Shown here: in pieces, positions 1 to 64,000 of the stretch
How the letters are laid out: every line of letters begins with the position of its first letter
Position numbering within the stretch: the stretch's first letter is position 1
Assembly: GCF_007289895.1 (NCBI RefSeq)
Contig: NZ_CP041660.1
Coordinates: forward strand, 3,038,001 to 3,102,000
Direction of reading: 5' to 3'
Source of the DNA: Catenovulum sediminis
GTDB lineage: Bacteria > Pseudomonadota > Gammaproteobacteria > Enterobacterales > Alteromonadaceae
Length of the DNA stretch: 64,000 nucleotides
The notes under the pieces: model-generated
The model's database searches: none
The model's input: the letters and a program-made list of their open reading frames with translations, nothing else
What the model was told of the DNA's origin: nothing
Position numbers and translations under genes: made by a program

Positions 1-487
1 GTTTTTGTTTGAAAGGGAAACCCGTTGCTAACAAGGTGCCGGTTAGCTCTTTTTTGTTGGCAACACGGATTCGGTATCCGTTTAATTGCGCGCCGGAGCC
101 ACGCACTGCGCTGAATAACTCATCACGAATTGGATCATAAACAACAGCAACTTCAGTTCTGCCTTTGACTCGAAGTGCAATTGAAACTGCAAAGTGGGGG
201 ATGCCTCGTGCAAAATTGGTGGTGCCATCTAGTGGGTCTATTACCCACACATAATCGCTTTCTTTACCGGCTTGATGACCACCTTCTTCGCCGATAAAGC
301 TATGTTCAGGATAAGATTGGCGAACCGTCGAAATGATAGCTGATTCAGCTTCTCTGTCTATATTTGTGACATAATCATTGTCACTTTTATTTTCTATTGT
401 TACTCGGTCTAATTCAGAAAAGCCACGTGCGATAACGTGACCAGCCTTGCGCGCTGCGCGCACGGCGATTGTCAGCATTGGATGCAT
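1..487 (-). CDS. suhB: Inositol-1-monophosphatase SuhB (3' part cut by window edge)
   Basis: The reverse strand from an ATG at 485-487 encodes the first 162 residues of an inositol monophosphatase family protein. It opens MHPMLTIAVRAARKAG, typical of SuhB. The metal-binding motif DPLDGT is present near residue 85 and GEEGG near residue 67, both part of the Mg-dependent active site. In enterobacteria SuhB also binds the ribosomal RNA antitermination complex. The C-terminal metal motif lies beyond the window. An AGGG lies just upstream of the start. The gene is divergent from the DUF2066 gene, with 179 bp between them for both promoters. Confidence 0.93.
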   Translation of the reverse strand, partial: MHPMLTIAVRAARKAGHVIARGFSELDRVTIENKSDNDYVTNIDREAESAIISTVRQSYPEHSFIGEEGGHQAGKESDYVWVIDPLDGTTNFARGIPHFAVSIALRVKGRTEVAVVYDPIRDELFSAVRGSGAQLNGYRIRVANKKELTGTLLATGFPFKQK

Positions 488-666
488 ATCTTACCCTGTT
501 ATGTAAAAGAACAATTAAAACGGCGGCTATTATATGCTAGAACGACAGTTATGGAAAGTTGATCGTTTTTATTTCGTTAATCTATGAGTATACTTGCAGC
601 TTAAATTTACCGTGTGCGAAGTGTATATGGATGTCACGGTGTTGGAACGAATAATAAACATGGTTA

Positions 667-1737
667 ATGATGATAAATAAGTTCTGCATATTTATTTTAG
701 TGATATTAGCGAGTGCTCCCGTATTTTCTGTTGAAGTCGAAGGACTATACTTAGGTGTGGTAGAAGTAAAAGGGCAAAGTTATCAAGACAGAAAAGTGGC
801 GTATAAATCTGCAATTAAACAAGTATTGGTTCGGGTCAGTGGCAATCAGGGGGTTGTTGAATTACCAGAGCTTGCAAGGGTGATAAATGAGCCGACTGAA
901 TATCTAAGTCAATATCGATTTTTACAGCAAAATGGTCAGTTATACTTAGAAGCTCGCTTTAACGAAAAACTCATTAACGGCTTGTTAAAAGACAAAGGTT
1001 TAACCATTTGGGGGACGCGTCGTCCGCAAACCCTATGGTGGCTGGCAATTGAAGAAGAAAATAAACGGTATATTATTTCAGAGGAAAAGCAGCAGTATAC
1101 CCAAATAATTGCTCATCATGCAAAACTGCGCGGAGTACCCTATATATTTCCGTTGATGGACTTTGATGACCGGATGCAAATTAGTATTACCGATGTCTGG
1201 GGGCGCTTTGCCAACACTGTTAAATCAGCGAGTGAGCGATATAATGCAGAAGCCATCGTGATGGCAAGAATATTTACACAAACAAATGAAGAGTCCGTAT
1301 TAGCAGAAGGCTGGATGGCACAAGTGAGCGTTTTAGAGGATAAGAAATTATCTACACACACCTTTATCCGTGATGATTTAGAGTTGGTCTGGCCCGAAAT
1401 GGTTAATTGGGTAGCTGACCAGTTAGCTCACCGATATTCGATAAAAGCACAAGGTTACACGGCCAGTAGTTTAAACATCACGATAGAAAATATCGAAAAC
1501 GCAGCACAAGCAGTAGCCATTCAAGGATTTTTAACTACAATATCCGCAGTCGATAACGTATTAATACTACAAATTAACGAATCAGGTGTAACTTTCCAGT
1601 TAAATTTGCTGGGAGAAGCCTTAGATGTACTAGATGCACTGTCGTTAGACAGTCGAGTTGAAAAAGTGAAACCGATATTTGGGCAAGAAAATAAAATGGT
1701 TGAAAATTTGTATCAATGGAAAGGGAAGTTTCATTGA
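667..1737 (+). CDS. DUF2066 family protein, probably exported
   Basis: The 356-residue product has an N-terminal hydrophobic stretch ending near Val-Phe-Ser (residues 3-21), consistent with a signal peptide. The following VEGLYLGVVEVKGQSYQDRKVAY block and the overall layout match the DUF2066 family, which in Shewanella, Vibrio and Alteromonas sits directly before hda. The function of the family is unknown to me. Two adjacent ATG codons (667 and 670) are possible starts. The 3' end overlaps the start region of hda, so the two are probably co-transcribed and translationally coupled. Confidence 0.8.
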   Translation: MMINKFCIFILVILASAPVFSVEVEGLYLGVVEVKGQSYQDRKVAYKSAIKQVLVRVSGNQGVVELPELARVINEPTEYLSQYRFLQQNGQLYLEARFNEKLINGLLKDKGLTIWGTRRPQTLWWLAIEEENKRYIISEEKQQYTQIIAHHAKLRGVPYIFPLMDFDDRMQISITDVWGRFANTVKSASERYNAEAIVMARIFTQTNEESVLAEGWMAQVSVLEDKKLSTHTFIRDDLELVWPEMVNWVADQLAHRYSIKAQGYTASSLNITIENIENAAQAVAIQGFLTTISAVDNVLILQINESGVTFQLNLLGEALDVLDALSLDSRVEKVKPIFGQENKMVENLYQWKGKFH

Positions 1738-2438
1738 AACAACAGCTAACAATTAATTTTACGCATGAACTAGAAGCGAGCTTTGATTATTTCTACCAAC
1801 AAGGTAACGAAATGTTGCTCGCAAATCTGCAAGAATTTGTAACAGCTAACGTCAACGTCCACAGCCAGCAGCTTATGTATATACATGGGCCAAAAGGCAG
1901 CGGGAAAACGCATTTGCTGCAAGCAACGTGTCACTATGCTGATTTGAACAAGCAAAATGCACAATATTTACCCTGCAGTCAGTTAATTGCGATGCCGGTA
2001 GCATTTACGCATGGGTTAGAAATGAACCATTTACTGTTGATTGATGACATTCAGGAAATTGCTGCAGATGACGAATGGCAAACCAGTATTTTTGATCTAA
2101 TTAACAGGACGCTAGAGCAAGGTCATAAAATCGTTTTTAGCGGCAGTTTGCCAGCAGATGACATTCCATTTACTTTACCGGACTTAGTTTCCCGATTAAA
2201 TTGGGGGCAAAAATGGTTAGTGAAACCTCTAGACGAAGCGCAGCGTAAAGAGATGTTAATTATGCGAAGTCAATCAAGGGGAATGCCAATGACCGAAGAG
2301 CTGGCAAACTTCATTGTAATGAGAAGCCAGCAGGATAATGCGAGTATAATGCGCTGCTTAGAGATATTGGATACACAATCTTTAGCAGAAAAACGAAAGC
2401 TCACAATACCATTTGTCAAAAGTGTGATGGCTTGGTAG
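1734..2438 (+). CDS. hda: DnaA regulatory inactivator Hda
   Basis: This is a DnaA-type AAA+ domain protein that, with the DNA-loaded beta clamp, promotes hydrolysis of DnaA-bound ATP after initiation. The N-terminal QLTINF is the clamp-binding motif seen in Hda. Walker A reads GPKGSGKTH and Walker B reads LLLIDDIQ. An in-frame ATG exists at 1716, but it places the clamp motif further inside. The TTG at 1734 has AAGGGAAG (1720-1727) six bases upstream and gives 234 residues, close to the 233 of E. coli Hda. I therefore chose TTG, which overlaps the DUF2066 stop codon. A weak start suits a protein kept scarce. Confidence 0.88.
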   Translation: MKQQLTINFTHELEASFDYFYQQGNEMLLANLQEFVTANVNVHSQQLMYIHGPKGSGKTHLLQATCHYADLNKQNAQYLPCSQLIAMPVAFTHGLEMNHLLLIDDIQEIAADDEWQTSIFDLINRTLEQGHKIVFSGSLPADDIPFTLPDLVSRLNWGQKWLVKPLDEAQRKEMLIMRSQSRGMPMTEELANFIVMRSQQDNASIMRCLEILDTQSLAEKRKLTIPFVKSVMAW

Positions 2439-2534
2439 TCACAAAAAACATCTAAACCGTTAAACTTAGATAAAATTAAGTGTATGATGGCGAAAATAGC
2501 AGTATATAGCAGAAATTGAGAGTAATACGTACAG

Positions 2535-2810
2535 GTGAAAGAATTAGTTTCGGTACATGAATTTTTAGTGCAGCCTGATGACCTATCAGATTGGCATTTA
2601 GAAAGTGAACTGGCAGCAGATAACTATAATCAAGTTATCCACTGCTTGTATCAAAATGCTGATGAAGATATTGATACAGAAAAATTAACAACTCAATTGG
2701 CGAATGTGTGGCAAGCCCTTGCAGCCGATGAGTATTTAACAGAATTTGAAGATGAAAGTGAAATTGTGACTTGGGTTGAAGAGTATTTAGCTGTTCAGAC
2801 TAAGCCATAA
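2535..2810 (+). CDS. Small acidic hypothetical protein
   Basis: A GTG-started frame of 91 residues, rich in Glu and Asp and predicted mostly helical (for example [15 protein letters not shown]). I do not recognise a family. It has no signal peptide or membrane segment. It stands between hda and proQ, 16 bp before the proQ ATG and on the same strand, so it probably shares a transcript with proQ. Acidic, helical composition and lack of overlap with another gene support it being real; the function is unknown. Confidence 0.6.
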
Positions 2811-2826
2811 CCATGGTGAATATTTA

Positions 2827-3537
2827 ATGCAACAAACAACCCAACCAAATCAAGCGGTAAAAAGTGAAAACCAGATGGAAACAATGAAACCGGCAGAGCA
2901 AGAGCAGCCAAACAAAATTAAAGACACGCAACAGGTTATTGCCTATTTAGCGGAACGATTTCCAGCGTGTTTTAGTGTTAAAGGCGAAGCTAAGCCCCTT
3001 AAAATAGGGATATTTCAGGATTTGGCGCAAGCGCTGGATGAAGACGATAAAGTTTCGCGTACAAGCTTAAGGGCCGCACTGCGAAAATATACTTCGAGCT
3101 GGCGTTATTTGGAAAGCGTTAAAGTAGGCAGTTCCAGAGTCAACTTGCAGGGCGAAGCGGACAGTACTATCGAAGCTGAACATGCCGAACATGCGCAAAA
3201 ACAGTTATTGGAGAGTAAACAGCGGGTTGCTGAACGACGAAAACAGCAAAAAGCAAATAACCCGAATGCCAATAAAAAACCATTTCAAAAACGAAAGTTC
3301 AGTAGTAAAAAAGAGCAAAGCAATACGTCGAAAGGTAAAGTGGTTCGTCAAGCACAAGATAAACCGAAACCAAAAGTACAACCTATCAGTGGGCCTTTGA
3401 CTGTTGGTATGTCTTTGCACGTGTCTTTAGGGAACTCTCCAGTTAAGTGTACACTCAGAGAAATTAATGGTGATGATGTTGTTGTCGAAACGATGACAGG
3501 CATGACAATTAAAACAGAAAAGAAAAATTTGGTTTAA
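2827..3537 (+). CDS. proQ: RNA chaperone ProQ
   Basis: A 236-residue ProQ/FinO-family protein. The FinO-like domain spans roughly residues 35-125 and contains the typical [22 protein letters not shown] and [18 protein letters not shown] blocks. A basic, Lys/Gln-rich linker follows (about 125-180). The C-terminal segment [26 protein letters not shown] resembles the Tudor-like domain. ProQ binds structured small RNAs and mRNA 3' ends and influences osmotic and Prc-related phenotypes. As in E. coli, the next gene is prc, 82 bp downstream from the stop. Confidence 0.95.
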
Positions 3538-3619
3538 ACTATAAGTATTTTCTGTGATTGTTTGAAGATTAATCTGTTTTGAGTAATGCAGCGTAGAAGT
3601 ATAATTTGGAGTAATGTGT

Positions 3620-5665
3620 ATGAAAATGCCGATTCGCAGCATGCTGCTGGCATCTGTTGTCGCGTTTAATTGTAATTTATATGCGGTAACGACTAATAGT
3701 GATTCAAATAGCGAAGCTATTGAGTTGCCTGTTTTAGAGCAGGAAAGCCAACATGCTATGGCGAGTAAGCGCATTTATCAGCTATTTACACGTGAACACT
3801 ATAAGCGTTTTGAAATGGACGATACTTTTTCGAAAAAAGTATTTAAACGTTATATCGATCAATTGGATTACAACAAACAGTTTTTCTTACAGGCCGATAT
3901 CGACGCATTAGCAGCGCATCAAAATAAATTTGACGAGGCCTTTTATCGCGGCAAACTTGATTTCGTTTACGATATGTACGAGTTAAATTTGCGTCGCCGT
4001 AAAGAAATGTATGAATACGCTTTGTCATTATTAGATAAAGAGATGAAGTTCGATAAAGACGAATTTTATTACTATGATCGCGAAGATAAATCTTGGGCAG
4101 GTTCATTGGAAGAGCTCAAAGTATACTGGCATCAACGTGTTAAATATGATGCGTTAAATCTCAAACTAGCAGGGAAAGAATGGCCAAAAATTCAAGAACT
4201 GCTCAGCAAAAGATATAAGACGGCGATCAAAAGGCTCGCTCAATCTCAAAGTGAAGACGTTTTTCAGGCTGTGATGAACGCCTTTGCTCGCAGTATCGAA
4301 GCGCATACCAGTTATTTGTCTCCTCGCAGAGCGGATCGTTTCGAAATGGAAATGAACCTTTCGCTAGAAGGGATCGGGGCTGTGTTGTTTGCAGAAGACG
4401 ATTATACAGTCATTAAAAGTTTGGTACCGGGTGGTCCGGCTGATAAATCACAACAAATTAAACCTGAAGACAAGATAGTTGGGGTTGCCCAAGGTAAAGA
4501 TGAGTTTGTAGACATTATTGGATGGCGATTAGATGATGTGGTCGATCTGATTAAAGGTCCTAAAGGCACACAAGTTAGATTGCAGCTATTAAAAGGTGAT
4601 ACAGCAGACAACCAACCGGTGATCGTTTCTTTGGTTCGGGATAAGATTAAGCTGGAAGATCGTGCGGCAGATGTCAAAGTGTTTGTACCGGAAGAGGGTG
4701 ATTACAAAGGCCGCAAGTTAGGCGTTATTGAAATTCCGAGTTTCTACTCTGGAGTCACGCGCGATGTGGTTAAACACTTGGGTGAATTACAAGAAAAGGA
4801 TGTAGAAGGCATCGTTATTGATTTGCGTGGCAATGGCGGTGGCTCATTACCGGAGTCCATCAACTTGACAGGTTTATTTATTGAAAAAGGCCCAGTTGTC
4901 CAAGTGAGAAGTGTGGGCAATCGTGTTGATGTACAGCAAGACCGAGATCCTCGAGTCTTTTACGATGGTCCACTTATCGTGATGGTAGACAGGTATAGCG
5001 CATCCGCTTCAGAAATTTTTTCTGCCGCAATACAAGATTATGGCAGAGGATTAGTGGTCGGCGAACAAACTTTTGGTAAAGGGACAGTGCAACAACATAG
5101 ATCGCTTAAAAAACGATTTGATTTATTGGACAAACCGCTGGGCCATATCCAATATACTTTTGCAAAGTTTTACCGCATAAACGGTGGTTCAACTCAGCAT
5201 CGAGGGGTGATACCGGATATTGCTTTCCCTTCCCCTATCGAGCCGAGTGAATGGGGTGAAGCTAAAGAGGAAAATGCACTACCTTGGGATAAAATTGCAA
5301 GTGCAAATTATCAACAGTTGAATTTGATTGATCAGGGTAAAGTAGAGAAGCTTAAGCAACATCACATCGAGCGCATTAAAACTAATCCTGAATTTGCCTA
5401 TATTTTTGAAGATATAGCTGAGTACCAAGAAAACAAAGATAAGAAGTTTGAATCGTTAAATGAAGCGATACGAATTGAAAAGCGTGATGAAGCGAAAGCA
5501 GAGCGTTTGAAAAGGGCAAATGAGCGACTCAAGCGCATGGGTAAAGAGCCTGTCGAATCGGTTGACGATATTCCAGAAGATATCAACGAATATGATGTCT
5601 TTTTACATGAGGCTGCAAATATCATGTTCGACTATATTGGCAAGGATGCACTTGCCAAAAGCTAA
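3620..5665 (+). CDS. prc: Carboxy-terminal processing (tail-specific) protease Prc
   Basis: Periplasmic S41-family serine protease that degrades proteins with nonpolar C termini and helps control peptidoglycan hydrolases. An N-terminal signal sequence (MKMPIRSMLLASVVAFNCNL) precedes the mature protein. A PDZ domain lies near residues 235-325 (LEGIGAVLF...GGPADKS). The protease core includes GIVIDLRGNGGGSLPES and the catalytic Ser and Lys in YSASASEIF and GEQTFGKGTVQ. The ATG at 3620 is preferred to 3614 because GGAG at 3608-3611 is eight bases upstream. This gives 681 residues, matching E. coli Prc. Confidence 0.95.
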   Translation: MKMPIRSMLLASVVAFNCNLYAVTTNSDSNSEAIELPVLEQESQHAMASKRIYQLFTREHYKRFEMDDTFSKKVFKRYIDQLDYNKQFFLQADIDALAAHQNKFDEAFYRGKLDFVYDMYELNLRRRKEMYEYALSLLDKEMKFDKDEFYYYDREDKSWAGSLEELKVYWHQRVKYDALNLKLAGKEWPKIQELLSKRYKTAIKRLAQSQSEDVFQAVMNAFARSIEAHTSYLSPRRADRFEMEMNLSLEGIGAVLFAEDDYTVIKSLVPGGPADKSQQIKPEDKIVGVAQGKDEFVDIIGWRLDDVVDLIKGPKGTQVRLQLLKGDTADNQPVIVSLVRDKIKLEDRAADVKVFVPEEGDYKGRKLGVIEIPSFYSGVTRDVVKHLGELQEKDVEGIVIDLRGNGGGSLPESINLTGLFIEKGPVVQVRSVGNRVDVQQDRDPRVFYDGPLIVMVDRYSASASEIFSAAIQDYGRGLVVGEQTFGKGTVQQHRSLKKRFDLLDKPLGHIQYTFAKFYRINGGSTQHRGVIPDIAFPSPIEPSEWGEAKEENALPWDKIASANYQQLNLIDQGKVEKLKQHHIERIKTNPEFAYIFEDIAEYQENKDKKFESLNEAIRIEKRDEAKAERLKRANERLKRMGKEPVESVDDIPEDINEYDVFLHEAANIMFDYIGKDALAKS

Positions 5666-5670
5666 CTGAA

Positions 5671-5695
5671 AAAGCTCTGTTTACAGAGCTTTTTT
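5671..5695 (+). terminator. Rho-independent terminator after prc
   Basis: A nine-base inverted repeat (AAAGCTCTG, loop TTTA, then CAGAGCTTT) runs into a T tract. It lies six bases after the prc stop codon, so it should end proQ-prc transcription before the symporter gene. Confidence 0.85.
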
Positions 5696-5731
5696 GTATC
5701 TAAATTATTATAAAACTCATCGGAGAGAGTC

Positions 5732-7111
5732 ATGTCTGCGAACCATAAAGACATCGTACATGGCCAGTGGTCTAATCGATTCGCATATATTTTAGCGGCG
5801 ACCGGTGCTGCCGTCGGATTGGGTAATATTTGGAAGTTTCCATACATTATGGGGGAGAATGGCGGAGGCGCTTTTGTGCTTGTTTATCTGCTCTGCATTG
5901 CGATTATCGGTATCCCTGTCATGATAGCGGAAGTTTATGTCGGTAAAAAAGGTCGACAAAGCCCAATGCGGGCGGTCGCTAAAGTCGCTAAGGAAAATAA
6001 CGCACATCCTCTCTGGCAGTCCTTTGGTGCGATGGGGGTTTTGGCTGGTTATTTAATTTTGTCTTTTTATGCTGTTATTGCCGGTTGGGCATTTGCCTAT
6101 GTATTTAAAGCCGCAGGTGGCAGTTTTGTCGATGCTTCGCCGGAATATTTAAGTGACACCTTTGCTTTGTTTTTAACTTCGCCAGTGCAGTTAATCTGTT
6201 GGACCAGTGTCATTTTATTGATAACCGTTATTGTTGTGGCAAAAGGTTTGCAAAATGGATTGGAGAAAGCCACCCGTTTTATGATGCCTGGCATGTTATT
6301 CTTATTGTTAGTGATTGTGGTTTATTCCGGCTTTTATGGCGAGTTCGCACACACTGTAGAATTTATGTTCGCACCCGATTTTAGTAAGCTCACAATTAAT
6401 AGTGTTTTGACCGCATTAGGGCATTCTTTTTTCACTTTAAGTTTGGCTTCTGGTGTGATGCTGATGTACGGTGCGTACTTACCAGAACAAACATCAATCG
6501 TTAAAACCTCAATTTGGATTGCAATAGCTGATACGCTGGTTGCACTGTTAGCCGGTTTGGCTATTTTTCCTATCGTGTTTGCCAATCAGCTAGAACCTAG
6601 CGCAGGGCCTGGATTGATATTTCAGACATTGCCGTTAGCGTTTGGTCAAATGCCTGCGGGCCGGGTTATTGGAACATTGTTTTTTGTGATGCTGGTTTTT
6701 GCCGCATTTACATCAGCCATCGCGTTAATTGAGTCCAGTGTTGCTTGGCTGGTCGAGCGGCGAGGGTATAAGCGACCACAAGCTGCGGTATTGGCAGGAT
6801 TTGGTTTATGGAGTTTAAGTTTATTAACTGTCTTTTCATTTACCGGTGAATCATGGGCACTGGTGAGCTTTATGGGCGAGGGCAAAACTTTATTTGACCT
6901 GTTGGATTACTTGACTGCTAATATCATGTTACCTATTGGTGGGTTATTAATAGCTTTGTTTGCGGGCTGGAAAGTCCATTCAAACAGCTTTGAAACTGAA
7001 TTGGCATTAGCACCAGTGACATATGCTGTACTTCGAGTGCTTCTCAAATTTGTAACGCCTTTGATCATTATTCTTGTATTTGTAAATTTGATCGGGTTGG
7101 TAAAATTTTAA
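5732..7111 (+). CDS. Sodium-dependent transporter, NSS (SNF) family
   Basis: A 459-residue polytopic membrane protein with about 11-12 hydrophobic segments. The first segment carries the family signature AAVGLGNIWKFPYIMGENGGGAF, whose unwound region forms the Na and substrate sites in LeuT-type carriers. Members take up amino acids or other small amine solutes driven by Na; the substrate cannot be read from this sequence. GGAGAG lies directly before the ATG. It appears to be a single-gene unit between the prc terminator and pepN. Confidence 0.9.
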   Translation: MSANHKDIVHGQWSNRFAYILAATGAAVGLGNIWKFPYIMGENGGGAFVLVYLLCIAIIGIPVMIAEVYVGKKGRQSPMRAVAKVAKENNAHPLWQSFGAMGVLAGYLILSFYAVIAGWAFAYVFKAAGGSFVDASPEYLSDTFALFLTSPVQLICWTSVILLITVIVVAKGLQNGLEKATRFMMPGMLFLLLVIVVYSGFYGEFAHTVEFMFAPDFSKLTINSVLTALGHSFFTLSLASGVMLMYGAYLPEQTSIVKTSIWIAIADTLVALLAGLAIFPIVFANQLEPSAGPGLIFQTLPLAFGQMPAGRVIGTLFFVMLVFAAFTSAIALIESSVAWLVERRGYKRPQAAVLAGFGLWSLSLLTVFSFTGESWALVSFMGEGKTLFDLLDYLTANIMLPIGGLLIALFAGWKVHSNSFETELALAPVTYAVLRVLLKFVTPLIIILVFVNLIGLVKF

Positions 7112-7140
7112 TATGTCTTATGACATAAGGTGTTTTTTGT

Positions 7141-9750
7141 ATGAAAAATGAAATGACTGCTGCGCGCGCGAAATATTTAAAAGATTACACAGTACCGCCT
7201 TTTTTAGTTGATGAAGTCGAGTTGGTATTTGAATTAAATGGCGAACAAACAATTGTTACCTCGACAGCACAATATAAGCGAAACGGTCAGAATAACGCTG
7301 ACTTAGTGTTAAATGGTGAGCACCAAAAATTGCTGCAAGTTTCATTAGATGGGCAGGTTTTAGCACAAGAGAAATACCAGTTAACAGAGGAAACACTGAC
7401 CTTAACTGAGCTACCTGAGCAATTTACATTGACGATAAAATCTCAAATTGATCCGGTTAATAACACTGCTTTAGAAGGGTTATACTTGTCTGCCGGCGCA
7501 TATTGTACTCAATGTGAAGCAGAGGGGTTTAGGCGCATCACGTATTATCAGGATCGTCCTGATGTGTTGGCTAAGTTTACAACTCATATTATTGCAGATA
7601 GAAAAAACTTCCCTTATTTATTGTCAAATGGCAATAAAGTAAATGAAGTTGAACTGGAAGATGGACGTAGTAAAGTGACTTGGTTCGACCCATACAAAAA
7701 GCCTTGTTATCTTTTTGCCTTAGTGGCCGGTGATTTTGACGTTTTACGGGATGTCTATACGACAAAAAACGGTAGAAATGTCACTTTAGAGCTATTTGTT
7801 GACAAAGGAAACTTGAAGCGAGCACCACATGCGATGACATCGCTAAAACAAGCGATGGCGTGGGATGAATCACGATTCAATTTAGAATACGATTTAGATA
7901 TATATATGATTGTCGCGGTCGACTTTTTCAATATGGGGGCGATGGAAAATAAAGGCCTCAATGTTTTTAATTCTAAATGTGTGTTGGCTGACAGTGACAG
8001 TGCAACCGACAATGATTACTTAAGTATTGAATCTATCGTCGGGCATGAGTATTTTCACAATTGGACGGGCAATCGTGTAACTTGCCGTGATTGGTTTCAG
8101 CTTAGTTTAAAAGAAGGGCTAACCGTCTTTAGAGATCAAGAGTTTAGTATGGACTTGGGCTCGCGTGCTGTAAATCGAATTCAACAAGTTAAGGTTATGC
8201 GAGAGCACCAATTTGCTGAAGATGCCAGCCCAATGTCTCATCCGATACGTCCGGAATCTGTCATAGAAATGAATAATTTCTACACAGTGACAGTTTATGA
8301 CAAGGGTGCTGAAGTGATTCGCATGATGCATAGCATATTGGGAGAGGATAGATTTCAGCAGGGTATGCAATTATATTTTTCTCGTCATGATGGACAAGCG
8401 GTGACCTGTGACGATTTTGTTGCGGCGATGGAGGATGCATCTGGGGTTGATCTCACTCAGTTTAGATTATGGTATTCACAAAGTGGTACGCCAGTTGTAA
8501 AGGTAGAAGAAGCTTATCTTGCAGCGGAAAACAAACTTAAGTTGACGATTAAACAAAGTAATCCACCTACGGCCGATCAAAAGATTAAACAACCGTTGCA
8601 TATACCGATCAATATTGCTTTTTTTAATACCGCAGGAGAGGCTTTAGATGTCTCAGGTGGCGCTGAACAAGTTGTTAATTTAACAGAGGCTGAACAGACG
8701 TTCGAATTTTCGACCGAAGTCAAACCTTATTTCAGTCTGTTGCGTGACTTTTCAGCACCCGTTAAATTAGTTTATCAATATTCGGATGATGCGTTAGCCT
8801 GTTTAATACCAGCAGAAAGCAGTCAGTATACAAAGTGGGAGCTGATGCAGAATTTGTACATTAAACATATTACTCAGGGTATTAAGGATAGTAGCTATCA
8901 GTACCCAAGCATTATTTGTGACATACTGGCTGCTTTAATACAAGATGCGTCAACTGATAAAGCTTTGTTGGCTGAAATACTAAAAGTACCGAGTTTTGCT
9001 TCTATTATGGAAACAATGGATACAGTTGACGTAGATGCAGTGATTCAGGCGCGCAAATCGCTCGAACAATTTATCATTAAAAACTTAAATGATCAGCTGG
9101 TTAGTTGTTATAACAAAAATCACGCCCAAACATATGAGTATCACCAAGACGCGATCGCAAAACGAGCGCTCGCCAATAGCTGTTTGTTATTGCTCGCCGC
9201 GAGTGATGAAAATAATGATGTGCGCACAATCATCGAGACTCAATATCAAAATTCAGACAATATGACGGATACGTTAGCGGCCATGCAAGCGGCTAGCTTA
9301 GTCGGTGGCTCACTATTTAAAGACATAATGCAGTCATTTGATGAGAAGTGGCGTGGTGATGCATTAGTGATGGATAAATGGTTCTCTGTACACGCACGCT
9401 GTGATTCAGAGCAAATACTACAGAACCTAGACGAATTACAAAATCATCCAGACTTTAACTGGAACAACCCAAACCGGGTGCGTGCTTTGATCGCGCAGTT
9501 TGCCATGTTTAATCATAGCCAATTCCATCATAAAACAGGTCGGGGGTATCAATATTTGGGGCGAGTGATTGAGCGTCTGAATACCAGTAATCCGCAAATA
9601 GCCGCGCGTATGATAACGCCTTTAATTCAATTTAAAAAGCTAGACGAACCGCGGCAAGTGCTGATAAAAGCAGAATTAAGCCGTTTGTTTGAACTCGATA
9701 ATCTTTCAAAAGATTTATACGAAAAAATTTCTAAAACATTAGACCTGTAG
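7141..9750 (+). CDS. pepN: Aminopeptidase N
   Basis: M1-family zinc aminopeptidase of 869 residues, essentially the length of E. coli PepN (870). The exopeptidase motif GAMEN is near residue 263. The zinc motif HEYFH (HExxH) with the downstream Glu in LKEGLTVFRDQEF follows near residues 300-325. The C-terminal half has the all-helical PepN-type superhelix. It trims N-terminal residues from peptides in the cytoplasm. An AAGG lies 10-13 bases before the ATG. Confidence 0.97.
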   Translation: MKNEMTAARAKYLKDYTVPPFLVDEVELVFELNGEQTIVTSTAQYKRNGQNNADLVLNGEHQKLLQVSLDGQVLAQEKYQLTEETLTLTELPEQFTLTIKSQIDPVNNTALEGLYLSAGAYCTQCEAEGFRRITYYQDRPDVLAKFTTHIIADRKNFPYLLSNGNKVNEVELEDGRSKVTWFDPYKKPCYLFALVAGDFDVLRDVYTTKNGRNVTLELFVDKGNLKRAPHAMTSLKQAMAWDESRFNLEYDLDIYMIVAVDFFNMGAMENKGLNVFNSKCVLADSDSATDNDYLSIESIVGHEYFHNWTGNRVTCRDWFQLSLKEGLTVFRDQEFSMDLGSRAVNRIQQVKVMREHQFAEDASPMSHPIRPESVIEMNNFYTVTVYDKGAEVIRMMHSILGEDRFQQGMQLYFSRHDGQAVTCDDFVAAMEDASGVDLTQFRLWYSQSGTPVVKVEEAYLAAENKLKLTIKQSNPPTADQKIKQPLHIPINIAFFNTAGEALDVSGGAEQVVNLTEAEQTFEFSTEVKPYFSLLRDFSAPVKLVYQYSDDALACLIPAESSQYTKWELMQNLYIKHITQGIKDSSYQYPSIICDILAALIQDASTDKALLAEILKVPSFASIMETMDTVDVDAVIQARKSLEQFIIKNLNDQLVSCYNKNHAQTYEYHQDAIAKRALANSCLLLLAASDENNDVRTIIETQYQNSDNMTDTLAAMQAASLVGGSLFKDIMQSFDEKWRGDALVMDKWFSVHARCDSEQILQNLDELQNHPDFNWNNPNRVRALIAQFAMFNHSQFHHKTGRGYQYLGRVIERLNTSNPQIAARMITPLIQFKKLDEPRQVLIKAELSRLFELDNLSKDLYEKISKTLDL

Positions 9751-9767
9751 CTAAATCACTCGATAAG

Positions 9768-9798
9768 ATGCTGGGGTAGCTCGCTGCTCCCCCAGCAT
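9768..9798 (+). terminator. Hairpin after pepN
   Basis: ATGCTGGGG and CCCCAGCAT form a nine-base stem around a 13-base loop, 17 bp after the pepN stop. There is no strong T tract, so it may be a weak terminator or an RNA-stabilising hairpin before the DUF2835 gene. Confidence 0.5.
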
Positions 9799-9813
9799 AT
9801 AATATAGACTCAA

Positions 9814-10047
9814 ATGACAACCGCATTTAAAGCTTACTTTTTCTCACTTAATATTACCTATGTCGAATGTTACAACTTGTACACGGGGATGCTTAATGAT
9901 GTGCTCTTAATCAGTGAAGATGGCGTCAAGGTGCAAGTTCCGGTAAATCGATTAAAAGCGCATATTGACAGTCGAGGTATTGTTGGTCGGTTTCGACTTT
10001 TAGTTGATCAGCGTAATAAAATAATTGCTTTTGAAAGATTGCGTTAA
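9814..10047 (+). CDS. DUF2835 family protein
   Basis: A 77-residue protein of the DUF2835 family, found directly after pepN in many marine gammaproteobacteria. The sequence has the expected opening (aromatic and beta-rich, FSLNITYVECYNLY), the basic middle VQVPVNRLKAHIDSRGIVGRF and the ending IIAFERL. It has no signal peptide. The function is unknown. Confidence 0.82.
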   Translation: MTTAFKAYFFSLNITYVECYNLYTGMLNDVLLISEDGVKVQVPVNRLKAHIDSRGIVGRFRLLVDQRNKIIAFERLR

Positions 10048-10144
10048 TGTGCGCTATTTAATATTTTAATTAATCAAACCTAGCATTTCTGTCAATTTAG
10101 AATAAATTTAATATTGCAAAGAAAAATAAAATACAGGCATTATT

Positions 10145-11728
10145 ATGTTGAAGAGAAAACTAAGTGTAATCAGCGCAGCTTTGTTTTGTACTGCGTGTTC
10201 CGTTGAAATACAAACGGATGATCATGATAAGCAAGAGCCGCATGATTATCCGGATCAAGTCGAAACCACTGCAGAAAAAATCTTTCCGGTTGGCTTAGCC
10301 GCTTCATCCCCATTTATTGACGAAATAGACACACAGACAGATACATCTGCGGCCAGTGCGCAACGGCCGCTTGGCACTGTTCCGCATTATATTTGGGCGA
10401 CCAGACGAATAGCTAGAGTACTTAATGGCATGACGCCATTGCGCGATGATTTTATGGTGGAAGCTTTTTATCGGCGTGGTCACAATGCAAATTGTTTTGG
10501 CCCCGAAATCGCTTACCAAGGTCATGTCGATGCAACGAGTTCTGATATGGAAGATGGCACTTTACCATCTGGTGATGTTGGCATCTGGTTAACTTCTGCT
10601 GACAATGGACAAGCCTGTTCAGTTGCACAAACCAATAGTTTACTGCGCGGCGTACAAAGTCAAAGTCGAATGGCCTTAATGACATTGGCGAGTATGGTAT
10701 CGACTGCAATCGCGGAGGGAGAAAGTTTACCTGCAGATGAAGAGTCTTTAGATTTAACCGTGGCAATGGATAACCTAGGTTTATCGGATATCAATTTTAC
10801 TTCTGCAGTTATCAGCAGAGCGGATGATGCATGGGTGTACAGCGTAGAGTTTGCCTATCAGGTTGACGGTCATGACTATGATATTTGGTTGGAAATGAAC
10901 CATATGCCAGGCTCAGACATCTCGATATATGATGGAAATCTCAGTTATTTGGTAGAAGGTGAGGTTGGCGTCGCGGGCATTGAGTTTCAAGGGGGAAACT
11001 GTGCTTTGGATGAAAGAAGTTTGGCTGGTTCACTCAGCTATAGTCGCGATGGTAGTGATATCGCGTTGCAGGCTCGAACCGCAACATTATGTGGCCACGA
11101 TGTCAGCAATGCATATAATGCGGATGGCTTAGTTGATGTAGACAACCTGTATGATAGTGTTAGTAATCCAGATGGTTGGAGTGAAAACTTTGCTATTTTT
11201 GGCGCTAATTTTTCCCAACAAACGATAGAAGGTGAATACACCTATGTGTGGCAAGCCGGTGCCCATGATTCTCATAGTCGAATTATAACGGTTGGATTAA
11301 ATGATCCTGATTTAGCCAATGGTGAAGCACATTATGGATATGGGGATACAATAGACAATACTGATGGTTGGATCAAAGGGTTTATATGTAACTGGGCGGG
11401 TCCGAACAATGATCATACATTACAGCCTTATACGCAAAGACAACATATCGATTATGATGAGTCGACCGGCCTCTATGACGGGACAGCTCATAGAGCCAAT
11501 ATAGCCTATGCACCGACCAACAGCTGTGACTATGATGGCTTAGCTAGTTTTGTATTTGACATTGATGCAAGCGGGGCTTTGGGAGACATCGCAGACGAAA
11601 GTGCGGATCTCGCTTACGCTAACGATTTATGGGCTTCAAGTGATACAACGCTAAGCGTACCTGAAGCGCTGCAAGCAAGGGGCATTGATGTGCCTGAAAT
11701 ACCTTTTGGCTGGCCTGCTGATGAATGA
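10145..11728 (+). CDS. Putative lipoprotein of unknown function
   Basis: A 527-residue protein with a type II signal peptide: a basic start (MLKRKLSVISAAL) and a lipobox LFCTAC placing the lipidated Cys at residue 19. An acidic, low-complexity linker follows. The rest is rich in Asp, Gly and aromatics with scattered Cys (CFGPEIAYQG, CNWAGPNNDH, NSCDYDG), suggesting an extracytoplasmic beta-rich fold. I do not recognise a domain. It appears to be a single gene ending at a strong terminator shared with cspD. Confidence 0.7.
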   Translation: MLKRKLSVISAALFCTACSVEIQTDDHDKQEPHDYPDQVETTAEKIFPVGLAASSPFIDEIDTQTDTSAASAQRPLGTVPHYIWATRRIARVLNGMTPLRDDFMVEAFYRRGHNANCFGPEIAYQGHVDATSSDMEDGTLPSGDVGIWLTSADNGQACSVAQTNSLLRGVQSQSRMALMTLASMVSTAIAEGESLPADEESLDLTVAMDNLGLSDINFTSAVISRADDAWVYSVEFAYQVDGHDYDIWLEMNHMPGSDISIYDGNLSYLVEGEVGVAGIEFQGGNCALDERSLAGSLSYSRDGSDIALQARTATLCGHDVSNAYNADGLVDVDNLYDSVSNPDGWSENFAIFGANFSQQTIEGEYTYVWQAGAHDSHSRIITVGLNDPDLANGEAHYGYGDTIDNTDGWIKGFICNWAGPNNDHTLQPYTQRQHIDYDESTGLYDGTAHRANIAYAPTNSCDYDGLASFVFDIDASGALGDIADESADLAYANDLWASSDTTLSVPEALQARGIDVPEIPFGWPADE

Positions 11729-11777
11729 CGGTAGTAGGGTTGTCTATCTTGTATGAAGACTCACTATGAAGACCAAC

Positions 11778-11805
11778 AAAAAAAGCAGCTTAAGCTGCTT
11801 TTTTT
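11778..11805. terminator. Bidirectional terminator between lipoprotein gene and cspD
   Basis: AAAAAGCAGCTTAAGCTGCTTTTT is a near-perfect palindrome with A and T tracts on either side. It can therefore stop transcription from the lipoprotein gene on the plus strand and from cspD on the minus strand. Confidence 0.85.
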
Positions 11806-11828
11806 ATCTCGTGTTTTTCAACGGTCAT

Positions 11829-12044
11829 TTATTTAACCATATCAGATAATTTGATGTTGGTTGCATGCAGTCCTTTTGGACCTTCTTCAAGTTCAAACTC
11901 AACTTCTTGGCCGGCTTTTAGAGTGCGGTACCCATCCATGCTTATTGTCGAGTAATGAGCAAACACGTCTTCTTCTTTGCCTTCTGGTACGATGAAACCA
12001 AAACCTTTAGCATTGTTGAACCATTTTACTTTACCTGTAGCCAT
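11829..12044 (-). CDS. cspD: Cold shock-like protein CspD
   Basis: A 71-residue single cold-shock domain. RNP1 (KGFGFI) and RNP2 (VFAHYS) are intact, and the protein opens [14 protein letters not shown]. The divergent arrangement next to clpS-clpA is the classic CspD context. CspD is a nucleic-acid-binding protein that inhibits replication in stationary phase in E. coli. The 224-bp gap to clpS holds both promoters. Confidence 0.9.
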
Positions 12045-12268
12045 ACTACTATTCCTTCTGAATCTTGAACAGGGTCGATTTAAATAATCGCGACTTGAGT
12101 CGAAATCTGAATACCGCTTGAAAATCAGATAAAGCGACTACATATCAACTGTAGATAAATTACGCATCTAGTCAAGTTAAATTGAGCTAATTAAATAAAA
12201 AAAGCGTATATTTGACGAATAAGGTAAAATCTTTGTGCATTCGGTAAATCGCGAGCTATATTTGAATT

Positions 12269-12589
12269 ATGAGTAAACAGAATAACCCTGAATTTGATCA
12301 TGGGGAATTAAAGGAAGCGGTCAGGCAGGCACTTAAGCCGCCACCATTATATAAAGTTATATTAAACAACGATGATTATACCCCAATGGATTTTGTGGTT
12401 GAGGTATTGACGAAGTTTTTTAAGATGGATACTGAAAAAGCAACGCAAATCATGTTGACTATACATTATGAGGGTAAAGGAGTTTGTGGCACCTTTACTT
12501 TTGAAATAGCCGAAACAAAAGTGGCTCAAGTTAATCAGTATGCGCGTGAGAACCAGCACCCCTTGATGTGCACTATGGAACAAGCGTAA
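12269..12589 (+). CDS. clpS: ATP-dependent Clp protease adaptor ClpS
   Basis: A 106-residue N-recognin that delivers proteins with N-terminal Leu, Phe, Trp or Tyr to ClpAP. The binding-pocket segment [21 protein letters not shown] and the motif [21 protein letters not shown] are present. It is followed 40 bp later by clpA, forming the expected operon. The window also holds aat and bpt, which create ClpS substrates, so the whole Leu/N-degron branch is close together here. Confidence 0.96.
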
Positions 12590-12629
12590 TGGTAAGGACG
12601 CAAAATTTTGTTAGCCTGTGGAGTACCTT

Positions 12630-14903
12630 ATGCTAAATAAAGATCTAGAAACAACGTTAAACGAAGCTTTCAGAGACGCAAGACAGCACCGTCACGAGTT
12701 TATGACGGTAGAGCATCTATTACTGGCGTTGTTGAGTAATCCTGCTGCTAGAGAAGCGCTTGAAGCGTGTGGTGCTCAACTGGAGCAAATCCAGCAAGAA
12801 CTTTCAACTTTTATTCACGAAACTACCCCTGTTATTCCTAAAGATGACACAGAGCGCGAGACTCAACCTACTTTAGGTTTTCAGCGTGTCTTGCAGCGAG
12901 CCGTGTTTCATGTGCAGTCTTCCGGTAAATCTGAAGTAACCGGAGCCAATGTGCTTGTTGCGATATTTAGCGAACAAGAATCACAAGCTGTTTATTTATT
13001 GAAAAAAGCAGACGTATCAAGACTAGATGTTGTGAACTTTATTTCTCATGGAATCAAAAAAACCGAGAATGAAGATATCAATGAATCGCCAGCAATTGAA
13101 AGTGAAGAAAGCAGCGAGGCTGTTGAAGGTGGCAGTGTATTGCGCTCTTTCTCTACAAATTTAAACAAAGAAGCGGAACAAGGCAAAATAGACCCGTTAA
13201 TTGGACGAGAAGCAGAACTAGAGCGTACTGTTCAGGTTTTATGTCGTCGCCGTAAAAATAATCCTTTATTGGTCGGTGAAGCCGGTGTTGGCAAAACCGC
13301 TATTGCGGAAGGGTTAGCTTATCGAATTGTCAATAACGATGTACCTGAAGTTATTGAGAAAGCGACAATTTACTCTCTGGATATGGGGGCTTTGTTAGCA
13401 GGCACTAAATATCGAGGCGACTTTGAAAAACGCTTTAAAAATTTATTAAAAGAACTGGAGAAAGATCAGCAAGCGATTCTCTTTATTGATGAAATCCATA
13501 CCATTATTGGTGCTGGTGCTGCATCTGGTGGCGTGATGGACGCGTCTAATTTGCTCAAGCCTCTGCTATCGGGTGGTAAAATCAAATGTATTGGTTCAAC
13601 GACCTATCAGGAATTCCAGGGGATTTTTGAAAAAGACCGAGCTTTGGTTCGCCGCTTTCAAAAAGTAGATGTGACTGAACCGTCGGTTGACGATACGACG
13701 AAAATACTGATGGGGTTAAAATCGCGCTACGAAGAACATCATGGTGTTCGGTTTACCCACAAAGCAATGCGTGCAGCGGCAGAATTGTCTGCCAAATACA
13801 TTAACGAGCGTAAGCTACCAGATAAAGCAATTGATATTATTGATGAAGCCGGTGCAAGCCAGCGTTTATTACCGGTGAGCAAACGTAAAAAAACGGTAAA
13901 TGTGGCAGACATTGAACAAATCATTGCAAAAATAGCACGTATTCCTGAAAAATCAGTTTCGTCTTCAGATAAAGCGGTGTTAAAAAATCTTGAACGAAAC
14001 CTTAAAATGGTAGTGTTCGGCCAGAACCCTGCAATAGAAACATTGACCTCCGCGATTCGATTGGCCCGTTCTGGTTTACGTGATGAAACTAAACCTATTG
14101 GTAGCTTTTTATTCGCAGGCCCTACAGGGGTGGGGAAAACCGAAGTAACCCAGCAGTTGGCAAAGGCACTTGGTATTGAACTAATTCGCATCGATATGTC
14201 TGAGTATATGGAGCGTCATGCAGTTTCCAGATTAATAGGCGCGCCTCCGGGGTATGTTGGTTTTGATCAGGGGGGGTTATTGACCGATCAAGTTATCAAA
14301 CATCCGCACTCAGTCGTTTTATTGGATGAGATTGAAAAAGCACACCCAGATGTCTTTAATATCCTGTTGCAAGTGATGGATCATGGCACGTTAACCGATA
14401 ATAATGGGCGTAAAGCTGATTTTAGAAACGTGGTATTTGTCATGACCACAAATGCGGGGGTACAAGAAACAGCTCGTAAATCTATTGGTTTCCAGCAACA
14501 GGATTACAGTACAGATGCCATGCAGGAAATCAATCGAACCTTTACACCCGAGTTTCGCAACCGATTAGATAATATTATCTGGTTTAATCACTTAACACCG
14601 GAAATTATTGTTCAGGTGGTTGATAAGTTTATTGCCGAACTAGAATCATTATTGGATAAAAAAGGTGTTGCACTTAATTTGCAAAGCGATGCCAGAGAGT
14701 GGTTAGCGGAAAAAGGTTATGATAAAGCGATGGGCGCAAGGCCGATGGCTCGCGTCATACAAGAAAACTTGAAAAAACCGTTAGCGAACGAATTATTGTT
14801 TGGTGCGCTCAGTAAAGGCGGAAGTGTAACTATTACTGTAAATGGTGATGAACTCAGTTTTCAGTATGAAAGTGAACAAGCCGAAGCTGAGAGTACAGAC
14901 TAA
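12630..14903 (+). CDS. clpA: ATP-dependent Clp protease ATP-binding subunit ClpA
   Basis: Hsp100 unfoldase of 757 residues that partners with ClpP. An N-domain (about 1-145) is followed by two AAA+ modules with Walker A motifs GEAGVGKTA and GPTGVGKTE. The sensor and IGAPPGYVGFDQGG pore-loop region of D2 are present. The ATG at 12630 is chosen over an upstream in-frame GTG at 12618: GGAG at 12620-12623 sits six bases before it, and the resulting MLNKDLE start matches the family. Confidence 0.97.
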   Translation: MLNKDLETTLNEAFRDARQHRHEFMTVEHLLLALLSNPAAREALEACGAQLEQIQQELSTFIHETTPVIPKDDTERETQPTLGFQRVLQRAVFHVQSSGKSEVTGANVLVAIFSEQESQAVYLLKKADVSRLDVVNFISHGIKKTENEDINESPAIESEESSEAVEGGSVLRSFSTNLNKEAEQGKIDPLIGREAELERTVQVLCRRRKNNPLLVGEAGVGKTAIAEGLAYRIVNNDVPEVIEKATIYSLDMGALLAGTKYRGDFEKRFKNLLKELEKDQQAILFIDEIHTIIGAGAASGGVMDASNLLKPLLSGGKIKCIGSTTYQEFQGIFEKDRALVRRFQKVDVTEPSVDDTTKILMGLKSRYEEHHGVRFTHKAMRAAAELSAKYINERKLPDKAIDIIDEAGASQRLLPVSKRKKTVNVADIEQIIAKIARIPEKSVSSSDKAVLKNLERNLKMVVFGQNPAIETLTSAIRLARSGLRDETKPIGSFLFAGPTGVGKTEVTQQLAKALGIELIRIDMSEYMERHAVSRLIGAPPGYVGFDQGGLLTDQVIKHPHSVVLLDEIEKAHPDVFNILLQVMDHGTLTDNNGRKADFRNVVFVMTTNAGVQETARKSIGFQQQDYSTDAMQEINRTFTPEFRNRLDNIIWFNHLTPEIIVQVVDKFIAELESLLDKKGVALNLQSDAREWLAEKGYDKAMGARPMARVIQENLKKPLANELLFGALSKGGSVTITVNGDELSFQYESEQAEAESTD

Positions 14904-14926
14904 ACGGATTGTATGGTGTGGTGAGC

Positions 14927-14962
14927 AAACAATGTGTGTTTGATAATAAACACACATTGTTT
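14927..14962. terminator. Bidirectional terminator between clpA and infA
   Basis: A perfect 15-base stem (AAACAATGTGTGTTT with its complement) around a six-base loop, with A and T runs at its ends. It lies between the convergent clpA and infA. Confidence 0.85.
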
Positions 14963-14969
14963 TACTGTA

Positions 14970-15188
<219 letters not shown>

Positions 15189-15267
15189 TCAGTTAAAAAC
15201 CTCAGTATTTTAAGCCGTATAAAAAATTCGCGCAGATCATGCCCTAAGCTTCACCGTATGTAAAGGT

Positions 15268-15987
15268 TTAGCTGGTTTTTTCTACATTAAGCCATTTATT
15301 TTGTACTAATCTCTGATGTGGATAAAATTTCGACTTGTAATTCATTTTATTACAACCGTCTACCTGATAACCCAAATATAAAAATTGCCGTGCGCTTAAA
15401 CGCGTCAATTCAATCTGTTGCAATATTGCAAAGGTGCCAAGCGAATAGGCTTGGTAATCGGGATCAAAAAAAGTATAAACCGCGGAATAACAGTTAGGCA
15501 GGCAGTCAATGACACTGACCGCTATCAATTTTTGCTTATCATAAATCTCTAAAAATCCAACTTGTAACCAATGGGCTTCGACAAAACTTAAATATTGTTC
15601 AACATTAGCAGGGTACATGCTGCCATCGGCATGACGTGTGTTGATATAGTTTTCATAAAGTGAGTAATAAGTAAGCGGATCAGTTTGATTGAGATTAAGC
15701 TTTACCATAAAGTTAGCGCACTTTCGAATAACGCGTTTTTGATTTTTACTGGCTGCAAACTTAATGACCGGTATCCGAATGGATTGGCACTCACTACATA
15801 AATTACAATGCGGTCGGTATACTTGCGCGCCGCTGCGCCTAAAACCCATCTCCATTAATTTTTCGTAGTTGGCTGGGTTGTATACGATATTATCAAGCGC
15901 GACCAACAATCTTTCTTTATTTTGAGGCAAGTAGTCACAGCTAAACTCTTCAGAAATACCAAATTGAATTGGAATATTATGGCCCAT
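15268..15987 (-). CDS. bpt: Aspartate/glutamate leucyltransferase Bpt
   Basis: A 239-residue R-transferase-like enzyme that attaches Leu from Leu-tRNA to proteins with N-terminal Asp or Glu, making them ClpS-ClpAP substrates. The Cys-containing motif CDYLPQNKERL, the HCNLCSECQSIRIPV cluster and the YLGYQVDGCNKMNYKSKFYPH ending are typical. Its ATG overlaps the aat stop by 11 bases and is preceded by CAGGAG inside aat, so the two are translationally coupled. Confidence 0.94.
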   Translation of the reverse strand: MGHNIPIQFGISEEFSCDYLPQNKERLLVALDNIVYNPANYEKLMEMGFRRSGAQVYRPHCNLCSECQSIRIPVIKFAASKNQKRVIRKCANFMVKLNLNQTDPLTYYSLYENYINTRHADGSMYPANVEQYLSFVEAHWLQVGFLEIYDKQKLIAVSVIDCLPNCYSAVYTFFDPDYQAYSLGTFAILQQIELTRLSARQFLYLGYQVDGCNKMNYKSKFYPHQRLVQNKWLNVEKTS

Positions 15988-16684
15988 AATTGAGCTCCTG
16001 CGGCAGCCAGCTTTTTGAATGATTGCGTTGGTGAATAAGTTGAGCTGCTATCTTCAAAAAATCCTTGCGAGGCATTTCATACACGCCCAAAGTTTGCAAG
16101 TGAGGATTCACCATCTGACAGTCAATTAGTTGCACACCGTTTGCTAGACAATGTTTCCCTAAACAATTGAAAGCTGCTTTTGAAGCATCTGTTTTTAAAT
16201 GAAACATCGACTCACCACAAAACAATGAACCCAGCAACACACCATATAAACCACCCACTAATTGATCATTGCTCCATACTTCAAGTGAGTGTGCATATCC
16301 TGCACGATGTAAATTGTTATAGGCTGTTTGTATATCCTTATTGATCCAGGTTCCTTCATTTCTTTCTCTAAGTTTAGCGCAATTATCGATAACCGCAGAG
16401 AAACATTGGTTTAGCGTGAAGCGATAGTTATATTTGCGGATAGATTTTTTAAGACTGCGGTTTGCTGTGATTTGCTCTGGCTTAATGACACCGCGCGGAT
16501 CAGGGCTCCACCATAAAATAGGCTCACCAGGGTTGTACCAAGGGAAAATGCCGTTACTGTATGCACTTATAAGGCGCTCAACAGATAAATCCCCACCAAT
16601 CGCTAATAGGCCGTTAGGGGACGCTAATGCTAGTTGAGGCGGGGGAAAGTGTAGATGATCTGGGTCCAGTTCGTAGAGTGCTAT
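15977..16684 (-). CDS. aat: Leucyl/phenylalanyl-tRNA-protein transferase Aat, probable ATA start
   Basis: Transfers Leu or Phe to proteins with N-terminal Arg or Lys. The reading frame contains the full conserved body: SPNGLLAIGGDLS, FPWYNPGEPILWWSPDPRGV, the GYAHSLEVW block, LVGGLYG and GESMFHLKTDASKAA. No ATG, GTG or TTG precedes this body in frame. The frame opens after a TGA, and a GGAGG lies six bases before an ATA at 16682-16684. Starting there gives 235 residues against 234 in E. coli. An internal GTG at 16256-16258 would lose more than half the protein. The ATA start is inferred. Confidence 0.88.
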   Translation of the reverse strand: MALYELDPDHLHFPPPQLALASPNGLLAIGGDLSVERLISAYSNGIFPWYNPGEPILWWSPDPRGVIKPEQITANRSLKKSIRKYNYRFTLNQCFSAVIDNCAKLRERNEGTWINKDIQTAYNNLHRAGYAHSLEVWSNDQLVGGLYGVLLGSLFCGESMFHLKTDASKAAFNCLGKHCLANGVQLIDCQMVNPHLQTLGVYEMPRKDFLKIAAQLIHQRNHSKSWLPQELNYGP

Positions 16685-16701
16685 TTTAAACCTCCACAGA
16701 G

Positions 16702-16731
16702 ATTGAGCTAAACTAGAAAGTTTAGCTCAAT
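16702..16731. other. Inverted repeat between trxB and aat
   Basis: ATTGAGCTAAAC and GTTTAGCTCAAT form a perfect 12-base stem with a six-base loop. No T tract follows on the minus strand, so it is not an ordinary terminator for trxB. It ends only a few bases before the aat ribosome binding site and could be a weak terminator or structured leader controlling aat-bpt. Confidence 0.5.
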
Positions 16732-16758
16732 AGATACGATATAGATACGATAGTTAAA

Positions 16759-17742
<984 letters not shown>

Positions 17743-17902
17743 TTAAAAATTTAAATAGTGCGTAAATTTGCATAAAAAACGTCCGGTAAGTGGACAAAAG
17801 CTCTATTTAAGATAAATCTTTATTTAAGGTCGGCTAAGGATATATCAAGTGAACCAAACTTGGCTAATCGAATTTAACTTTTCGCCTATTCGGAAAAAAC
17901 TA

Positions 17903-18496
17903 TTAGCCTAAGCGTTTTTGAATTCTCTCACGCGTTTCGCGTTTTTTCTCAGCTGATTTTTTCAGTAATACAATCGTTGCACCATAGCTGCCCAGTTGTG
18001 TGGTTGCACTATGGCAAGCCAATACTAAATCAATATTCGGTAACCAGGCGTTAATATAACTTTTAAGGCGGGCAGGATGAGGTTTGTTTTTAAGCCCTAA
18101 TCCATGCACTAGTAGTACGCAGCGGATGTTATTTTCATGGCTTTGCGTAATAAATTTAAAAACTTCTAAACGAGCTGCTTCTACGGATAACTTGCTTATA
18201 TTTAATGTAGACTCTACCCGGTATTTACCTTGCCTTAGCGATTTAAACACACCGTCTTGTACGCCTTCTTTTTTGTAAGCAATAATGTCATAAGGATCTA
18301 CAGCTTCAACAAACCCAGTGGTCAGTTGATTTTCCTCAAGTTCATTGATTTGATTTAATGCCGCTCTAAGCCGCGCGCCATTTTCATTCTTTTTAGTATT
18401 AGGCACATGGATTATGTCTTGTTCGATAGGTTTGACGTCAGAGACTTCTTCACAAAACAGAGCCCAGTCGTCTTGGTGGGTATTGTGTAAATCCAT
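17903..18496 (-). CDS. smrA: Smr-domain endonuclease, SmrA-like
   Basis: A 197-residue protein with a conserved N-terminal part (VDPYDIIAYKKEGVQDGVFKSLRQGKY) and a C-terminal Smr domain (about 95-185). The core motif VLLVHGLGLK is seen, together with HPARLKSYINAWL. The layout matches E. coli SmrA (YdaL), a DNA endonuclease family member. The C-terminal tail is basic (KKRETRERIQKRLG). It is a single gene. Confidence 0.85.
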   Translation of the reverse strand: MDLHNTHQDDWALFCEEVSDVKPIEQDIIHVPNTKKNENGARLRAALNQINELEENQLTTGFVEAVDPYDIIAYKKEGVQDGVFKSLRQGKYRVESTLNISKLSVEAARLEVFKFITQSHENNIRCVLLVHGLGLKNKPHPARLKSYINAWLPNIDLVLACHSATTQLGSYGATIVLLKKSAEKKRETRERIQKRLG

Positions 18497-18582
18497 AGGG
18501 CCTCCAAAAAAAGTGAAAATATACTTAAGTTAATTTTTCTAGGGTCGATAACTTGATTAAGTCAGCATACTCTAGGTGTTTT

Positions 18583-18759
18583 ATGTCACAGGATATATCT
18601 TTGGATCAAGTTGATTTATTAATTAATGAAATAATTATTGATGAACCTAATATGATGAATGAGGTGCTTTCTTCTATTCAACTATTGGGCAATGATATTT
18701 CAGAATTAAAAAAACATTATCAAGATAGACCTAAGACCGTTTTTAAAATACCACGTTGA
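18583..18759 (+). CDS. Small hypothetical protein
   Basis: A 58-residue frame from the ATG at 18583 (an upstream in-frame start at 18553 is less likely). It is Ile/Leu/Asp-rich and amphipathic, with no membrane segment. It converges on mnmC, with a single base between the two genes. An AGG lies eight bases before the ATG. I do not recognise a family. Confidence 0.45.
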   Translation: MSQDISLDQVDLLINEIIIDEPNMMNEVLSSIQLLGNDISELKKHYQDRPKTVFKIPR

Positions 18760-18760
18760 T

Positions 18761-20773
18761 TTAGCTGTTTACCTCCAACCCACGTTTCAACCCTCTAAAT
18801 ATGAAACGATTGGGATGCAGCGCCTCAATTGCAAAGCTCGGTAATGGCAACCCCTCTCCCGCCATCACCGAAGCTAAGCAATCAGCAAGTAAAGGAGCGG
18901 TTGTTAACCCACGCGAACCGAGTCCAGTTAAAACATACAAACCAATATTGTCAACTTCAGGTAATGGGTCTTTATAACGTCTGTTTTTACATAGCAGAGA
19001 TTTTTTCAGGTATTGCGGTGAATTCACTAAACCACACATTGGCAGGTGGTCTGGTGTTGCACTGCGAATAGACGCTCGCTCGCCGCTAACATTTTTTTCG
19101 CTCAACTCGTCCGATAAAGCTGGCAGATGTTTTTTTTGTAAGGCTAAATTGCTCAGATTATCTTGACTGGTTGGCTGGCTGTCCGTTTGGCCATGTTTGT
19201 AGGTTGCGCCAATACAATGCAGATTATTTGTTTCGGGGGTTAAATATCCCTTGTGACATAACACAGTGTTTAAGTTTTTTAACGATGCATGACTGTTGAT
19301 ATGTGTAATCTGACCTCGAACCGGCGACAAACTTAAATGTTGGGTGTAGCTAAAATCGCGGCTATTGTGACTCAAAGCTAAAACGACAGAAGGCGTGATA
19401 GTTTCAAACTGAGCGGATTCACAATCAAACTTTAAACGCCAATGAGATTCTATTTTTTGTATGTCAACTAATTCAGCATCCGAAATAATAGACACCTTCC
19501 GACATTGGGCTAAATATGTTTTGGCTGCCTTTACAAACGCTTTTGGGTTAATCCAGCCTGCGTCCGGGAAGTAGAGGCCGCCTGTATCTATTGAGACGCC
19601 AGCAACCTCGCTGCATTGCGTTGCATCTAATGCTTGAAAAACGGATTGCGGCCAGAGTTCCCCTTCAACGAGACTGTTTTGACGTTCTTTTACAATATCA
19701 GAAAAAGCTAATTGAATTAGGCCACAAAAATCAGCATCGAAATCAAATTTAGATTGCCAGTAGTGATAATATTGTTGGCTGAATTGAAATGCTTTAAGGT
19801 TGACCTCACTAAAAGCATTGTGGTTGTTTTGTAACATGGGATAAATGGCACCCTGTTGATTTCCTGAAGCACCATCTGTCTCTAAAGTTGGGCAGTACAG
19901 CTCAACTTGAAAATCTCGTTGAACCAGTGCCAGCGCCGTTGTAACTGCTGCAATACCGCCGCCAACAATAGCAACTTTTTTACTTGGACTCATCTCAATT
20001 GGGTAGATGTTCCATTTAGGCTTTGCGCTGTCAGTATTCTTTTTATGGATTAAAACGCCTTGTATACGCTCTCGTTTGTAACCAAAACCTTTTACTTTTT
20101 CAACGTTAAAACCAGCCTCGATTAAACCGCGACGCACAAATCCAGCCGCCGTAAATGTAGAAAAGGTTGCATTGGGTTTAGAGTAAAAAGCCATGTTATT
20201 AAATAGGCTTTGTTGCCACATATCTGGATTTTTACTGGGTGCAAATCCATCTAAAAACCACGCATCGATAAAGCCATTGCTCACATTTTGCATTTGTGGC
20301 ATCTGCTCTGCAATGTCGCCTAACCAAAGGTCTAAAGTGATGTTACCATCAAAGTGAATTCTGTGTGGGCCTGAAACTAAATATGGGTATTGTGCCAACA
20401 GCTGATTTGACCAGTAGGTTAATTGCGGCCAAGCCTTTAATGCTGTTTGTAATGCGCTTTTTTCCAATGGGAACTTTTCAAATGAAATAAAATGCAGTTT
20501 TTTAAGCTGTGCGCTAGGGTGTGTTTGTTTAAAGTTTATAAACCGTTGGCAGACCGCTAGAAAGTTTAGACCCGTGCCAAAACCCGTTTCGGCAATGGTG
20601 AAGTGACTATGGTTGTTAGTTTGCCAGCGTCCCACTAGATTGTTGCCATTTTGAAATACCTCATACGATTCTGTTAACCCATCCTCTTTAGAAAAGTAGA
20701 TATCATCATATTTTTCGGATATCGGGTTACCATTTTCGTTAAATTGCACATCGGCTGTCGTGATATTATTCAA
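18761..20773 (-). CDS. mnmC: Bifunctional tRNA mnm5s2U biosynthesis protein MnmC
   Basis: A 670-residue fusion enzyme matching E. coli MnmC (668). The N-terminal methyltransferase half has the SAM-binding ETGFGTGLNFL and the WFLDGFAPSKNPDMW motif. The C-terminal FAD-dependent half starts with KVAIVGGGIAAVTTALAL (about residue 266) and ends with the GLGSRGLTTAPL segment. It converts cmnm5(s2)U through nm5U to mnm5U at the wobble position of several tRNAs. It is divergent from fabB. Confidence 0.96.
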   Translation of the reverse strand: MNNITTADVQFNENGNPISEKYDDIYFSKEDGLTESYEVFQNGNNLVGRWQTNNHSHFTIAETGFGTGLNFLAVCQRFINFKQTHPSAQLKKLHFISFEKFPLEKSALQTALKAWPQLTYWSNQLLAQYPYLVSGPHRIHFDGNITLDLWLGDIAEQMPQMQNVSNGFIDAWFLDGFAPSKNPDMWQQSLFNNMAFYSKPNATFSTFTAAGFVRRGLIEAGFNVEKVKGFGYKRERIQGVLIHKKNTDSAKPKWNIYPIEMSPSKKVAIVGGGIAAVTTALALVQRDFQVELYCPTLETDGASGNQQGAIYPMLQNNHNAFSEVNLKAFQFSQQYYHYWQSKFDFDADFCGLIQLAFSDIVKERQNSLVEGELWPQSVFQALDATQCSEVAGVSIDTGGLYFPDAGWINPKAFVKAAKTYLAQCRKVSIISDAELVDIQKIESHWRLKFDCESAQFETITPSVVLALSHNSRDFSYTQHLSLSPVRGQITHINSHASLKNLNTVLCHKGYLTPETNNLHCIGATYKHGQTDSQPTSQDNLSNLALQKKHLPALSDELSEKNVSGERASIRSATPDHLPMCGLVNSPQYLKKSLLCKNRRYKDPLPEVDNIGLYVLTGLGSRGLTTAPLLADCLASVMAGEGLPLPSFAIEALHPNRFIFRGLKRGLEVNS

Positions 20774-20897
20774 TTTTATTGGTCCAATCAGTTTACAAGC
20801 ATCGCATTTTACTAGAAATTAACAGATAATATGAAGCTTTAGATAATCCAGAAAACAATCAAGGCAAATTTGTGCCTTTAGTACTGAGAGGAAATTT

Positions 20898-22112
20898 ATG
20901 AAAAGAGCTGTGATTACTGGCCTGGGAATTGTATCAAGTATTGGTAATGACGCTAAAGAAGTATTGGCGTCATTAAAGACTGGCCGTTCTGGTATAACAC
21001 ACTCTCAACAGTTTGCTGATATGAAAATGCGAAGCCAAGTTTGGGGGAAAGTTGATATAGACTTGTCTGAGCATATTGATCGCAAACAATTAAGATTTAT
21101 GGGAGATGCTGCCGGTTATGCCTATGTTGCAATGCAACAAGCCATTACTGATTCAGGATTAACCGAAGAAATGGTATCTAACCCTAGAGCCGGTTTAATT
21201 GTCGGTTCGGGTGGCGCGTCATCAGCAAATCAGGTTGCTGCGGCAGACACAATGCGAGAAAAAGGTGTTAGACGAGTAGGGCCATATATGGTGACTAAAA
21301 CCATGGGGTCAACTGCTTCTGCTTGCTTGGCAACCCCGTTTAAAATAAAAGGCGTAAATTATTCGGTTAGCTCGGCATGTGCAACATCAGCGCATTGCAT
21401 TGGCCAAGCTTGGGAGCAAATCCAACTGGGTAAACAAGATGTTGTTTTCGCTGGTGGTGGTGAAGAATTAGATTGGACCATGGCATGTCTATTTGATGGC
21501 ATGGGCGCTTTATCGACCAAATACAACGAGACACCTGAAAAGGCATCCCGTACTTATGATGCTGATCGTGATGGTTTTGTAATTGCAGGTGGCGGCGGTA
21601 TTGTCGTTGTTGAAGAATTAGAGCACGCGCTTGCACGTGGTGCCAAGATATATGGCGAAATCGTAGGTTACGGAGCAACATCAGACGGCTACGATATGGT
21701 TGCGCCATCAGGTGAAGGCGCGATCAGATGTATGCAACAGGCGATGTCTACAGTTGATGCATCAATAGACTATGTAAATACGCACGGTACATCAACACCG
21801 GTAGGCGATGTAAAAGAGCTTGAAGCGATTCAAAATGTATTTACAGAATATAAACCTGCCATTAGTGCGACTAAAGCGATGACAGGGCACTCACTGGGTG
21901 CAGCAGGGGTTCAAGAAGCAATTTACTCATTGCTAATGTTAGACAATGACTTTATTGCCCCCTCAATTAATATTGAAACCTTAGACGAAAAAGCCCAAGG
22001 TTTAGATGTTGTATTAGAGCCAAGAGAGGCTGAATTACAAACTGTCATGTCTAACAGCTTTGGTTTTGGTGGTACAAACGCAACTTTAGTCTTTAAGCGC
22101 TTCCAAGCTTAA
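20898..22112 (+). CDS. fabB: 3-oxoacyl-ACP synthase I
   Basis: A 404-residue beta-ketoacyl-ACP synthase of the FabB type, which elongates acyl-ACP and is needed for unsaturated fatty acids. The catalytic Cys is in [11 protein letters not shown]. The His residues are in [12 protein letters not shown] and [11 protein letters not shown], and the C-terminal [14 protein letters not shown] is intact. GAGAGG lies before the ATG. It is followed by pdxB. Confidence 0.96.
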
Positions 22113-22179
22113 TGTAATAGATGAAGGTGTGCTTAAAGCGCACCTTCTGACTTCCCAATTTATTAGAATCAGGTGTTTA

Positions 22180-23328
22180 ATGGCCCAAGAGCTGCATTTT
22201 TTTATCGAAGACTCACTATTGTATGCAGAGGAGTTTTTCTCTTCATTAGGTAAAATTACTCGATTTAAAGGACGTGATGTAACCGCTGAAGAAATTTCAG
22301 ATGCCGATTATTTGTTGACGCGTTCAACAACAAAGGTAAATGAAAGTTTGTTAAACAAGTGCTCTAAACTACAGTTTGTTGGTACAGCCACGGCGGGCTA
22401 CAATCATATTGATGCACAATACCTAAAAGGCAGAAATATCCCATGGTCTTCTGCCGCAGGTTGTAATGCCGATGCGGTTGCCGATTATGTACTGAGTAGC
22501 GCCTTTAATTTAGCAAACAAATATGGCTTTCTGGTCTCTGATAAAAAAATAGCAATAGTCGGAGTCGGTGAAATTGGTCGTCGATTAAACAAACGCTTTG
22601 CGGCAATAGGTTGTGAGGTTGTTCTATACGATCCTGTTAGAGCGCAAACTGAAAGTGATTTTCAAAGTGCAAGTTTTGACGATGTATTGGCATGTGATCT
22701 AATTACTTGTCATGTTCCTTATGTAAAAGAAGGTCCATACGCAACGCATCATATGTTCAATGAAGCAACCTTGTTAAAACTGCCTAAACAAACCATTTTA
22801 ATAAATGCGTGTCGAGGAGAAGTGGTTAATAATCAAGACTTATTATCCGTCTTCAAACAAGGGCATTCTTTACATGTCGTATTAGATGTTTTTGAAAATG
22901 AGCCCAATATAGAGTTAGACTTATTGCCTTATTTAGAGTTTGGCACACCTCACATTGCAGGGCACAGTTTAGAGGGAAAGGCGCGTGGAACCGAAATATT
23001 ATATAAGCTAGTTTGTAAAAGACTAGGCATAGAACCCACCGTGTTATTAGAAGATTTATTGCCGGCAATGGCGATTAACCGAATGGAATTAACGCGAGAA
23101 TATCAACTCAGTCAAAGGCAATACAGAGCATTAATGAACCTAGTTTATGATATTCGAAACGATGACCTAGATTTTCGTATGGGATTAGCGAAAGCACCTG
23201 AAAGTTTTGATCTACTCAGGAAAAATTACGCTATACGAAGAGAATTAACTTCACTTAAAGTAGAGTGCGATAAAAGTTTGTATCAAACATTCACCGATTT
23301 AGGGTTTAATACTCGATTATTGGATTAA
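22180..23328 (+). CDS. pdxB: Erythronate-4-phosphate dehydrogenase
   Basis: A D-2-hydroxyacid dehydrogenase family enzyme of the de novo pyridoxal phosphate pathway. TRSTTKVNESLL and FVGTATAGYNHID are PdxB signatures. The NAD-binding VGVGEIGRRLNKRF and catalytic ACRGEVVNNQDL and GTPHIAGHSLEGKARGTE follow. The ATG at 22180 (382 residues) aligns with the family, whereas an upstream frame start at 22129 adds 17 unmatched residues. PdxB next to fabB/fimV/truA is the usual arrangement. Confidence 0.93.
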   Translation: MAQELHFFIEDSLLYAEEFFSSLGKITRFKGRDVTAEEISDADYLLTRSTTKVNESLLNKCSKLQFVGTATAGYNHIDAQYLKGRNIPWSSAAGCNADAVADYVLSSAFNLANKYGFLVSDKKIAIVGVGEIGRRLNKRFAAIGCEVVLYDPVRAQTESDFQSASFDDVLACDLITCHVPYVKEGPYATHHMFNEATLLKLPKQTILINACRGEVVNNQDLLSVFKQGHSLHVVLDVFENEPNIELDLLPYLEFGTPHIAGHSLEGKARGTEILYKLVCKRLGIEPTVLLEDLLPAMAINRMELTREYQLSQRQYRALMNLVYDIRNDDLDFRMGLAKAPESFDLLRKNYAIRRELTSLKVECDKSLYQTFTDLGFNTRLLD

Positions 23329-23429
23329 AAAGAATCTGAGTGGTTTCAATTAGATGAAACCACATGGAACAAGGTTTGCTTAATAACTATAATAACGCGT
23401 AGATAACGCCAAAGTGGGACAGTAACAGA

Positions 23430-26400
23430 ATGCGCTTGTATAAAAAACTAGGAATTGCATTGTTATGGTTGTTCCTTATAGGAACACCATCATATAGTGT
23501 TATAGAATTTTTTGTTTCAGCAGAAGCGCATGCTGAGATGCGGATCCGTGGAGATAAAGAAAATGATGACGGATTATCTGGACGCACTTATGGTCCCATC
23601 ACACCTAAAGATACCTTGTGGCAAATTGCTACCCAATATAAACCAGACAATAGTGTCACCACCTATCAAGTTATGGTGGCAATTTATCAAGCTAATAGCG
23701 AATCGTTTTTAAACAATAACTTAAATAGCATGCGAAGTGGCGCTGTGCTTGAGTTACCCACTTTATCTGCCATTCGAAAAGTTAACAAAACCGCAGCCAA
23801 GAATAAATCTGATTTAGACGACGAAATTTGGGCGCAAAAGCAGCGGAAGTACCTTGCCGCTCAGCAAGACCCAGAAGAAAAAAAGCGGCAGGAAACAGCC
23901 AAACAATCAGATGTTGAAACGGCTAAAACTCAACTGGAAGATAAAATAAGCCAATTGCAGCAAGAACAGCTGCAATCTTATGGTTTATTAAAAGAACAAT
24001 TTTCGGCCTCACTAGATAGCATTCAAGTATTGTTAGAAGAGAACGAACGCTTGAAAAATCGTTTGGTTAATGTCAATGAAGAGGTTATCGAATTAAAACA
24101 GCAAGTTGGTCAAGACAGCTTGTTACAAAAGCAAATGGAACAGATTCTGGCGCAACAAACAGAAATGCTAGAGCAAAAGCGCAAAGAACTGGAAGAGGCA
24201 AATAAAAGCTTAGTTAAAGAGTTGTGGCAAGCCATTACAAACAGTGTTATGTACATGATTTTATTGGCAACACTCCCAGCTTTATTGATTATCGGTGGGT
24301 TGCTGTTGTGGTGGCGCGCTAAGAAAAAAGCAGCAGAAAATAGTGAAACAAAAGAGCAGGCACAAAGAGAAACCAGCCCTCAAAACGATGTGCAGGATGA
24401 TTTTAATTTATCGCCGACAATGCCAGATAGCACAGACTCAAACGACTTTGACGTTGATGAGTCCATACGCTTAGATGAGAATGATGACTTATTGCCGCCG
24501 TTGGATGAAGAAAATACAAGCGGTGATGATGAACTGGTATATGAAGAAGATGATGATTTACTAGATGTACCCGATGATGCGTTTGACGATGATTTGCTAG
24601 AGCAGTCACTTGATGACATTATCGGCGACGATGGCGATCAAACAGTATCGGATGATGATATTGATGCGTTATTAGAAGAAGCGACTGCTGATATCGGGGA
24701 TGAATTAGCTGAAAATGAAGCGCTGGAAGGCGATGAACTATCGCAAGATGATTTAGATTCCTTATTTAGTACGGATGAAGATTCGAATGACAATGTTGAT
24801 GAAGACGATATCGACGCATTGTTATCAGAGAATAAATCCGACTCGGTCGTCGATGAAGACGATATAGATGCGCTGCTTTCAGAAACACAAGACGCAGACA
24901 ATCAAGAATCACAAGATGTCGATGAAGACGATATAGATGCGCTGCTTTCAGAAACACAAGACGCAGGCAATCAAGAATCACAAGATGTCGATGAAGACGA
25001 TATAGACGCGCTGCTTTCAGAAACTCAAGACGCAGGCGATCAAGACTCGCAAGACGTCGATGAAGATGATATCGATGCGCTGCTTTCACAAACACAGGCC
25101 GCAGGAAACCAAGACTCGCAAGACGTCGATGAAGATGATATCGATGCTTTATTGTCGGCTACACAGGAATCTGATGCGTCCGAGCAAGAAAATCAACAGC
25201 TTACGACAGATGTAGATGATGATATTGAAGATGCAGATCTAGATGCATTGTTAGATGAAGATATGGCAAAAAATAAGCCAGTCGATGAATCTAAGCTCAG
25301 CGAAGATGTCGATTTAGACGATATGTTAGGTGACGATGAGCAACCTGACGATGCGTCAAGTATGGATGTAAATGAAGAGGCAGATGATTCAGATGACGCA
25401 TTTGATATAGATGCGCTGTTAGATGAAGCTCAAACTGAAGATGTTGAAGAAGCAAATGAATCTCTCTCTCATGCATTTGACCCAGATAATAATGAATCGA
25501 GTAACGCAGTTCGTGATGAAGGCAGCGAAGAGGCAACGGATGATGATCAGGTTGATATAGACGCGCTGCTTTCTGAGCATGAGTTAGATGAAGAAAATGA
25601 TGATGAACCTATAGATATAGACTCATTACTATCGGATAACCAAGACGATATCGAAGATGAGATAGATATAGATGCGCTGTTGTCCGAAAGTGATCTTGAA
25701 GAAAGCGATAATGATGAAGAATCGGTCTTAGACGAAGATTTCATGGGGGACGAGTTCCCACAAGAAACCGCGCAGGATGAATCCGCAGAGCCAGAAGCTC
25801 ACAGTGAAACTGAAGATGAATTAGCGTTAGACGATGATTTCATTGGCGACGAAAGTCCAGAAGAAGCGGCGCTTGATGAAACTGCACTGGATGAATCCGC
25901 AGAGCCAGAAGCTCACAGTGAAACTGAAGATGAATTAGCGTTAGACGATGATTTCATTGGCGACGAAAGTCCAGAAGAAGCGGCGCTTGATGAAACTGCA
26001 CTGGATGAATCCGCAGAGCCAGAAGCTCACAGTGAAACTGAAGATGAATTAGCGTTAGACGATGATTTCATTGGCGACGAAAGTCCAGAAGAAACAGCGC
26101 TTGATGAATCTGTACTGGATGAATCCGCAGAGCCAGAAGCTCACAGTGAAACTGAAGATGAACTAACGTTAGACGATGATTTTATCGGCGACGAAAGTCC
26201 AGAAGAAGCGGCGCTTGATGAAACCGCGCAGGATGAATCCGCAGAACAAGAAGCTCACAGTGAAACTGAAGATGAACTAACGTTAGACGATGATTTTATC
26301 GGCGACGAAAGTCCAGAAGAAGCGGCGCTTGATGAAACCGCGCAGGATGAATCCGCAGAACAAGAAGCGCAAAATGAAACTGAAGATGAACTAACGTTAG

Positions 26401-28079
26401 ACGATGATTTTATCGGCGACGAAAGTCCAGAAGAAGTAGCGCTTGATGAAACGGCACTTGATGAAAATAACAGTGATAAATTAACTGAAAGTGACTTACC
26501 GGAAGAAGAACTGTCAGCAGGTGAGCTACAAGATGAAGAACTTTTAGACGAAAACCTTTTAGAAGACGATCTTTTAGAAGACGGGATCGCGGCAACGGAT
26601 GTTCCAGAATCAGCAGAAGAATCTCAAAGCGACACTGCTGATGAACTGACACTAGATGACGATTTTATCGGCGACGAGCTCCCAGAAGAAACAGCGCTTG
26701 ATGAATCTGCACTGGATGAATCCGCAGAGCCAGAAGCTCACAGTGAAACTGAAGATGAACTAACGTTAGACGATGATTTTATCGGCGACGAAAGTCCAGA
26801 AGAAGCGGCGCTTGATGAAACCGCGCAGGATGAATCCGCCGAGCAAGAAGCTCAAAGTGAAACTGAAGATGAACTAACGTTAGACGATGATTTTATCGGC
26901 GACGAAAGTCCAGAAGAAGCGGCGCTTGATGAAACCGCAGAGCAAGAAGCTCAAAGTGAAACTGAAGATGAACTAACGTTAGACGATGATTTTATCGGCG
27001 ACGAAAGTCCAGAAGAAGTAGCGCTTGATGAAACGGCACTGGATGAGACGGCACTTGATGAAAATAACAGTGATGAATTAACTGAAAGTGACTTACCTGA
27101 AGAAGAACTGTCAGCAGGTGAGCTACAAGATGAAGAACTTTTAGACGAAGACCTTTTAGAAGACGATCTCGCGGCAACGGATGTTCCAGAATCAGCAGAA
27201 GAATCTCAAAGCGACACTGCTGATGAACTGACACTAGAAGACGATACTCCCGAATTAGACTCAGTTGCAGAAACAGACGATAGCAATGGTGAAAATCCAG
27301 CAGATGACGAAATAAATCTGGATATAGAGTTTACCGAGGATGATGCAAAAGCGTTAGAAGGTGAGTTAGATTGGGACTCATTATTAGACGAAATTGATGA
27401 TGAAACTGACAACAGCCAAGAAAGTGAAGAAGCTCAACGAGCACTGGAAAAGGAATTAAATTTTGACGAACTCTTGTCAAATGAACCAGATATCGACGAT
27501 ATCATTCGTGAAGATGAGGGCGCTGACACACTAGAGGTTGCTGAAGAACCGAATATAGCAGCGGATGATCCAAACTTACAAGAGTTAGATGATTATGAGA
27601 ACACTAACTTTGATGAGCTGCTCAACGAGCTCACCGTTGACGAAACTTCAAATGACAATGCAACTAGCGATGACGCACTGGATATGGACGCGTTGTTGGC
27701 AGACGAGGAAGTCGGTGATCTTGACATTGATATTGATGATGCAGATAACAATCAAGAACTCGATGAAAGAGACTTGTTGGATGTCGATTCAATCATTGAG
27801 CAATTAGAAGATGAAGAACAAGATGAAGAGCCATACAATGAGCCACTAGCAGATGTAGGCTTAGATGATTTTATCGCTAAAGAAAATATTTCTAACATTG
27901 ATGTTGATCAGGAAAATGCCAATGGCATGCAAGCTAAGTTAGATTTGGCCTATGCATATAGCGAAATAGATGACTTTGAGTCAGCGATGAGTGCTATAGA
28001 TGATGTGTTACAACATGGCGATCCAGCACAAAAAGAAGAAGCAGAGCAACTGCTGGAAAAAATTAAAGCCAGTGAATAA
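23430..28079 (+). CDS. fimV: FimV/HubP-type polar landmark protein with acidic repeats
   Basis: A 1549-residue inner-membrane protein. In order: signal sequence (about 1-36), a LysM-like periplasmic domain (about 54-110, ITPKDTLWQIATQY), a Gln/Glu-rich coiled coil (about 165-265), one transmembrane helix (about 272-294, MYMILLATLPALLIIGG), and a very acidic cytoplasmic region. The last 55 residues form the FimV C-terminal domain (MQAKLDLAYAYSEIDDFESAMSAIDDVL). HubP/FimV proteins recruit chemosensory, flagellar, pilus and chromosome-partitioning proteins to the cell pole. It is upstream of truA as in Vibrio and Pseudomonas. Repeat copy number could be unstable. Confidence 0.93.
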   Translation: MRLYKKLGIALLWLFLIGTPSYSVIEFFVSAEAHAEMRIRGDKENDDGLSGRTYGPITPKDTLWQIATQYKPDNSVTTYQVMVAIYQANSESFLNNNLNSMRSGAVLELPTLSAIRKVNKTAAKNKSDLDDEIWAQKQRKYLAAQQDPEEKKRQETAKQSDVETAKTQLEDKISQLQQEQLQSYGLLKEQFSASLDSIQVLLEENERLKNRLVNVNEEVIELKQQVGQDSLLQKQMEQILAQQTEMLEQKRKELEEANKSLVKELWQAITNSVMYMILLATLPALLIIGGLLLWWRAKKKAAENSETKEQAQRETSPQNDVQDDFNLSPTMPDSTDSNDFDVDESIRLDENDDLLPPLDEENTSGDDELVYEEDDDLLDVPDDAFDDDLLEQSLDDIIGDDGDQTVSDDDIDALLEEATADIGDELAENEALEGDELSQDDLDSLFSTDEDSNDNVDEDDIDALLSENKSDSVVDEDDIDALLSETQDADNQESQDVDEDDIDALLSETQDAGNQESQDVDEDDIDALLSETQDAGDQDSQDVDEDDIDALLSQTQAAGNQDSQDVDEDDIDALLSATQESDASEQENQQLTTDVDDDIEDADLDALLDEDMAKNKPVDESKLSEDVDLDDMLGDDEQPDDASSMDVNEEADDSDDAFDIDALLDEAQTEDVEEANESLSHAFDPDNNESSNAVRDEGSEEATDDDQVDIDALLSEHELDEENDDEPIDIDSLLSDNQDDIEDEIDIDALLSESDLEESDNDEESVLDEDFMGDEFPQETAQDESAEPEAHSETEDELALDDDFIGDESPEEAALDETALDESAEPEAHSETEDELALDDDFIGDESPEEAALDETALDESAEPEAHSETEDELALDDDFIGDESPEETALDESVLDESAEPEAHSETEDELTLDDDFIGDESPEEAALDETAQDESAEQEAHSETEDELTLDDDFIGDESPEEAALDETAQDESAEQEAQNETEDELTLDDDFIGDESPEEVALDETALDENNSDKLTESDLPEEELSAGELQDEELLDENLLEDDLLEDGIAATDVPESAEESQSDTADELTLDDDFIGDELPEETALDESALDESAEPEAHSETEDELTLDDDFIGDESPEEAALDETAQDESAEQEAQSETEDELTLDDDFIGDESPEEAALDETAEQEAQSETEDELTLDDDFIGDESPEEVALDETALDETALDENNSDELTESDLPEEELSAGELQDEELLDEDLLEDDLAATDVPESAEESQSDTADELTLEDDTPELDSVAETDDSNGENPADDEINLDIEFTEDDAKALEGELDWDSLLDEIDDETDNSQESEEAQRALEKELNFDELLSNEPDIDDIIREDEGADTLEVAEEPNIAADDPNLQELDDYENTNFDELLNELTVDETSNDNATSDDALDMDALLADEEVGDLDIDIDDADNNQELDERDLLDVDSIIEQLEDEEQDEEPYNEPLADVGLDDFIAKENISNIDVDQENANGMQAKLDLAYAYSEIDDFESAMSAIDDVLQHGDPAQKEEAEQLLEKIKASE
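24840..25165 (+). repeat. 60-bp tandem repeats in fimV
   Basis: About five head-to-tail units each encode VDEDDIDALLSxTQ plus a short spacer (20 residues). Units are close to identical at the DNA level, for example the recurring GATGAAGACGATATAGATGC, so they can expand or contract. Further looser DIDALL copies occur on both sides. Confidence 0.88.
25740..27240 (+). repeat. Large acidic tandem repeat block in fimV with nested duplication
   Basis: Units of roughly 100-126 bp encode ETEDEL(A/T)LDDDFIGDESPEE plus a variable Asp/Glu/Ala tail, about ten copies. On top of this, a segment encoding the ELSAGELQDEELLDE...ATDVPESAEESQ stretch occurs twice, about 580 bp apart (near 26.50 and 27.09 kb), so a multi-unit block was itself duplicated. 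Confidence 0.88.
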
Positions 28080-28139
28080 ACTGGTTTTCCTTTGCTTAAA
28101 CACTATAATAGCCGCACTTTTTAGCAGCATCAGAAGTTC

Positions 28140-28928
28140 ATGAAAATAGCATTAGGTATAGAATACGATGGCGCGGCATATTCGGGCTGGCAACGGCAGT
28201 CACATATACAATCTGTCCAGGCTAGATTAGAAACCGCCTTATCAAAAATAGCTGATAGTCCAATTGCAGTTACCTGCGCAGGTCGTACTGATGCAGGCGT
28301 TCATGCAACCGGGCAGATAGTGCATTTTAATTGCCCGATAGAAAGAAAGCTATCAGCCTGGACCTTGGGGGCGAACGCTAATTTACCAGACGACATCGCC
28401 GTTCGATGGGCTGTCGAAGTTGCAGAGGAGTTTGATGCCCGTTTCTCGGCTACCGCACGTCGATATCGATATATTATTTTTAATAGCCGTATTCGAGCCG
28501 GCATTTTCAAACAAGGCGTTACTCAATTTTACGAACCCTTAGATGAAATTAAAATGCATCAGGCAGCGCAAACTCTAATTGGTGAGCAAGACTTCACTGC
28601 TTTTAGGGCATCGCACTGCCAATCCAATACCCCGTTTAGAAATATTCATCAAGTGACTGTTTCGCGTAAAGGACGTTATGTCATAGTCGATATTACAGCG
28701 AATGCATTTTTACACCATATGGTGAGAAATATCGTAGGCTCCTTGATGGAAATAGGACGGGGTCAGCAAGCGATAAATTGGATAGCCGAATTGTTAGAGC
28801 AAAAAGACAGAACTTTAGCTGCGGCGACGGCTAAACCGAATGGTTTGTATTTAGTGAAAGTATTTTATCCTGAGAAATTTGGTATCCCAGAACACCCGAT
28901 GGGACCGTTATTTTTAACGGATGACTAA
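28140..28928 (+). CDS. truA: tRNA pseudouridine(38-40) synthase TruA
   Basis: A 262-residue pseudouridine synthase modifying positions 38-40 of the anticodon arm. It begins [20 protein letters not shown]. The catalytic Asp lies in [15 protein letters not shown]. The [18 protein letters not shown] and [19 protein letters not shown] motifs are present. It follows fimV by 60 bp and is likely part of the same transcript or closely linked. Confidence 0.97.
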
Positions 28929-29059
28929 GATTTATATCGTAACTTAAGGTTTTAGTTAAAAATGCGCGTAGATTATGGTTTAATGTGCGCCAATTGGCCG
29001 GTCTAGTTGATGGCTAGATCAAGGATTCGTTTAGCAAATTTATAACCCAGAGATAATCA

Positions 29060-29920
29060 ATGAGTTGGATCGAAAAAATACTCCCGAAAACAAATTCGAC
29101 TAAAAAGAGTAATGTGCCTGAAGGTGTATGGGTAAAATGTGATGAATGTAGTTCTGTTTTATATAGAGCTGATATTGAACAACAGCAAAATGTTTGTCCA
29201 AAATGTAATCACCACATGCGAATTGGTGCGCGCCGCAGACTCGATTCGTTTTTAGACCCGGAAAACAAAGTAGAAATTGCCGGTGATTTAGAGCCACAAG
29301 ACGTTCTCAAATTCAAAGATTCAAAACGCTATAAAGACAGAATTACAGCTGCACAAAAAGCAACTAACGAAAAAGATGCGTTGGTTGCAATGCGGGGAAC
29401 TGTAAGAGGTGTTCCAGTCGTAGCGGTCGCATTTGAATTTGCATTTATGGGTGGCTCAATGGGTTCTGTTGTCGGCGCTCGATTTGTACGCGCAGCTGAA
29501 GAATGCATTAAACACGGATTACCATTAGTTTGTTTTTCTGCTTCTGGCGGAGCTCGAATGCAAGAAGCTTTGATGTCTCTGATGCAAATGGCTAAAACTA
29601 GCGCTGCATTGGCAAGAATGAGCGAAAAAGGCTTACCTTATATCTCAGTGCTAACCGACCCGACCATGGGTGGTGTTTCAGCTAGTTTTGCAATGTTAGG
29701 TGATATTCATATCGCCGAGCCTAAAGCCCTTATTGGTTTTGCCGGGCCACGAGTTATCGAGCAAACCGTTCGCGAAAAGTTACCTGAAGGTTTCCAACGC
29801 AGTGAATTCCTATTGGAAAAAGGTGCAATTGATATGATTGTTGATCGCCGTCAAATGCGAGACACGGTCGCTAGAGTCATATCTAAAATGATGAAGTTAC
29901 CTTCGTCTGAGCAGATTTAA
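29060..29920 (+). CDS. accD: Acetyl-CoA carboxylase carboxyltransferase subunit beta
   Basis: A 286-residue carboxyltransferase subunit that with AccA forms malonyl-CoA for fatty acid synthesis. The N-terminal zinc ribbon is seen as [11 protein letters not shown] and [12 protein letters not shown]. The crotonase-like core includes [22 protein letters not shown] and [17 protein letters not shown]. Its stop codon shares one base with the folC ATG (TAATG), indicating coupled translation. Confidence 0.97.
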
Positions 29921-31173
29921 TGCAGAGTATGGCATCTGAACCTGCCAAATTTAAATCAGTAGATGAATGGCTGGATTATTTAACAGCAATTCATCCAGCT
30001 GAAATTGATATGGGGTTAACTCGAACACAACAGGTGTTCGAGTCGCTTAACCTCGATTTTTCAAACAGTCGAATTGTATTAATAGGTGGCACAAATGGTA
30101 AAGGTACCAGTTGCCAGTTATTGCGCCAGATCTTACAAAAACACGGTTATAGTGTAGGTTGTTACAACTCTCCGCATATTCATGATTATAAAGAGCGTGT
30201 AACCGTTAATGGTGAATGGCTCTCATCACAAGACCATTGTCAGGCTTTTCAGCAAGTTGAAACAGCAAGACGCGACATATCGTTAACTTATTTTGAGTTC
30301 GGTACATTAGCTGCCTTAGTGCTATTGGCTCAGCAACGACCTGATTTTATTTTATTGGAAGTGGGATTAGGTGGTCGTTTAGATGCGACGAATGTTGTTC
30401 AACCCGAAGTTTCAGTGATTACAACGGTTGCACTTGACCATCAAGACTGGTTGGGTAATGACAGAGAAAAAATTGGTTTTGAAAAAGCAGGCATCTATCG
30501 CCAAAACCAAAAAGTTGTCTGCGGGGATGCTAACCCGCCTGAATCAGTAAAAAACGCAGCACAACAATTAGCCTGTGATGCGGTGTGGCAGGGGATTTCT
30601 TTCAAATATTCAGAACATGCAGAATGCTGGAGCTGGTTTGGCAATAAAAACCTTTTATCGCTAAGCAAGCCAAACATGCCTTTGCAAAATGCCAGCACAG
30701 TACTTGCGGTAGTTGAGCAATTGGGTATCGATTTAATTGAAGAGCAACTAAATCAGGTATTGGCTGAGTTTCAAATGCCGGGCCGGTGGCAGAAATTACA
30801 AAGCTGCCCAGACGTATATGTTGATGTTGCGCATAACCCTGAAGCGGTTAAGTTTTTAAGTCATAAATTAGAACGCGAATTTGCCGGCAAAACAACATTG
30901 GCCGTGTTTGGCATGTTAAAAGACAAAGATATTGAAGAATGTCTGGATATTATAAAACCACAAATAGATGTTTGGTATTTAGCCGATATCAATCAGCCGC
31001 GCGGTGCTAAAGCGGCTGAGCTCTACCCATTGTTGGCAGATTGTGAAGTTGCAGGACAGTACGCAAATATTGAGTCAGCTTATCAAGCCGCACTAAATGA
31101 TGCGACTGAACAAACCTGTGTTATTGCATTTGGTTCTTTTTGGGTAATCACGGATTTGATGGGGTCAGAATAA
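29920..31173 (+). CDS. folC: Bifunctional folylpolyglutamate/dihydrofolate synthase
   Basis: A 417-residue Mur-ligase-like enzyme that joins Glu to dihydropteroate and extends polyglutamate tails. The ATP loop IGGTNGKGTSCQLL, the folate loop YNSPHIHDYKERV and LEVGLGGRLDATN are intact, and VDVAHNPEAVKFL marks the C-terminal domain. The first ATG overlaps the accD stop. A second in-frame ATG is at 29929. Confidence 0.96.
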   Translation: MQSMASEPAKFKSVDEWLDYLTAIHPAEIDMGLTRTQQVFESLNLDFSNSRIVLIGGTNGKGTSCQLLRQILQKHGYSVGCYNSPHIHDYKERVTVNGEWLSSQDHCQAFQQVETARRDISLTYFEFGTLAALVLLAQQRPDFILLEVGLGGRLDATNVVQPEVSVITTVALDHQDWLGNDREKIGFEKAGIYRQNQKVVCGDANPPESVKNAAQQLACDAVWQGISFKYSEHAECWSWFGNKNLLSLSKPNMPLQNASTVLAVVEQLGIDLIEEQLNQVLAEFQMPGRWQKLQSCPDVYVDVAHNPEAVKFLSHKLEREFAGKTTLAVFGMLKDKDIEECLDIIKPQIDVWYLADINQPRGAKAAELYPLLADCEVAGQYANIESAYQAALNDATEQTCVIAFGSFWVITDLMGSE

Positions 31174-31176
31174 ATT

Positions 31177-31845
31177 ATGGCAACTTCTTTTCAGAATCGT
31201 TTGGTTGGTAGCATTGTATTTGTCGCGCTAATCGTTATATTTTTACCCGATCTGCTAGATGGTAAAAAAACAGATTATGGCGACCAGTTTCAAACCATAC
31301 CTGCTCGACCTAAAGCACAAGCTATTCCGGCTAAACCAATGTTTCCAAAAGAGGAAATTGAAGTCGCTATTGATAAGCAGCGGGCTAATGCTGTCGATGA
31401 AAATGCAGTGGATGATGTATATTTGGCGCAACCAACCGTGCAGCCAGAAAGTCAAAGCGCTCGCTCTGAAGAGCAGAGTCGTGTGGCTGAGACGGTAGCT
31501 GAAACCTCATCAAGCGAAGAAGTAACAAGCAATCAAACGGCAGTAAAAGACGAAAATAAAAACACAAACACAAACACAAACACAAACAAAAACAAAAATG
31601 AAATAGCTTGGGTAATCCAATTAGGCAGTTTTCGTCATGAAAAAAACGTCAAAAATTTACAAGAAAAGCTCAGCCGAGAAGGTTACGTAACTTTTACACG
31701 ACCACTGCGCACCTCAAATGGTAAACTGACCAAAGTATATGTAGGTCCGGATTTTGACAAAGTGAAATTACAAGCAATGTTACCAGACTTAAAACGCCTT
31801 ACTAATTTAAGTGGAAAAATATCAATTTATGATGTCGCACAATAA
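31177..31845 (+). CDS. dedD: SPOR-domain cell division protein, DedD-like
   Basis: A 222-residue protein with one N-terminal membrane helix (NRLVGSIVFVALIVIFLPDLL, about 6-26), a low-complexity periplasmic linker that includes an Asn/Thr/Lys run encoded by an ACAAAC-type simple repeat (about 31558-31592), and a C-terminal SPOR domain (about 142-220, AWVIQLGSFRHEKNVKNLQEKL). SPOR domains bind denuded septal peptidoglycan. The folC-dedD-cvpA-purF order is conserved, and the gap to folC is three bases. Confidence 0.9.
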   Translation: MATSFQNRLVGSIVFVALIVIFLPDLLDGKKTDYGDQFQTIPARPKAQAIPAKPMFPKEEIEVAIDKQRANAVDENAVDDVYLAQPTVQPESQSARSEEQSRVAETVAETSSSEEVTSNQTAVKDENKNTNTNTNTNKNKNEIAWVIQLGSFRHEKNVKNLQEKLSREGYVTFTRPLRTSNGKLTKVYVGPDFDKVKLQAMLPDLKRLTNLSGKISIYDVAQ

Positions 31846-31896
31846 TATTAGTAATTACACTGGCAAATCTGCTAGAATTCGCCGGCAATTTTCTTC

Positions 31897-32406
31897 ATGA
31901 AGATAGATATGGTTTGGTTCGACTACGCAATACTGGCTGTTATTCTAATCTCGACTTTAGTGAGTCTGGTTAGAGGGTTTGTGCGCGAGGCACTTTCACT
32001 CGTGGTTTGGCTCAGCGCATTTTTTGTCGCCAGTAACTTTTATCTCGATTTTGCGACATTTTTACCCAATATTGAAGATGAAATGCTGCGTAATGCCGCA
32101 TCTATCGGCATATTATTTATCGCTACGATTATTTTAGGCGCGATTATCAACTATTTAATTTCACAGCTTGTACAAAAAACAGGGCTTTCCGGTACAGATA
32201 GAGTGTTGGGGTTAGTCTTTGGTGCGTTACGAGGTGTGCTGATTGTTTCTGCTGTACTATTCTTTATGGATGCATTTACACCTGCTGCTAAAGCAGACTG
32301 GTGGATGCAGTCAATATTAATTCCAGAGTTCAAGATTGTTGTGGAGTGGTTTTTTGAGTATATCAAGACCACTTCAAGTTTTTTGAAAGATGTTCAACCT
32401 GTGTAA
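31897..32406 (+). CDS. cvpA: CvpA family membrane protein
   Basis: A 169-residue protein with about four membrane segments (for example FDYAILAVILISTLVSLVRGF and IGILFIATIILGAIINYLI) and the conserved GLSGTDRVLGLVFGALRG loop. CvpA is linked to colicin V secretion and envelope stress in E. coli. It lies 14 bp before purF and is normally co-transcribed with it. Confidence 0.92.
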   Translation: MKIDMVWFDYAILAVILISTLVSLVRGFVREALSLVVWLSAFFVASNFYLDFATFLPNIEDEMLRNAASIGILFIATIILGAIINYLISQLVQKTGLSGTDRVLGLVFGALRGVLIVSAVLFFMDAFTPAAKADWWMQSILIPEFKIVVEWFFEYIKTTSSFLKDVQPV

Positions 32407-32420
32407 GAGGTAGGTAATCC

Positions 32421-33935
32421 ATGTGCGGTGTCGTTGGCATAGTTGCTCATTCCCCGGTAAATCAGTCTTTATATGATGCGTTAACAGTTTTACAGCATCG
32501 TGGGCAAGATGCTGCCGGAATCATGACCATTAATAATGGTATGTTTAAGCTGAGAAAAGCCAATGGATTGGTGCGTGATGTGTTTGAACAAAAACACATG
32601 GAACGCTTAGCAGGTGATTGGGGTATCGGACACGTAAGATACCCCACAGCTGGGTCATCTACTTCTGCTGAAGCTCAACCATTTTATACAAACTCACCTT
32701 ACGGTATTGCGTTTGTCCACAATGGTAACTTAACGAATGCTGAAGAATTACAGCAAAATCTGATCAGCGAAGCTCGTCGACATGTGAATACATCATCTGA
32801 TTCTGAATTATTGATGAATTTATTTGCACATGAACTGTGTGAGAGTGGTGGTGATTGGAATCTTAAAGCCGATGATGTTTTTGCTGCAGTGACTACATTG
32901 CACACAAAAGCTCGTGGCGCTTATGCTGTGGTTGCTTCTATCATAGGTTACGGTATCGCTGCATTTAGAGATGTTTATGGAATTCGTCCTTTAGTATTAG
33001 GTAAGCGTGATACAGAGCAAGGGACTGAATATATGGTTGCTTCAGAAAGTGTCGCAATCGATGCAGTCGGTTTTACCGTCGTCCGTGATGTTGAGCCAGG
33101 TGAAGCGGTATACATTACCAAAGAAGGTGAACTATTTAGCAAACAATGTGCGCCGTCTTCAGAGTTAGTACCTTGTTTGTTTGAATACGTATATTTTGCC
33201 CGTCCTGATTCAACATTAGATAATATCTCTGTTTACGCCAGTCGCGTTCGAATGGGCAAAAAGCTGGGTGAAAAAATTAAGCGCGTATGGAGCGATTTAG
33301 ATATCGATGTTGTTATCCCAATTCCAGAAACCAGTTGTGACATCGCCTTAGAAATTGCCAATACGCTTGAAATCCCTTATCGCCAAGGCTATGTAAAAAA
33401 TCGTTATATTGGACGTACCTTTATCATGCCAGGACAGCAACAAAGACGTCGCTCTGTCCGTCGTAAGCTTAATGCTATCTCTTCCGAGTTTAAAGGCAAA
33501 AATGTGCTATTGGTCGATGACTCGGTTGTTCGAGGAACTACTTCTGAACAAATTATAGAAATGGCAAGAGAAGCAGGCGCTAAAAAGGTTTATTTCGCAT
33601 CAGCGGCACCAGAGATTCGTTTTCCAAATGTTTATGGTATCGATATGCCTAGTGCAAATGAGCTTATTGCCTATGGCAGAGAAGTTGATGAAATTTGTGA
33701 TTTGATCAAAGCAGATGGTTTAATATTCCAAGATTTAGAAGATTTAATAGAAGCTGTCGGTGAGGGTAATCCTCATATTAAGCGATTTGAAACTTCGGTT
33801 TTTGATGGGAATTATGTGACAAATGATGTCAGTCAAGCTTATCTTGATCATTTAGATGCGTTAAGAAAAGATTCCGCAAAAAATGAAGGCAGTCAAAATC
33901 AAAGCTCTAGTCTAGAGATACATAATTTTAGCTAA
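32421..33935 (+). CDS. purF: Amidophosphoribosyltransferase PurF
   Basis: First committed enzyme of purine synthesis, 504 residues (E. coli 505). The N-terminal nucleophile Cys2 is in [15 protein letters not shown], followed by the glutaminase motifs [11 protein letters not shown] and [11 protein letters not shown]. The phosphoribosyltransferase motif [18 protein letters not shown] is in the C-terminal half. AGAGGTAGG precedes the ATG. A strong terminator follows. Confidence 0.97.
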
Positions 33936-33953
33936 CTCAAGCTTAAAGTTAAT

Positions 33954-33980
33954 AAAACGCCGCTGTTCAGCGGCGTTTTT
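33954..33980 (+). terminator. Rho-independent terminator after purF
   Basis: AACGCCGCTG, loop TT, then CAGCGGCGTT followed by T residues. This closes the cvpA-purF unit. Confidence 0.92.
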
Positions 33981-34003
33981 GCTTTCTTTAAGAGATTCAA
34001 CCT

Positions 34004-34765
34004 GTGATTGAACATATAACACTTTTTATCATCAGCTTAATTGCCAATACTTTGTCATCGCTTGCTGGTGGTGGCGCCGGACTATTACAGTTGCCGGCCA
34101 TTATCTTTTTGGGATTACCTTTTTCAGTGGCACTCGCAACACATAAAGTTGCATCTGTTGCGTTAGGGGTTGGGGCATCCATTAAGCACCTTAAACATGG
34201 TCAATTCTCATTACCATTGGTTGTGATCATGATCATTGGCGCCTTACCTGGGGTCATTTTAGGTGCGCGAGTTATTGTTGAAATTCCCCCTCAACTGTCT
34301 ATGTGGGCTTTAGGTGCACTTACCATAGCATTAGGTGTGTACTCATTTTTGAAACCGTCACTTGGGCAAACAGACAATCTTAAAAACCTCAACCTTAGAG
34401 GATACCTGATAGGTTCGTTAGGATTATTTATTATCGGATTTCTAAATGGTTCTCTGACCTCGGGTACGGGCTTATTTGTCACAATGTGGCTGATACACTG
34501 GTTTGGTATGGCTTATGGGCGTGCGGTCTCTTACACGCTGGTGATGGTAGGTATATTGTGGAATGGCACTGGCGCAGTTACATTAGGCTTAGTTTCTCAA
34601 ATTCAGTGGGACTGGTTGCCAGCGCTGTTATTAGGCTCACTAATGGGTGGATATATAGGGGCCTATCTGGTTATTGCAAAAGGTAATAAACTCGTTAAAC
34701 GTTGTTTTGAAGTACTGACTATTCTGGCGGGTATTTCTCTGTGGATTAAGGCGTCGACTTATTAA
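34004..34765 (+). CDS. TauE/SafE family membrane exporter
   Basis: A 253-residue protein with about eight hydrophobic segments and the internal repeat typical of the family. The first repeat shows SLAGGGAGLLQLPAIIFLGLPFSVALATHKVAS and the second NGSLTSGTGLFVTMWLIHWFGMAYGRAVSYTL. Members export sulfite or organosulfonates. The substrate is not evident here. The start is a GTG without a clear ribosome binding site. Confidence 0.85.
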   Translation: MIEHITLFIISLIANTLSSLAGGGAGLLQLPAIIFLGLPFSVALATHKVASVALGVGASIKHLKHGQFSLPLVVIMIIGALPGVILGARVIVEIPPQLSMWALGALTIALGVYSFLKPSLGQTDNLKNLNLRGYLIGSLGLFIIGFLNGSLTSGTGLFVTMWLIHWFGMAYGRAVSYTLVMVGILWNGTGAVTLGLVSQIQWDWLPALLLGSLMGGYIGAYLVIAKGNKLVKRCFEVLTILAGISLWIKASTY

Positions 34766-34826
34766 TCGTCACCTTAATCAAGGGCGTTGTAGTATTATCT
34801 TTAGCATCAAGTTTTAGTTTGTTTCA

Positions 34827-35183
34827 CTATTTATTTTTAAGCTTGAGCTCAAATATATGGTTGATCATATCTATTTCGACGCCTTCCTGGACAGATTCAA
34901 CCAACTGATCAATAACTTCAATTTTATATGGTCCGCCAATCAACATCTTTTTAATTTGTAATAAATCACGGCGACACGCAATAGGTGCATATTTAAAAGC
35001 AATATCAATCTCAGCGACTTTGCTAAAACTCTCTGCTTTACTCAGTACACATCTTACATATTTTTCTTTATGTTTATTAAATTCACTTGAATCAGTTAAT
35101 TGTTGAGATGGAGGCAGTGTTTTTTCGTTGGCGAATGCCGAAGTCACAAGAAGCAAACTGGCAATTAAAGTAAAAGCTTTCAT
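34827..35183 (-). CDS. Small exported hypothetical protein
   Basis: A 118-residue protein with a clear signal peptide (MKAFTLIASLLLVTSAFANE, cleavage after AFA). The mature part is helical with two Cys residues (YVRCVLSKAE and APIACRRDLL) that could form a disulphide. I do not recognise a family. It is transcribed against the TauE-type gene. Confidence 0.65.
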   Translation of the reverse strand: MKAFTLIASLLLVTSAFANEKTLPPSQQLTDSSEFNKHKEKYVRCVLSKAESFSKVAEIDIAFKYAPIACRRDLLQIKKMLIGGPYKIEVIDQLVESVQEGVEIDMINHIFELKLKNK

Positions 35184-35339
35184 TTAAGATTCCAATATGT
35201 ATTCCGAATAAACGGTGTTATTTAAACGTCCTACTTGCCACTTAGTTTAACAGATAACCAAATAGAAATGTGTATTCTTTTGCTTGAAATCTTATTTTGC
35301 GCGACAATGATCACAGTTAATTTTATTTTATGAGGCCCT

Positions 35340-36083
35340 ATGTCGTTGTCAGATAGTTGGATTGATTTTTCCTGTTTAATTGCTTTTTTAGCTATTTGGT
35401 ATGGGTATGCTGCATTTGCCAGACGCGCTGCCAAAAAACGAGAATCTTTGTCGAGCGTTTTGATCATCTATCGCGTTGATTGGATGCGCCATTTACTTGA
35501 ACGCGAGAATCGTATTCTAGACGCGGCTCTGATGGGCAATATAGAAAAAAATATCAGCTTTTTTGCATCCACAACCCTGCTTATTATAGCCGGTACGTTA
35601 ACCGCATTAACTTCCGCGCAATCTATCCATGAAATCGTACAAATGGTGCCTTGGGTATGGCCACAAACTTTAGATATGATTCAAATCAAGGTGATGACCA
35701 TTATCTGTATTCTAATTTACGCCTTTTTTAAGTTTACTTGGGCGCTCAGGCAGTACGGATTTGCTTCAGTGATGATTGGCGCTGCACCTAATGCAGATGA
35801 TGAAAGAGCGACGCCGGAAATGAAAAAGGTATTTTCAGTCAATGCAGGGAAATTAATCGATCAAGCCGGACATAATTTTAATTCAGGAATGCGCTCGTAT
35901 TATTTTGCTTTGTCTGTTGTTGGCTGGTTTATTCATCCGTTATTGTTTTTAGCGCTTACTGTGGTTGTTGTACGAATACTCTATATTCGTGAATTTACCT
36001 CTCGTTCGTTAAAAACACTGACAGACGGTTTATCCATGAGCCAGTATTATTTAGATAATCAAAATCTGAAATTTAAAAAGTAA
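35340..36083 (+). CDS. DUF599 family membrane protein
   Basis: A 247-residue protein with an N-terminal membrane segment, the conserved RxDWMRHLLERENRILDAALMGNIEKNISFFASTTLLI block, a central helix (ITIICILIYAFFKFTWALRQYGF-like) and a C-terminal membrane pair. This matches the DUF599 family of uncharacterised bacterial and plant membrane proteins. Confidence 0.85.
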   Translation: MSLSDSWIDFSCLIAFLAIWYGYAAFARRAAKKRESLSSVLIIYRVDWMRHLLERENRILDAALMGNIEKNISFFASTTLLIIAGTLTALTSAQSIHEIVQMVPWVWPQTLDMIQIKVMTIICILIYAFFKFTWALRQYGFASVMIGAAPNADDERATPEMKKVFSVNAGKLIDQAGHNFNSGMRSYYFALSVVGWFIHPLLFLALTVVVVRILYIREFTSRSLKTLTDGLSMSQYYLDNQNLKFKK

Positions 36084-36194
36084 TTCAAAATTGATAGCCA
36101 TTATGTAAGTTGCAAACCAACTCACGGTTCAACATTTTGAATACGTATTCCGTGCAATAGCTGAATTTTGGGATAGCCTAAAAGAAATCAAATC

Positions 36195-38132
36195 ATGTCG
36201 AATACAAAACTAGAAATACCCGAAATTATTGCAGGGCCGATTATTCGGCAGGTAAGCGCGAAAAACGTCACTTTTTGGCTTGTTACCGCAAAAGACTGTC
36301 AGTTTAAATTGCGCCTGTCAGATGCCAAAAGTGGCCGCTGTTTCTATGACCAAAACCTAGAGCAGGCACAAGTGCAATCAGTTCAGGTAGGCCAACATGC
36401 TTTTATTCAACTTATTAATGTGGCACTGCGTAATGAATGCTTACCTGTTGGAGAAAAGATTTTTTATGATATTTGTTTAAGCGCAGCTGATATGGTTGAA
36501 ACGAGTTTGACTGAATTGCTGCCAGATATCATATATTCGGGTGAAAAACTTCCCAGTTTTCATGTGCCTCATCAACTAAAAAATATTTTACATGGCTCTT
36601 GTCGCAAGCCACATCACCCCGGACCAGATGCATTTTTGCAGGTTGATAAACTTTTATCAGATTCAATGGATACACCCAATAATGCAACTGCTATAAAACC
36701 GGATTTATTATTATTAACAGGTGATCAAATATACGCCGATGACGTAGCAGGACCGACGCTAAACGCAATTCAGCAAGTCATTGAGCTTTTAGGTTTATAC
36801 CACGAACCGTTAGAAGGCGCGACGATTACAGACAGTAAAGCGCTGGCGAATCATCCATATTGCTATTATCACAGGGAAGAATTACTTCCCAAAATTGATA
36901 TCAATGAAGCGGTAAAAAGAAAGTTTTTTAGCGCCAAACGCAAACCCGTTTTTACATCTGATAATGCAAAAAATCACTTAATCGCACTCAATGAAGTGCT
37001 CGCGATGTATTTTTTAGTTTGGTCTCCCGCTTTATGGTCGTGTATTAAAATTTCCGATGCGCACATTGAAACAGCACATAAACTTCAATTTGCAAATGAG
37101 CAAAAGGTAGTGGAGCGTTTTGTAAAAGGCTTATATAAAGTGCAAAGGGCAATGGCGCATTTACCCGTTTATATGATATTTGATGATCATGATGTGACTG
37201 ATGATTGGAATTTAACAAGGGGTTGGGAAGAGGTGGTTTATTCACATCCTTTGTCAAAACGCATTATCGGCAATGCGCTGATTGGTTATCTCTTATGTCA
37301 GGCTTGGGGCAACAAGCCGGATAAAATGGATGAATTAGTTAACAAAACAAAACTCGCTTTAAGTGATATGTCGCAGTATCAGAATGCCTTAATCGATACA
37401 TTGTTTGCGTTTGAAGATTGGCACTATCAGTTAGATACACACCCAGCAATATTAGTTTTAGATACACGAACGCGCCGCTGGCGATCTGAATCTAACGCTA
37501 ACAAACCTTCAGGTTTAATGGACTGGGAAGCACTGTGCGAACTGCAGCAAAATATGATAGGTCATCAGTCGGTTATTATGGTTTCGGCTGCCCCTGTATA
37601 TGGCAATAAGTTGATAGAAAGCATCCAAAAAATATTTACCTTTTTTGGTAAAGCTTTAATGGTTGATGCAGAAAATTGGATGGCACACCGCGGCACCGCA
37701 AACGTGATGCTGAATATATTCCGACATTTTAAAACACCGCCTAATTTTATAATTTTATCCGGTGATGTGCATTATTCTTTTGTTTATGACATCAGACTAA
37801 AATTTCGTAAAAACAGTCCACAGATATTGCAGTTTACCTGTAGCGGAATTAAAAACGAATTTCCAAAGCGATTGTTATCTGTACTGGATAGATTAAATAA
37901 ATGGTTGTTTTCTGCCCGCTCCCCACTTAATGTTTTAACCAAACGCCGCTATATGACGATTAGTCATCGAATACCCGCTACGTCTGATCAAAACAATGCA
38001 CAACAAACCTTACATAACGCCAGTGCAATTGGTTTGTTAACATTAGATAAAAGTGGCCATGCAAAATCTTGCAAGTTGTATTGTGCAAATGGTAAACAGG
38101 TTGAATTTTTGCGAAAAAACAAAAATTCCTAA
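36195..38132 (+). CDS. PhoD-like metallophosphatase
   Basis: A 645-residue protein without a signal peptide. The phosphoesterase motifs include LLLTGDQIYADDVAGP, MIFDDHDVTDDWN and ILSGDVHYSFVYDI, which are the metal-binding blocks of PhoD-like alkaline phosphatases. HGSCRKPHHPGPDAF matches cytoplasmic PhoD-like proteins of marine gammaproteobacteria. The substrate is unknown. Confidence 0.82.
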   Translation: MSNTKLEIPEIIAGPIIRQVSAKNVTFWLVTAKDCQFKLRLSDAKSGRCFYDQNLEQAQVQSVQVGQHAFIQLINVALRNECLPVGEKIFYDICLSAADMVETSLTELLPDIIYSGEKLPSFHVPHQLKNILHGSCRKPHHPGPDAFLQVDKLLSDSMDTPNNATAIKPDLLLLTGDQIYADDVAGPTLNAIQQVIELLGLYHEPLEGATITDSKALANHPYCYYHREELLPKIDINEAVKRKFFSAKRKPVFTSDNAKNHLIALNEVLAMYFLVWSPALWSCIKISDAHIETAHKLQFANEQKVVERFVKGLYKVQRAMAHLPVYMIFDDHDVTDDWNLTRGWEEVVYSHPLSKRIIGNALIGYLLCQAWGNKPDKMDELVNKTKLALSDMSQYQNALIDTLFAFEDWHYQLDTHPAILVLDTRTRRWRSESNANKPSGLMDWEALCELQQNMIGHQSVIMVSAAPVYGNKLIESIQKIFTFFGKALMVDAENWMAHRGTANVMLNIFRHFKTPPNFIILSGDVHYSFVYDIRLKFRKNSPQILQFTCSGIKNEFPKRLLSVLDRLNKWLFSARSPLNVLTKRRYMTISHRIPATSDQNNAQQTLHNASAIGLLTLDKSGHAKSCKLYCANGKQVEFLRKNKNS

Positions 38133-38295
38133 GTATATTATTCGGCTGCATTAAATCAGCAAACCCAGCAGATATTTAATAGGTCGTTAATTTAATCTGT
38201 TTTTTAGAACGCAGTGATTTGTTTTTTCTGATTTAGATAGCTGACCCATTAAGCGATACTTTACAGGTCAGCTCATTAACGAATTGGAGAAACTT

Positions 38296-38433
38296 TTGAA
38301 ATTGATAAAGAAATTGATAAAGAAATTGATAAAATCTTATATTAATTTATTAGCTAAGCGTTCAGCCAAATTAGCTCAAAAAGACTGTAATTATCCAAAT
38401 AATTATTATGGTGACCAAGTGTGTCGCAAATAG
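38296..38433 (+). CDS. Candidate small ORF with KLIK repeats
   Basis: A TTG start preceded by GGAGA at 38286-38290 (five bases away) opens a 45-residue frame. It begins with a threefold KLIK(K) repeat encoded by a 12-bp direct repeat (AAATTGATAAAG), giving a strongly basic amphipathic helix. The C-terminal part has two Cys residues (KDCNYPNNYYGDQVCRK). The strong ribosome binding site is the main support. It could be a short peptide or a leader, or chance. Confidence 0.35.
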   Translation: MKLIKKLIKKLIKSYINLLAKRSAKLAQKDCNYPNNYYGDQVCRK

Positions 38434-38466
38434 TGATGCCGTAATACATAACAAATGCGGCACAAC

Positions 38467-38505
38467 TTAATAAGATGGGGTGTGACTCTCAACCCATCTT
38501 ATTAA
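38467..38505. terminator. Strong hairpin after small ORF
   Basis: TTAATAAGATGGG pairs perfectly with CCCATCTTATTAA around a 13-base loop. There is no long T tract, so it may be a terminator or a stable RNA structure ending the small transcript. Confidence 0.5.
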
Positions 38506-38787
38506 CACTCAAATTTCGATACTTTCTACTTTCTACTTTTTTACCTTTAGTATTTTCTATTCTTAACACGCTAAACACTTCGCTTTCTTACCTCTCCAAC
38601 TTCCAAGTTAACTTATTGTTAACCCGTTTTGGCTTGTTTTTGAATTTAAATTTAACCTATGTGTTACAACTGGCGGGACTTAACCGCCTTGCGACGGTTT
38701 GCACGATAGTTAACTGATAAAGATGCTTAACATTATCAAGCTTACTTGATTGTGCTCAGAATCTACCAAAACAATTTAAGGATTAGC

Positions 38788-40829
38788 ATGCATTACAATA
38801 AATTATCAAAGATGTTTTATGCGGTAACCTTGGGGATTTCGGTAACGGCTTGTTCGTTAGAAATTAATGATGAATCAGAAGATGAAGGGGGCGCACAAAA
38901 TACACCGCCCGTTATCACCAGTGCAAGTGGTAGTTATTCAGTTGATGTTGGCACTGAGTTTAGTTACACAATGACAGCAATGGATGCTGACAATGACAAT
39001 TTGATGAAATCGGTTTTAATTCCGGCCGAGTTGTCTTGGTTAACGTTTGATGATTCAACAGGAGTATTATCAGGTACACCCGGCACGGGTGATGTATATA
39101 CAGGGACAGTGACTTTAATTGTAGACGATGGTTTAGTTGAAACAACCCGTCAAATAGACATTTCGGTTGTTCAAGAAGATACCGCAGCCATGCCCGCGCT
39201 TGTGGTTTTTGAAAACCAAGTTTTGTCGCAATGGGCAGCATGGGATTGTTGTACAGATTCCACGCCTGAATTGATAACAGATGATATTCAACATGACCAA
39301 GTAGTAAAATTTTCTATTTTGGGTGATACCGTAATGGGATTTACCGCACGCGATGCGGATGGTGCTGTCAATGGTACGCCTTATGATGCATCAAATTTAC
39401 AAAATGCCATTGTCTCGTTTGAGTTGAAAATGAATGCTGAACCTACTGCAGGCGTTGTGCCATGGAAATTTAAAGTTGAAAGCAGTGGCGGTGCAACTCC
39501 AGTTGAACTCGATTTATCTGCCAGTGTAGAAGGGCACACTTCTCCAGTTTTGGATACTTGGCAAACTTATACCTTTAAAATGGATGATTTAAAAGCGGCT
39601 GGTTTAGACGTTTCAGCAATCGATGTTTTTATGATATTTCCCGCTTGGGGCTCTGGCGCGGGGCAGAGTATAGTATTGATAATCTGATGATACACGGTGA
39701 AGAATCGACCACGCCAACTCCGACACCGACTCCTACACCAACGCCTACACCAACGCCTACACCAACGCCGACTCCAACCGGTGATGCTGCTCTAGTGATA
39801 TTTGACGATACTGTAAATTCAAATTGGGTTGCATGGGATTGTTGTGGTGGAACAACACCGACACCTCTGACGGATTCAGATGATCTTTACGGTGAGGTTA
39901 TTGAATTTATGATTTCAGGCGACACCGTTGTTGGTTTTAGCACCCGAGCGGATCACGGCGCAACTCAGACAAGTCCTTTAGATGCTTCGGCTTATGCATC
40001 GACCGGGGTAATCAGTTTTGATCTGAAAATGACCGCGGCACCTTCGTCTGCAACGACAGACTGGAAAATTAAAGTTGAAAGTAATGGCGGCGCTGAAGCG
40101 GCAGAAATTAATTTATCAGATAATTTACAAGGACATGCTCAACCTCAACTAGATACTTGGATGCATTACACTTTTAATATTTCTTCGTTCGCCAGTGTCG
40201 ATGCACAAGCGATAGATGTGTTTATGATATTTCCTGCTTGGGGCGCCGGAGATGGTGCCGTGTTTAGTGTTGATAATTTTGAAGTACATGAAACCGGCGC
40301 TATTTCAAACGCTTCTGGTGGCAGTGGCAAAATCAATATTACTGATGGCATCACATTTGAGGGTGAACAAGCGGCGTGGGAAACATTTGAAAATGGCAAT
40401 CCATCTCCCGCTTTGGAGTTTGTCACTAACCCAAGCATGGTTGGCAACGTATCCAACACGGTTGCTAAGTTTAATTTATTAGCAGCAGAGGCAAATTCTG
40501 GAATGTGGGCGGGAGCGGTCACTCATTCAGTCGACTCATTTGCACTGAGTGCTGAAAATGCAGTGGTAAAAATTTGGGTTTATAAAGACAAAATCAGCCC
40601 GGTTGGCATTAAGTTTGAAAAGCGTCATGGTGATGGTTGGGGTTCGCATCCACCTAGGTTTGTCAGCAATACCAAAATTAACGAATGGGAAGAGCTGACT
40701 ATTGATTTTTCTGCTGACATAGGCCTGCCTGAAAATGATGCTATAGAAGGTATTGCGATATTCCCGGACAATGTTGATGGACGTAGCCAATCGACGATTT
40801 ATATTGATAACATTTCATTCGGCCAGTAA
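38788..40829 (+). pseudogene. Surface carbohydrate-binding lipoprotein, frame broken at 39660
   Basis: From the ATG at 38788 (AAGGA upstream) the product has a type II signal (lipobox SVTAC), a cadherin-like Ig domain (about 38900-39170), and an ExoP-like galactose-binding module (VFENQVLSQWAAWDCC...AIDVFMIFPAWGSGAG). The frame then ends, but homology continues in the next frame: EYSIDNLMIH, a (TP)n linker, a second ExoP-like module (WVAWDCCGGTTP...IDVFMIFPAWGAGDG) and a third binding module. The two module ends align, showing that one G is missing in the run at 39660-39663. Corrected length is about 680 residues. It may be a true mutation or a sequence error. Confidence 0.8.
39711..39777 (+). 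repeat. Thr-Pro linker repeat
   Basis: About 11 Thr-Pro dipeptides encoded by degenerate six-base units (ACTCCG, ACACCA and similar) join the two ExoP-like modules. Such linkers are usual in multidomain polysaccharide-binding proteins. Confidence 0.85.
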
Positions 40830-40857
40830 ATAATATCAGTTGCAGTTATGATAAAGG

Positions 40858-40885
40858 AAAAAAGCGAGCATAAAGCTCGCTTTTT
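40858..40885. terminator. Bidirectional terminator between lipoprotein and receptor genes
   Basis: AAAAAGCGAGC, loop ATAAA, GCTCGCTTTTT. A and T tracts on each side serve both convergent genes. Confidence 0.9.
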
Positions 40886-40904
40886 AACTGATATCAAAGT
40901 GGGT

Positions 40905-43868
40905 TTAGAACTTAGCTCGAACACCGAACGTAAATCGACGATCCGCTTCGCTGTATTTCCAATCAGAGCCTAATTCAGTTGAGAAGCTAACAGGCTCACC
41001 TGTTAGGTTAGTCACATTAGTCACTACTGTGAAATTCTCATTGATTTCATAACTTGCAGAGAAATCAAGTTGACCAGTTGGATTGCGGTAGTTATTACCT
41101 TCTGACTTATCAAATACGTCAACTGTCTCGCCGTTTTCATTAACTTCCTGACCGATTGCGTCACCATTTGCTACCGCGCTTCCGATAGTGATAACACGTT
41201 TTTCATTTTCAGTATCAAGGAACTCATCACGATAAGTGTAGGCTAAACGCACTTGGAAACCACTATTTTCGTAATATACCTGAGCGTTAAAGGTATTTTT
41301 AGAAATATCTAATAGTGGGTTACCGTTCGGTTGCTCACTATCTGCATAAGTATAGTTAGCCGTAAAACCTAAACCTGGAATAAATCCTAAATCTTGTTGA
41401 ATACCTAGCTCAAAACCTTGGATCGTACCATTTTCGCCATTGGTTTTTTGGTCAGTGATAATACCCGTCAAACCTTGTGCACGTAAACTTTCAACATAAT
41501 CAAGACCCGCTTGTGAAGGGTTATCTTCACCTTGGAAGTCGCCTAAACTAGATGTGATGATTCTGTCTTTACTCACGCCTGCCGTATCTAATTGACAAAC
41601 ATTAGACCACTCAGTCACGTTTTGTTGTGAAGTCAAAGAGTTTGCTTCACAAGTTGTGCTGTCATTTAAGAAAGACTCAACGTCTTTATAATAAACAGCA
41701 AACGAAACCATGTTACCTTCACCATAATAGTGTTCTATCGACAAGTCATACTGAGTTGCACGATAGGGGTCAAGGGTAATTGCACCGCGATCAGCAGTCA
41801 CAAATGAATTATCAATTAAGAAAGCAGGGCTCAACTCACTAAAGTCAGCGCGGCGCATTACTTTAGCGGTTGCAAAACGCACAAAGGTGTCGTCTGTCAA
41901 TCGGTAAGTCGCATTTAAGCTTGGTAAAAAGTCATCATACTCATGTGTACCGGTATCAAGTTCACCTTTAGTATAAACGGTCGACTCAATCTCTGTATTA
42001 ATAAAACGACCACCAACAATCGCAGTTAGATAATCAAAGTCTAAATGCGCTTGTGCATAAAGCGCTGTTGTTTTTTCTGTGATATCACGGAAAGCACCTT
42101 GGTTTTCGGTTAGGTTATCTGCCAGACTACCCGTTGTCGCGTAGTTTGTACCCGCTGTAAGTTGCTGAACCTTTTTAAAAGTTTCTTCAGCGTTAGCAAG
42201 CTCAGTACCTTTGAATACGCGATATTTAGTTAACTGGTTTTCACCTGCAAATCCTGCTTGATCAAATGAATTTGAATGGTTTACCGTATGTACACTGCCC
42301 GGGAACATTTCTTCTACTTCATTAATCCAAACAGCATGTGGTGTACCATCGTCGTTAAACATCTTTTTATAAAGATCTTTAGCATCATAATAAGCTTCTG
42401 AGTATTTGTAATCTCGATCAGTTGTGCGAACACCCGCTTTGATTTTAGAGATAAAATCAACACCGAACGGTTCAAAATATTCAAGGTCAAAACGCATTGC
42501 AGTTTCATCATTTTCTGTCCAACGTTCGTCGTGGAAGAAATCTCGTACGGCTAAGTTTTCAGGTTGAGCAGCCAAGTGACCGTCTGCATACACTACACTA
42601 GGAATTTTATCGCCGCTACGAATGACAGTTGCTGTGCTCGTATGACGAAGCGTACCGCTGTTAAAACTAGAGCCATCCCAGTTTTCAGTCCATTCGTTCC
42701 AAGCTGATTGACTAATAGGGCGTAAGTTAAACTCAGACTTTGGTGCTGAACTTTCTGAGCTGGCGATAGCAATTTCACCAGAAACCTTTAACTGATCAGA
42801 AAGATTCCACTCAGCGCCAAATGCATGTGAAAACGATTCTGTTTCACGGAAATCACTCCAAGTTTTTGGAATGGTGAAAGCACCTTGAAGTTCATAATTG
42901 TTTAGCTGGCCATATTCATCAACGGTTGTATTTTCAGTTGCTACGATTGAGCCACCGACATCAAGAATTGAATATGCATCTTGATAACCTGAACGATCTG
43001 TGGTGTTTAAATCTAAATAGATAAAACCATCGTCATTCGGTGCCCATTGCAGTGTCAGGTTCATTGCTGTTCGCTCACGCTTTTCAGTTTTTTGTTCAAC
43101 TGTATTTTGGTCAGCAACTAAATATCGACCGCTCGGTGTTTGAGTGGCAGGCGAGTCTATTCCGGCAATAGAATCATGCGTGTACGCTTGAACACGGTTA
43201 AAAAATTCGTCTCGACGAAGTTCGCGGTCTTGGTATGCGAACATGGCGATAGCACCAAAAGTACCCGCGTCGCCTAAATCCCATTTATTGCCTGCAGCAA
43301 CGTTAAATATAGGCGCCCAATTCTCTGTTTTATCTGCATATTCTGCATCAAAAGACATGGCTACCAGCGGCTCTTTCATTTTTAATGGTTTTATTGTTTT
43401 TAAGCTCACTGTACCACCTAAGGCACCTTCAATCATTTCAGGCGTCGGTGATTTTACAACTTCAACCGCTTGTAAAAAGCTTGAAGGGAAATCTTGTAAG
43501 CTAATACCACCACGACCATCACCAACAGTAGAGCGGCCATTAATTTCTACTCGGTTTTGTGGTAAGCCACGAATAGAAACACTGTCACCTACACCAAAGT
43601 CACGGCTGATTGAAACACCAGTAACACGCTGCAAAGCTTCAGCAATATTGTTGTCAGGTAATTTACCAATATCTTCAGCAACAACCGCATCAACGATACG
43701 ACCATCTGTACGCTTTAATAAAGCGGCTGCTTTTAAACTTTGTGTATACCCTTTTACTTCAATTGTTTCTACTTCTTCTTTAGTTTCAGCCGCATTTGCG
43801 TTGGCAGCCATTGTAAGTGCTGAAGCAGAAAGCAAAGACATAGCAATTTTCGATAGTTTGAATTGCAT
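40905..43868 (-). CDS. TonB-dependent outer-membrane receptor
   Basis: A 987-residue receptor with a signal peptide (ending ANANA), a TonB box-like segment (EVETIEVKGY), a plug domain (LPDNNIAEALQRVTGVSISRD, SVSIRGLPQNRVEINGRS, GGTVSLKTIKPL) and a long beta-barrel ending in RFTFGVRAKF with the terminal Phe. It belongs to the large receptor group that Alteromonadales use for polysaccharide fragments. The convergent neighbour is a carbohydrate-binding lipoprotein, so glycan uptake is likely; the glycan is unknown. Confidence 0.93.
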   Translation of the reverse strand: MQFKLSKIAMSLLSASALTMAANANAAETKEEVETIEVKGYTQSLKAAALLKRTDGRIVDAVVAEDIGKLPDNNIAEALQRVTGVSISRDFGVGDSVSIRGLPQNRVEINGRSTVGDGRGGISLQDFPSSFLQAVEVVKSPTPEMIEGALGGTVSLKTIKPLKMKEPLVAMSFDAEYADKTENWAPIFNVAAGNKWDLGDAGTFGAIAMFAYQDRELRRDEFFNRVQAYTHDSIAGIDSPATQTPSGRYLVADQNTVEQKTEKRERTAMNLTLQWAPNDDGFIYLDLNTTDRSGYQDAYSILDVGGSIVATENTTVDEYGQLNNYELQGAFTIPKTWSDFRETESFSHAFGAEWNLSDQLKVSGEIAIASSESSAPKSEFNLRPISQSAWNEWTENWDGSSFNSGTLRHTSTATVIRSGDKIPSVVYADGHLAAQPENLAVRDFFHDERWTENDETAMRFDLEYFEPFGVDFISKIKAGVRTTDRDYKYSEAYYDAKDLYKKMFNDDGTPHAVWINEVEEMFPGSVHTVNHSNSFDQAGFAGENQLTKYRVFKGTELANAEETFKKVQQLTAGTNYATTGSLADNLTENQGAFRDITEKTTALYAQAHLDFDYLTAIVGGRFINTEIESTVYTKGELDTGTHEYDDFLPSLNATYRLTDDTFVRFATAKVMRRADFSELSPAFLIDNSFVTADRGAITLDPYRATQYDLSIEHYYGEGNMVSFAVYYKDVESFLNDSTTCEANSLTSQQNVTEWSNVCQLDTAGVSKDRIITSSLGDFQGEDNPSQAGLDYVESLRAQGLTGIITDQKTNGENGTIQGFELGIQQDLGFIPGLGFTANYTYADSEQPNGNPLLDISKNTFNAQVYYENSGFQVRLAYTYRDEFLDTENEKRVITIGSAVANGDAIGQEVNENGETVDVFDKSEGNNYRNPTGQLDFSASYEINENFTVVTNVTNLTGEPVSFSTELGSDWKYSEADRRFTFGVRAKF

Positions 43869-44384
43869 TATGAACCCCTTGTCATATTTTAATCTGGTTA
43901 GACCAAATTAGTGTTTTGTGTTTTACATAGTTCTTAAATGTGTAAGTCAAAGTGTTTCACATTGTGATTAAAAGATCAACATTTATGTTATAAAAAATGT
44001 TCATTTATTTTGATTTAGTATTAACAAGTGTTTTGTTTTTGTATTACCAATTGTGTGTGGTGATTTAATTTAGGCGATGTTAAATGATAGCTTATCTTTT
44101 ATTTATTGCTGTATTTAGCGATATCATTGCTTTGACCTATTTATAGTGGCGCTTTTAGGTGTTTTTAGGCAGTGTTTGACTGCTTTTCAAGCGAGTTGAA
44201 GGGTGTGGTAATTTAAATGTATTGTAATACTTTACTAAGGCGAGAGGTAATTGCTGATGCAGGTTGGTTGAAAATTTTTAGGAGTTTGTTTCTGTTGGTT
44301 TTGTGATTTTTTGTAATACATTTTTGTTGGTTGACTTGTTAAATTTGTTTGTCAATAATGCTTTTTTATTTACCGGAGATGGAT
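43869..44384. promoter_or_regulatory. AT-rich divergent regulatory region upstream of receptor
   Basis: No gene is visible in these 516 bp between the divergent receptor and small lipoprotein genes. A seven-base inverted repeat, AACATTT (43978-43984) and AAATGTT (43995-44001), lies about 110-130 bp upstream of the receptor start and might be an operator. Promoter elements cannot be assigned with confidence. Confidence 0.4.
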
Positions 44385-44933
44385 ATGCGATTTACAACAA
44401 TTGGCACGATTGTATTTTTAGCACTGGCAGTAAGTGCTTGTGGTAAAACAACTGAAGCGCCTCAAATACCAGAAACAAAACAAGAAGTGGGTAGCAGCTT
44501 GCATCAAAAATATAAATTAGAGCTTGATGAAATACCGAGCAAAGTGCTCGAAGCCATTAGAAACAAGCGGGCTGGATTTACTGTGCAAGAGGCTGAAAAA
44601 GAATTAAAACATGGCAAAACCTATATTGATGTAGAAGGTATTGACGATCAAGGTAACGAAATTGAATTTGATTTACTGCAAGTCGATGGCCAATGGGAAA
44701 TCGTTGAAGTGCAGCGAGATTTAACACTTGAGCAATGCCCAGCGGGTGTTATCACGACATTTAAAAAACATGTGCCAGAGGTTTTACCTAAACGTATTAT
44801 TGAAAGCGAACAGACAAACGGCGCAATAATTTACGAGTTTTATGTCGTGGATAAACAAGGCCAAGAGGCAAAATACGAAGTCAAACTAGAAAATGGCGAA
44901 ACTGAGTTTTTAACCTCTGAATGGCAACATTAA
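44385..44933 (+). CDS. Small lipoprotein, possibly PepSY-like
   Basis: The ATG at 44385 has GGAG at 44375-44378, six bases upstream, and gives a 182-residue product. A type II signal ends in LAVSACGK. The mature part has two similar segments of about 65 residues (helix followed by beta strands, for example IDVEGIDDQGNEIEFDLLQVDGQW and YEFYVVDKQGQEAKYEVKLENGE), suggesting a duplicated PepSY-like fold. The function is unknown. Confidence 0.7.
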   Translation: MRFTTIGTIVFLALAVSACGKTTEAPQIPETKQEVGSSLHQKYKLELDEIPSKVLEAIRNKRAGFTVQEAEKELKHGKTYIDVEGIDDQGNEIEFDLLQVDGQWEIVEVQRDLTLEQCPAGVITTFKKHVPEVLPKRIIESEQTNGAIIYEFYVVDKQGQEAKYEVKLENGETEFLTSEWQH

Positions 44934-45092
44934 ATAGAATGCGTTTTATTCATTTAAATAGCTTAATAAAGTAACTACTAAACATACGAAAAGCGTCGTT
45001 TTGCAAAGATAGCAGGCGCTTTTTGCTTTTCTATTACCGCCCTTATTCGGATAGACCAATAGCCTCTTGTTAGTCTGCTCACCAAATAATAA

Positions 45093-45722
45093 TATTCGGC
45101 AAAAACACCAAATACAACTGGTTATATTACTTATCAGGCCTTCCAAGGTGGTATGAAGTCTTATTCGTACAATGCCCAAGGGCAACTAGCGCGAACGGTT
45201 GAAAATATTATTCCTGACATGGGTAATACAATACCAATTGGCGTTAATGATCCAAATGCTACTTATTGGACAACAATTGACAAGGCTGTCGCCATTACTC
45301 GTGATTATAGTTACTCACACCATGGATGGTTGATTGAGGTGACAGGTTCATCGAAAACTTATTCACGAGAAAGATATTATTATCATATGGAACCAGGTCG
45401 GCCCAATGAATTTGGAGCTACAACTATCAGCAATGGTGGCCACTCTGGCAGTTTGTATGAGAAATACGAGTACAATTTTTTTGGACAGAAAACACTTGCA
45501 ATTAAAAATGGTAGTGAAACGAGAACTACATATAACAGTAATGGCAGCATTAATCGCGAAACTATCGTCGATTCAGATGGAAGCTTAAGTGAAACAACCT
45601 ACGGTCACGTAGGCGTTAGCAAGGATAATGAAATAGGGTACGACAAAGCGGGAAACCTACTTGGCTATCAATTCAGATATCACGACGGAAATAATGAACA
45701 GAAGTATCAATACAAAAATGTC
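45093..45722 (+). pseudogene. Rhs/YD-repeat gene, 5'-truncated part upstream of IS66
   Basis: The frame opens after a TAA at 45090 and has no Rhs N-terminal part before it. It encodes YD-type repeats such as SYSYNAQGQLARTVE, YEYNFFGQKTLAIKNGSETRTTYNSNG and IGYDKAGNLLGYQFRY. The first usable ATG is at 45153. The IS66 element interrupts it at 45722. Joining across the target duplication continues without a shift into the downstream part (QYKNVYEYNQKGYEQV). The N-terminal truncation, with no visible promoter, suggests this copy is silent or a donor sequence. Confidence 0.8.
45715..45722. repeat. Target site duplication, left copy
   Basis: AAAATGTC immediately before the IS66 left end; an identical copy lies at 48108-48115. 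Eight bases is the normal IS66-family duplication. Confidence 0.95.
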
Positions 45723-45804
45723 GTAAGCGCCTAATGAACTAACGTTCTTACTTTCGAGATCTCAGAGCCGCATAATTTCCTCATCATTCACGCGAGGAAA
45801 TAAC

Positions 45805-46113
45805 ATGCTCACCGCTAAACAAGAATACTGGCAAACACATATCGAACAATGGCAAGCATCAGGGCTTACTCAAGCGGCTTATTGTCGTCAGCATAATTTA
45901 TGTCAAAACGGCTTAAGCTATCATAAGCATAAATTGGCTAACTTACCCAGCCATGTTAATTCCGTGACCAACGGATTTGCTCGTGTCCAAGTCATGGAAA
46001 GCTATACAACCAGTCAACCACTGAGCGTTCATCTGAATAACGGCCTCAAGGTCAGTGGTATTACACACCAAAACCTTGAGCTGGTTAAACAGTTGGCCCA
46101 GGTGTTGTCATGA
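45805..46113 (+). CDS. tnpA: IS66-family accessory protein TnpA
   Basis: A 102-residue protein with the N-terminal EYWQTHIEQWQASGLTQAAYCRQHNLCQNGLSYHKHKL pattern of IS66 ORF1, a helix-turn-helix-like DNA-binding domain. Its stop overlaps the tnpB ATG by four bases, indicating coupled translation. It is required with TnpB for transposition in characterised IS66 members. Confidence 0.92.
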   Translation: MLTAKQEYWQTHIEQWQASGLTQAAYCRQHNLCQNGLSYHKHKLANLPSHVNSVTNGFARVQVMESYTTSQPLSVHLNNGLKVSGITHQNLELVKQLAQVLS

Positions 46114-46475
46114 ACCAAGTGATGCGCCCCAACATCTCACTGACACAAGTCTACCTTTATTGTCAGCCCGTTGATTTTAGAAAATCCTTTCGCGGGTTAT
46201 CTGCCATTATTGAATGTGAGCTTGGCCACAATCCATTTGAAGGTCACTTATACGCCTTCACCAATCGCCAGCGTAATAAAATAAAGTGCCTCTTTTGGGA
46301 AAACAACGGTTTCGTGCTCTATTACAAGAGTTTAGCCGAAGAAAAATTCCAGTGGCCACGCAACAATGAAGAGATGATAACTTTAACCGGACAGCAGATA
46401 AATTGGTTACTCGATGGCTATGATATTAGTGCTATGCAAGGCCATAAAAAACTTCATTATGAGGCTGTTTTTTAG
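46110..46475 (+). CDS. tnpB: IS66-family accessory protein TnpB (Orf2)
   Basis: A 121-residue protein with the family signatures VYLYCQPVDFRKSFRGLSAIIE, HLYAFTNRQRNKIKCLFWENNGFVLYYKSL and EEKFQWP. It starts inside the end of tnpA. This is unrelated to the TnpB nuclease of IS200/IS605. Confidence 0.95.
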   Translation: MNQVMRPNISLTQVYLYCQPVDFRKSFRGLSAIIECELGHNPFEGHLYAFTNRQRNKIKCLFWENNGFVLYYKSLAEEKFQWPRNNEEMITLTGQQINWLLDGYDISAMQGHKKLHYEAVF

Positions 46476-46510
46476 GGCTTTTTGACGCTCACTTTGCTAT
46501 AATACCCGCC

Positions 46511-48082
46511 ATGAAAATGTCGCCCAAAGCTCAATCAAATCAAGCTTCTACATCTGTCGAAACTACGACTGAGATGGCAGCCTTGCTGTCTGAAAAAGAC
46601 GACATTATCGACAAAAAATCAGAAGTGATTGCTTGGCAACAACAGCGTATCGCTTTGTTAGAAGAATACCTCAACCTTGCTAACCAAAAACGTTTTGGGT
46701 CTAGCAGTGAACAAACCACAGCTGAGCAAGGTAACTTGTTTAACGAAGCTGAAATCACCGCAGAGCCAGAGCAAGAAGAACTGCTTTTACCTGATACCGC
46801 TTCAAAAACCAAAACAGGGCGTAAACCTTTCTCTGATAAATTACCACGCGAACAAGTATTCGCTTATTTATCTGAAAAAGACAAAGCCGGTGCCATTGAT
46901 ACCTTCTTTGTAAAAGTCCGAGAAGAGCTAGACATCATCCCTGCTCAAGTGCGTGTGCTGGAATACATGCAAGAAAAAGCCGTGTTTAAAGATGAACAAG
47001 ACAAGCGCATTATCAAAGCCGCTGAAGTCACATTACACCCTGTAGCCAAAGCGATGGGCAGTGTGAACTTAATGACCTACGTGATTGTGTCGAAATACGC
47101 GGATGGTATGCCACTGTATCGTTTAGAAAATATCATCCGCCGTTATGGTGGTGATATCTCAAGGGCGACCTTAGCGAATTGGGTTATCGCGTTGGCAAGG
47201 CAAGTTCAACCACTTATTCATTTACTCCGTGAGTATCAACATAACGGCCCACTGATAATGGCGGATGAAACTCGCATTCAGGTACTCAAAGAACCAGGCG
47301 CTTCCCCAACGGGTGATAAATACATGTGGGTCACTCTAGGCGGAGAGCCTAATCGACAATCAGTGCTGTTTGAATATGATCCTTCGCGTAGTCAGGAGGT
47401 ACCCTTGCGCCTGCTGGATGGATTCACGGGAGGTTACCTGCAATCTGATGGATATGCTGGATATAATGCGGTCTGCAAAGAATATAAACTGACCTCATTA
47501 GGGTGTTGGGATCATGCAAGGCGTAAATTTAAAGAAGCTCAGATCGTGCAACCGAAAAGTAAAAAGACCAAAGTCAGTAAAGCGGATATGGCACTCAGCT
47601 ATATCAACAAGTTGTATGTGATAGAGCGTAATATAAAATCATTGAGTGCTGATGGGAAATACCAAGCGCGTCAAGCGCAAAGCGTGCCTGTTCTGAACAA
47701 GTTGAAAAAGTGGTTAGACGTGCAGCGCCCCAAAGTAGTCAAAGACAGTTTAACGGGCACAGCAATGACTTACTTACACAACCAATGGGACAAATTAACG
47801 GTTTACTGTAAAGATGGCCGATTAAATATCAGCAATATCCTAGCAGAAAATGCGATCCGCCCGTTTGCTGTTGGCAGAAAAGCTTGGTTATTTGCAGATA
47901 GTCCCGCTGGTGCGCATGCGAGTGGAATACACTATAGCTTGATAGAAACGGCTAAGCTTAATGGACTTGAGCCGTATCACTATTTAAATGCGGTATTCAA
48001 AGCCTTACCATACGCAGATACGGTTGAAAAGTTAGAAAGGCTCCTGCCATGGAATTTTAAAGCCGAAAATAAAGAAAGCTAG
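46511..48082 (+). CDS. tnpC: IS66-family DDE transposase TnpC
   Basis: A 523-residue transposase with an N-terminal coiled coil (leucine-rich, about 20-60), a zinc-binding region, and the DDE core: LIMADETRIQVL (first Asp), LQSDGYAGYNAV (second Asp) and ISNILAENAIRPFAVGRKAW (Glu). The C-terminal YSLIETAKLNGLEPYHYL domain is intact. Full length, likely active. Confidence 0.96.
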   Translation: MKMSPKAQSNQASTSVETTTEMAALLSEKDDIIDKKSEVIAWQQQRIALLEEYLNLANQKRFGSSSEQTTAEQGNLFNEAEITAEPEQEELLLPDTASKTKTGRKPFSDKLPREQVFAYLSEKDKAGAIDTFFVKVREELDIIPAQVRVLEYMQEKAVFKDEQDKRIIKAAEVTLHPVAKAMGSVNLMTYVIVSKYADGMPLYRLENIIRRYGGDISRATLANWVIALARQVQPLIHLLREYQHNGPLIMADETRIQVLKEPGASPTGDKYMWVTLGGEPNRQSVLFEYDPSRSQEVPLRLLDGFTGGYLQSDGYAGYNAVCKEYKLTSLGCWDHARRKFKEAQIVQPKSKKTKVSKADMALSYINKLYVIERNIKSLSADGKYQARQAQSVPVLNKLKKWLDVQRPKVVKDSLTGTAMTYLHNQWDKLTVYCKDGRLNISNILAENAIRPFAVGRKAWLFADSPAGAHASGIHYSLIETAKLNGLEPYHYLNAVFKALPYADTVEKLERLLPWNFKAENKES

Positions 48083-48107
48083 CCCCGTAGGTTCATTGAG
48101 CGCTTAC

Positions 48108-48115
48108 AAAATGTC
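48108..48115. repeat. Target site duplication, right copy
   Basis: AAAATGTC directly after the IS66 right end, identical to 45715-45722. Confidence 0.95.
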
Positions 48116-50515
48116 TATGAATATAATCAAAAAGGTTATGAACAAGTTTCACAAATAGCCTCAAGAAAAGACTGGGATGATGGGGTATCTACCAACCAGT
48201 ACAACCTTGCTGGAGAATTGAATGAAGTAGTATATGTTCAAGGCAATAGCAAAAACATAAAGCAGTTTTACAATAATAGTTCGGGCCAAATTTCTTCAAG
48301 CATCCATAAAATTTTATCAGGAACAGATAGTGGAAAGGTTACCTTTGACCATGCCTTTTATGCTAATGGACAATATTTGGGTTCGAAAAACTCTACATTT
48401 ATACCATCGATTCACCCAGAACAAACTCGAAATATCGACAAGTACACAATCTCAGGTGGCGAAACTCTACAAAATATTGCGCAAATGATTTACGGTGATT
48501 CGTCACTTTGGTACCTAATAGCACACGAAAATGGACTATCAAAAGCGCCACTCGATGCTTTTAGTGCATCGGATGCGGGTACGCAACTGAGACTACCGCA
48601 AATTAACACAACAATTAAAAATTCATCAGACAACTTTAAGCCATACAACCCAGCAGAAGTTATAGGAGATGTGTCGCCTAGCCCAGTGCCGCCACCACCA
48701 CCAAAATGTAATGCAATAGCTGGAATAGTTATGGTTGTGGTTGCAGTAGTGGTGACGGTATTTACCGCAGGCGCTGGCGCATTCGCGGTGGGTGGCTTCT
48801 ACGGCGCTATGAGTGCGGGAGCAGGCGTATTAGCTGGTGGGTTTAGCACCGCTGCTTTTGCGGCAGGTGTCGTAGGCAGCCTAGCTTCACAGGCCGTTGG
48901 AAAAATGATGGGCGTAGTAGATGATATTAGCTTAAAAGATGCGTTTGTCAGTGGTGCAACAACTTGGGCTACCGCTGGTTTAGCTAAAGGTTTAGGAGTT
49001 GGCAAAGACGCCGTAAGTAAAAGCGACTGGTTTGTAAAACAGAGTGCAAATGGTAAAGGTATATTTAATGGTTATGGTATTGCAGCCCAAGCCGCGGGTA
49101 GTTACGGCGCAAATTATGCGGCCAATAAACTTGTTGGTAATAACAATGTTAGCTTTAGTTGGAAAGGTATGGCAGCGCAGGTTGCTGGCTCTGTGGCCGG
49201 TCATGGAGTGTCAAATAACGTTGATGTCGGAAATGGGTTGGTTAACGGAGGTATAAGTGGATTCGCCGCAGGCGCTACAACCGCAAAACTTGACCACCAG
49301 TGGAATGGCGGGCAAAATGCTAATTATGCTCAAGTTGCATTAAATGCCTTTGGCAATGCATTGGGGAACTCGATTGTTGAGAGGATGAAATCCCAACCTA
49401 TCTCTCCAAAACTTGCAAATGTTACTGTTCCCGAAGGGGCTACTGCCGCTGAAACTTTGGCTATATATGAAAAAGAAGGCGTCATAGATGACCTTTCGGA
49501 TGATCAATATCATGAGTTGGCAGTTGCAGCGAATAAAGAAGAAGGCATCTCAACAGGTTCAACTGCTAACGGTAATTCTAATCGAGTTGGACGAGTTACT
49601 GTGAACGGTGAAAGCTTCGGCAATGGCGGGTTTGATATAAGCAGAAAAGGACTTAAAGAGCTATATCAAGGCGGCATGCTTGACACCGTTGGCAATGTCG
49701 CTGGCGGTATGTATGACTCTGAAATTAGGGATATCATGGGAAGGGATGATTTTGGTTCATTTAGCCGAGAATTAAACTACGAGTTAGATAATGCATTTGG
49801 GCTAAATGAGTTAGCTGATGCGATGGGGTTTGCATCGGTCAGTAACATTTCAGGTGTATTTTATAAAGCAGCAAAAGCAGGGATAAAGGAAATATCGCCT
49901 GAACTTCAAGCTGTGTACAATCGTTCTAGAGCAACCATTCGGGCTCAAAATTTGAGAAATGGCGGTGCCAGTCCTTTTGTCCGAGATGTAATGCGTGGCG
50001 CTGATGAGCTAATCAAATCTAAAGATTTAAAAACCTTAAATCAATTACAAGCCTATGCAAAAGCTAGGGGGCCTAATGGTGTTATAAGTGAAGGCTTCAC
50101 TAATTTACCAGCGAGTGTTAAGGATTTTGAAATTAAAGGGTTAATTAATCGTTTCGGAGAGAACAAAAGCCAATTTTCAATACCTGATCCTAACGCATAT
50201 TTAGATGCTTTAGATGAAGCTTATGGAACAAAGAGTCCACTAAATACTGCAATGAGAGCTCGTATTTTGGAATATATTGGCGAGCCAGGAGCAAAAGTAT
50301 TCGCACAACACCGAAATGGATTACCTGGATATCATGCTGAAGTAAGGGCTGCGAATGATTTACTGAATAAGCTACCAGCGAATACACCCGCATCTCAAAT
50401 GAATATCGCAACCGCTAAGTTAGTACGAGGTACAGGTAATCATTTCCCAGCTTGTCTTAACTGTGGTGGCATTTTAGATGATTTTAATATCTTAACGAGT
50501 ATTAGGAAGCAGTAA
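48116..50515 (+). CDS. Rhs C-terminal part with LysM-like and deaminase-like toxin domains
   Basis: The frame continues from the upstream Rhs part across the IS66; the first internal ATG is at 48218. In order: last YD repeats, a LysM-like domain (about 48440-48600, YTISGGETLQNIAQMIYG), a Pro run, hydrophobic Gly/Ala-rich segments (about 48710-49300), then AFGNALGNSIVERMKS, where exchangeable tips begin. The C-terminal domain has HAEVRAANDLL (His at 50333) and CLNC (Cys at 50453 and 50462), a zinc deaminase pattern like YwqJ-type toxins. Nucleic acid or nucleotide deamination is inferred. The immunity candidate follows two bases after the stop. Confidence 0.8.
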   Translation, partial: YEYNQKGYEQVSQIASRKDWDDGVSTNQYNLAGELNEVVYVQGNSKNIKQFYNNSSGQISSSIHKILSGTDSGKVTFDHAFYANGQYLGSKNSTFIPSIHPEQTRNIDKYTISGGETLQNIAQMIYGDSSLWYLIAHENGLSKAPLDAFSASDAGTQLRLPQINTTIKNSSDNFKPYNPAEVIGDVSPSPVPPPPPKCNAIAGIVMVVVAVVVTVFTAGAGAFAVGGFYGAMSAGAGVLAGGFSTAAFAAGVVGSLASQAVGKMMGVVDDISLKDAFVSGATTWATAGLAKGLGVGKDAVSKSDWFVKQSANGKGIFNGYGIAAQAAGSYGANYAANKLVGNNNVSFSWKGMAAQVAGSVAGHGVSNNVDVGNGLVNGGISGFAAGATTAKLDHQWNGGQNANYAQVALNAFGNALGNSIVERMKSQPISPKLANVTVPEGATAAETLAIYEKEGVIDDLSDDQYHELAVAANKEEGISTGSTANGNSNRVGRVTVNGESFGNGGFDISRKGLKELYQGGMLDTVGNVAGGMYDSEIRDIMGRDDFGSFSRELNYELDNAFGLNELADAMGFASVSNISGVFYKAAKAGIKEISPELQAVYNRSRATIRAQNLRNGGASPFVRDVMRGADELIKSKDLKTLNQLQAYAKARGPNGVISEGFTNLPASVKDFEIKGLINRFGENKSQFSIPDPNAYLDALDEAYGTKSPLNTAMRARILEYIGEPGAKVFAQHRNGLPGYHAEVRAANDLLNKLPANTPASQMNIATAKLVRGTGNHFPACLNCGGILDDFNILTSIRKQ

Positions 50516-50517
50516 TT

Positions 50518-51396
50518 ATGGTGTTGCGTTTATCAAGTGAGAAATTGATACAGAAAAATCAATTGTTTTATTACCAAGACACTCTTTTTTCAGGCGTTAT
50601 GTATGTAGTTGAAGGTCGTGAAGTTAAGGCGATTAAAGAACTTCAAAATGGGCGAGTTGTTGGGGATTTTAAAGATCCATATTTGCCTGAAAAAATGCCA
50701 GATTTGAGGCTGTTAGATGAAGTATTAAAAGGGGATTGGGATGAACCTATATGCTTACAAGGGAAACCTTTAACCGCAATTGTTTATACCTTTAATGACG
50801 GTTTTTGTGTGAGTCAAACTGAGCTTGATTTTGGTCAGCGCAGCAGTGAAACCGATTTTTTAAAAGATGGTACGCCTTATAGAATTACATATTTTGAAGA
50901 TGAACTTGGTATTCAGCAATTTGAATGGACAGAAAAAGGCAAGCTCATTCACTATAGGGTAACATTATGGGGCAGTCTAGCGGAGCTTTCACTAAAGGGG
51001 GAAGAGGACGGTTCGCTACACTCTATAATCGTAAAAAACAATTTTTTTGAATTGATTAAGCCATATAAAAATTGGTTAATTGATAAAAGCTTTTCGGAAA
51101 AAGAGTATATGTCGACTTTAACCATTTCTAGGAATGTATATCTATCTGGCAACAGTGTAAGTTTAGATATCCTAATTTCTATTTTTGAAAATGGTGGTTT
51201 TAGGGAATGTTCACAAGTCTATGTTTCTCATGATATGAGCATAGACATGGATCTCATAAAGTTTTTGACTCAATTAAATTTAAATAGACTGGACTTCACC
51301 GAGCAAAACTATCCCAATGACACATTACTGCAGTTATACACCTCCAACGCACCAACATGTGAAGTTTATATTGGCAATCAACTTATTGCGTCTTAA
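50518..51396 (+). CDS. Candidate immunity protein, MORN/YwqK-like
   Basis: A 292-residue protein starting two bases after the deaminase-like toxin, with AGGAAG upstream. The N-terminal half has repeats of the MORN/YwqK kind (YYQDTLFSGVMYVVEGREVKAIKELQNGRVVGDF; DGTPYRITYFEDELGIQQFEWTEKGKL). In Bacillus, YwqK is encoded next to the YwqJ deaminase toxin, so position and repeats agree on an immunity role. The C-terminal half is unrecognised. Its 3' end overlaps nfi by 14 bases on the opposite strand. Confidence 0.68.
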   Translation: MVLRLSSEKLIQKNQLFYYQDTLFSGVMYVVEGREVKAIKELQNGRVVGDFKDPYLPEKMPDLRLLDEVLKGDWDEPICLQGKPLTAIVYTFNDGFCVSQTELDFGQRSSETDFLKDGTPYRITYFEDELGIQQFEWTEKGKLIHYRVTLWGSLAELSLKGEEDGSLHSIIVKNNFFELIKPYKNWLIDKSFSEKEYMSTLTISRNVYLSGNSVSLDILISIFENGGFRECSQVYVSHDMSIDMDLIKFLTQLNLNRLDFTEQNYPNDTLLQLYTSNAPTCEVYIGNQLIAS

Positions 51397-52057
51397 GTAC
51401 TGTATTCACTAATTGATCTGCTTGCCGTGTCGTTTCAGGCAAGCGATATTTTGGTGCCAGCTTTAAAACCCACTCACAAGCGCTTTTAAGGGATATTTTG
51501 TGGCCAATTGATACAAATACTGGTTTTACATTGTTTTGTGTTCTCAAAACATTACCAATAACCTCATTGTCATGTAAAAGAGGTGTGTGATCCCCTCTTA
51601 AATTTCCGACTGAGCAATATTCACCTAGTAATTTAGTCTTCCCACAGCCTATTGTTGGTATATTGAAAATAATCCCTAAGTGACAGGCGAGCCCAAATCT
51701 TCTGGGGTGGGCATATCCTTGGCCATCACAGATAATAAGATCTGGTCGCGTCTTGATTGATTCCAAGGCTTTGAGTAAAGGTGGTAATTCACGGAACGAA
51801 AACAATCCTGGAATATACGGAAAAGTCGCCTTTTCTTTGATTGTTACGCTTTCAATTACTTTTAATGTTGCAGACTCGAGTACAACCACCGCAGCTATTA
51901 ACTCATCAGTTTCTTTTGAATAAGCGACATCGACGCCAGCCACTAGTTGAATATTTGAAAATGAGTCGGTACAAATTACTTGATGCGCTAATTTGTATTG
52001 TAACTCTTGAGCTTGAGTTATAGAAATGTCCCAAGCATGCTCAAACTGAATTTTCAC
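51383..52057 (-). CDS. nfi: Deoxyribonuclease V (endonuclease V)
   Basis: A 224-residue DNA repair enzyme that nicks near deoxyinosine. VAGVDVAYSKETDELIAAVVVLE carries the first catalytic Asp, PYIPGLFSFRELPPLL the substrate wedge, and ICDGQGYAHPRRFGLACHLGI the second Asp. GCGKTKLLGEY and SIGHKISLKSACEWVL follow. It sits directly after a deaminase toxin/immunity pair; an enzyme cutting at hypoxanthine, a deamination product of adenine, is a suggestive neighbour, though chance is possible. Confidence 0.93.
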   Translation of the reverse strand: MKIQFEHAWDISITQAQELQYKLAHQVICTDSFSNIQLVAGVDVAYSKETDELIAAVVVLESATLKVIESVTIKEKATFPYIPGLFSFRELPPLLKALESIKTRPDLIICDGQGYAHPRRFGLACHLGIIFNIPTIGCGKTKLLGEYCSVGNLRGDHTPLLHDNEVIGNVLRTQNNVKPVFVSIGHKISLKSACEWVLKLAPKYRLPETTRQADQLVNTVLKTQ

Positions 52058-52176
52058 TAATTATTTACCTGCTGTATCACCGCATCTAGGGCATGTTTAT
52101 CTTTGTTTAATAAATGGGCGGCATAACGACTAAGGTATAATGGTTTCGCCAAAAAACAAAACACCAATGAGCCGTT

Positions 52177-52233
52177 ATGCCTAGAACTATGTTAACAGAT
52201 AAAGCTTGGTTAAAGCTAATTACTGCGCCATAG
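52177..52233 (+). pseudogene. IS5-type transposase N-terminal remnant
   Basis: A short frame reading MPRTMLTDKAWLKL followed by a stop resembles the start of IS5-family transposases. The upstream 60 bp may contain that element's left end. It is cut off at about 52220, where the recombinase fragment begins. Confidence 0.45.
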
Positions 52234-52447
52234 CATGGCCACCTTAATGCTAGAAAACGGCGCAGACATCCGCTTTATCCAAGCCATGTTAGGCCATGCA
52301 GAATTAAGCACCACAGAAATTTATACACAAGTGAGCATAAACAAACTCAAAGAAATCCACCAACAAACCCACCCCGCAAAAGCCAAGGCGCAACAACAAC
52401 GGGCACTGGCAGAATTACTGCAAACGATAGAAGATAACGATGAATAA
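52223..52447 (+). pseudogene. Tyrosine recombinase C-terminal fragment (copy A)
   Basis: The frame reads [39 protein letters not shown]. This is the C-terminal catalytic end of a phage-type integrase: Arg-His, the LGH box and the nucleophile Tyr in EIYTQV. The rest of the gene is missing. It stands immediately upstream of a HigBA-like pair. A near-identical fragment lies at 62194-62472 in front of a different toxin-antitoxin pair. Confidence 0.85.
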
Positions 52448-52488
52448 CAAGTTGAATAAATACGCCATTGGCGTATTATAAAGGCAAT

Positions 52489-52809
52489 ATGGTTATAATA
52501 GAAACGGCCGTATTCACCAAAATCATAAAAACCTTAATGACAGATGATGAATACAAAAACTTACAAGAAGCCCTAATCACTAGGCCAGATAGAGGGGCGA
52601 TAATAAAAAATAGCAACGGGATCAGAAAAATCCGCTGGACACTTGAAGGTAGTGGAAAAAGTGGAGGCGTACGGGTTATCTATTATTGGATGACTGAAGA
52701 TGAGCAGATATACATGCTGTACGCGTACCCAAAAAGTGCACAAGAAAATTTAACCGATGCCCAATTAAAAGTCATGAAACAGATAGTAGAGGGGTGGACA
52801 CATGAATGA
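52489..52809 (+). CDS. higB: RelE/HigB-type toxin
   Basis: A 106-residue protein from the ATG at 52489 (AAGG upstream; a longer frame starts at 52468). The layout is RelE-like: DEYKNLQEALITRPDRGAIIKNSNGIRKIRW, then GKSGGVRVIYYWMTEDEQIYMLYAYPKSAQENLT. HigB toxins cleave mRNA on the ribosome. The toxin-first order and an eight-base overlap with the antitoxin are typical of higBA. Confidence 0.88.
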   Translation: MVIIETAVFTKIIKTLMTDDEYKNLQEALITRPDRGAIIKNSNGIRKIRWTLEGSGKSGGVRVIYYWMTEDEQIYMLYAYPKSAQENLTDAQLKVMKQIVEGWTHE

Positions 52810-53092
52810 TGAAATGTTTAAAGAGCTTGTTCAGAGCATGGAGCAAGCAGGCGACATAATGAAAGGTAAGGCTAAGCCATCACGTGTGACCGTGTTTGCA
52901 GAGCCTGAAGTTAAAGCCATAAGAGCGAAAACAGGTTTAAGCCAAAGTCGCTTTGCAGACATAGTAGGTGTTAGCAAACGAACGCTAGAAAACTGGGAAC
53001 AAGGTCGCAGGCATCCAACAGGGCCAGCAAGAGCATTACTGAAAATACTGGATGCTGATCCACAATATGCACTAAAAGCATTGCATGGATAA
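52802..53092 (+). CDS. higA: XRE-family antitoxin HigA
   Basis: A 96-residue protein with a helix-turn-helix near residues 43-80 (GLSQSRFADIVGVSKRTLENWEQGRRHPTGPARALLKIL). The N-terminal part would contact the toxin. It overlaps the toxin gene by eight bases, so translation is coupled. Such pairs usually repress their own promoter. Confidence 0.9.
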   Translation: MNDEMFKELVQSMEQAGDIMKGKAKPSRVTVFAEPEVKAIRAKTGLSQSRFADIVGVSKRTLENWEQGRRHPTGPARALLKILDADPQYALKALHG

Positions 53093-53107
53093 TTGAAACA
53101 CAAACAT

Positions 53108-53697
53108 TGTCGGCAAGCTCAGAGAAGAAAAAGGCAGCTTGCTCACCTTAAAGCGCAGTCACAGGCCTTGCAACAAAAGCCCCAGTAAACATAAGCACTA
53201 AACCAGCAAGGCCAGCGCCCACGCTTAAAGGCTCACTGCGGTTTTTTATTTACCAAACCCCACATCTCCAGTCGCAAGCTCCTTCCAATGCGCCTTCTGT
53301 TGCTTCGCAGTCCTGCTACGCAACGCCAGGCACCCTTCGCCATCCATGGCTACGGTGTTCACAGGGCAGAAGTAAACTTCTGCTGAGCCCTGTTTACCCC
53401 TAAGCTTAGGGCTTAACCGGCTTCAGGCAATCAAGCCCTTCGGGTTAACATAATTTACATTATGTATAAATTGCCTAAAGCCTACAAAGCTGGTGCAAGC
53501 GCCAACACTTTATAACCGCCACTAAGAAAAAAAGTGCATCTAGGGCAAAAAAGTAAGATACTGCAAAAATGAATCAGATATCCGCTCACAACAACCTGAA
53601 AAAAAAGGGAAAATGCCTCTATGCGTAGGACTGCATGGCGGGGTGCCTGCCTTTGGCAATGCATTGGGGAATAGTATTGTTGAGGGGATGAAATCGG
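53108..53697 (+). repeat. Hairpin-rich noncoding repeat, copy A, leading into Rhs tip
   Basis: This segment is nearly the same as 63063-63598, starting at TGTCGGCAAGCTC and ending inside the tip coding sequence at GGGATGAA. It has no long reading frame until 53613. It contains many hairpins: GCAGAAGT/ACTTCTGC near 53360, CCCTAAGCTTAGGG near 53398, and on the minus strand GCCATGGATGGC and AGCAGGACTGCG with GGA loops. CTCACTGCGGTTTTTTATT (about 53231) resembles a terminator tail for higBA. It ends by providing AAGGGAAA and an ATG for the orphan tip. It is longer than copy B by a stretch around 53320-53450. Confidence 0.8.
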
Positions 53698-54977
53698 ATA
53701 GTAGTAGCAAGGCTGCTGCAAAAATCCAAGAAATCCAAAATAGTAATACTGATGACACAACGAAAAAACTAGCCATTCAAAAAGTTTATGAAGAAGAAGG
53801 TGTATCATTTGGGAATATATCAGATGACACTGGCTCGTCAGGCGGAAGCGGTAAGCGTGGATTTAGTGGTATTCACGGTGCTTACGACAATGATGGGCAC
53901 GTTCACTTCACCCGATATGAAAATGGCAATGCGATGAATGATACATTTAGTGGGCTGCTAGATGGCACATTTAAAAGAGCTAAATTCATTCACAGTAATT
54001 TTCTAAATTGGGCGGGTAATGACTTATCGACAAGTGGTTCAGCGCTAGGATTTAGCTCAATGATGTACAACCATAGAATCGACACCCAGCGACAAGCTTT
54101 AGCAATGAGCTCTGCCGAGCGCCAAGCTATTTATGAAAGTAGAATGCGCAGAATCGATTTGGGAAGGTCCACAAATAGCTGGGATGTAGGTAATACATCC
54201 ACTTGGACTGGTTCAATGAAATACGCGATGACGGGTGCCAATGGTGCACTGTCAGATGATTTTATGACGGCTGTTCATACTGGTTTAGACTACGCAAATA
54301 AAGCTGCAATGGTAATTGGTGGTTTAGGTCTTGGTGTGGGTTTAGGTATTGGACTGGCATCGTTAACGAGAGCAGCGTTACCAACCATAGGACGTGGTTT
54401 TGTCTCAATGGGGCGTGCGAGTCTGCAAACTACTGATGATGTAGCTTTACGTGCTTCTGCTTATGGGCAAAGCGCTTTGCGACAAGTTCGCCCTGTAACT
54501 AACTTAGGGTTTGAAATGGGCGCTCGCTCGGCTGTTCATTTAGGGCGAGTTGAATATACAGGCTTTGCTGGAACTTTAAATTCTACTTTAGGTAGGATCG
54601 CGGGTTCTACAGGATTCCAAGGTGCAATGCAATCGGGTACGATAAATGGGTTTACAAACGGTATCGCAGAATATGCTTTTAAAGGCTCTGAAGCTAATGT
54701 TTTAGGCGCTTTTGTAAACGGATTTATTGGTGGAGGAGTTGGGTATGGGGTCGCACAAAAAGTGATTTCTGGCGCTAGAGGCTTTGTTGGTGGTGCTGTT
54801 GGTAGTGGGCTGGCCGAGTGGTTAGGGCAAGATTCTTTCTCCGCTCAAGATATTCTAATTTCTTCTACGGTTGGAGGGGGTGCCGGATTAGGATTTTCTA
54901 AAGTGTTTAGAAATATGCCTATGGTTTTACCTACTTCAACTCGCTCTTTGTATGATAGCTCGATTGATTCATTTTAA
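53613..54977 (+). CDS. Orphan Rhs toxin tip 1
   Basis: A 454-residue frame starting MPLCVGLHGGVP, then AFGNALGNSIVEGMKS shared with the main Rhs gene. After that the sequence is unrelated to the deaminase tip. It has a Ser/Gly linker, GFSGIHGAYDNDGHVHFTRYENG, helical segments and several Gly/Ala-rich hydrophobic stretches (about 54300-54400 and 54700-54900), so a membrane-active toxin is possible. The toxin type is not recognised. GGGA lies just before the ATG, which would let the tip be made without the Rhs shell. Its putative immunity gene follows. Confidence 0.65.
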   Translation: MPLCVGLHGGVPAFGNALGNSIVEGMKSDSSSKAAAKIQEIQNSNTDDTTKKLAIQKVYEEEGVSFGNISDDTGSSGGSGKRGFSGIHGAYDNDGHVHFTRYENGNAMNDTFSGLLDGTFKRAKFIHSNFLNWAGNDLSTSGSALGFSSMMYNHRIDTQRQALAMSSAERQAIYESRMRRIDLGRSTNSWDVGNTSTWTGSMKYAMTGANGALSDDFMTAVHTGLDYANKAAMVIGGLGLGVGLGIGLASLTRAALPTIGRGFVSMGRASLQTTDDVALRASAYGQSALRQVRPVTNLGFEMGARSAVHLGRVEYTGFAGTLNSTLGRIAGSTGFQGAMQSGTINGFTNGIAEYAFKGSEANVLGAFVNGFIGGGVGYGVAQKVISGARGFVGGAVGSGLAEWLGQDSFSAQDILISSTVGGGAGLGFSKVFRNMPMVLPTSTRSLYDSSIDSF

Positions 54978-55021
54978 GGGAACTATAGCAGTAACCACTT
55001 TAAAGATTGGTACAGCAAATA

Positions 55022-55593
55022 ATGCACAATAATCGTTTAATCAACAAAGTTGAATTTAAATTGGCTCGGATGCCATTGTTAAATGCGATTCTGGATGGCA
55101 GTTGGGTTATTCATTATTACTTGGCCTAATTGTTTATGGCTTATTTAGAGACGGTCTATCAGGGTCAGTGCTAGTTCCGATTGGTATTTTAGTATTTTAT
55201 CTTGCCTTATCATTTAAGCGTTACCTCGAAGGAGGGGCGGTTTGGATAACTCTGAGTGAAGCTGGCATTACTTTACCAACTGGTTACCAGTATCCATGGG
55301 AAGAGGTGCAAAGTGTTCAATTATTGGAATTGAAACCGAGTGTGTATGGAGCTGCCACACCTGGCTTTCAAATTAACTTCACTGACGGTAAAGAATATAA
55401 AATCACTCAGCGAGTTGATGATTATACTGGGTTGTATAAGCAGTTGTTTGAAAGAAATATAGTTGGTACGGCTGCTCCACTGCCTGTTTATGAAGTTGAT
55501 AAACTAGCTGGAGGAGCTGCCGAATTGCTGTCCAAACCAAAGTATATTTTTTATCCGAAAGAAAATAAAAATGTCTCAGTGAAAGTTAAGTAA
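55022..55593 (+). pseudogene. Candidate membrane immunity protein for tip 1, frameshifted
   Basis: An ATG at 55022 begins MHNNRLINKVEFK, then the frame is lost near an A run at 55058-55060. One extra A would join it to the downstream frame IGSDAIVKCDSGWQLGYSLLLGLIVYGLF, two membrane helices (about 55102-55210) and a PH-like soluble domain (VWITLSEAGITLPTGYQYPWEEVQSVQL). As it stands, only a TTG start at 55102 gives the C-terminal 163 residues. Position directly after tip 1 and its membrane character fit an immunity role against a membrane-active toxin. Confidence 0.6.
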
Positions 55594-55595
55594 CG

Positions 55596-56133
55596 CTTTT
55601 GGCAATGCGTTGGGCAATAGCATTGTTGAGGGGATGAAGTCCCAACCTATCTCTCCAAAACTTGCAAATGTTACTGTTCCCGAAGGGCTACTGCCGCTGA
55701 AACTTTGGCAATATATGAGAAAGAAGGTGTCATAGACGACCTTTCAGATGATCAATATCATGAACTGGCAGTTGCAGCGAATAAAGAAGAAGGCATCTCA
55801 ACAGGTTCAACTGCCAACGGCAATTCTAATCGAGTTGGTCTAGTTACAGTAAACGGTGAAAGTTTCGGCAATGGCGGGTTTGATATAAGCAGAAAAGGAC
55901 TTAAAGAGCTATATCAAGGCGGCATGCTTGACACCGTTGGCAATGTCGCTGGCGGTATGTATGACTCTGAAATTAGGGATATCATGGGAAGGGATGATTT
56001 TGGTTCATTTAGCCGAGAGTTAAACTACGAGTTAGATAATGCATTTGGGCTAAATGAGCTTTCAAGCGCAATGGGATTAGCTCAAATTAGCGGTATTTCT
56101 GGGGTGTTTTATCGTGACCTTACGACAACATAG
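55596..56133 (+). pseudogene. Orphan Rhs tip 2, frameshifted and truncated
   Basis: Starting two bases after the preceding gene, this repeats the main Rhs sequence from AFGNALGNSIVE through SQPISPKLANVTVPEG and on to NAFGLNEL with high identity. Then it diverges to SSAMGLAQISGISGVFY and ends in a short tail before the transposon end at 56168. One G is missing from the run at 55685-55687 (four in the main copy), breaking the frame; the remaining ATG-started part begins at 55705. It has no start codon of its own at the junction. Confidence 0.8.
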
Positions 56134-56167
56134 CGCAAATAATTAAAAACCATTTGGCATACTTGAT

Positions 56168-56470
56168 TGTAGCGTACTTTTTTCCCATCATACTTTCGGC
56201 CAAATTGTTCATCATACGATCGGCTAAAAAATGCGCTACTTTACCGCACTGCCATCATAATAATTTTCAACTCAGCCAAATTGCTGTCATAGTTTGAACC
56301 GAATTGCTGTCGAACATCTTGTGAATAAAGGCTTTAGCTGAGTTTTTGGCACAAAAAAAGGGCTTTCGCCCCAGTGTATTTTCTGCTTAAATGCTCGCGA
56401 AGCGAGCATTTAAACGCCCTGTTTTCTCGATCGGTCAATCACAAAACAAGGTTAAAGTTAACCACAGATA
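56168..56470. repeat. Transposon D end with repeated transposase-binding-like motifs
   Basis: Noncoding stretch with several copies of a motif around CCAAATTG(T/C)T and CATCATA, spaced by some 40 bp, as expected for TnsB/TniA-type binding sites. It also holds the hairpin AAATGCTCGCGAAGCGAGCATTT (56391-56413), probably the ATPase gene's terminator. Almost the same sequence recurs at 60719-61020. Confidence 0.7.
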
Positions 56471-57327
56471 TTAAGTCACCTGTTGTTTGATTAGTTGCTC
56501 GTGGCTACGCCAGTGCGGCTGCACGAGCACTTGATTAACATGGGTTATGGTGACCGTTTTTTGAGTCTCTCGTGCAGCTTCTATCAAACTGGCTAAACAC
56601 AAGTTTCGACATAATCTCAAATTCCCCTCACTTGAACGAATAATTAACGCCATCGCATTTTCATCAAAGGTGCTTATGCCCATTTTGGCTTGCTCAAGCT
56701 CACGAATGATAAAGGCTTGTAAGTCATCATCATTGAGCGGTTTTATATGCGCTGAATAGGTGATCCGGCTTTTAATATCTTGATTGGCAGTGAGCGATAA
56801 CGCATGCAACAATTCAGGTTGACCAAACAACACCAAGTTATGATTTTTTGGGGGGCGATTTTTGCTCCTGCAAAATCGACATTCACCACATCCATGTGGC
56901 TCAAACGTTCAAACAACAAACGCAATTTACGCAACGCTGCAATTTCCAATAAATGCGCTTCATCGATTAATATGTATAAAGTTTTATGTGCTTTCACTTG
57001 GCTAAAAGCGGCATTAATCAATTCTTTTTCAATGGTTTTATCGGTGCAATCTAACTTAAATGCATCCGCTAACTGTCGAACAATTTGCCGGTAAGTATGC
57101 ATGGTTCTTGAACAAGACACCACGGTTGACTCACGTGTTGTATCCAGCTTTTCAATATGCTCACGCAATACAGTTTTGCCCACGCCAGGCTGGCCTAACA
57201 CCACAGAAAACCCACCTTGTTTGGCATGAATTTGAATGATGTCAAAAATGCTTTGTTGTTGTTTTAATAATTGATTTGGCTCACGTTTAAATGGCACATC
57301 TCGAATACCCCAAATTGCATTAATCAT
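56471..57327 (-). pseudogene. TniB/ExeA-like AAA+ transposition ATPase, interrupted
   Basis: The N-terminal part reads VVLGQPGVGKTVLREHIE (Walker A) and LYILIDEAHLLEIAALRKLRLLFERL (Walker B). The frame is then lost at an inserted hairpin sequence of about 50 bases (56852-56901) and resumes as PKNHNLVLFGQPELLHALSLTANQDIKSRITYSAHI to the stop at 56471. Such ATPases regulate target choice for DDE transposases. The interrupted join makes it inactive unless the insert is removed. Confidence 0.85.
56852..56901 (-). repeat. ~50-nt double-hairpin insert in ATPase gene (copy 1)
   Basis: On the minus strand: CCACATGGATGTGG, GAATGT, then CGATTTTGC AGGA GCAAAAATCG. Two hairpins have GGA in their loops. 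It falls between LLFERL and PKNHNL of the ATPase, which are adjacent in the family, and it shifts the frame. Confidence 0.75.
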
Positions 57328-57763
57328 GTTTAAACTCCCTTGCCAATTGTGCGTTTAAATACAGGTTTAATGGCATTGCATCGCCCATGCGTTGGTCTTT
57401 GTAATAGACAATAAATCTATCTCTGACAGAGCGGTCATAACGAACTTGCACAGTTTTACCGCGTAAATCGACAGGGCATTCAAATTTATTGCTGTTAATA
57501 GAAAACACATTCACTTTAGACACCTTGCGTTCTTCTTCAATAAAAAACACCTCCTCAGTAAACTCATTGTTGGGTAAATATTGAATGCGCCGGTAATCTA
57601 AATTAAACCTGTCTAGCGGCGTCATTTGGATGGCCGAATGCAACTTAGAATTGTATTCATCTTCCACCCAAGCTTGCGCTAACTGGTTTAACGTCTCAAG
57701 CGATGAAAACTCAGTATGCATGACTAAAAACCTATCCCTAAATCCACGAAAGAAGCGCTCAAT

Positions 57764-57814
57764 GACGTGAAAGGATTCACTAATGCCGTGAGCGCATGGA
57801 TGCGCAGGAACGGC
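57764..57814 (+). repeat. 51-nt double-hairpin insert at catalytic Glu motif (copy 2)
   Basis: On the plus strand: GTGAAAGGATTCAC, TAATGC, CGTGAGCGCATGGATGCGC, AGGAACG. It lies exactly between the codons for GK and IERFF of the transposase and adds 17 residues without a stop. Its orientation is opposite to the other copies relative to the gene. Confidence 0.8.
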
Positions 57815-57962
57815 CTTCCCTTTGGCTGCGCCATCCCTAACGGGTGCGTGAGACAAACGAATATCCAATCGCACACAAGCTTGTAAAATCTCCTTCGCGG
57901 TGTAATTTGCACCGTTATCAAAATACAACCGCTCAGGTTTACCGCGTTTATACAAGGCGGTT

Positions 57963-58010
57963 CTCGCCGATTTTTGCTCCTGCAAAATCGGCATTTCTAA
58001 CATCCATGTC
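57963..58010 (-). repeat. ~48-nt double-hairpin insert (copy 3)
   Basis: On the minus strand: TGACATGGATGTTA, GAAATGC, CGATTTTGC AGGA GCAAAAATCG. It lies between NALT and ALYKRG of the transposase and shifts the frame. Closely related to copies 1 and 5. Confidence 0.75.
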
Positions 58011-58158
58011 AGTCAAAGCATTAATCATATTCTGCGTATCATCACGGTAGAAGAATTCAGCATGGGTGATTAAGCGCGAAGCATCATCAATAAAAGCAAT
58101 GAAAAAGGTTTTTTTATATTTGCCGTCGGGCTGTTTAATCACAGGCCCATGCATGGTG

Positions 58159-58208
58159 GTCGTTCCTGCGCATCCATGCGCCCACGACATTCGTATATCC
58201 TATACATC
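58159..58208 (-). repeat. ~50-nt double-hairpin insert at first catalytic Asp motif (copy 4)
   Basis: On the minus strand: GTATAGGATATAC, GAATGT, CGTGGGCGCATGGATGCGC, AGGAACG. It aligns along its full length with copy 2. It falls between LWQG and TMHGP, next to the first catalytic Asp of this transposase family, and shifts the frame. Confidence 0.78.
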
Positions 58209-58806
58209 TCTCCCTGCCAAAGTTCATTCGCATGCAACATCGCAAATGCCATTCTCAGCTTGTTGGTGGACTCTAAATCCAACAACTCATGCTCACGCAC
58301 AAAACGGTAAAAAGTGGTGGGGGCTAATTGTGCACGGGTAAAATAATTACGCGCCAATAACACGCGATAAATGGCACTTTTAGGCACAACACCCACCTTG
58401 TTGGCTGATAAACTTGGTAAAACTTCACTCAATGCTTCAGCAAGCTCAGCCACTTGCACTTTACGTTGCGCGTTTTTATCCGCTCGGGTCTTCTTCTCAA
58501 GCGTAGTAATGCCATATTTTTTATAACGGTAAACCCAAGTGCTAATGGTGCGCCAAGTAAACTTAAACACATGATTAGATTGGTGGCAGGTAAAGGATTG
58601 TTGGCTAACCTGTTTAATGCGCTCACGCACCGTTGCACCTTGCGCTGCATCAACGGCAGCGAGTACACGTAAACGCACTTCTAACGAAGGAATGGGCATA
58701 AAAAATCTCCTAAAATGAACAAAATTAATAAAGCTTCAGGAGATTAAAACAACGCAAAAAAGCCCTAAATGACAAAATCGGTTGCAGTAAAAAACAAGAT
58801 AAAAAT

Positions 58807-59353
58807 TCAACAAAATCTGCAATTTAAACCAGCTTGAATCGATGAGATATTGGTAAAGCGCTGAGCAAAACTTGCCAAGGTCGACAACAAAACCGCCAAA
58901 CGAGTGGAGCGAAAATTTAGATAACCAGTATCTAACAAGTTCAAATTCAAACGGGCTAACCAACTACGAAATAACCCCAATTGAGCATATAAAGCACTAA
59001 GCCAACGATAGGCTTGCCGGTGTGAAAAATGACAATGTCCAATGGCCGAATAATAAGCTTGTTCAACGGTTGCCCCTTGCAGCAATGACAAAACAAATGC
59101 CCAAATCACACTAAAAGAATAACGACGGTTAGGGATGAAATCAGACAAGTACAAAGCCAAAGTGCGGCCGCAACCTGATTTACCATAACGGTTGGCACAT
59201 AAAATACGTTTGCCAACCTTTACGATAAATAAAACCATGAGACACCCAACTGTTAGAGCAAGCACAATGCTGGCAAGTTTGATTAGAATTTAAGCTATCT
59301 AAAGAACGAGTGAAAATATCTAACTCAAAAAGTGAAGAAAAAAATCGCTGCAT
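58807..59353 (-). pseudogene. Zinc-ribbon transposon helper gene, frameshifted
   Basis: The ATG at 59351-59353 begins MQRFFSSLFELDIF and runs through TCQHCACSNSWVSHGFIYRK, a Cys-x2-Cys zinc-ribbon. The frame then shifts by one base near 59225, and the rest reads VGKRILCANRYGKSGCGRTLALYLSDFIPNRRYSFSVIWAFVLSLLQG. It resembles small helper proteins found beside this kind of transposase; an exact family name is uncertain (DUF6431-like is my best guess). Confidence 0.6.
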
Positions 59354-59390
59354 GAAAATTAACCATTTTAGTAAAAGTTAAAATTCTACA

Positions 59391-60045
59391 CAGAAATTCT
59401 GTTTCCCAAATTACCATAATAATCATGAATTTAAAGTTGATGATAATTTGGTAAAAAATCGCGGGATCGTTCGATAGAAGTGAGGTAAATTACAGTTTAA
59501 CCAGTATGGGATATGATGGTCTTGATAGGCTTATATACACGTATGGCGGCTACGGCAGCGGCTCTAGCGAAATAGAATATGACGGTTTTGGTAATATCAC
59601 TTATTACAAAAGCAAGAATCGAGAGTTAGATTATACATATGATTATGCAAATAATAGACTTTCTAGTGTTTCCGGTGTCAGTGGACGTTATAGCTCTATA
59701 GGCTATGATACACGCGGTAACATTACCAATAATGGCGCTTATTCACTGAACTTCAACGCTGCAAATCAATTAGCTTCTGCGAATGGCAATAGCTATTTGT
59801 ACGATGGACACAACCGTCGAGTAAAGCAGGTAGAAGGCAGTGATACAACCTACTCAATGTATAGCTTTGATGGTCAGTTACTATATCGAACTAAAAGTAC
59901 AACTTCGGGTGATGGTGTAAGTTATGTATATTTAGGCAATAAGCTTATTTCCAAATACGGTGATTTGTCTTTCCAAACGAGTGGTAACTCCCGTCAGCAT
60001 TTTAGGCCTTATGGCCCCCTGTGTCAGGATAGATGTCGCCTCTAA
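59391..60045 (+). pseudogene. Rhs core fragment
   Basis: The clear part from 59506 reads MGYDGLDRLIYTYGG, IEYDGFGNITYYKS, NRLSSVSGVSGRYSSIGYDTRGNI, YLYDGHNRRVKQVEG and ends QHFRPYGP, the end of an Rhs core. The usual segment between YVYLGNKLISKYG and RPYG is partly deleted, and the frame ends shortly after. Upstream, frames resembling EFKVDDNLVKNR are broken by a shift near 59460. It lacks a toxin tip. The transposon D end abuts its left side. Confidence 0.75.
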
Positions 60046-60081
60046 CTTTAATTAGAGGCAAATAAAAATGAGATGATTTTG

Positions 60082-60588
60082 ATGAACTACATATCAGATA
60101 TAGAGCGTAAACTTGGCGATTGGAGAAAACTCCCAGATAACCCATTTCACCAAGAATTGGATTATGCTGTTTTCTCATCTTCGAATGATCAACTTGTCGA
60201 TGAAGTTTTGTATGAAGCTATTTTTGAATTGAATGAGGCGCTAGGTAATGACGAATTAGTGTTTAAAGCATTTATCGACGTTAATGACAAGAAACCTGAT
60301 TTACTCGTTCAAAATCAGAAGAATTGGAGCAGTTTTGATAAGTTTCAAGAGTTAAACCTTGTCTACGAAGGCTTTTATACATCAGGTGACAAATTAAATT
60401 GGCTTGGAATTTATCACCCAGATGACTACTTTGTTGTTGGAGCACCAAAATATGTACTGGAAAAGTTATGTCTAAATGTATACGGTCACTTAGACTGGAA
60501 AAAAGAAATTTCTAATAAATATGAAAGTGGGCAGCTAGAAATATACAGTGAAGATTTTGAAGAGCTGAAAAAATCGCTTCTTCTGTAA
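60082..60588 (+). CDS. Orphan immunity-like protein
   Basis: A 168-residue acidic, soluble protein (an upstream in-frame ATG at 60073 is also possible). It opens MNYISDIERKLGDWRKLPDNPFHQELDYAVFSS and has no signal or membrane segment. I do not recognise the family. Size, acidity and position right after a decapitated Rhs core fit an immunity protein left behind after its toxin was lost. Confidence 0.55.
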   Translation: MNYISDIERKLGDWRKLPDNPFHQELDYAVFSSSNDQLVDEVLYEAIFELNEALGNDELVFKAFIDVNDKKPDLLVQNQKNWSSFDKFQELNLVYEGFYTSGDKLNWLGIYHPDDYFVVGAPKYVLEKLCLNVYGHLDWKKEISNKYESGQLEIYSEDFEELKKSLLL

Positions 60589-60718
60589 TCTTTTTGATTA
60601 TTACGCTCAAGCATTTAATCCAAAGCTCCGCATTCTGAAGTGAAACTAAATAACTGGATTATCCAATTATAAGGACTCACCTCACACGCGGGGCTTTTTA
60701 ATTTAAGTAAGTAAATGT
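60589..60718. other. Spacer with imperfect terminator-like stem
   Basis: AAGCTCCGC (60631-60639) can pair with GCGGGGCTT (about 60689-60697), which is followed by T residues, but the loop of about 50 bases is long for a terminator. Nothing else is visible. Confidence 0.3.
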
Positions 60719-61128
60719 AGCGTACTTTTTTCCCATCATACTTTCGGCCAAATTGTTCATCATACGATCGTTTAAAAAACACACTACTTTCCCGCACTGC
60801 CATCATAACAATTTTCAACTCAGCCAAATTGCTGTCATAGTTTGAACCGAATTGCTATCGAACATATTGTGAATAAAGGCTTTAGCTGAGTTTTTGACAC
60901 AAAAAAAGGGCTTTCGCTCCAGTGTATTTTCTGCTTAAATGCTCGCGTAGCGAGCATTTAAAAGCCCTGTTTTCTCGATCGCTAAATCACAAAACAAGGT
61001 TAAAGTTAAACGCTGATATTAAGTTACCTGTTGCTTTATTAATTGCTCGTGGCTACGCCAGTGCGGCTGCACGAGCACTTGATTAACATGGGTTATGGTG
61101 ACCGTTTTTTGAGTCTCTTGTAGTTTAC
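60719..61128 (-). mobile_element. Truncated transposon end E (same type as D)
   Basis: Starts with TGTAGCGTACTTTTTTCCC as in transposon D and follows it closely for about 410 bp, including the hairpin around GCTCGCGTAGCGAGC and the last 35 or so codons of the ATPase (HVNQVLVQPHWRSHEQLIKQQVT, minus strand). It is cut at GAGTCTCT by the next element's TGTAG. Confidence 0.8.
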
Positions 61129-61426
61129 AAAAATAACGTCATACTTTTTACCAAGCAAAATATCGTAAGATTTGGCCAAAATATGACGTTTTTACCACGC
61201 TAATATCGAACGATTTTTCGGCGTTACCAAATTCATACCGTACAATTTACCAACTCCAATCATACTCTTTCCTAAACTGAATCATACTCTTAACCAATTT
61301 GTTGTCGTATTGGATGGAGCTGGCAATTTTCCAAATAAGGTCAAATTACCACCTCGATAAAACGGAAAACGCCCGAGTATTTAACTCAGGCGTTGGGCGT
61401 ATGATGATTCGGCATATTAGGTTTAA

Positions 61427-61594
61427 CTATTCATTTTTCTGCCCATTTTCTTCGAGTTTTAAACGACTACGATGATGTTGACGTATTTCCTCACCGTAAT
61501 GCGCGATTAGCATTTCGCGGATATCATCCAAGAACTGTATGATCGACTCGGCGTCTTCAGCACTTAGGTATTGAGTTGTTTGCAATATTTTCAT
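61427..61594 (-). CDS. Small ORF coupled to ATPase gene in transposon F
   Basis: A 55-residue frame starting MKILQTTQYLSAEDAESIIQ and ending basic (HHRSRLKLEENGQKNE). Its ATG overlaps the ATPase stop codon as ATGA, and it lies just before the transposon end repeats. It is helical and has no known domain that I recognise. Transposons D and E lack it at this position. Confidence 0.55.
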   Translation of the reverse strand: MKILQTTQYLSAEDAESIIQFLDDIREMLIAHYGEEIRQHHRSRLKLEENGQKNE

Positions 61595-62189
61595 GATGCC
61601 ACCTGTTGCTTAATCAATTCTTCATGGCTGCGCCAATGTGGTTGAATCAGTACATTGTTCACATGGCTGATGGTGACCATCTTTTTGGCCTCGCGACAGG
61701 CTTCAATCAAACTGGCATAACAAAGATTACGGCATAAACGTAAGTTACCATTTGCCGAGCGCAGTATGACCTCAATGGCAGCAGAGTCAAAGGTGTTTAT
61801 GCCCATTGTGGCTTGCTCAAGTTCACGAATGATAAAGGCTTGTAAGTCATCATCATTGAGAGGTTTTATATGCGCTGAATAGGTAATCCGGCTTTTAATA
61901 TCTTGATTGGCAGTGAGCGATAATGCATGCAATAGCTCAGGTTGAGCTAATAAAACTAAGTTATGATTTTTTGGGGGCGATTTTTGCTCCTGCAAAATCG
62001 ACATTTACCACATCCATGTGGCTCAAACGTTCAAACAATAAACGGAGTTTACGTAGTGCGGCTATTTCCAATAAATGCGCTTCATCGATTAATATGTATA
62101 AAGTTTTATGCGCTTTCACTTGGCTAAAAGCGGCATTAATCAATTCTTTTTCAATGGTTTTATCGGTGCAATCTAACTTAAATGCATCA
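61591..62189 (-). pseudogene. TniB/ExeA-like ATPase fragment of transposon F
   Basis: The minus strand carries the ATPase from LINAAFSQVKAHKTLYILIDEAHLLEIAALRKLRLLFERL to the C terminus (IQPHWRSHEELIKQQVAS). The N-terminal part, with Walker A, is missing. An approximately 49-nt hairpin insert at 61975-62023 breaks the frame at the same position as in transposon D, so the insertion is older than the split of the two copies or was shared by conversion. Confidence 0.82.
61975..62023 (-). repeat. ~49-nt double-hairpin insert (copy 5)
   Basis: Same sequence type and same position within the ATPase gene as copy 1, with small differences (GTAAATGTCG in place of GTGAATGTCG, and one base fewer in the C run). 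Confidence 0.75.
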
Positions 62190-62193
62190 GTAA

Positions 62194-62472
62194 TCCCAAT
62201 ATGTTGAAAAATCGGGCATTCCCAAACAAGGCAGCTGCCATTTATTCAGGCATACAATGACCACACTGATGTTAGAAAATGGCGCAGACATTCGCTTTAT
62301 CCAAGCCATGCTAGGTCATGCAGAGCTGAGCACCACAGAGATATATACGCAAGTGAGCATCAAAGCTTTAAAAGATGTTCACACACGCTGCCATCCCGCC
62401 AAACTGAAAAAAGCCTCAGAAGGTGGGGATATGGCTGAATTACAGCAAATGTTAGAGGATGAAGAAGATTAA
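62194..62472 (+). pseudogene. Tyrosine recombinase C-terminal fragment (copy B)
   Basis: The open frame reads [60 protein letters not shown]. It includes the HxxR, LGH and Tyr catalytic positions of phage-type integrases but no N-terminal or core-binding domain. It is longer at its left end than copy A and stands directly before BrnTA. Confidence 0.87.
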
Positions 62473-62535
62473 AAATGACAAATCACACAAAAGCTACTAG
62501 AATTGTAAATACAAATGTATGTACAGGTTGTGACA

Positions 62536-62808
62536 ATGCAGTTTGAATGGGATGAGAATAAAAACGCAATAAACATTCAAAAGCATGGTATCGACTTTAA
62601 TGACGTTTTAGACATGTTTAACCACCCAATGGTTATTCAGCAAGACACACGATTTGCATACTATGAAGACAGATGGATAGGAATAGGTTGGTTGCGCTAT
62701 CAAATAGGTGTTGTGGTATACACAGAACGAGAAGGCGATACCATTAGGATAATCTCAGCTCGATTGGCGACAAAGCAAGAGGTGAAACGCTATGAACAAA
62801 GTCTCTAA
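62536..62808 (+). CDS. brnT: BrnT-family toxin
   Basis: A 90-residue protein from the ATG at 62536 (a longer frame begins at 62515). MQFEWDENKNAINIQKHGIDFNDVLDMF is the BrnT opening; the RelE-like core ends IRIISARLATKQEVKRYE. BrnT toxins cleave RNA. It overlaps the antitoxin gene by 17 bases. Confidence 0.93.
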   Translation: MQFEWDENKNAINIQKHGIDFNDVLDMFNHPMVIQQDTRFAYYEDRWIGIGWLRYQIGVVVYTEREGDTIRIISARLATKQEVKRYEQSL

Positions 62809-63055
62809 AACCGATTGGAAAAGACTGGCAGAAATGTCGGATGAAGATATAGACACAAGTGATATTCCAGAGTTAGGTAATGATTTTTTTAATCACGCAC
62901 AGCTTAGAATGCCTGCAAAAAAATCAGTAACTTTAAGGTTAGATGAAGATGTACTGGAATTTTTAAAATCTGAAGGACAGGGCTATCAAACACGTATCAA
63001 CAAGCTTCTAAGAAACTATATGGACGTGCAATTACACCGAGTACACCATAAATGA
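62792..63055 (+). CDS. brnA: BrnA-family antitoxin
   Basis: An 87-residue protein with the C-terminal ribbon-helix-helix region KKSVTLRLDEDVLEFLKSEGQGYQTRINKLLRNYM, typical of BrnA, which neutralises BrnT and represses the operon. It overlaps brnT, consistent with coupled expression. Confidence 0.93.
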   Translation: MNKVSKTDWKRLAEMSDEDIDTSDIPELGNDFFNHAQLRMPAKKSVTLRLDEDVLEFLKSEGQGYQTRINKLLRNYMDVQLHRVHHK

Positions 63056-63062
63056 CAAAAGC

Positions 63063-63598
63063 TGTCGGCAAGCTCCCAGAAACAAAAAGGCAGCTTGCTC
63101 ACCTTAAAGTGCAGTCACAGGCCTTGCAACAAAAGCCCCAGTAAACATAAGCACTAAACCAGCAAGGCCAGCGCCCACGCTTAAAGGCTCACTGCGGGTT
63201 TTTTATTTACCAAACCCCACATCTCCAGTCGCAAGCTCCTTACAATGCGCCTTTTGTAGCTTCGCAGTCCGCTAGCGCCCTGTAATTTACATAATGTATA
63301 AATTACCTAAAGCCTACAAAGCTGGCGCAAGCGCCAACACTTTATAACCCCCAACCCCAAGGGGCAATAGACGGGTAAATGGCTATGTTGGCCTAGCGGC
63401 CAGCTCAGCCATTTACCCGCCATTAAGAAAAAAAGTGCATCTAGGGCTAAAAAGTAAGATACTGCACAAATGAACCAGATATCTGCTCACAACAACCTGA
63501 AAATAAAAGGGAAAATGCCTCTATCTGTAAGACTGCATGGCGGGGTGATTGCTTTTGGCAATGCGTTGGGGAATAGCATTGTTGAGGGGATGAAGTCC
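63063..63598 (+). repeat. Hairpin-rich noncoding repeat, copy B, leading into Rhs tip
   Basis: Matches 53108-53697 from TGTCGGCAAGCTC through CTCACTGCGG, TTATTTACCAAACCC and the last part AAAAAGTGCATCTAGGGC to the tip junction. It lacks about 130 bases found in copy A, and instead has a 50-base cruciform at 63372-63419. No reading frame is visible before 63515. Confidence 0.82.
63372..63419. other. Cruciform-forming inverted repeat in repeat copy B
   Basis: CGGGTAAATGGCT pairs perfectly with AGCCATTTACCCG (13 bases), and inside it TGGCC, loop TAGC, GGCCA forms a second stem. Copy A has no counterpart. Confidence 0.75.
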
Positions 63599-64000
63599 GC
63601 ACCAAAAACACCAGATCCAAAAATTGATTTATCTAAGTTAGAAAAGTCAGTAAATGACAAATTGAATCAAGCAGTCAACGAAATAGCAGCTAAAACTTCA
63701 GCTGATCTTGATGCAGCAGCCACTCAAAAATTAGAAGAAAAGTCTCAACAGCAACGTGAGGTATCTGATGCAAAAGAAGAAGCTAAGCTAATAGCTAGAC
63801 AAGAGAAGCTGGCTGCTTATCGAGCAAATGCAGTAACTAGAAATGCAGCTTTAGCCGATGATTTGTATAGTAAGCAGTCCTCAACATATGAACATCAAAA
63901 AAATGTAGCATATGAAGAAACTCAGCGAAAATTCCGTGAACTGGGTGGTAGTGATTCTAGCTACATAGAGGTTAATTTAGCGGATGGAGGCGATTTTCCT
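63515..64000 (+). CDS. Orphan Rhs toxin tip 3 (runs off window)
   Basis: The frame starts MPLSVRLHGGVIAFGNALGNSIVEGMKS, with AAGGGA before the ATG, as in tip 1. After the shared junction it is unrelated to the other tips: a long Ala/Glu/Gln/Lys-rich helical region (about 63640-63900) likely to be a coiled coil, then FRELGGSDSSYIEVNLADGGDF. It stays open to base 64000, so the toxin domain and its immunity gene lie beyond the window. Confidence 0.75.
   Translation, partial: MPLSVRLHGGVIAFGNALGNSIVEGMKSAPKTPDPKIDLSKLEKSVNDKLNQAVNEIAAKTSADLDAAATQKLEEKSQQQREVSDAKEEAKLIARQEKLAAYRANAVTRNAALADDLYSKQSSTYEHQKNVAYEETQRKFRELGGSDSSYIEVNLADGGDFP

Follow-up and report, generated by a model that had tools for sequence, protein, structure and literature searches.

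CdiA/Rhs tip exchange and the VENN starts of orphan tips have been debated since at least 2011, and in the passages of earlier work considered here the answers were homologous recombination, duplication or unspecified integration. The closest described systems are the orphan cdiA-CT/cdiI and rhs-CT modules, which these passages present as displaced tips with immunity genes, arranged in tandem behind a main gene and starting at VENN (Poole 2011, PMC3150448; Koskiniemi 2014, PMC3967940; PMC4927057). Ruhe 2016 (PMC4927057) already proposed that cdiA takes up new modules by integration, the earlier module being displaced, and noted integrase genes in the arrays. Likewise, XerC/D-like recombinases were noted near arrays of immunity genes and a role was suggested for them (Zhang 2012, PMC3482391). 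By term counts, 'VENN', 'primase' and 'recombinase' are absent as whole words from PMC4927057, and 'integrase' and 'recombinase' from PMC3150448. A literature search that included passages of PMC3150448, PMC6336857, PMC3967940, PMC3482391, PMC4927057 and PMC11278526 retrieved no paper describing the element reported below.

A comparable array lies in the window, i. e. the whole stretch of 64,000 nucleotides of Catenovulum sediminis DNA that was analysed, and comprises the following features:

45153..45734, + strand: 5' piece of the local rhs gene, an ORF of 193 aa, recognised as rhs by eye from YD-type repeats
45805..48082, + strand: insertion in the rhs gene with ORFs of 102, 121 and 523 aa, which we take to be IS66-type from this ORF set
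48218..50515, + strand: 3' part of the local rhs gene including the tip, an ORF of 765 aa
49349..49380, + strand: main-gene junction FGNALGNSIVE, proposed attachment site by analogy with E. coli
50518..51396, + strand: ORF after the main tip in the immunity-gene position, from which its function is suggested
52050..52105, - strand: possible XRE 3'-end remnant, left part of truncated unit 1 (DAVIQQ ending, a weak assignment by eye)
52235..52447, + strand: C-terminal fragment (70 aa) of a XerC-like tyrosine recombinase, unit 1, family F3
52468..53092, + strand: HigBA-like toxin-antitoxin pair, unit 1, antitoxin above the NadS family cut-off
53093..53651, + strand: right-end region of unit 1, whose last 118 bp ('RE') are 53534-53651
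53652..54974, + strand: junction plus orphan tip 1 of 441 aa, sharing its frame with the right-end ATG
55102..55593, + strand: ORF of 163 aa after orphan tip 1, immunity-gene position, family F19, shared with cluster D
55598..56133, + strand: junction plus orphan tip 2, which duplicates the main tip at 95% over 300 bp and whose junction frame stops after 45 aa
62257..62472, + strand: C-terminal fragment (71 aa) of a XerC-like tyrosine recombinase, unit 2, family F3
62515..63055, + strand: BrnT/BrnA toxin-antitoxin pair, unit 2, BrnA assigned by Pfam
63056..63553, + strand: right-end region of unit 2, RE 63435-63553, from repeat comparison
63554..64000, + strand: junction and orphan tip 3, an ORF of 418 aa overall that extends past the window

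As the original prediction had stated, four tips in the window share one junction (at 49349, 53652, 55598 and 63554). The junction pattern matches the genome 28 times (24 exact copies, three with one mismatch and one with two), and its reversed form, used as a control, gave 0 matches. These 28 junctioned tips are spread over five clusters of the genome, and most orphans have 0-16 open codons upstream of the junction. As in other orphan arrays, tips and immunity genes, the latter assigned by position, follow the main gene without a toxin core; in cluster B the main gene is absent from the stretch examined. The predicted main rhs gene near 49346 does carry the junction but is not intact, being split by the insertion into the 193-aa and 765-aa pieces. 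Triplets related to the ORFs of this insertion occur in clusters C (two) and E, and remnants of IS66-type and AAA+/rve transposons are present in the same arrays. Cluster D on replicon 2 contains an rhs ORF of 3857 aa. A Pfam search of ten tips returned a single match, that of the main tip to YwqJ-deaminase, just above cut-off.

The claim that a recombinase fragment, a toxin-antitoxin pair and a repeat of roughly 500 bp precede the orphans in this order holds for two of the three in the window, and the two toxin-antitoxin pairs differ. The toxin of unit 1 gave no NCBIfam match and is presumably HigB-like, as in the original prediction; BrnT of unit 2, also without an NCBIfam match, we assume from its position. 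Among the repeat blocks D6-D9, D11, D12 and D14 similarity is 75-96%. The last ~118 bp contain an in-frame ATG and are found at 7 places in the genome, every one in tip clusters. An Rfam search of window positions 45000-64000 gave nothing at E 0.1 or better, leaving the repeat without a named RNA. A requirement for the junction as a hairpin site was rejected, since 8 of the 28 copies depart from the CAATGC/GCATTG arm pairing and 20 retain it.

Complete copies elsewhere in the genome, outside the window, identify the two window units as truncated remnants and the 500-bp repeat as the right end of a larger element. The intact order is tip and immunity gene, XRE regulator, primase, tyrosine recombinase, toxin-antitoxin pair, right end of ~500 bp and the junction of the next tip. 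Two intact units of 7,761 bp, one on each replicon, are identical and have differing tips to their right. The primase (1013 aa) is DnaG-like with a P-loop. The XerC-like recombinase (348 aa) matches Phage_integrase with 142 bits and NF002331 with 452.6 bits (cut-off 371) and aligns to XerD (1a0p) over 22-315; it is full-length in the intact copies, the two window copies being C-terminal fragments only. Of the predicted recombinase-moved tip cassettes, the fixed boundaries and the tyrosine recombinase within the mobile unit are supported, but the fragments are now seen as remnants of a primase-bearing element. The expectation of different toxin-antitoxin pairs and tips at the same boundaries is borne out among the clusters of this genome. 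Several other identities were rejected. An integron is disfavoured by a score of only 131 bits for the integron integrase IntI (TIGR02249, cut-off 265). A Tn3-family transposon had been suspected from the ~1000-aa protein, which Pfam assigns to CHC2/toprim primases rather than TnpA; no long terminal inverted repeat emerged, the longest inverted match between the element ends being 11 bp. For a viral origin there was one weak match in viral contigs (23% identity).

Three cdiA loci of E. coli, each with natural before/after alleles, illustrate how such a unit may enter a toxin gene; there, a 7.78-kb unit lies at the VENN codons. It brings a new tip with its immunity gene, and the old tip, cut at VENN, is left behind its right end. 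At the first locus, C11 differs from 2013C-3181 and 1303 by an insert of 7,782 bp, with 97% identity over ~7.0 kb on the left up to VENN and 99.8% over 12,076 bp and 99.7% over 11,131 bp to the right from VENN. The second, ZYB39 compared with a second C11 locus and one of GXU-23-25-310, holds two tandem units (15,564 bp; right side 99.8% over 6,624 bp and 100% over 1,398 bp). At the third, GXU-23-25-310 carries 9,150 bp relative to 1-62, flanked by 98.6% identity over 13,946 bp on the left and 99.4% over 3,805 bp on the right. Both unit ends share the core GTTGAGAATAA, and sister strains hold the empty sites at the three loci. Since an AAT/AAC difference in the third pair travels with the displaced tip, the exchange can be placed inside the 11 bp of GTTGAGAATAA. 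Unit identity is 97.8-99.99% in four comparisons across the three loci. The displaced tip of C11 is the annotated main cdiA tip in 22 of 25 records among the matches listed (38 genomes matched), and that of ZYB39 is a main cdiA tip elsewhere in 4 of 5 records. Thus, unit boundaries, before/after alleles, displaced tips and tandem units are demonstrated for E. coli cdiA at the level of sequence comparison.

We therefore consider it highly probable that the array is the work of an integrative element with a specialisation for polymorphic-toxin genes, which inserts at a motif before the tip. Judged from the compared alleles, the most likely route is site-specific integration by the element's own recombinase. 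The mobile unit of ~7.8 kb would begin with a new tip starting at the conserved motif and its immunity gene, followed by the XRE regulator, the DnaG-like primase with its P-loop and the XerC-like tyrosine recombinase; a toxin-antitoxin pair would often come next, and the unit would close with a right end some hundred bases long. The recombinase, as the presumed catalyst, would join the right end of a presumably circular unit to the motif codons, which are VENN in a cdiA target and DPIGL or FGNALGN in an rhs target. The toxin gene would then be open into the new tip with the new immunity gene next to it, and the resident tip with its immunity gene, cut precisely at the motif, would become an orphan behind the right end, i. 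e. a silent spare. Arrays of the window type could then result as insertions recur, element bodies are deleted and tips undergo homologous exchange. By analogy, the window junction may be used as the same kind of site; a role for the primase, and any benefit, are presumed. An empty site for the window junction was not found in sister genomes: the insertion of G006 is missing from G003, though without clean ends, and at the mlaA locus the remaining genomes are too diverged from G002 for comparison. Possible circular forms are a Lonsdalea record of 11,289 bp (one complete and one truncated unit, no annotated toxin core) and a Shigella record of 8,758 bp (with an IS, and a primase match that covers 56% of the query), and contigs L135 and L178 have identical ends of 91 and 127 bp; all of these may be assembly effects.

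The original prediction had assigned the shared junction to homologous exchange. Conceivably, such recombination through shared junction DNA acts alone, with orphans as displaced 3' ends and the recombinase element as a passenger. Recombination between main rhs gene and orphan was demonstrated in Salmonella over 522 bp at 95%, according to the passages available of PMC3967940, and main-gene tips reappear as orphans in the C. sediminis genome. Moreover, A36 and R12 share a displaced block including 660 bp of rhs core, and the rhs pair R12 and FDAARGOS_1373, which differs by one unit, has a common right end of ~1 kb, so that this pair cannot tell site-specific from homologous recombination. Yet only 11-15 bp are shared at the E. 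coli VENN joints and ~44 bp at the C. sediminis junction, the breakpoints agree in three separate cdiA loci with a near-identical inserted unit, and a recombinase and a right end belong to the unit itself. Homologous recombination as the sole process is thus unlikely; the junction is better supported as an integration site, with exchange as a second process of which A36, R12 and FDAARGOS_1373 show signs. The anticipated strain differences at the junction do occur, as one or more whole units in E. coli cdiA and in the rhs pair.

Tandem units, as in ZYB39, Enterobacter JBIWA003, P. aeruginosa PA1609 and several more loci, could also suggest that arrays arise by tandem duplication of the toxin locus followed by decay, the element merely marking old duplications; duplication was put forward as one model in the passages considered of PMC3150448. 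Duplication cannot, however, place a new tip in cdiA with the resident tip VENN-cut behind a 7.8-kb unit that is missing from the sister allele. As these before/after alleles speak against duplication as the only process, we regard this explanation as very improbable.

Relatives of the element are widespread across many bacteria, which removes the objection that the units are a recent duplication private to this genome. In the 75 named loci kept, the recombinase is present in 69 of 75 primase loci. Of 17 loci for which 6 kb or more of upstream sequence exist, 14 have RHS-repeat genes there; this cut was picked after the table was seen (lowering it to 4 kb gives 14 of 21, and to 3 kb 14 of 28), and the upstream genes of all 14 tblastn-positive loci have an RHS_repeat match. 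Two of the other three loci have a second element copy, and L169 has neither rhs gene nor second copy. The 11 loci with 3-6 kb upstream gave no tblastn rhs match, with toxin domains in some. As to the further objection, a unit occurring without toxin genes, these counts show a link to toxin genes that is strong but incomplete. In Enterobacter (2 records), P. aeruginosa, Paraburkholderia and E. coli, the annotated upstream genes include CdiA/TpsA/FHA-type ones. The transposon remnants in the same arrays and the half of the 28 loci without an rhs match might argue for an unrelated mobile element that reached rhs arrays by chance or through the tolerance of toxin loci for insertions. Against this stand the rhs genes of the longer loci, the CdiA-type genes and the tip and immunity gene inside the unit itself, which leave chance landing hardly credible. 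Right-end motifs are repeated before the joint in several Alpha- and Gammaproteobacteria, as seen by eye. A direct-repeat search of 33 loci found none in nine (L128, L141, L153, L157, L160, L165, L185, L186 and L187), and L143, with an N beside the repeat, was not used; L111 and L137 have their repeat outside the toxin gene, and in L145 the joint comes after a terminator-like stretch instead of the right-end motif.

The predicted stabilisation by addiction modules fares less well. Toxin-antitoxin pairs occur in both window units and are annotated in E. coli cdi units, but in 47 loci the 126 small ORFs that follow the recombinase matched only ParE (3), ParD (3), Gp49 (2), RelE (1) and an HI1420-type family (1). 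These numbers are too low, since the choice of ORFs passed over some annotated pairs, e. g. in L187. Toxin-antitoxins seem not to be a constant component, and the case for addiction is weak.

A defined element with recombinase, ends and site makes tip exchange testable in E. coli, and would allow predictions about which arrays grow, about the tendency of the newest tip to stand in front and about a change of weapon with the old antidote kept. Whether the VENN (CdiA) and DPxGL (Rhs) motifs are in general DNA-level attachment sites of widespread integrative elements, which in Proteobacteria, and perhaps more widely, would distribute and reload the tips of interbacterial toxins and partly keep the motif codons, appears evenly balanced to us.

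Prophages and islands that integrate inside genes (icd, tRNA genes) can supply a replacement 3' end, and they share with the element a tyrosine recombinase, a short common core and a gene left open through the left joint. Here, in contrast, the 3' end brought in is another functional domain, a new toxin accompanied by its antidote, and the previous one stays on as a spare. Integron gene cassettes are also tandem, mostly lack their own start and are moved by a tyrosine recombinase of the Xer/IntI kind; in the element, the recombinase and a primase are inside the moving unit, and the recombinase falls well below the integron integrase cut-off. The XerC/D genes beside polyimmunity loci were described without an element or site, and 'primase' does not occur in the part of the text covered (PMC3482391). 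Finally, in the corresponding passages on orphan cdiA-CT and rhs-CT modules (PMC3150448; PMC3967940; PMC4927057), no element, primase or attachment site is named, whereas the element, its ends and its before/after alleles are defined here.

The window contains four Rhs tips that start at one and the same junction, as the original prediction had claimed:

49349, + strand: junction of the main tip, coding for FGNALGNSIVE; this tip ends the 3' piece of the rhs gene
53652, + strand: orphan junction, the same as for the main tip
55598, + strand: orphan junction, the same as for the main tip; early stop in the junction frame
63554, + strand: orphan junction, the same as for the main tip

The rhs gene is interrupted at 45805-48082 by an insertion that we take, from its set of ORFs, to be of the IS66 type. 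Equally borne out was the claim about what precedes two of the three orphans, namely the C-terminal fragment of a recombinase, then a toxin-antitoxin pair and a repeat of about 500 bp, the pair being HigBA-like with a NadS-family antitoxin in one unit and BrnTA in the other. The last 118 bp of the repeat, referred to as RE, contain an in-frame ATG.

Other features share this region. An endonuclease V gene (nfi, 51383-52057, - strand; NF008629 above cut-off), an apparent passenger, separates the ORF that follows the main tip from the first remnant unit. Transposon remnants with an AAA ATPase and an rve transposase occupy 56471-58699 and 61591-62207, and longer pairs occur in tip clusters B and E. 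A palindrome of about 23 bp, CGATTTTTGCTCCTGCAAAATCG, is found at 56856-56905, 57968-58017 and 61978-62027 within the AAA+/rve transposon ORFs, near their split points, and an inverted repeat of 44 nt (86% complementary, spacing 342 nt) at 57772-57815 and 58158-58201.

Across the genome, the junction pattern is found at 28 sites (24 of them exact matches; none for the control), which form five clusters, A to E, on both replicons; RE is present seven times, always inside tip clusters. When compared by their last 120 amino acids, the 28 tips fall into 18 groups; over this length, the main tip of clusters D and E is identical to an orphan in cluster B, i. e. one tip serves a main gene in one cluster and is an orphan in another. 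Orphans in A and E resemble the main tip of cluster C at the level of 83-84%. Intact units are present in clusters B and E, in the order:

tip and immunity gene; XRE gene on the opposite strand; 1013-aa primase; 348-aa tyrosine recombinase; toxin-antitoxin pair; repeat; RE; junction; next tip

The 1013-aa protein has a CHC2 zinc finger, a DnaG core and a toprim domain by Pfam, and a P-loop by eye. PADLOC models for DnaG-like proteins associated with defence reverse transcriptases match this protein (L012:10121-13159, - strand) with 106 and 83 bits. Clusters B and E each have a unit of 7,761 bp from junction to junction; the two are identical, and different tips follow on their right. Cluster B has a further copy, truncated on the left, which matches the intact unit of B at 99% over 7,242 bp. 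The units of the window are truncated relatives of these intact units and carry other toxin-antitoxin pairs.

Alleles with and without the unit come from Escherichia coli. With the primase of a Salmonella plasmid as query, 59 of 5,426 E. coli genomes gave matches, all of them at chromosomal sites, and coverage of the query was 80% or more in four of the 59; a primase-recombinase query from an rhs locus matched 59 genomes, 55 over at least 80%. Strains C11, GXU-23-25-310 and ZYB39 have the element downstream of cdiA and immunity genes, with two tandem copies in ZYB39, and at every joint the right end abuts GTTGAGAATAAC or GTTGAGAATAAT, the VENN codons. Comparison of C11 with 2013C-3181 and 1303 (pair 1) defines an insert of 7,782 bp, that of ZYB39 with the second loci of C11 and GXU-23-25-310 (pair 2) one of two units, and that of GXU-23-25-310 with 1-62 (pair 3) one of 9,150 bp, in which one unit is combined with a short cassette that has a solo right end. 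In the element-free alleles, the displaced tip sits in cdiA itself. Pairs 2 and 3 agree well past cdiBA on either flank. For pair 1, the match on the left starts at a cdiB-type gene, with differing genes further out, and the right flank agrees over 11-12 kb. Since the base after GTTGAGAATAA differs in pair 3 and remains with its tip on either side, the exchange there is placed within 11 bp. The displaced tip of C11 is an annotated part of cdiA in 22 of 25 among the matches listed (38 genomes matched) and that of ZYB39 in four of five genomes; for GXU-23-25-310, 94 genomes match, 31 at no less than 80% coverage, in mixed contexts. Unit identity across the E. coli loci is 97.8-99.99% in four pairwise comparisons.

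Taken as a whole, integration of a circular unit at a motif of the toxin gene is the most likely mechanism. On excision, the unit would close into a circle that brings its right end up to its own motif, and at this site the recombinase would then connect it with the motif codons in a toxin gene. Reading of that gene would thereafter continue into the tip of the unit, followed by the antidote, while the previous tip and antidote would end up behind the right end. By analogy with E. coli, the junction in the window may act as such an attachment site; a clean empty site for it was looked for and not found. The primase with its P-loop may replicate the circle. Two small plasmids, deposited as circular and made up largely of the element, are possible excised circles, namely an 11,289-bp record from Lonsdalea populi (L206; one complete and one truncated unit) and an 8,758-bp record from Shigella flexneri (L208; recombinase, XRE and SymE genes, and an IS), although assembly effects may also give circular records. 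Solo right ends, including that in the pair 3 cassette of GXU-23-25-310, suggest that element bodies were lost later and that a tip with a right end alone could be moved in trans. At the rhs locus of E. coli A36 (L201), the main tip differs from that of strain R12, and the tip-plus-unit block of R12 is placed farther downstream together with 660 bp of rhs core. This arrangement bears signs of homologous exchange as well, which seems to take place between copies in addition to integration.

In loci that are tandem or double, the right end is fused to the 3' portion of the toxin gene, and the point of fusion depends on the lineage; in several (L130, L149, L150 and E. coli rhs) it is close to the DPIGL codons of rhs. 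Among 15 sequences of 115 nt 5' of the joint from Alpha- and Gammaproteobacteria, four of them from C. sediminis, most right ends share three motifs at similar spacing when compared by eye; the fit is poor for L130, L188 and the right end from E. coli rhs.

The objection that the copies are a duplication private to this genome fell away in a scan of named genomes, in which the best 80 of 249 related stretches correspond to 75 loci. Among these, the recombinase is present in 69 and the XRE gene in 51, many contigs being short. Whether the element also occurs apart from toxin genes is answered in part. An rhs match, in each case a gene with Pfam RHS_repeat, lies upstream in 14 of the 17 loci with at least 6 kb 5' of the primase, but this cut was set after the table had been seen, and the count becomes 14/21 at 4 kb or more and 14/28 at 3 kb or more. 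The three exceptions are L138 and L151, where another copy of the element lies upstream, and L169, which gave no match. No rhs match was obtained by tblastn in the 11 loci with 3-6 kb upstream; a domain scan of one ORF in each of six of them gave an AHH nuclease domain (L116), Tox-REase-7 (L180), a SurA protein (L132), an RHS match below threshold (L139) and no domain match (L121, L178). As both proteins that seeded this single search are rhs-linked, such copies may be favoured in the count; the cdi context of E. coli and the plasmid contexts were found separately. Ten of 31 plasmid records were examined. The upstream gene is of the RHS-repeat type in Janthinobacterium, of the hemagglutinin/TpsA/FHA type in Enterobacter (two records), P. 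aeruginosa and Paraburkholderia, and a 6.2-kb 'peptidase M23' gene in Leptospira; a Salmonella record has only a small hypothetical ORF annotated upstream and a two-partner-secretion locus downstream. The ten also include an unannotated Caballeronia record and the small circles of Lonsdalea and Shigella.

The proposal that toxin-antitoxin modules may stabilise the tips as cassettes is weakly supported. Both units of the window carry a pair, and in some lineages the element comes with such a pair or with SymE. Elsewhere, toxin-antitoxin genes were not found as a constant part by domain scan of chosen ORFs, a count that is low because the ORF choice missed pairs, e. g. the annotated DinJ/RelE pair in L187, where opposite-strand frames were taken.

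A near full-length primase match is confined to C. sediminis among eight genomes of the genus, the other seven giving 26-36% matches to the primase part. At 1e-40, four of 345 family genomes match: C. sediminis, two partial (35%) and G305, whose primase (79% over 909 residues, reaching the contig end) likewise lies downstream of an rhs gene with the FGNALGN junction, an immunity-position ORF and an IS66-type insertion. Junctions occur in three other genomes of the genus, and a fourth match outside C. sediminis belongs to another family. In G002, an orphan array (L072:13231-18520) directly follows mlaA and ends in RE and a decayed junction, with no rhs gene within the stretch seen; it includes a tip fragment joined to a BrnT-like start. 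The other two carry short scars with few tip codons (gene names by eye): in G004 (L074:11068 and 13831) behind immunity-like ORFs, and in G006 (L075, near 10870) in the interval from a GST-like gene to recQ, next to genes that resemble toxin-antitoxin genes.

In the open literature searched, no description of the element, its ends or its site was found. Recombinases near immunity arrays were noted earlier (PMC3482391). Earlier work also describes orphan tips that start at VENN and their displacement when new modules come in, and proposes homologous recombination, duplication or unspecified integration as the cause (PMC3150448, PMC3967940, PMC4927057).
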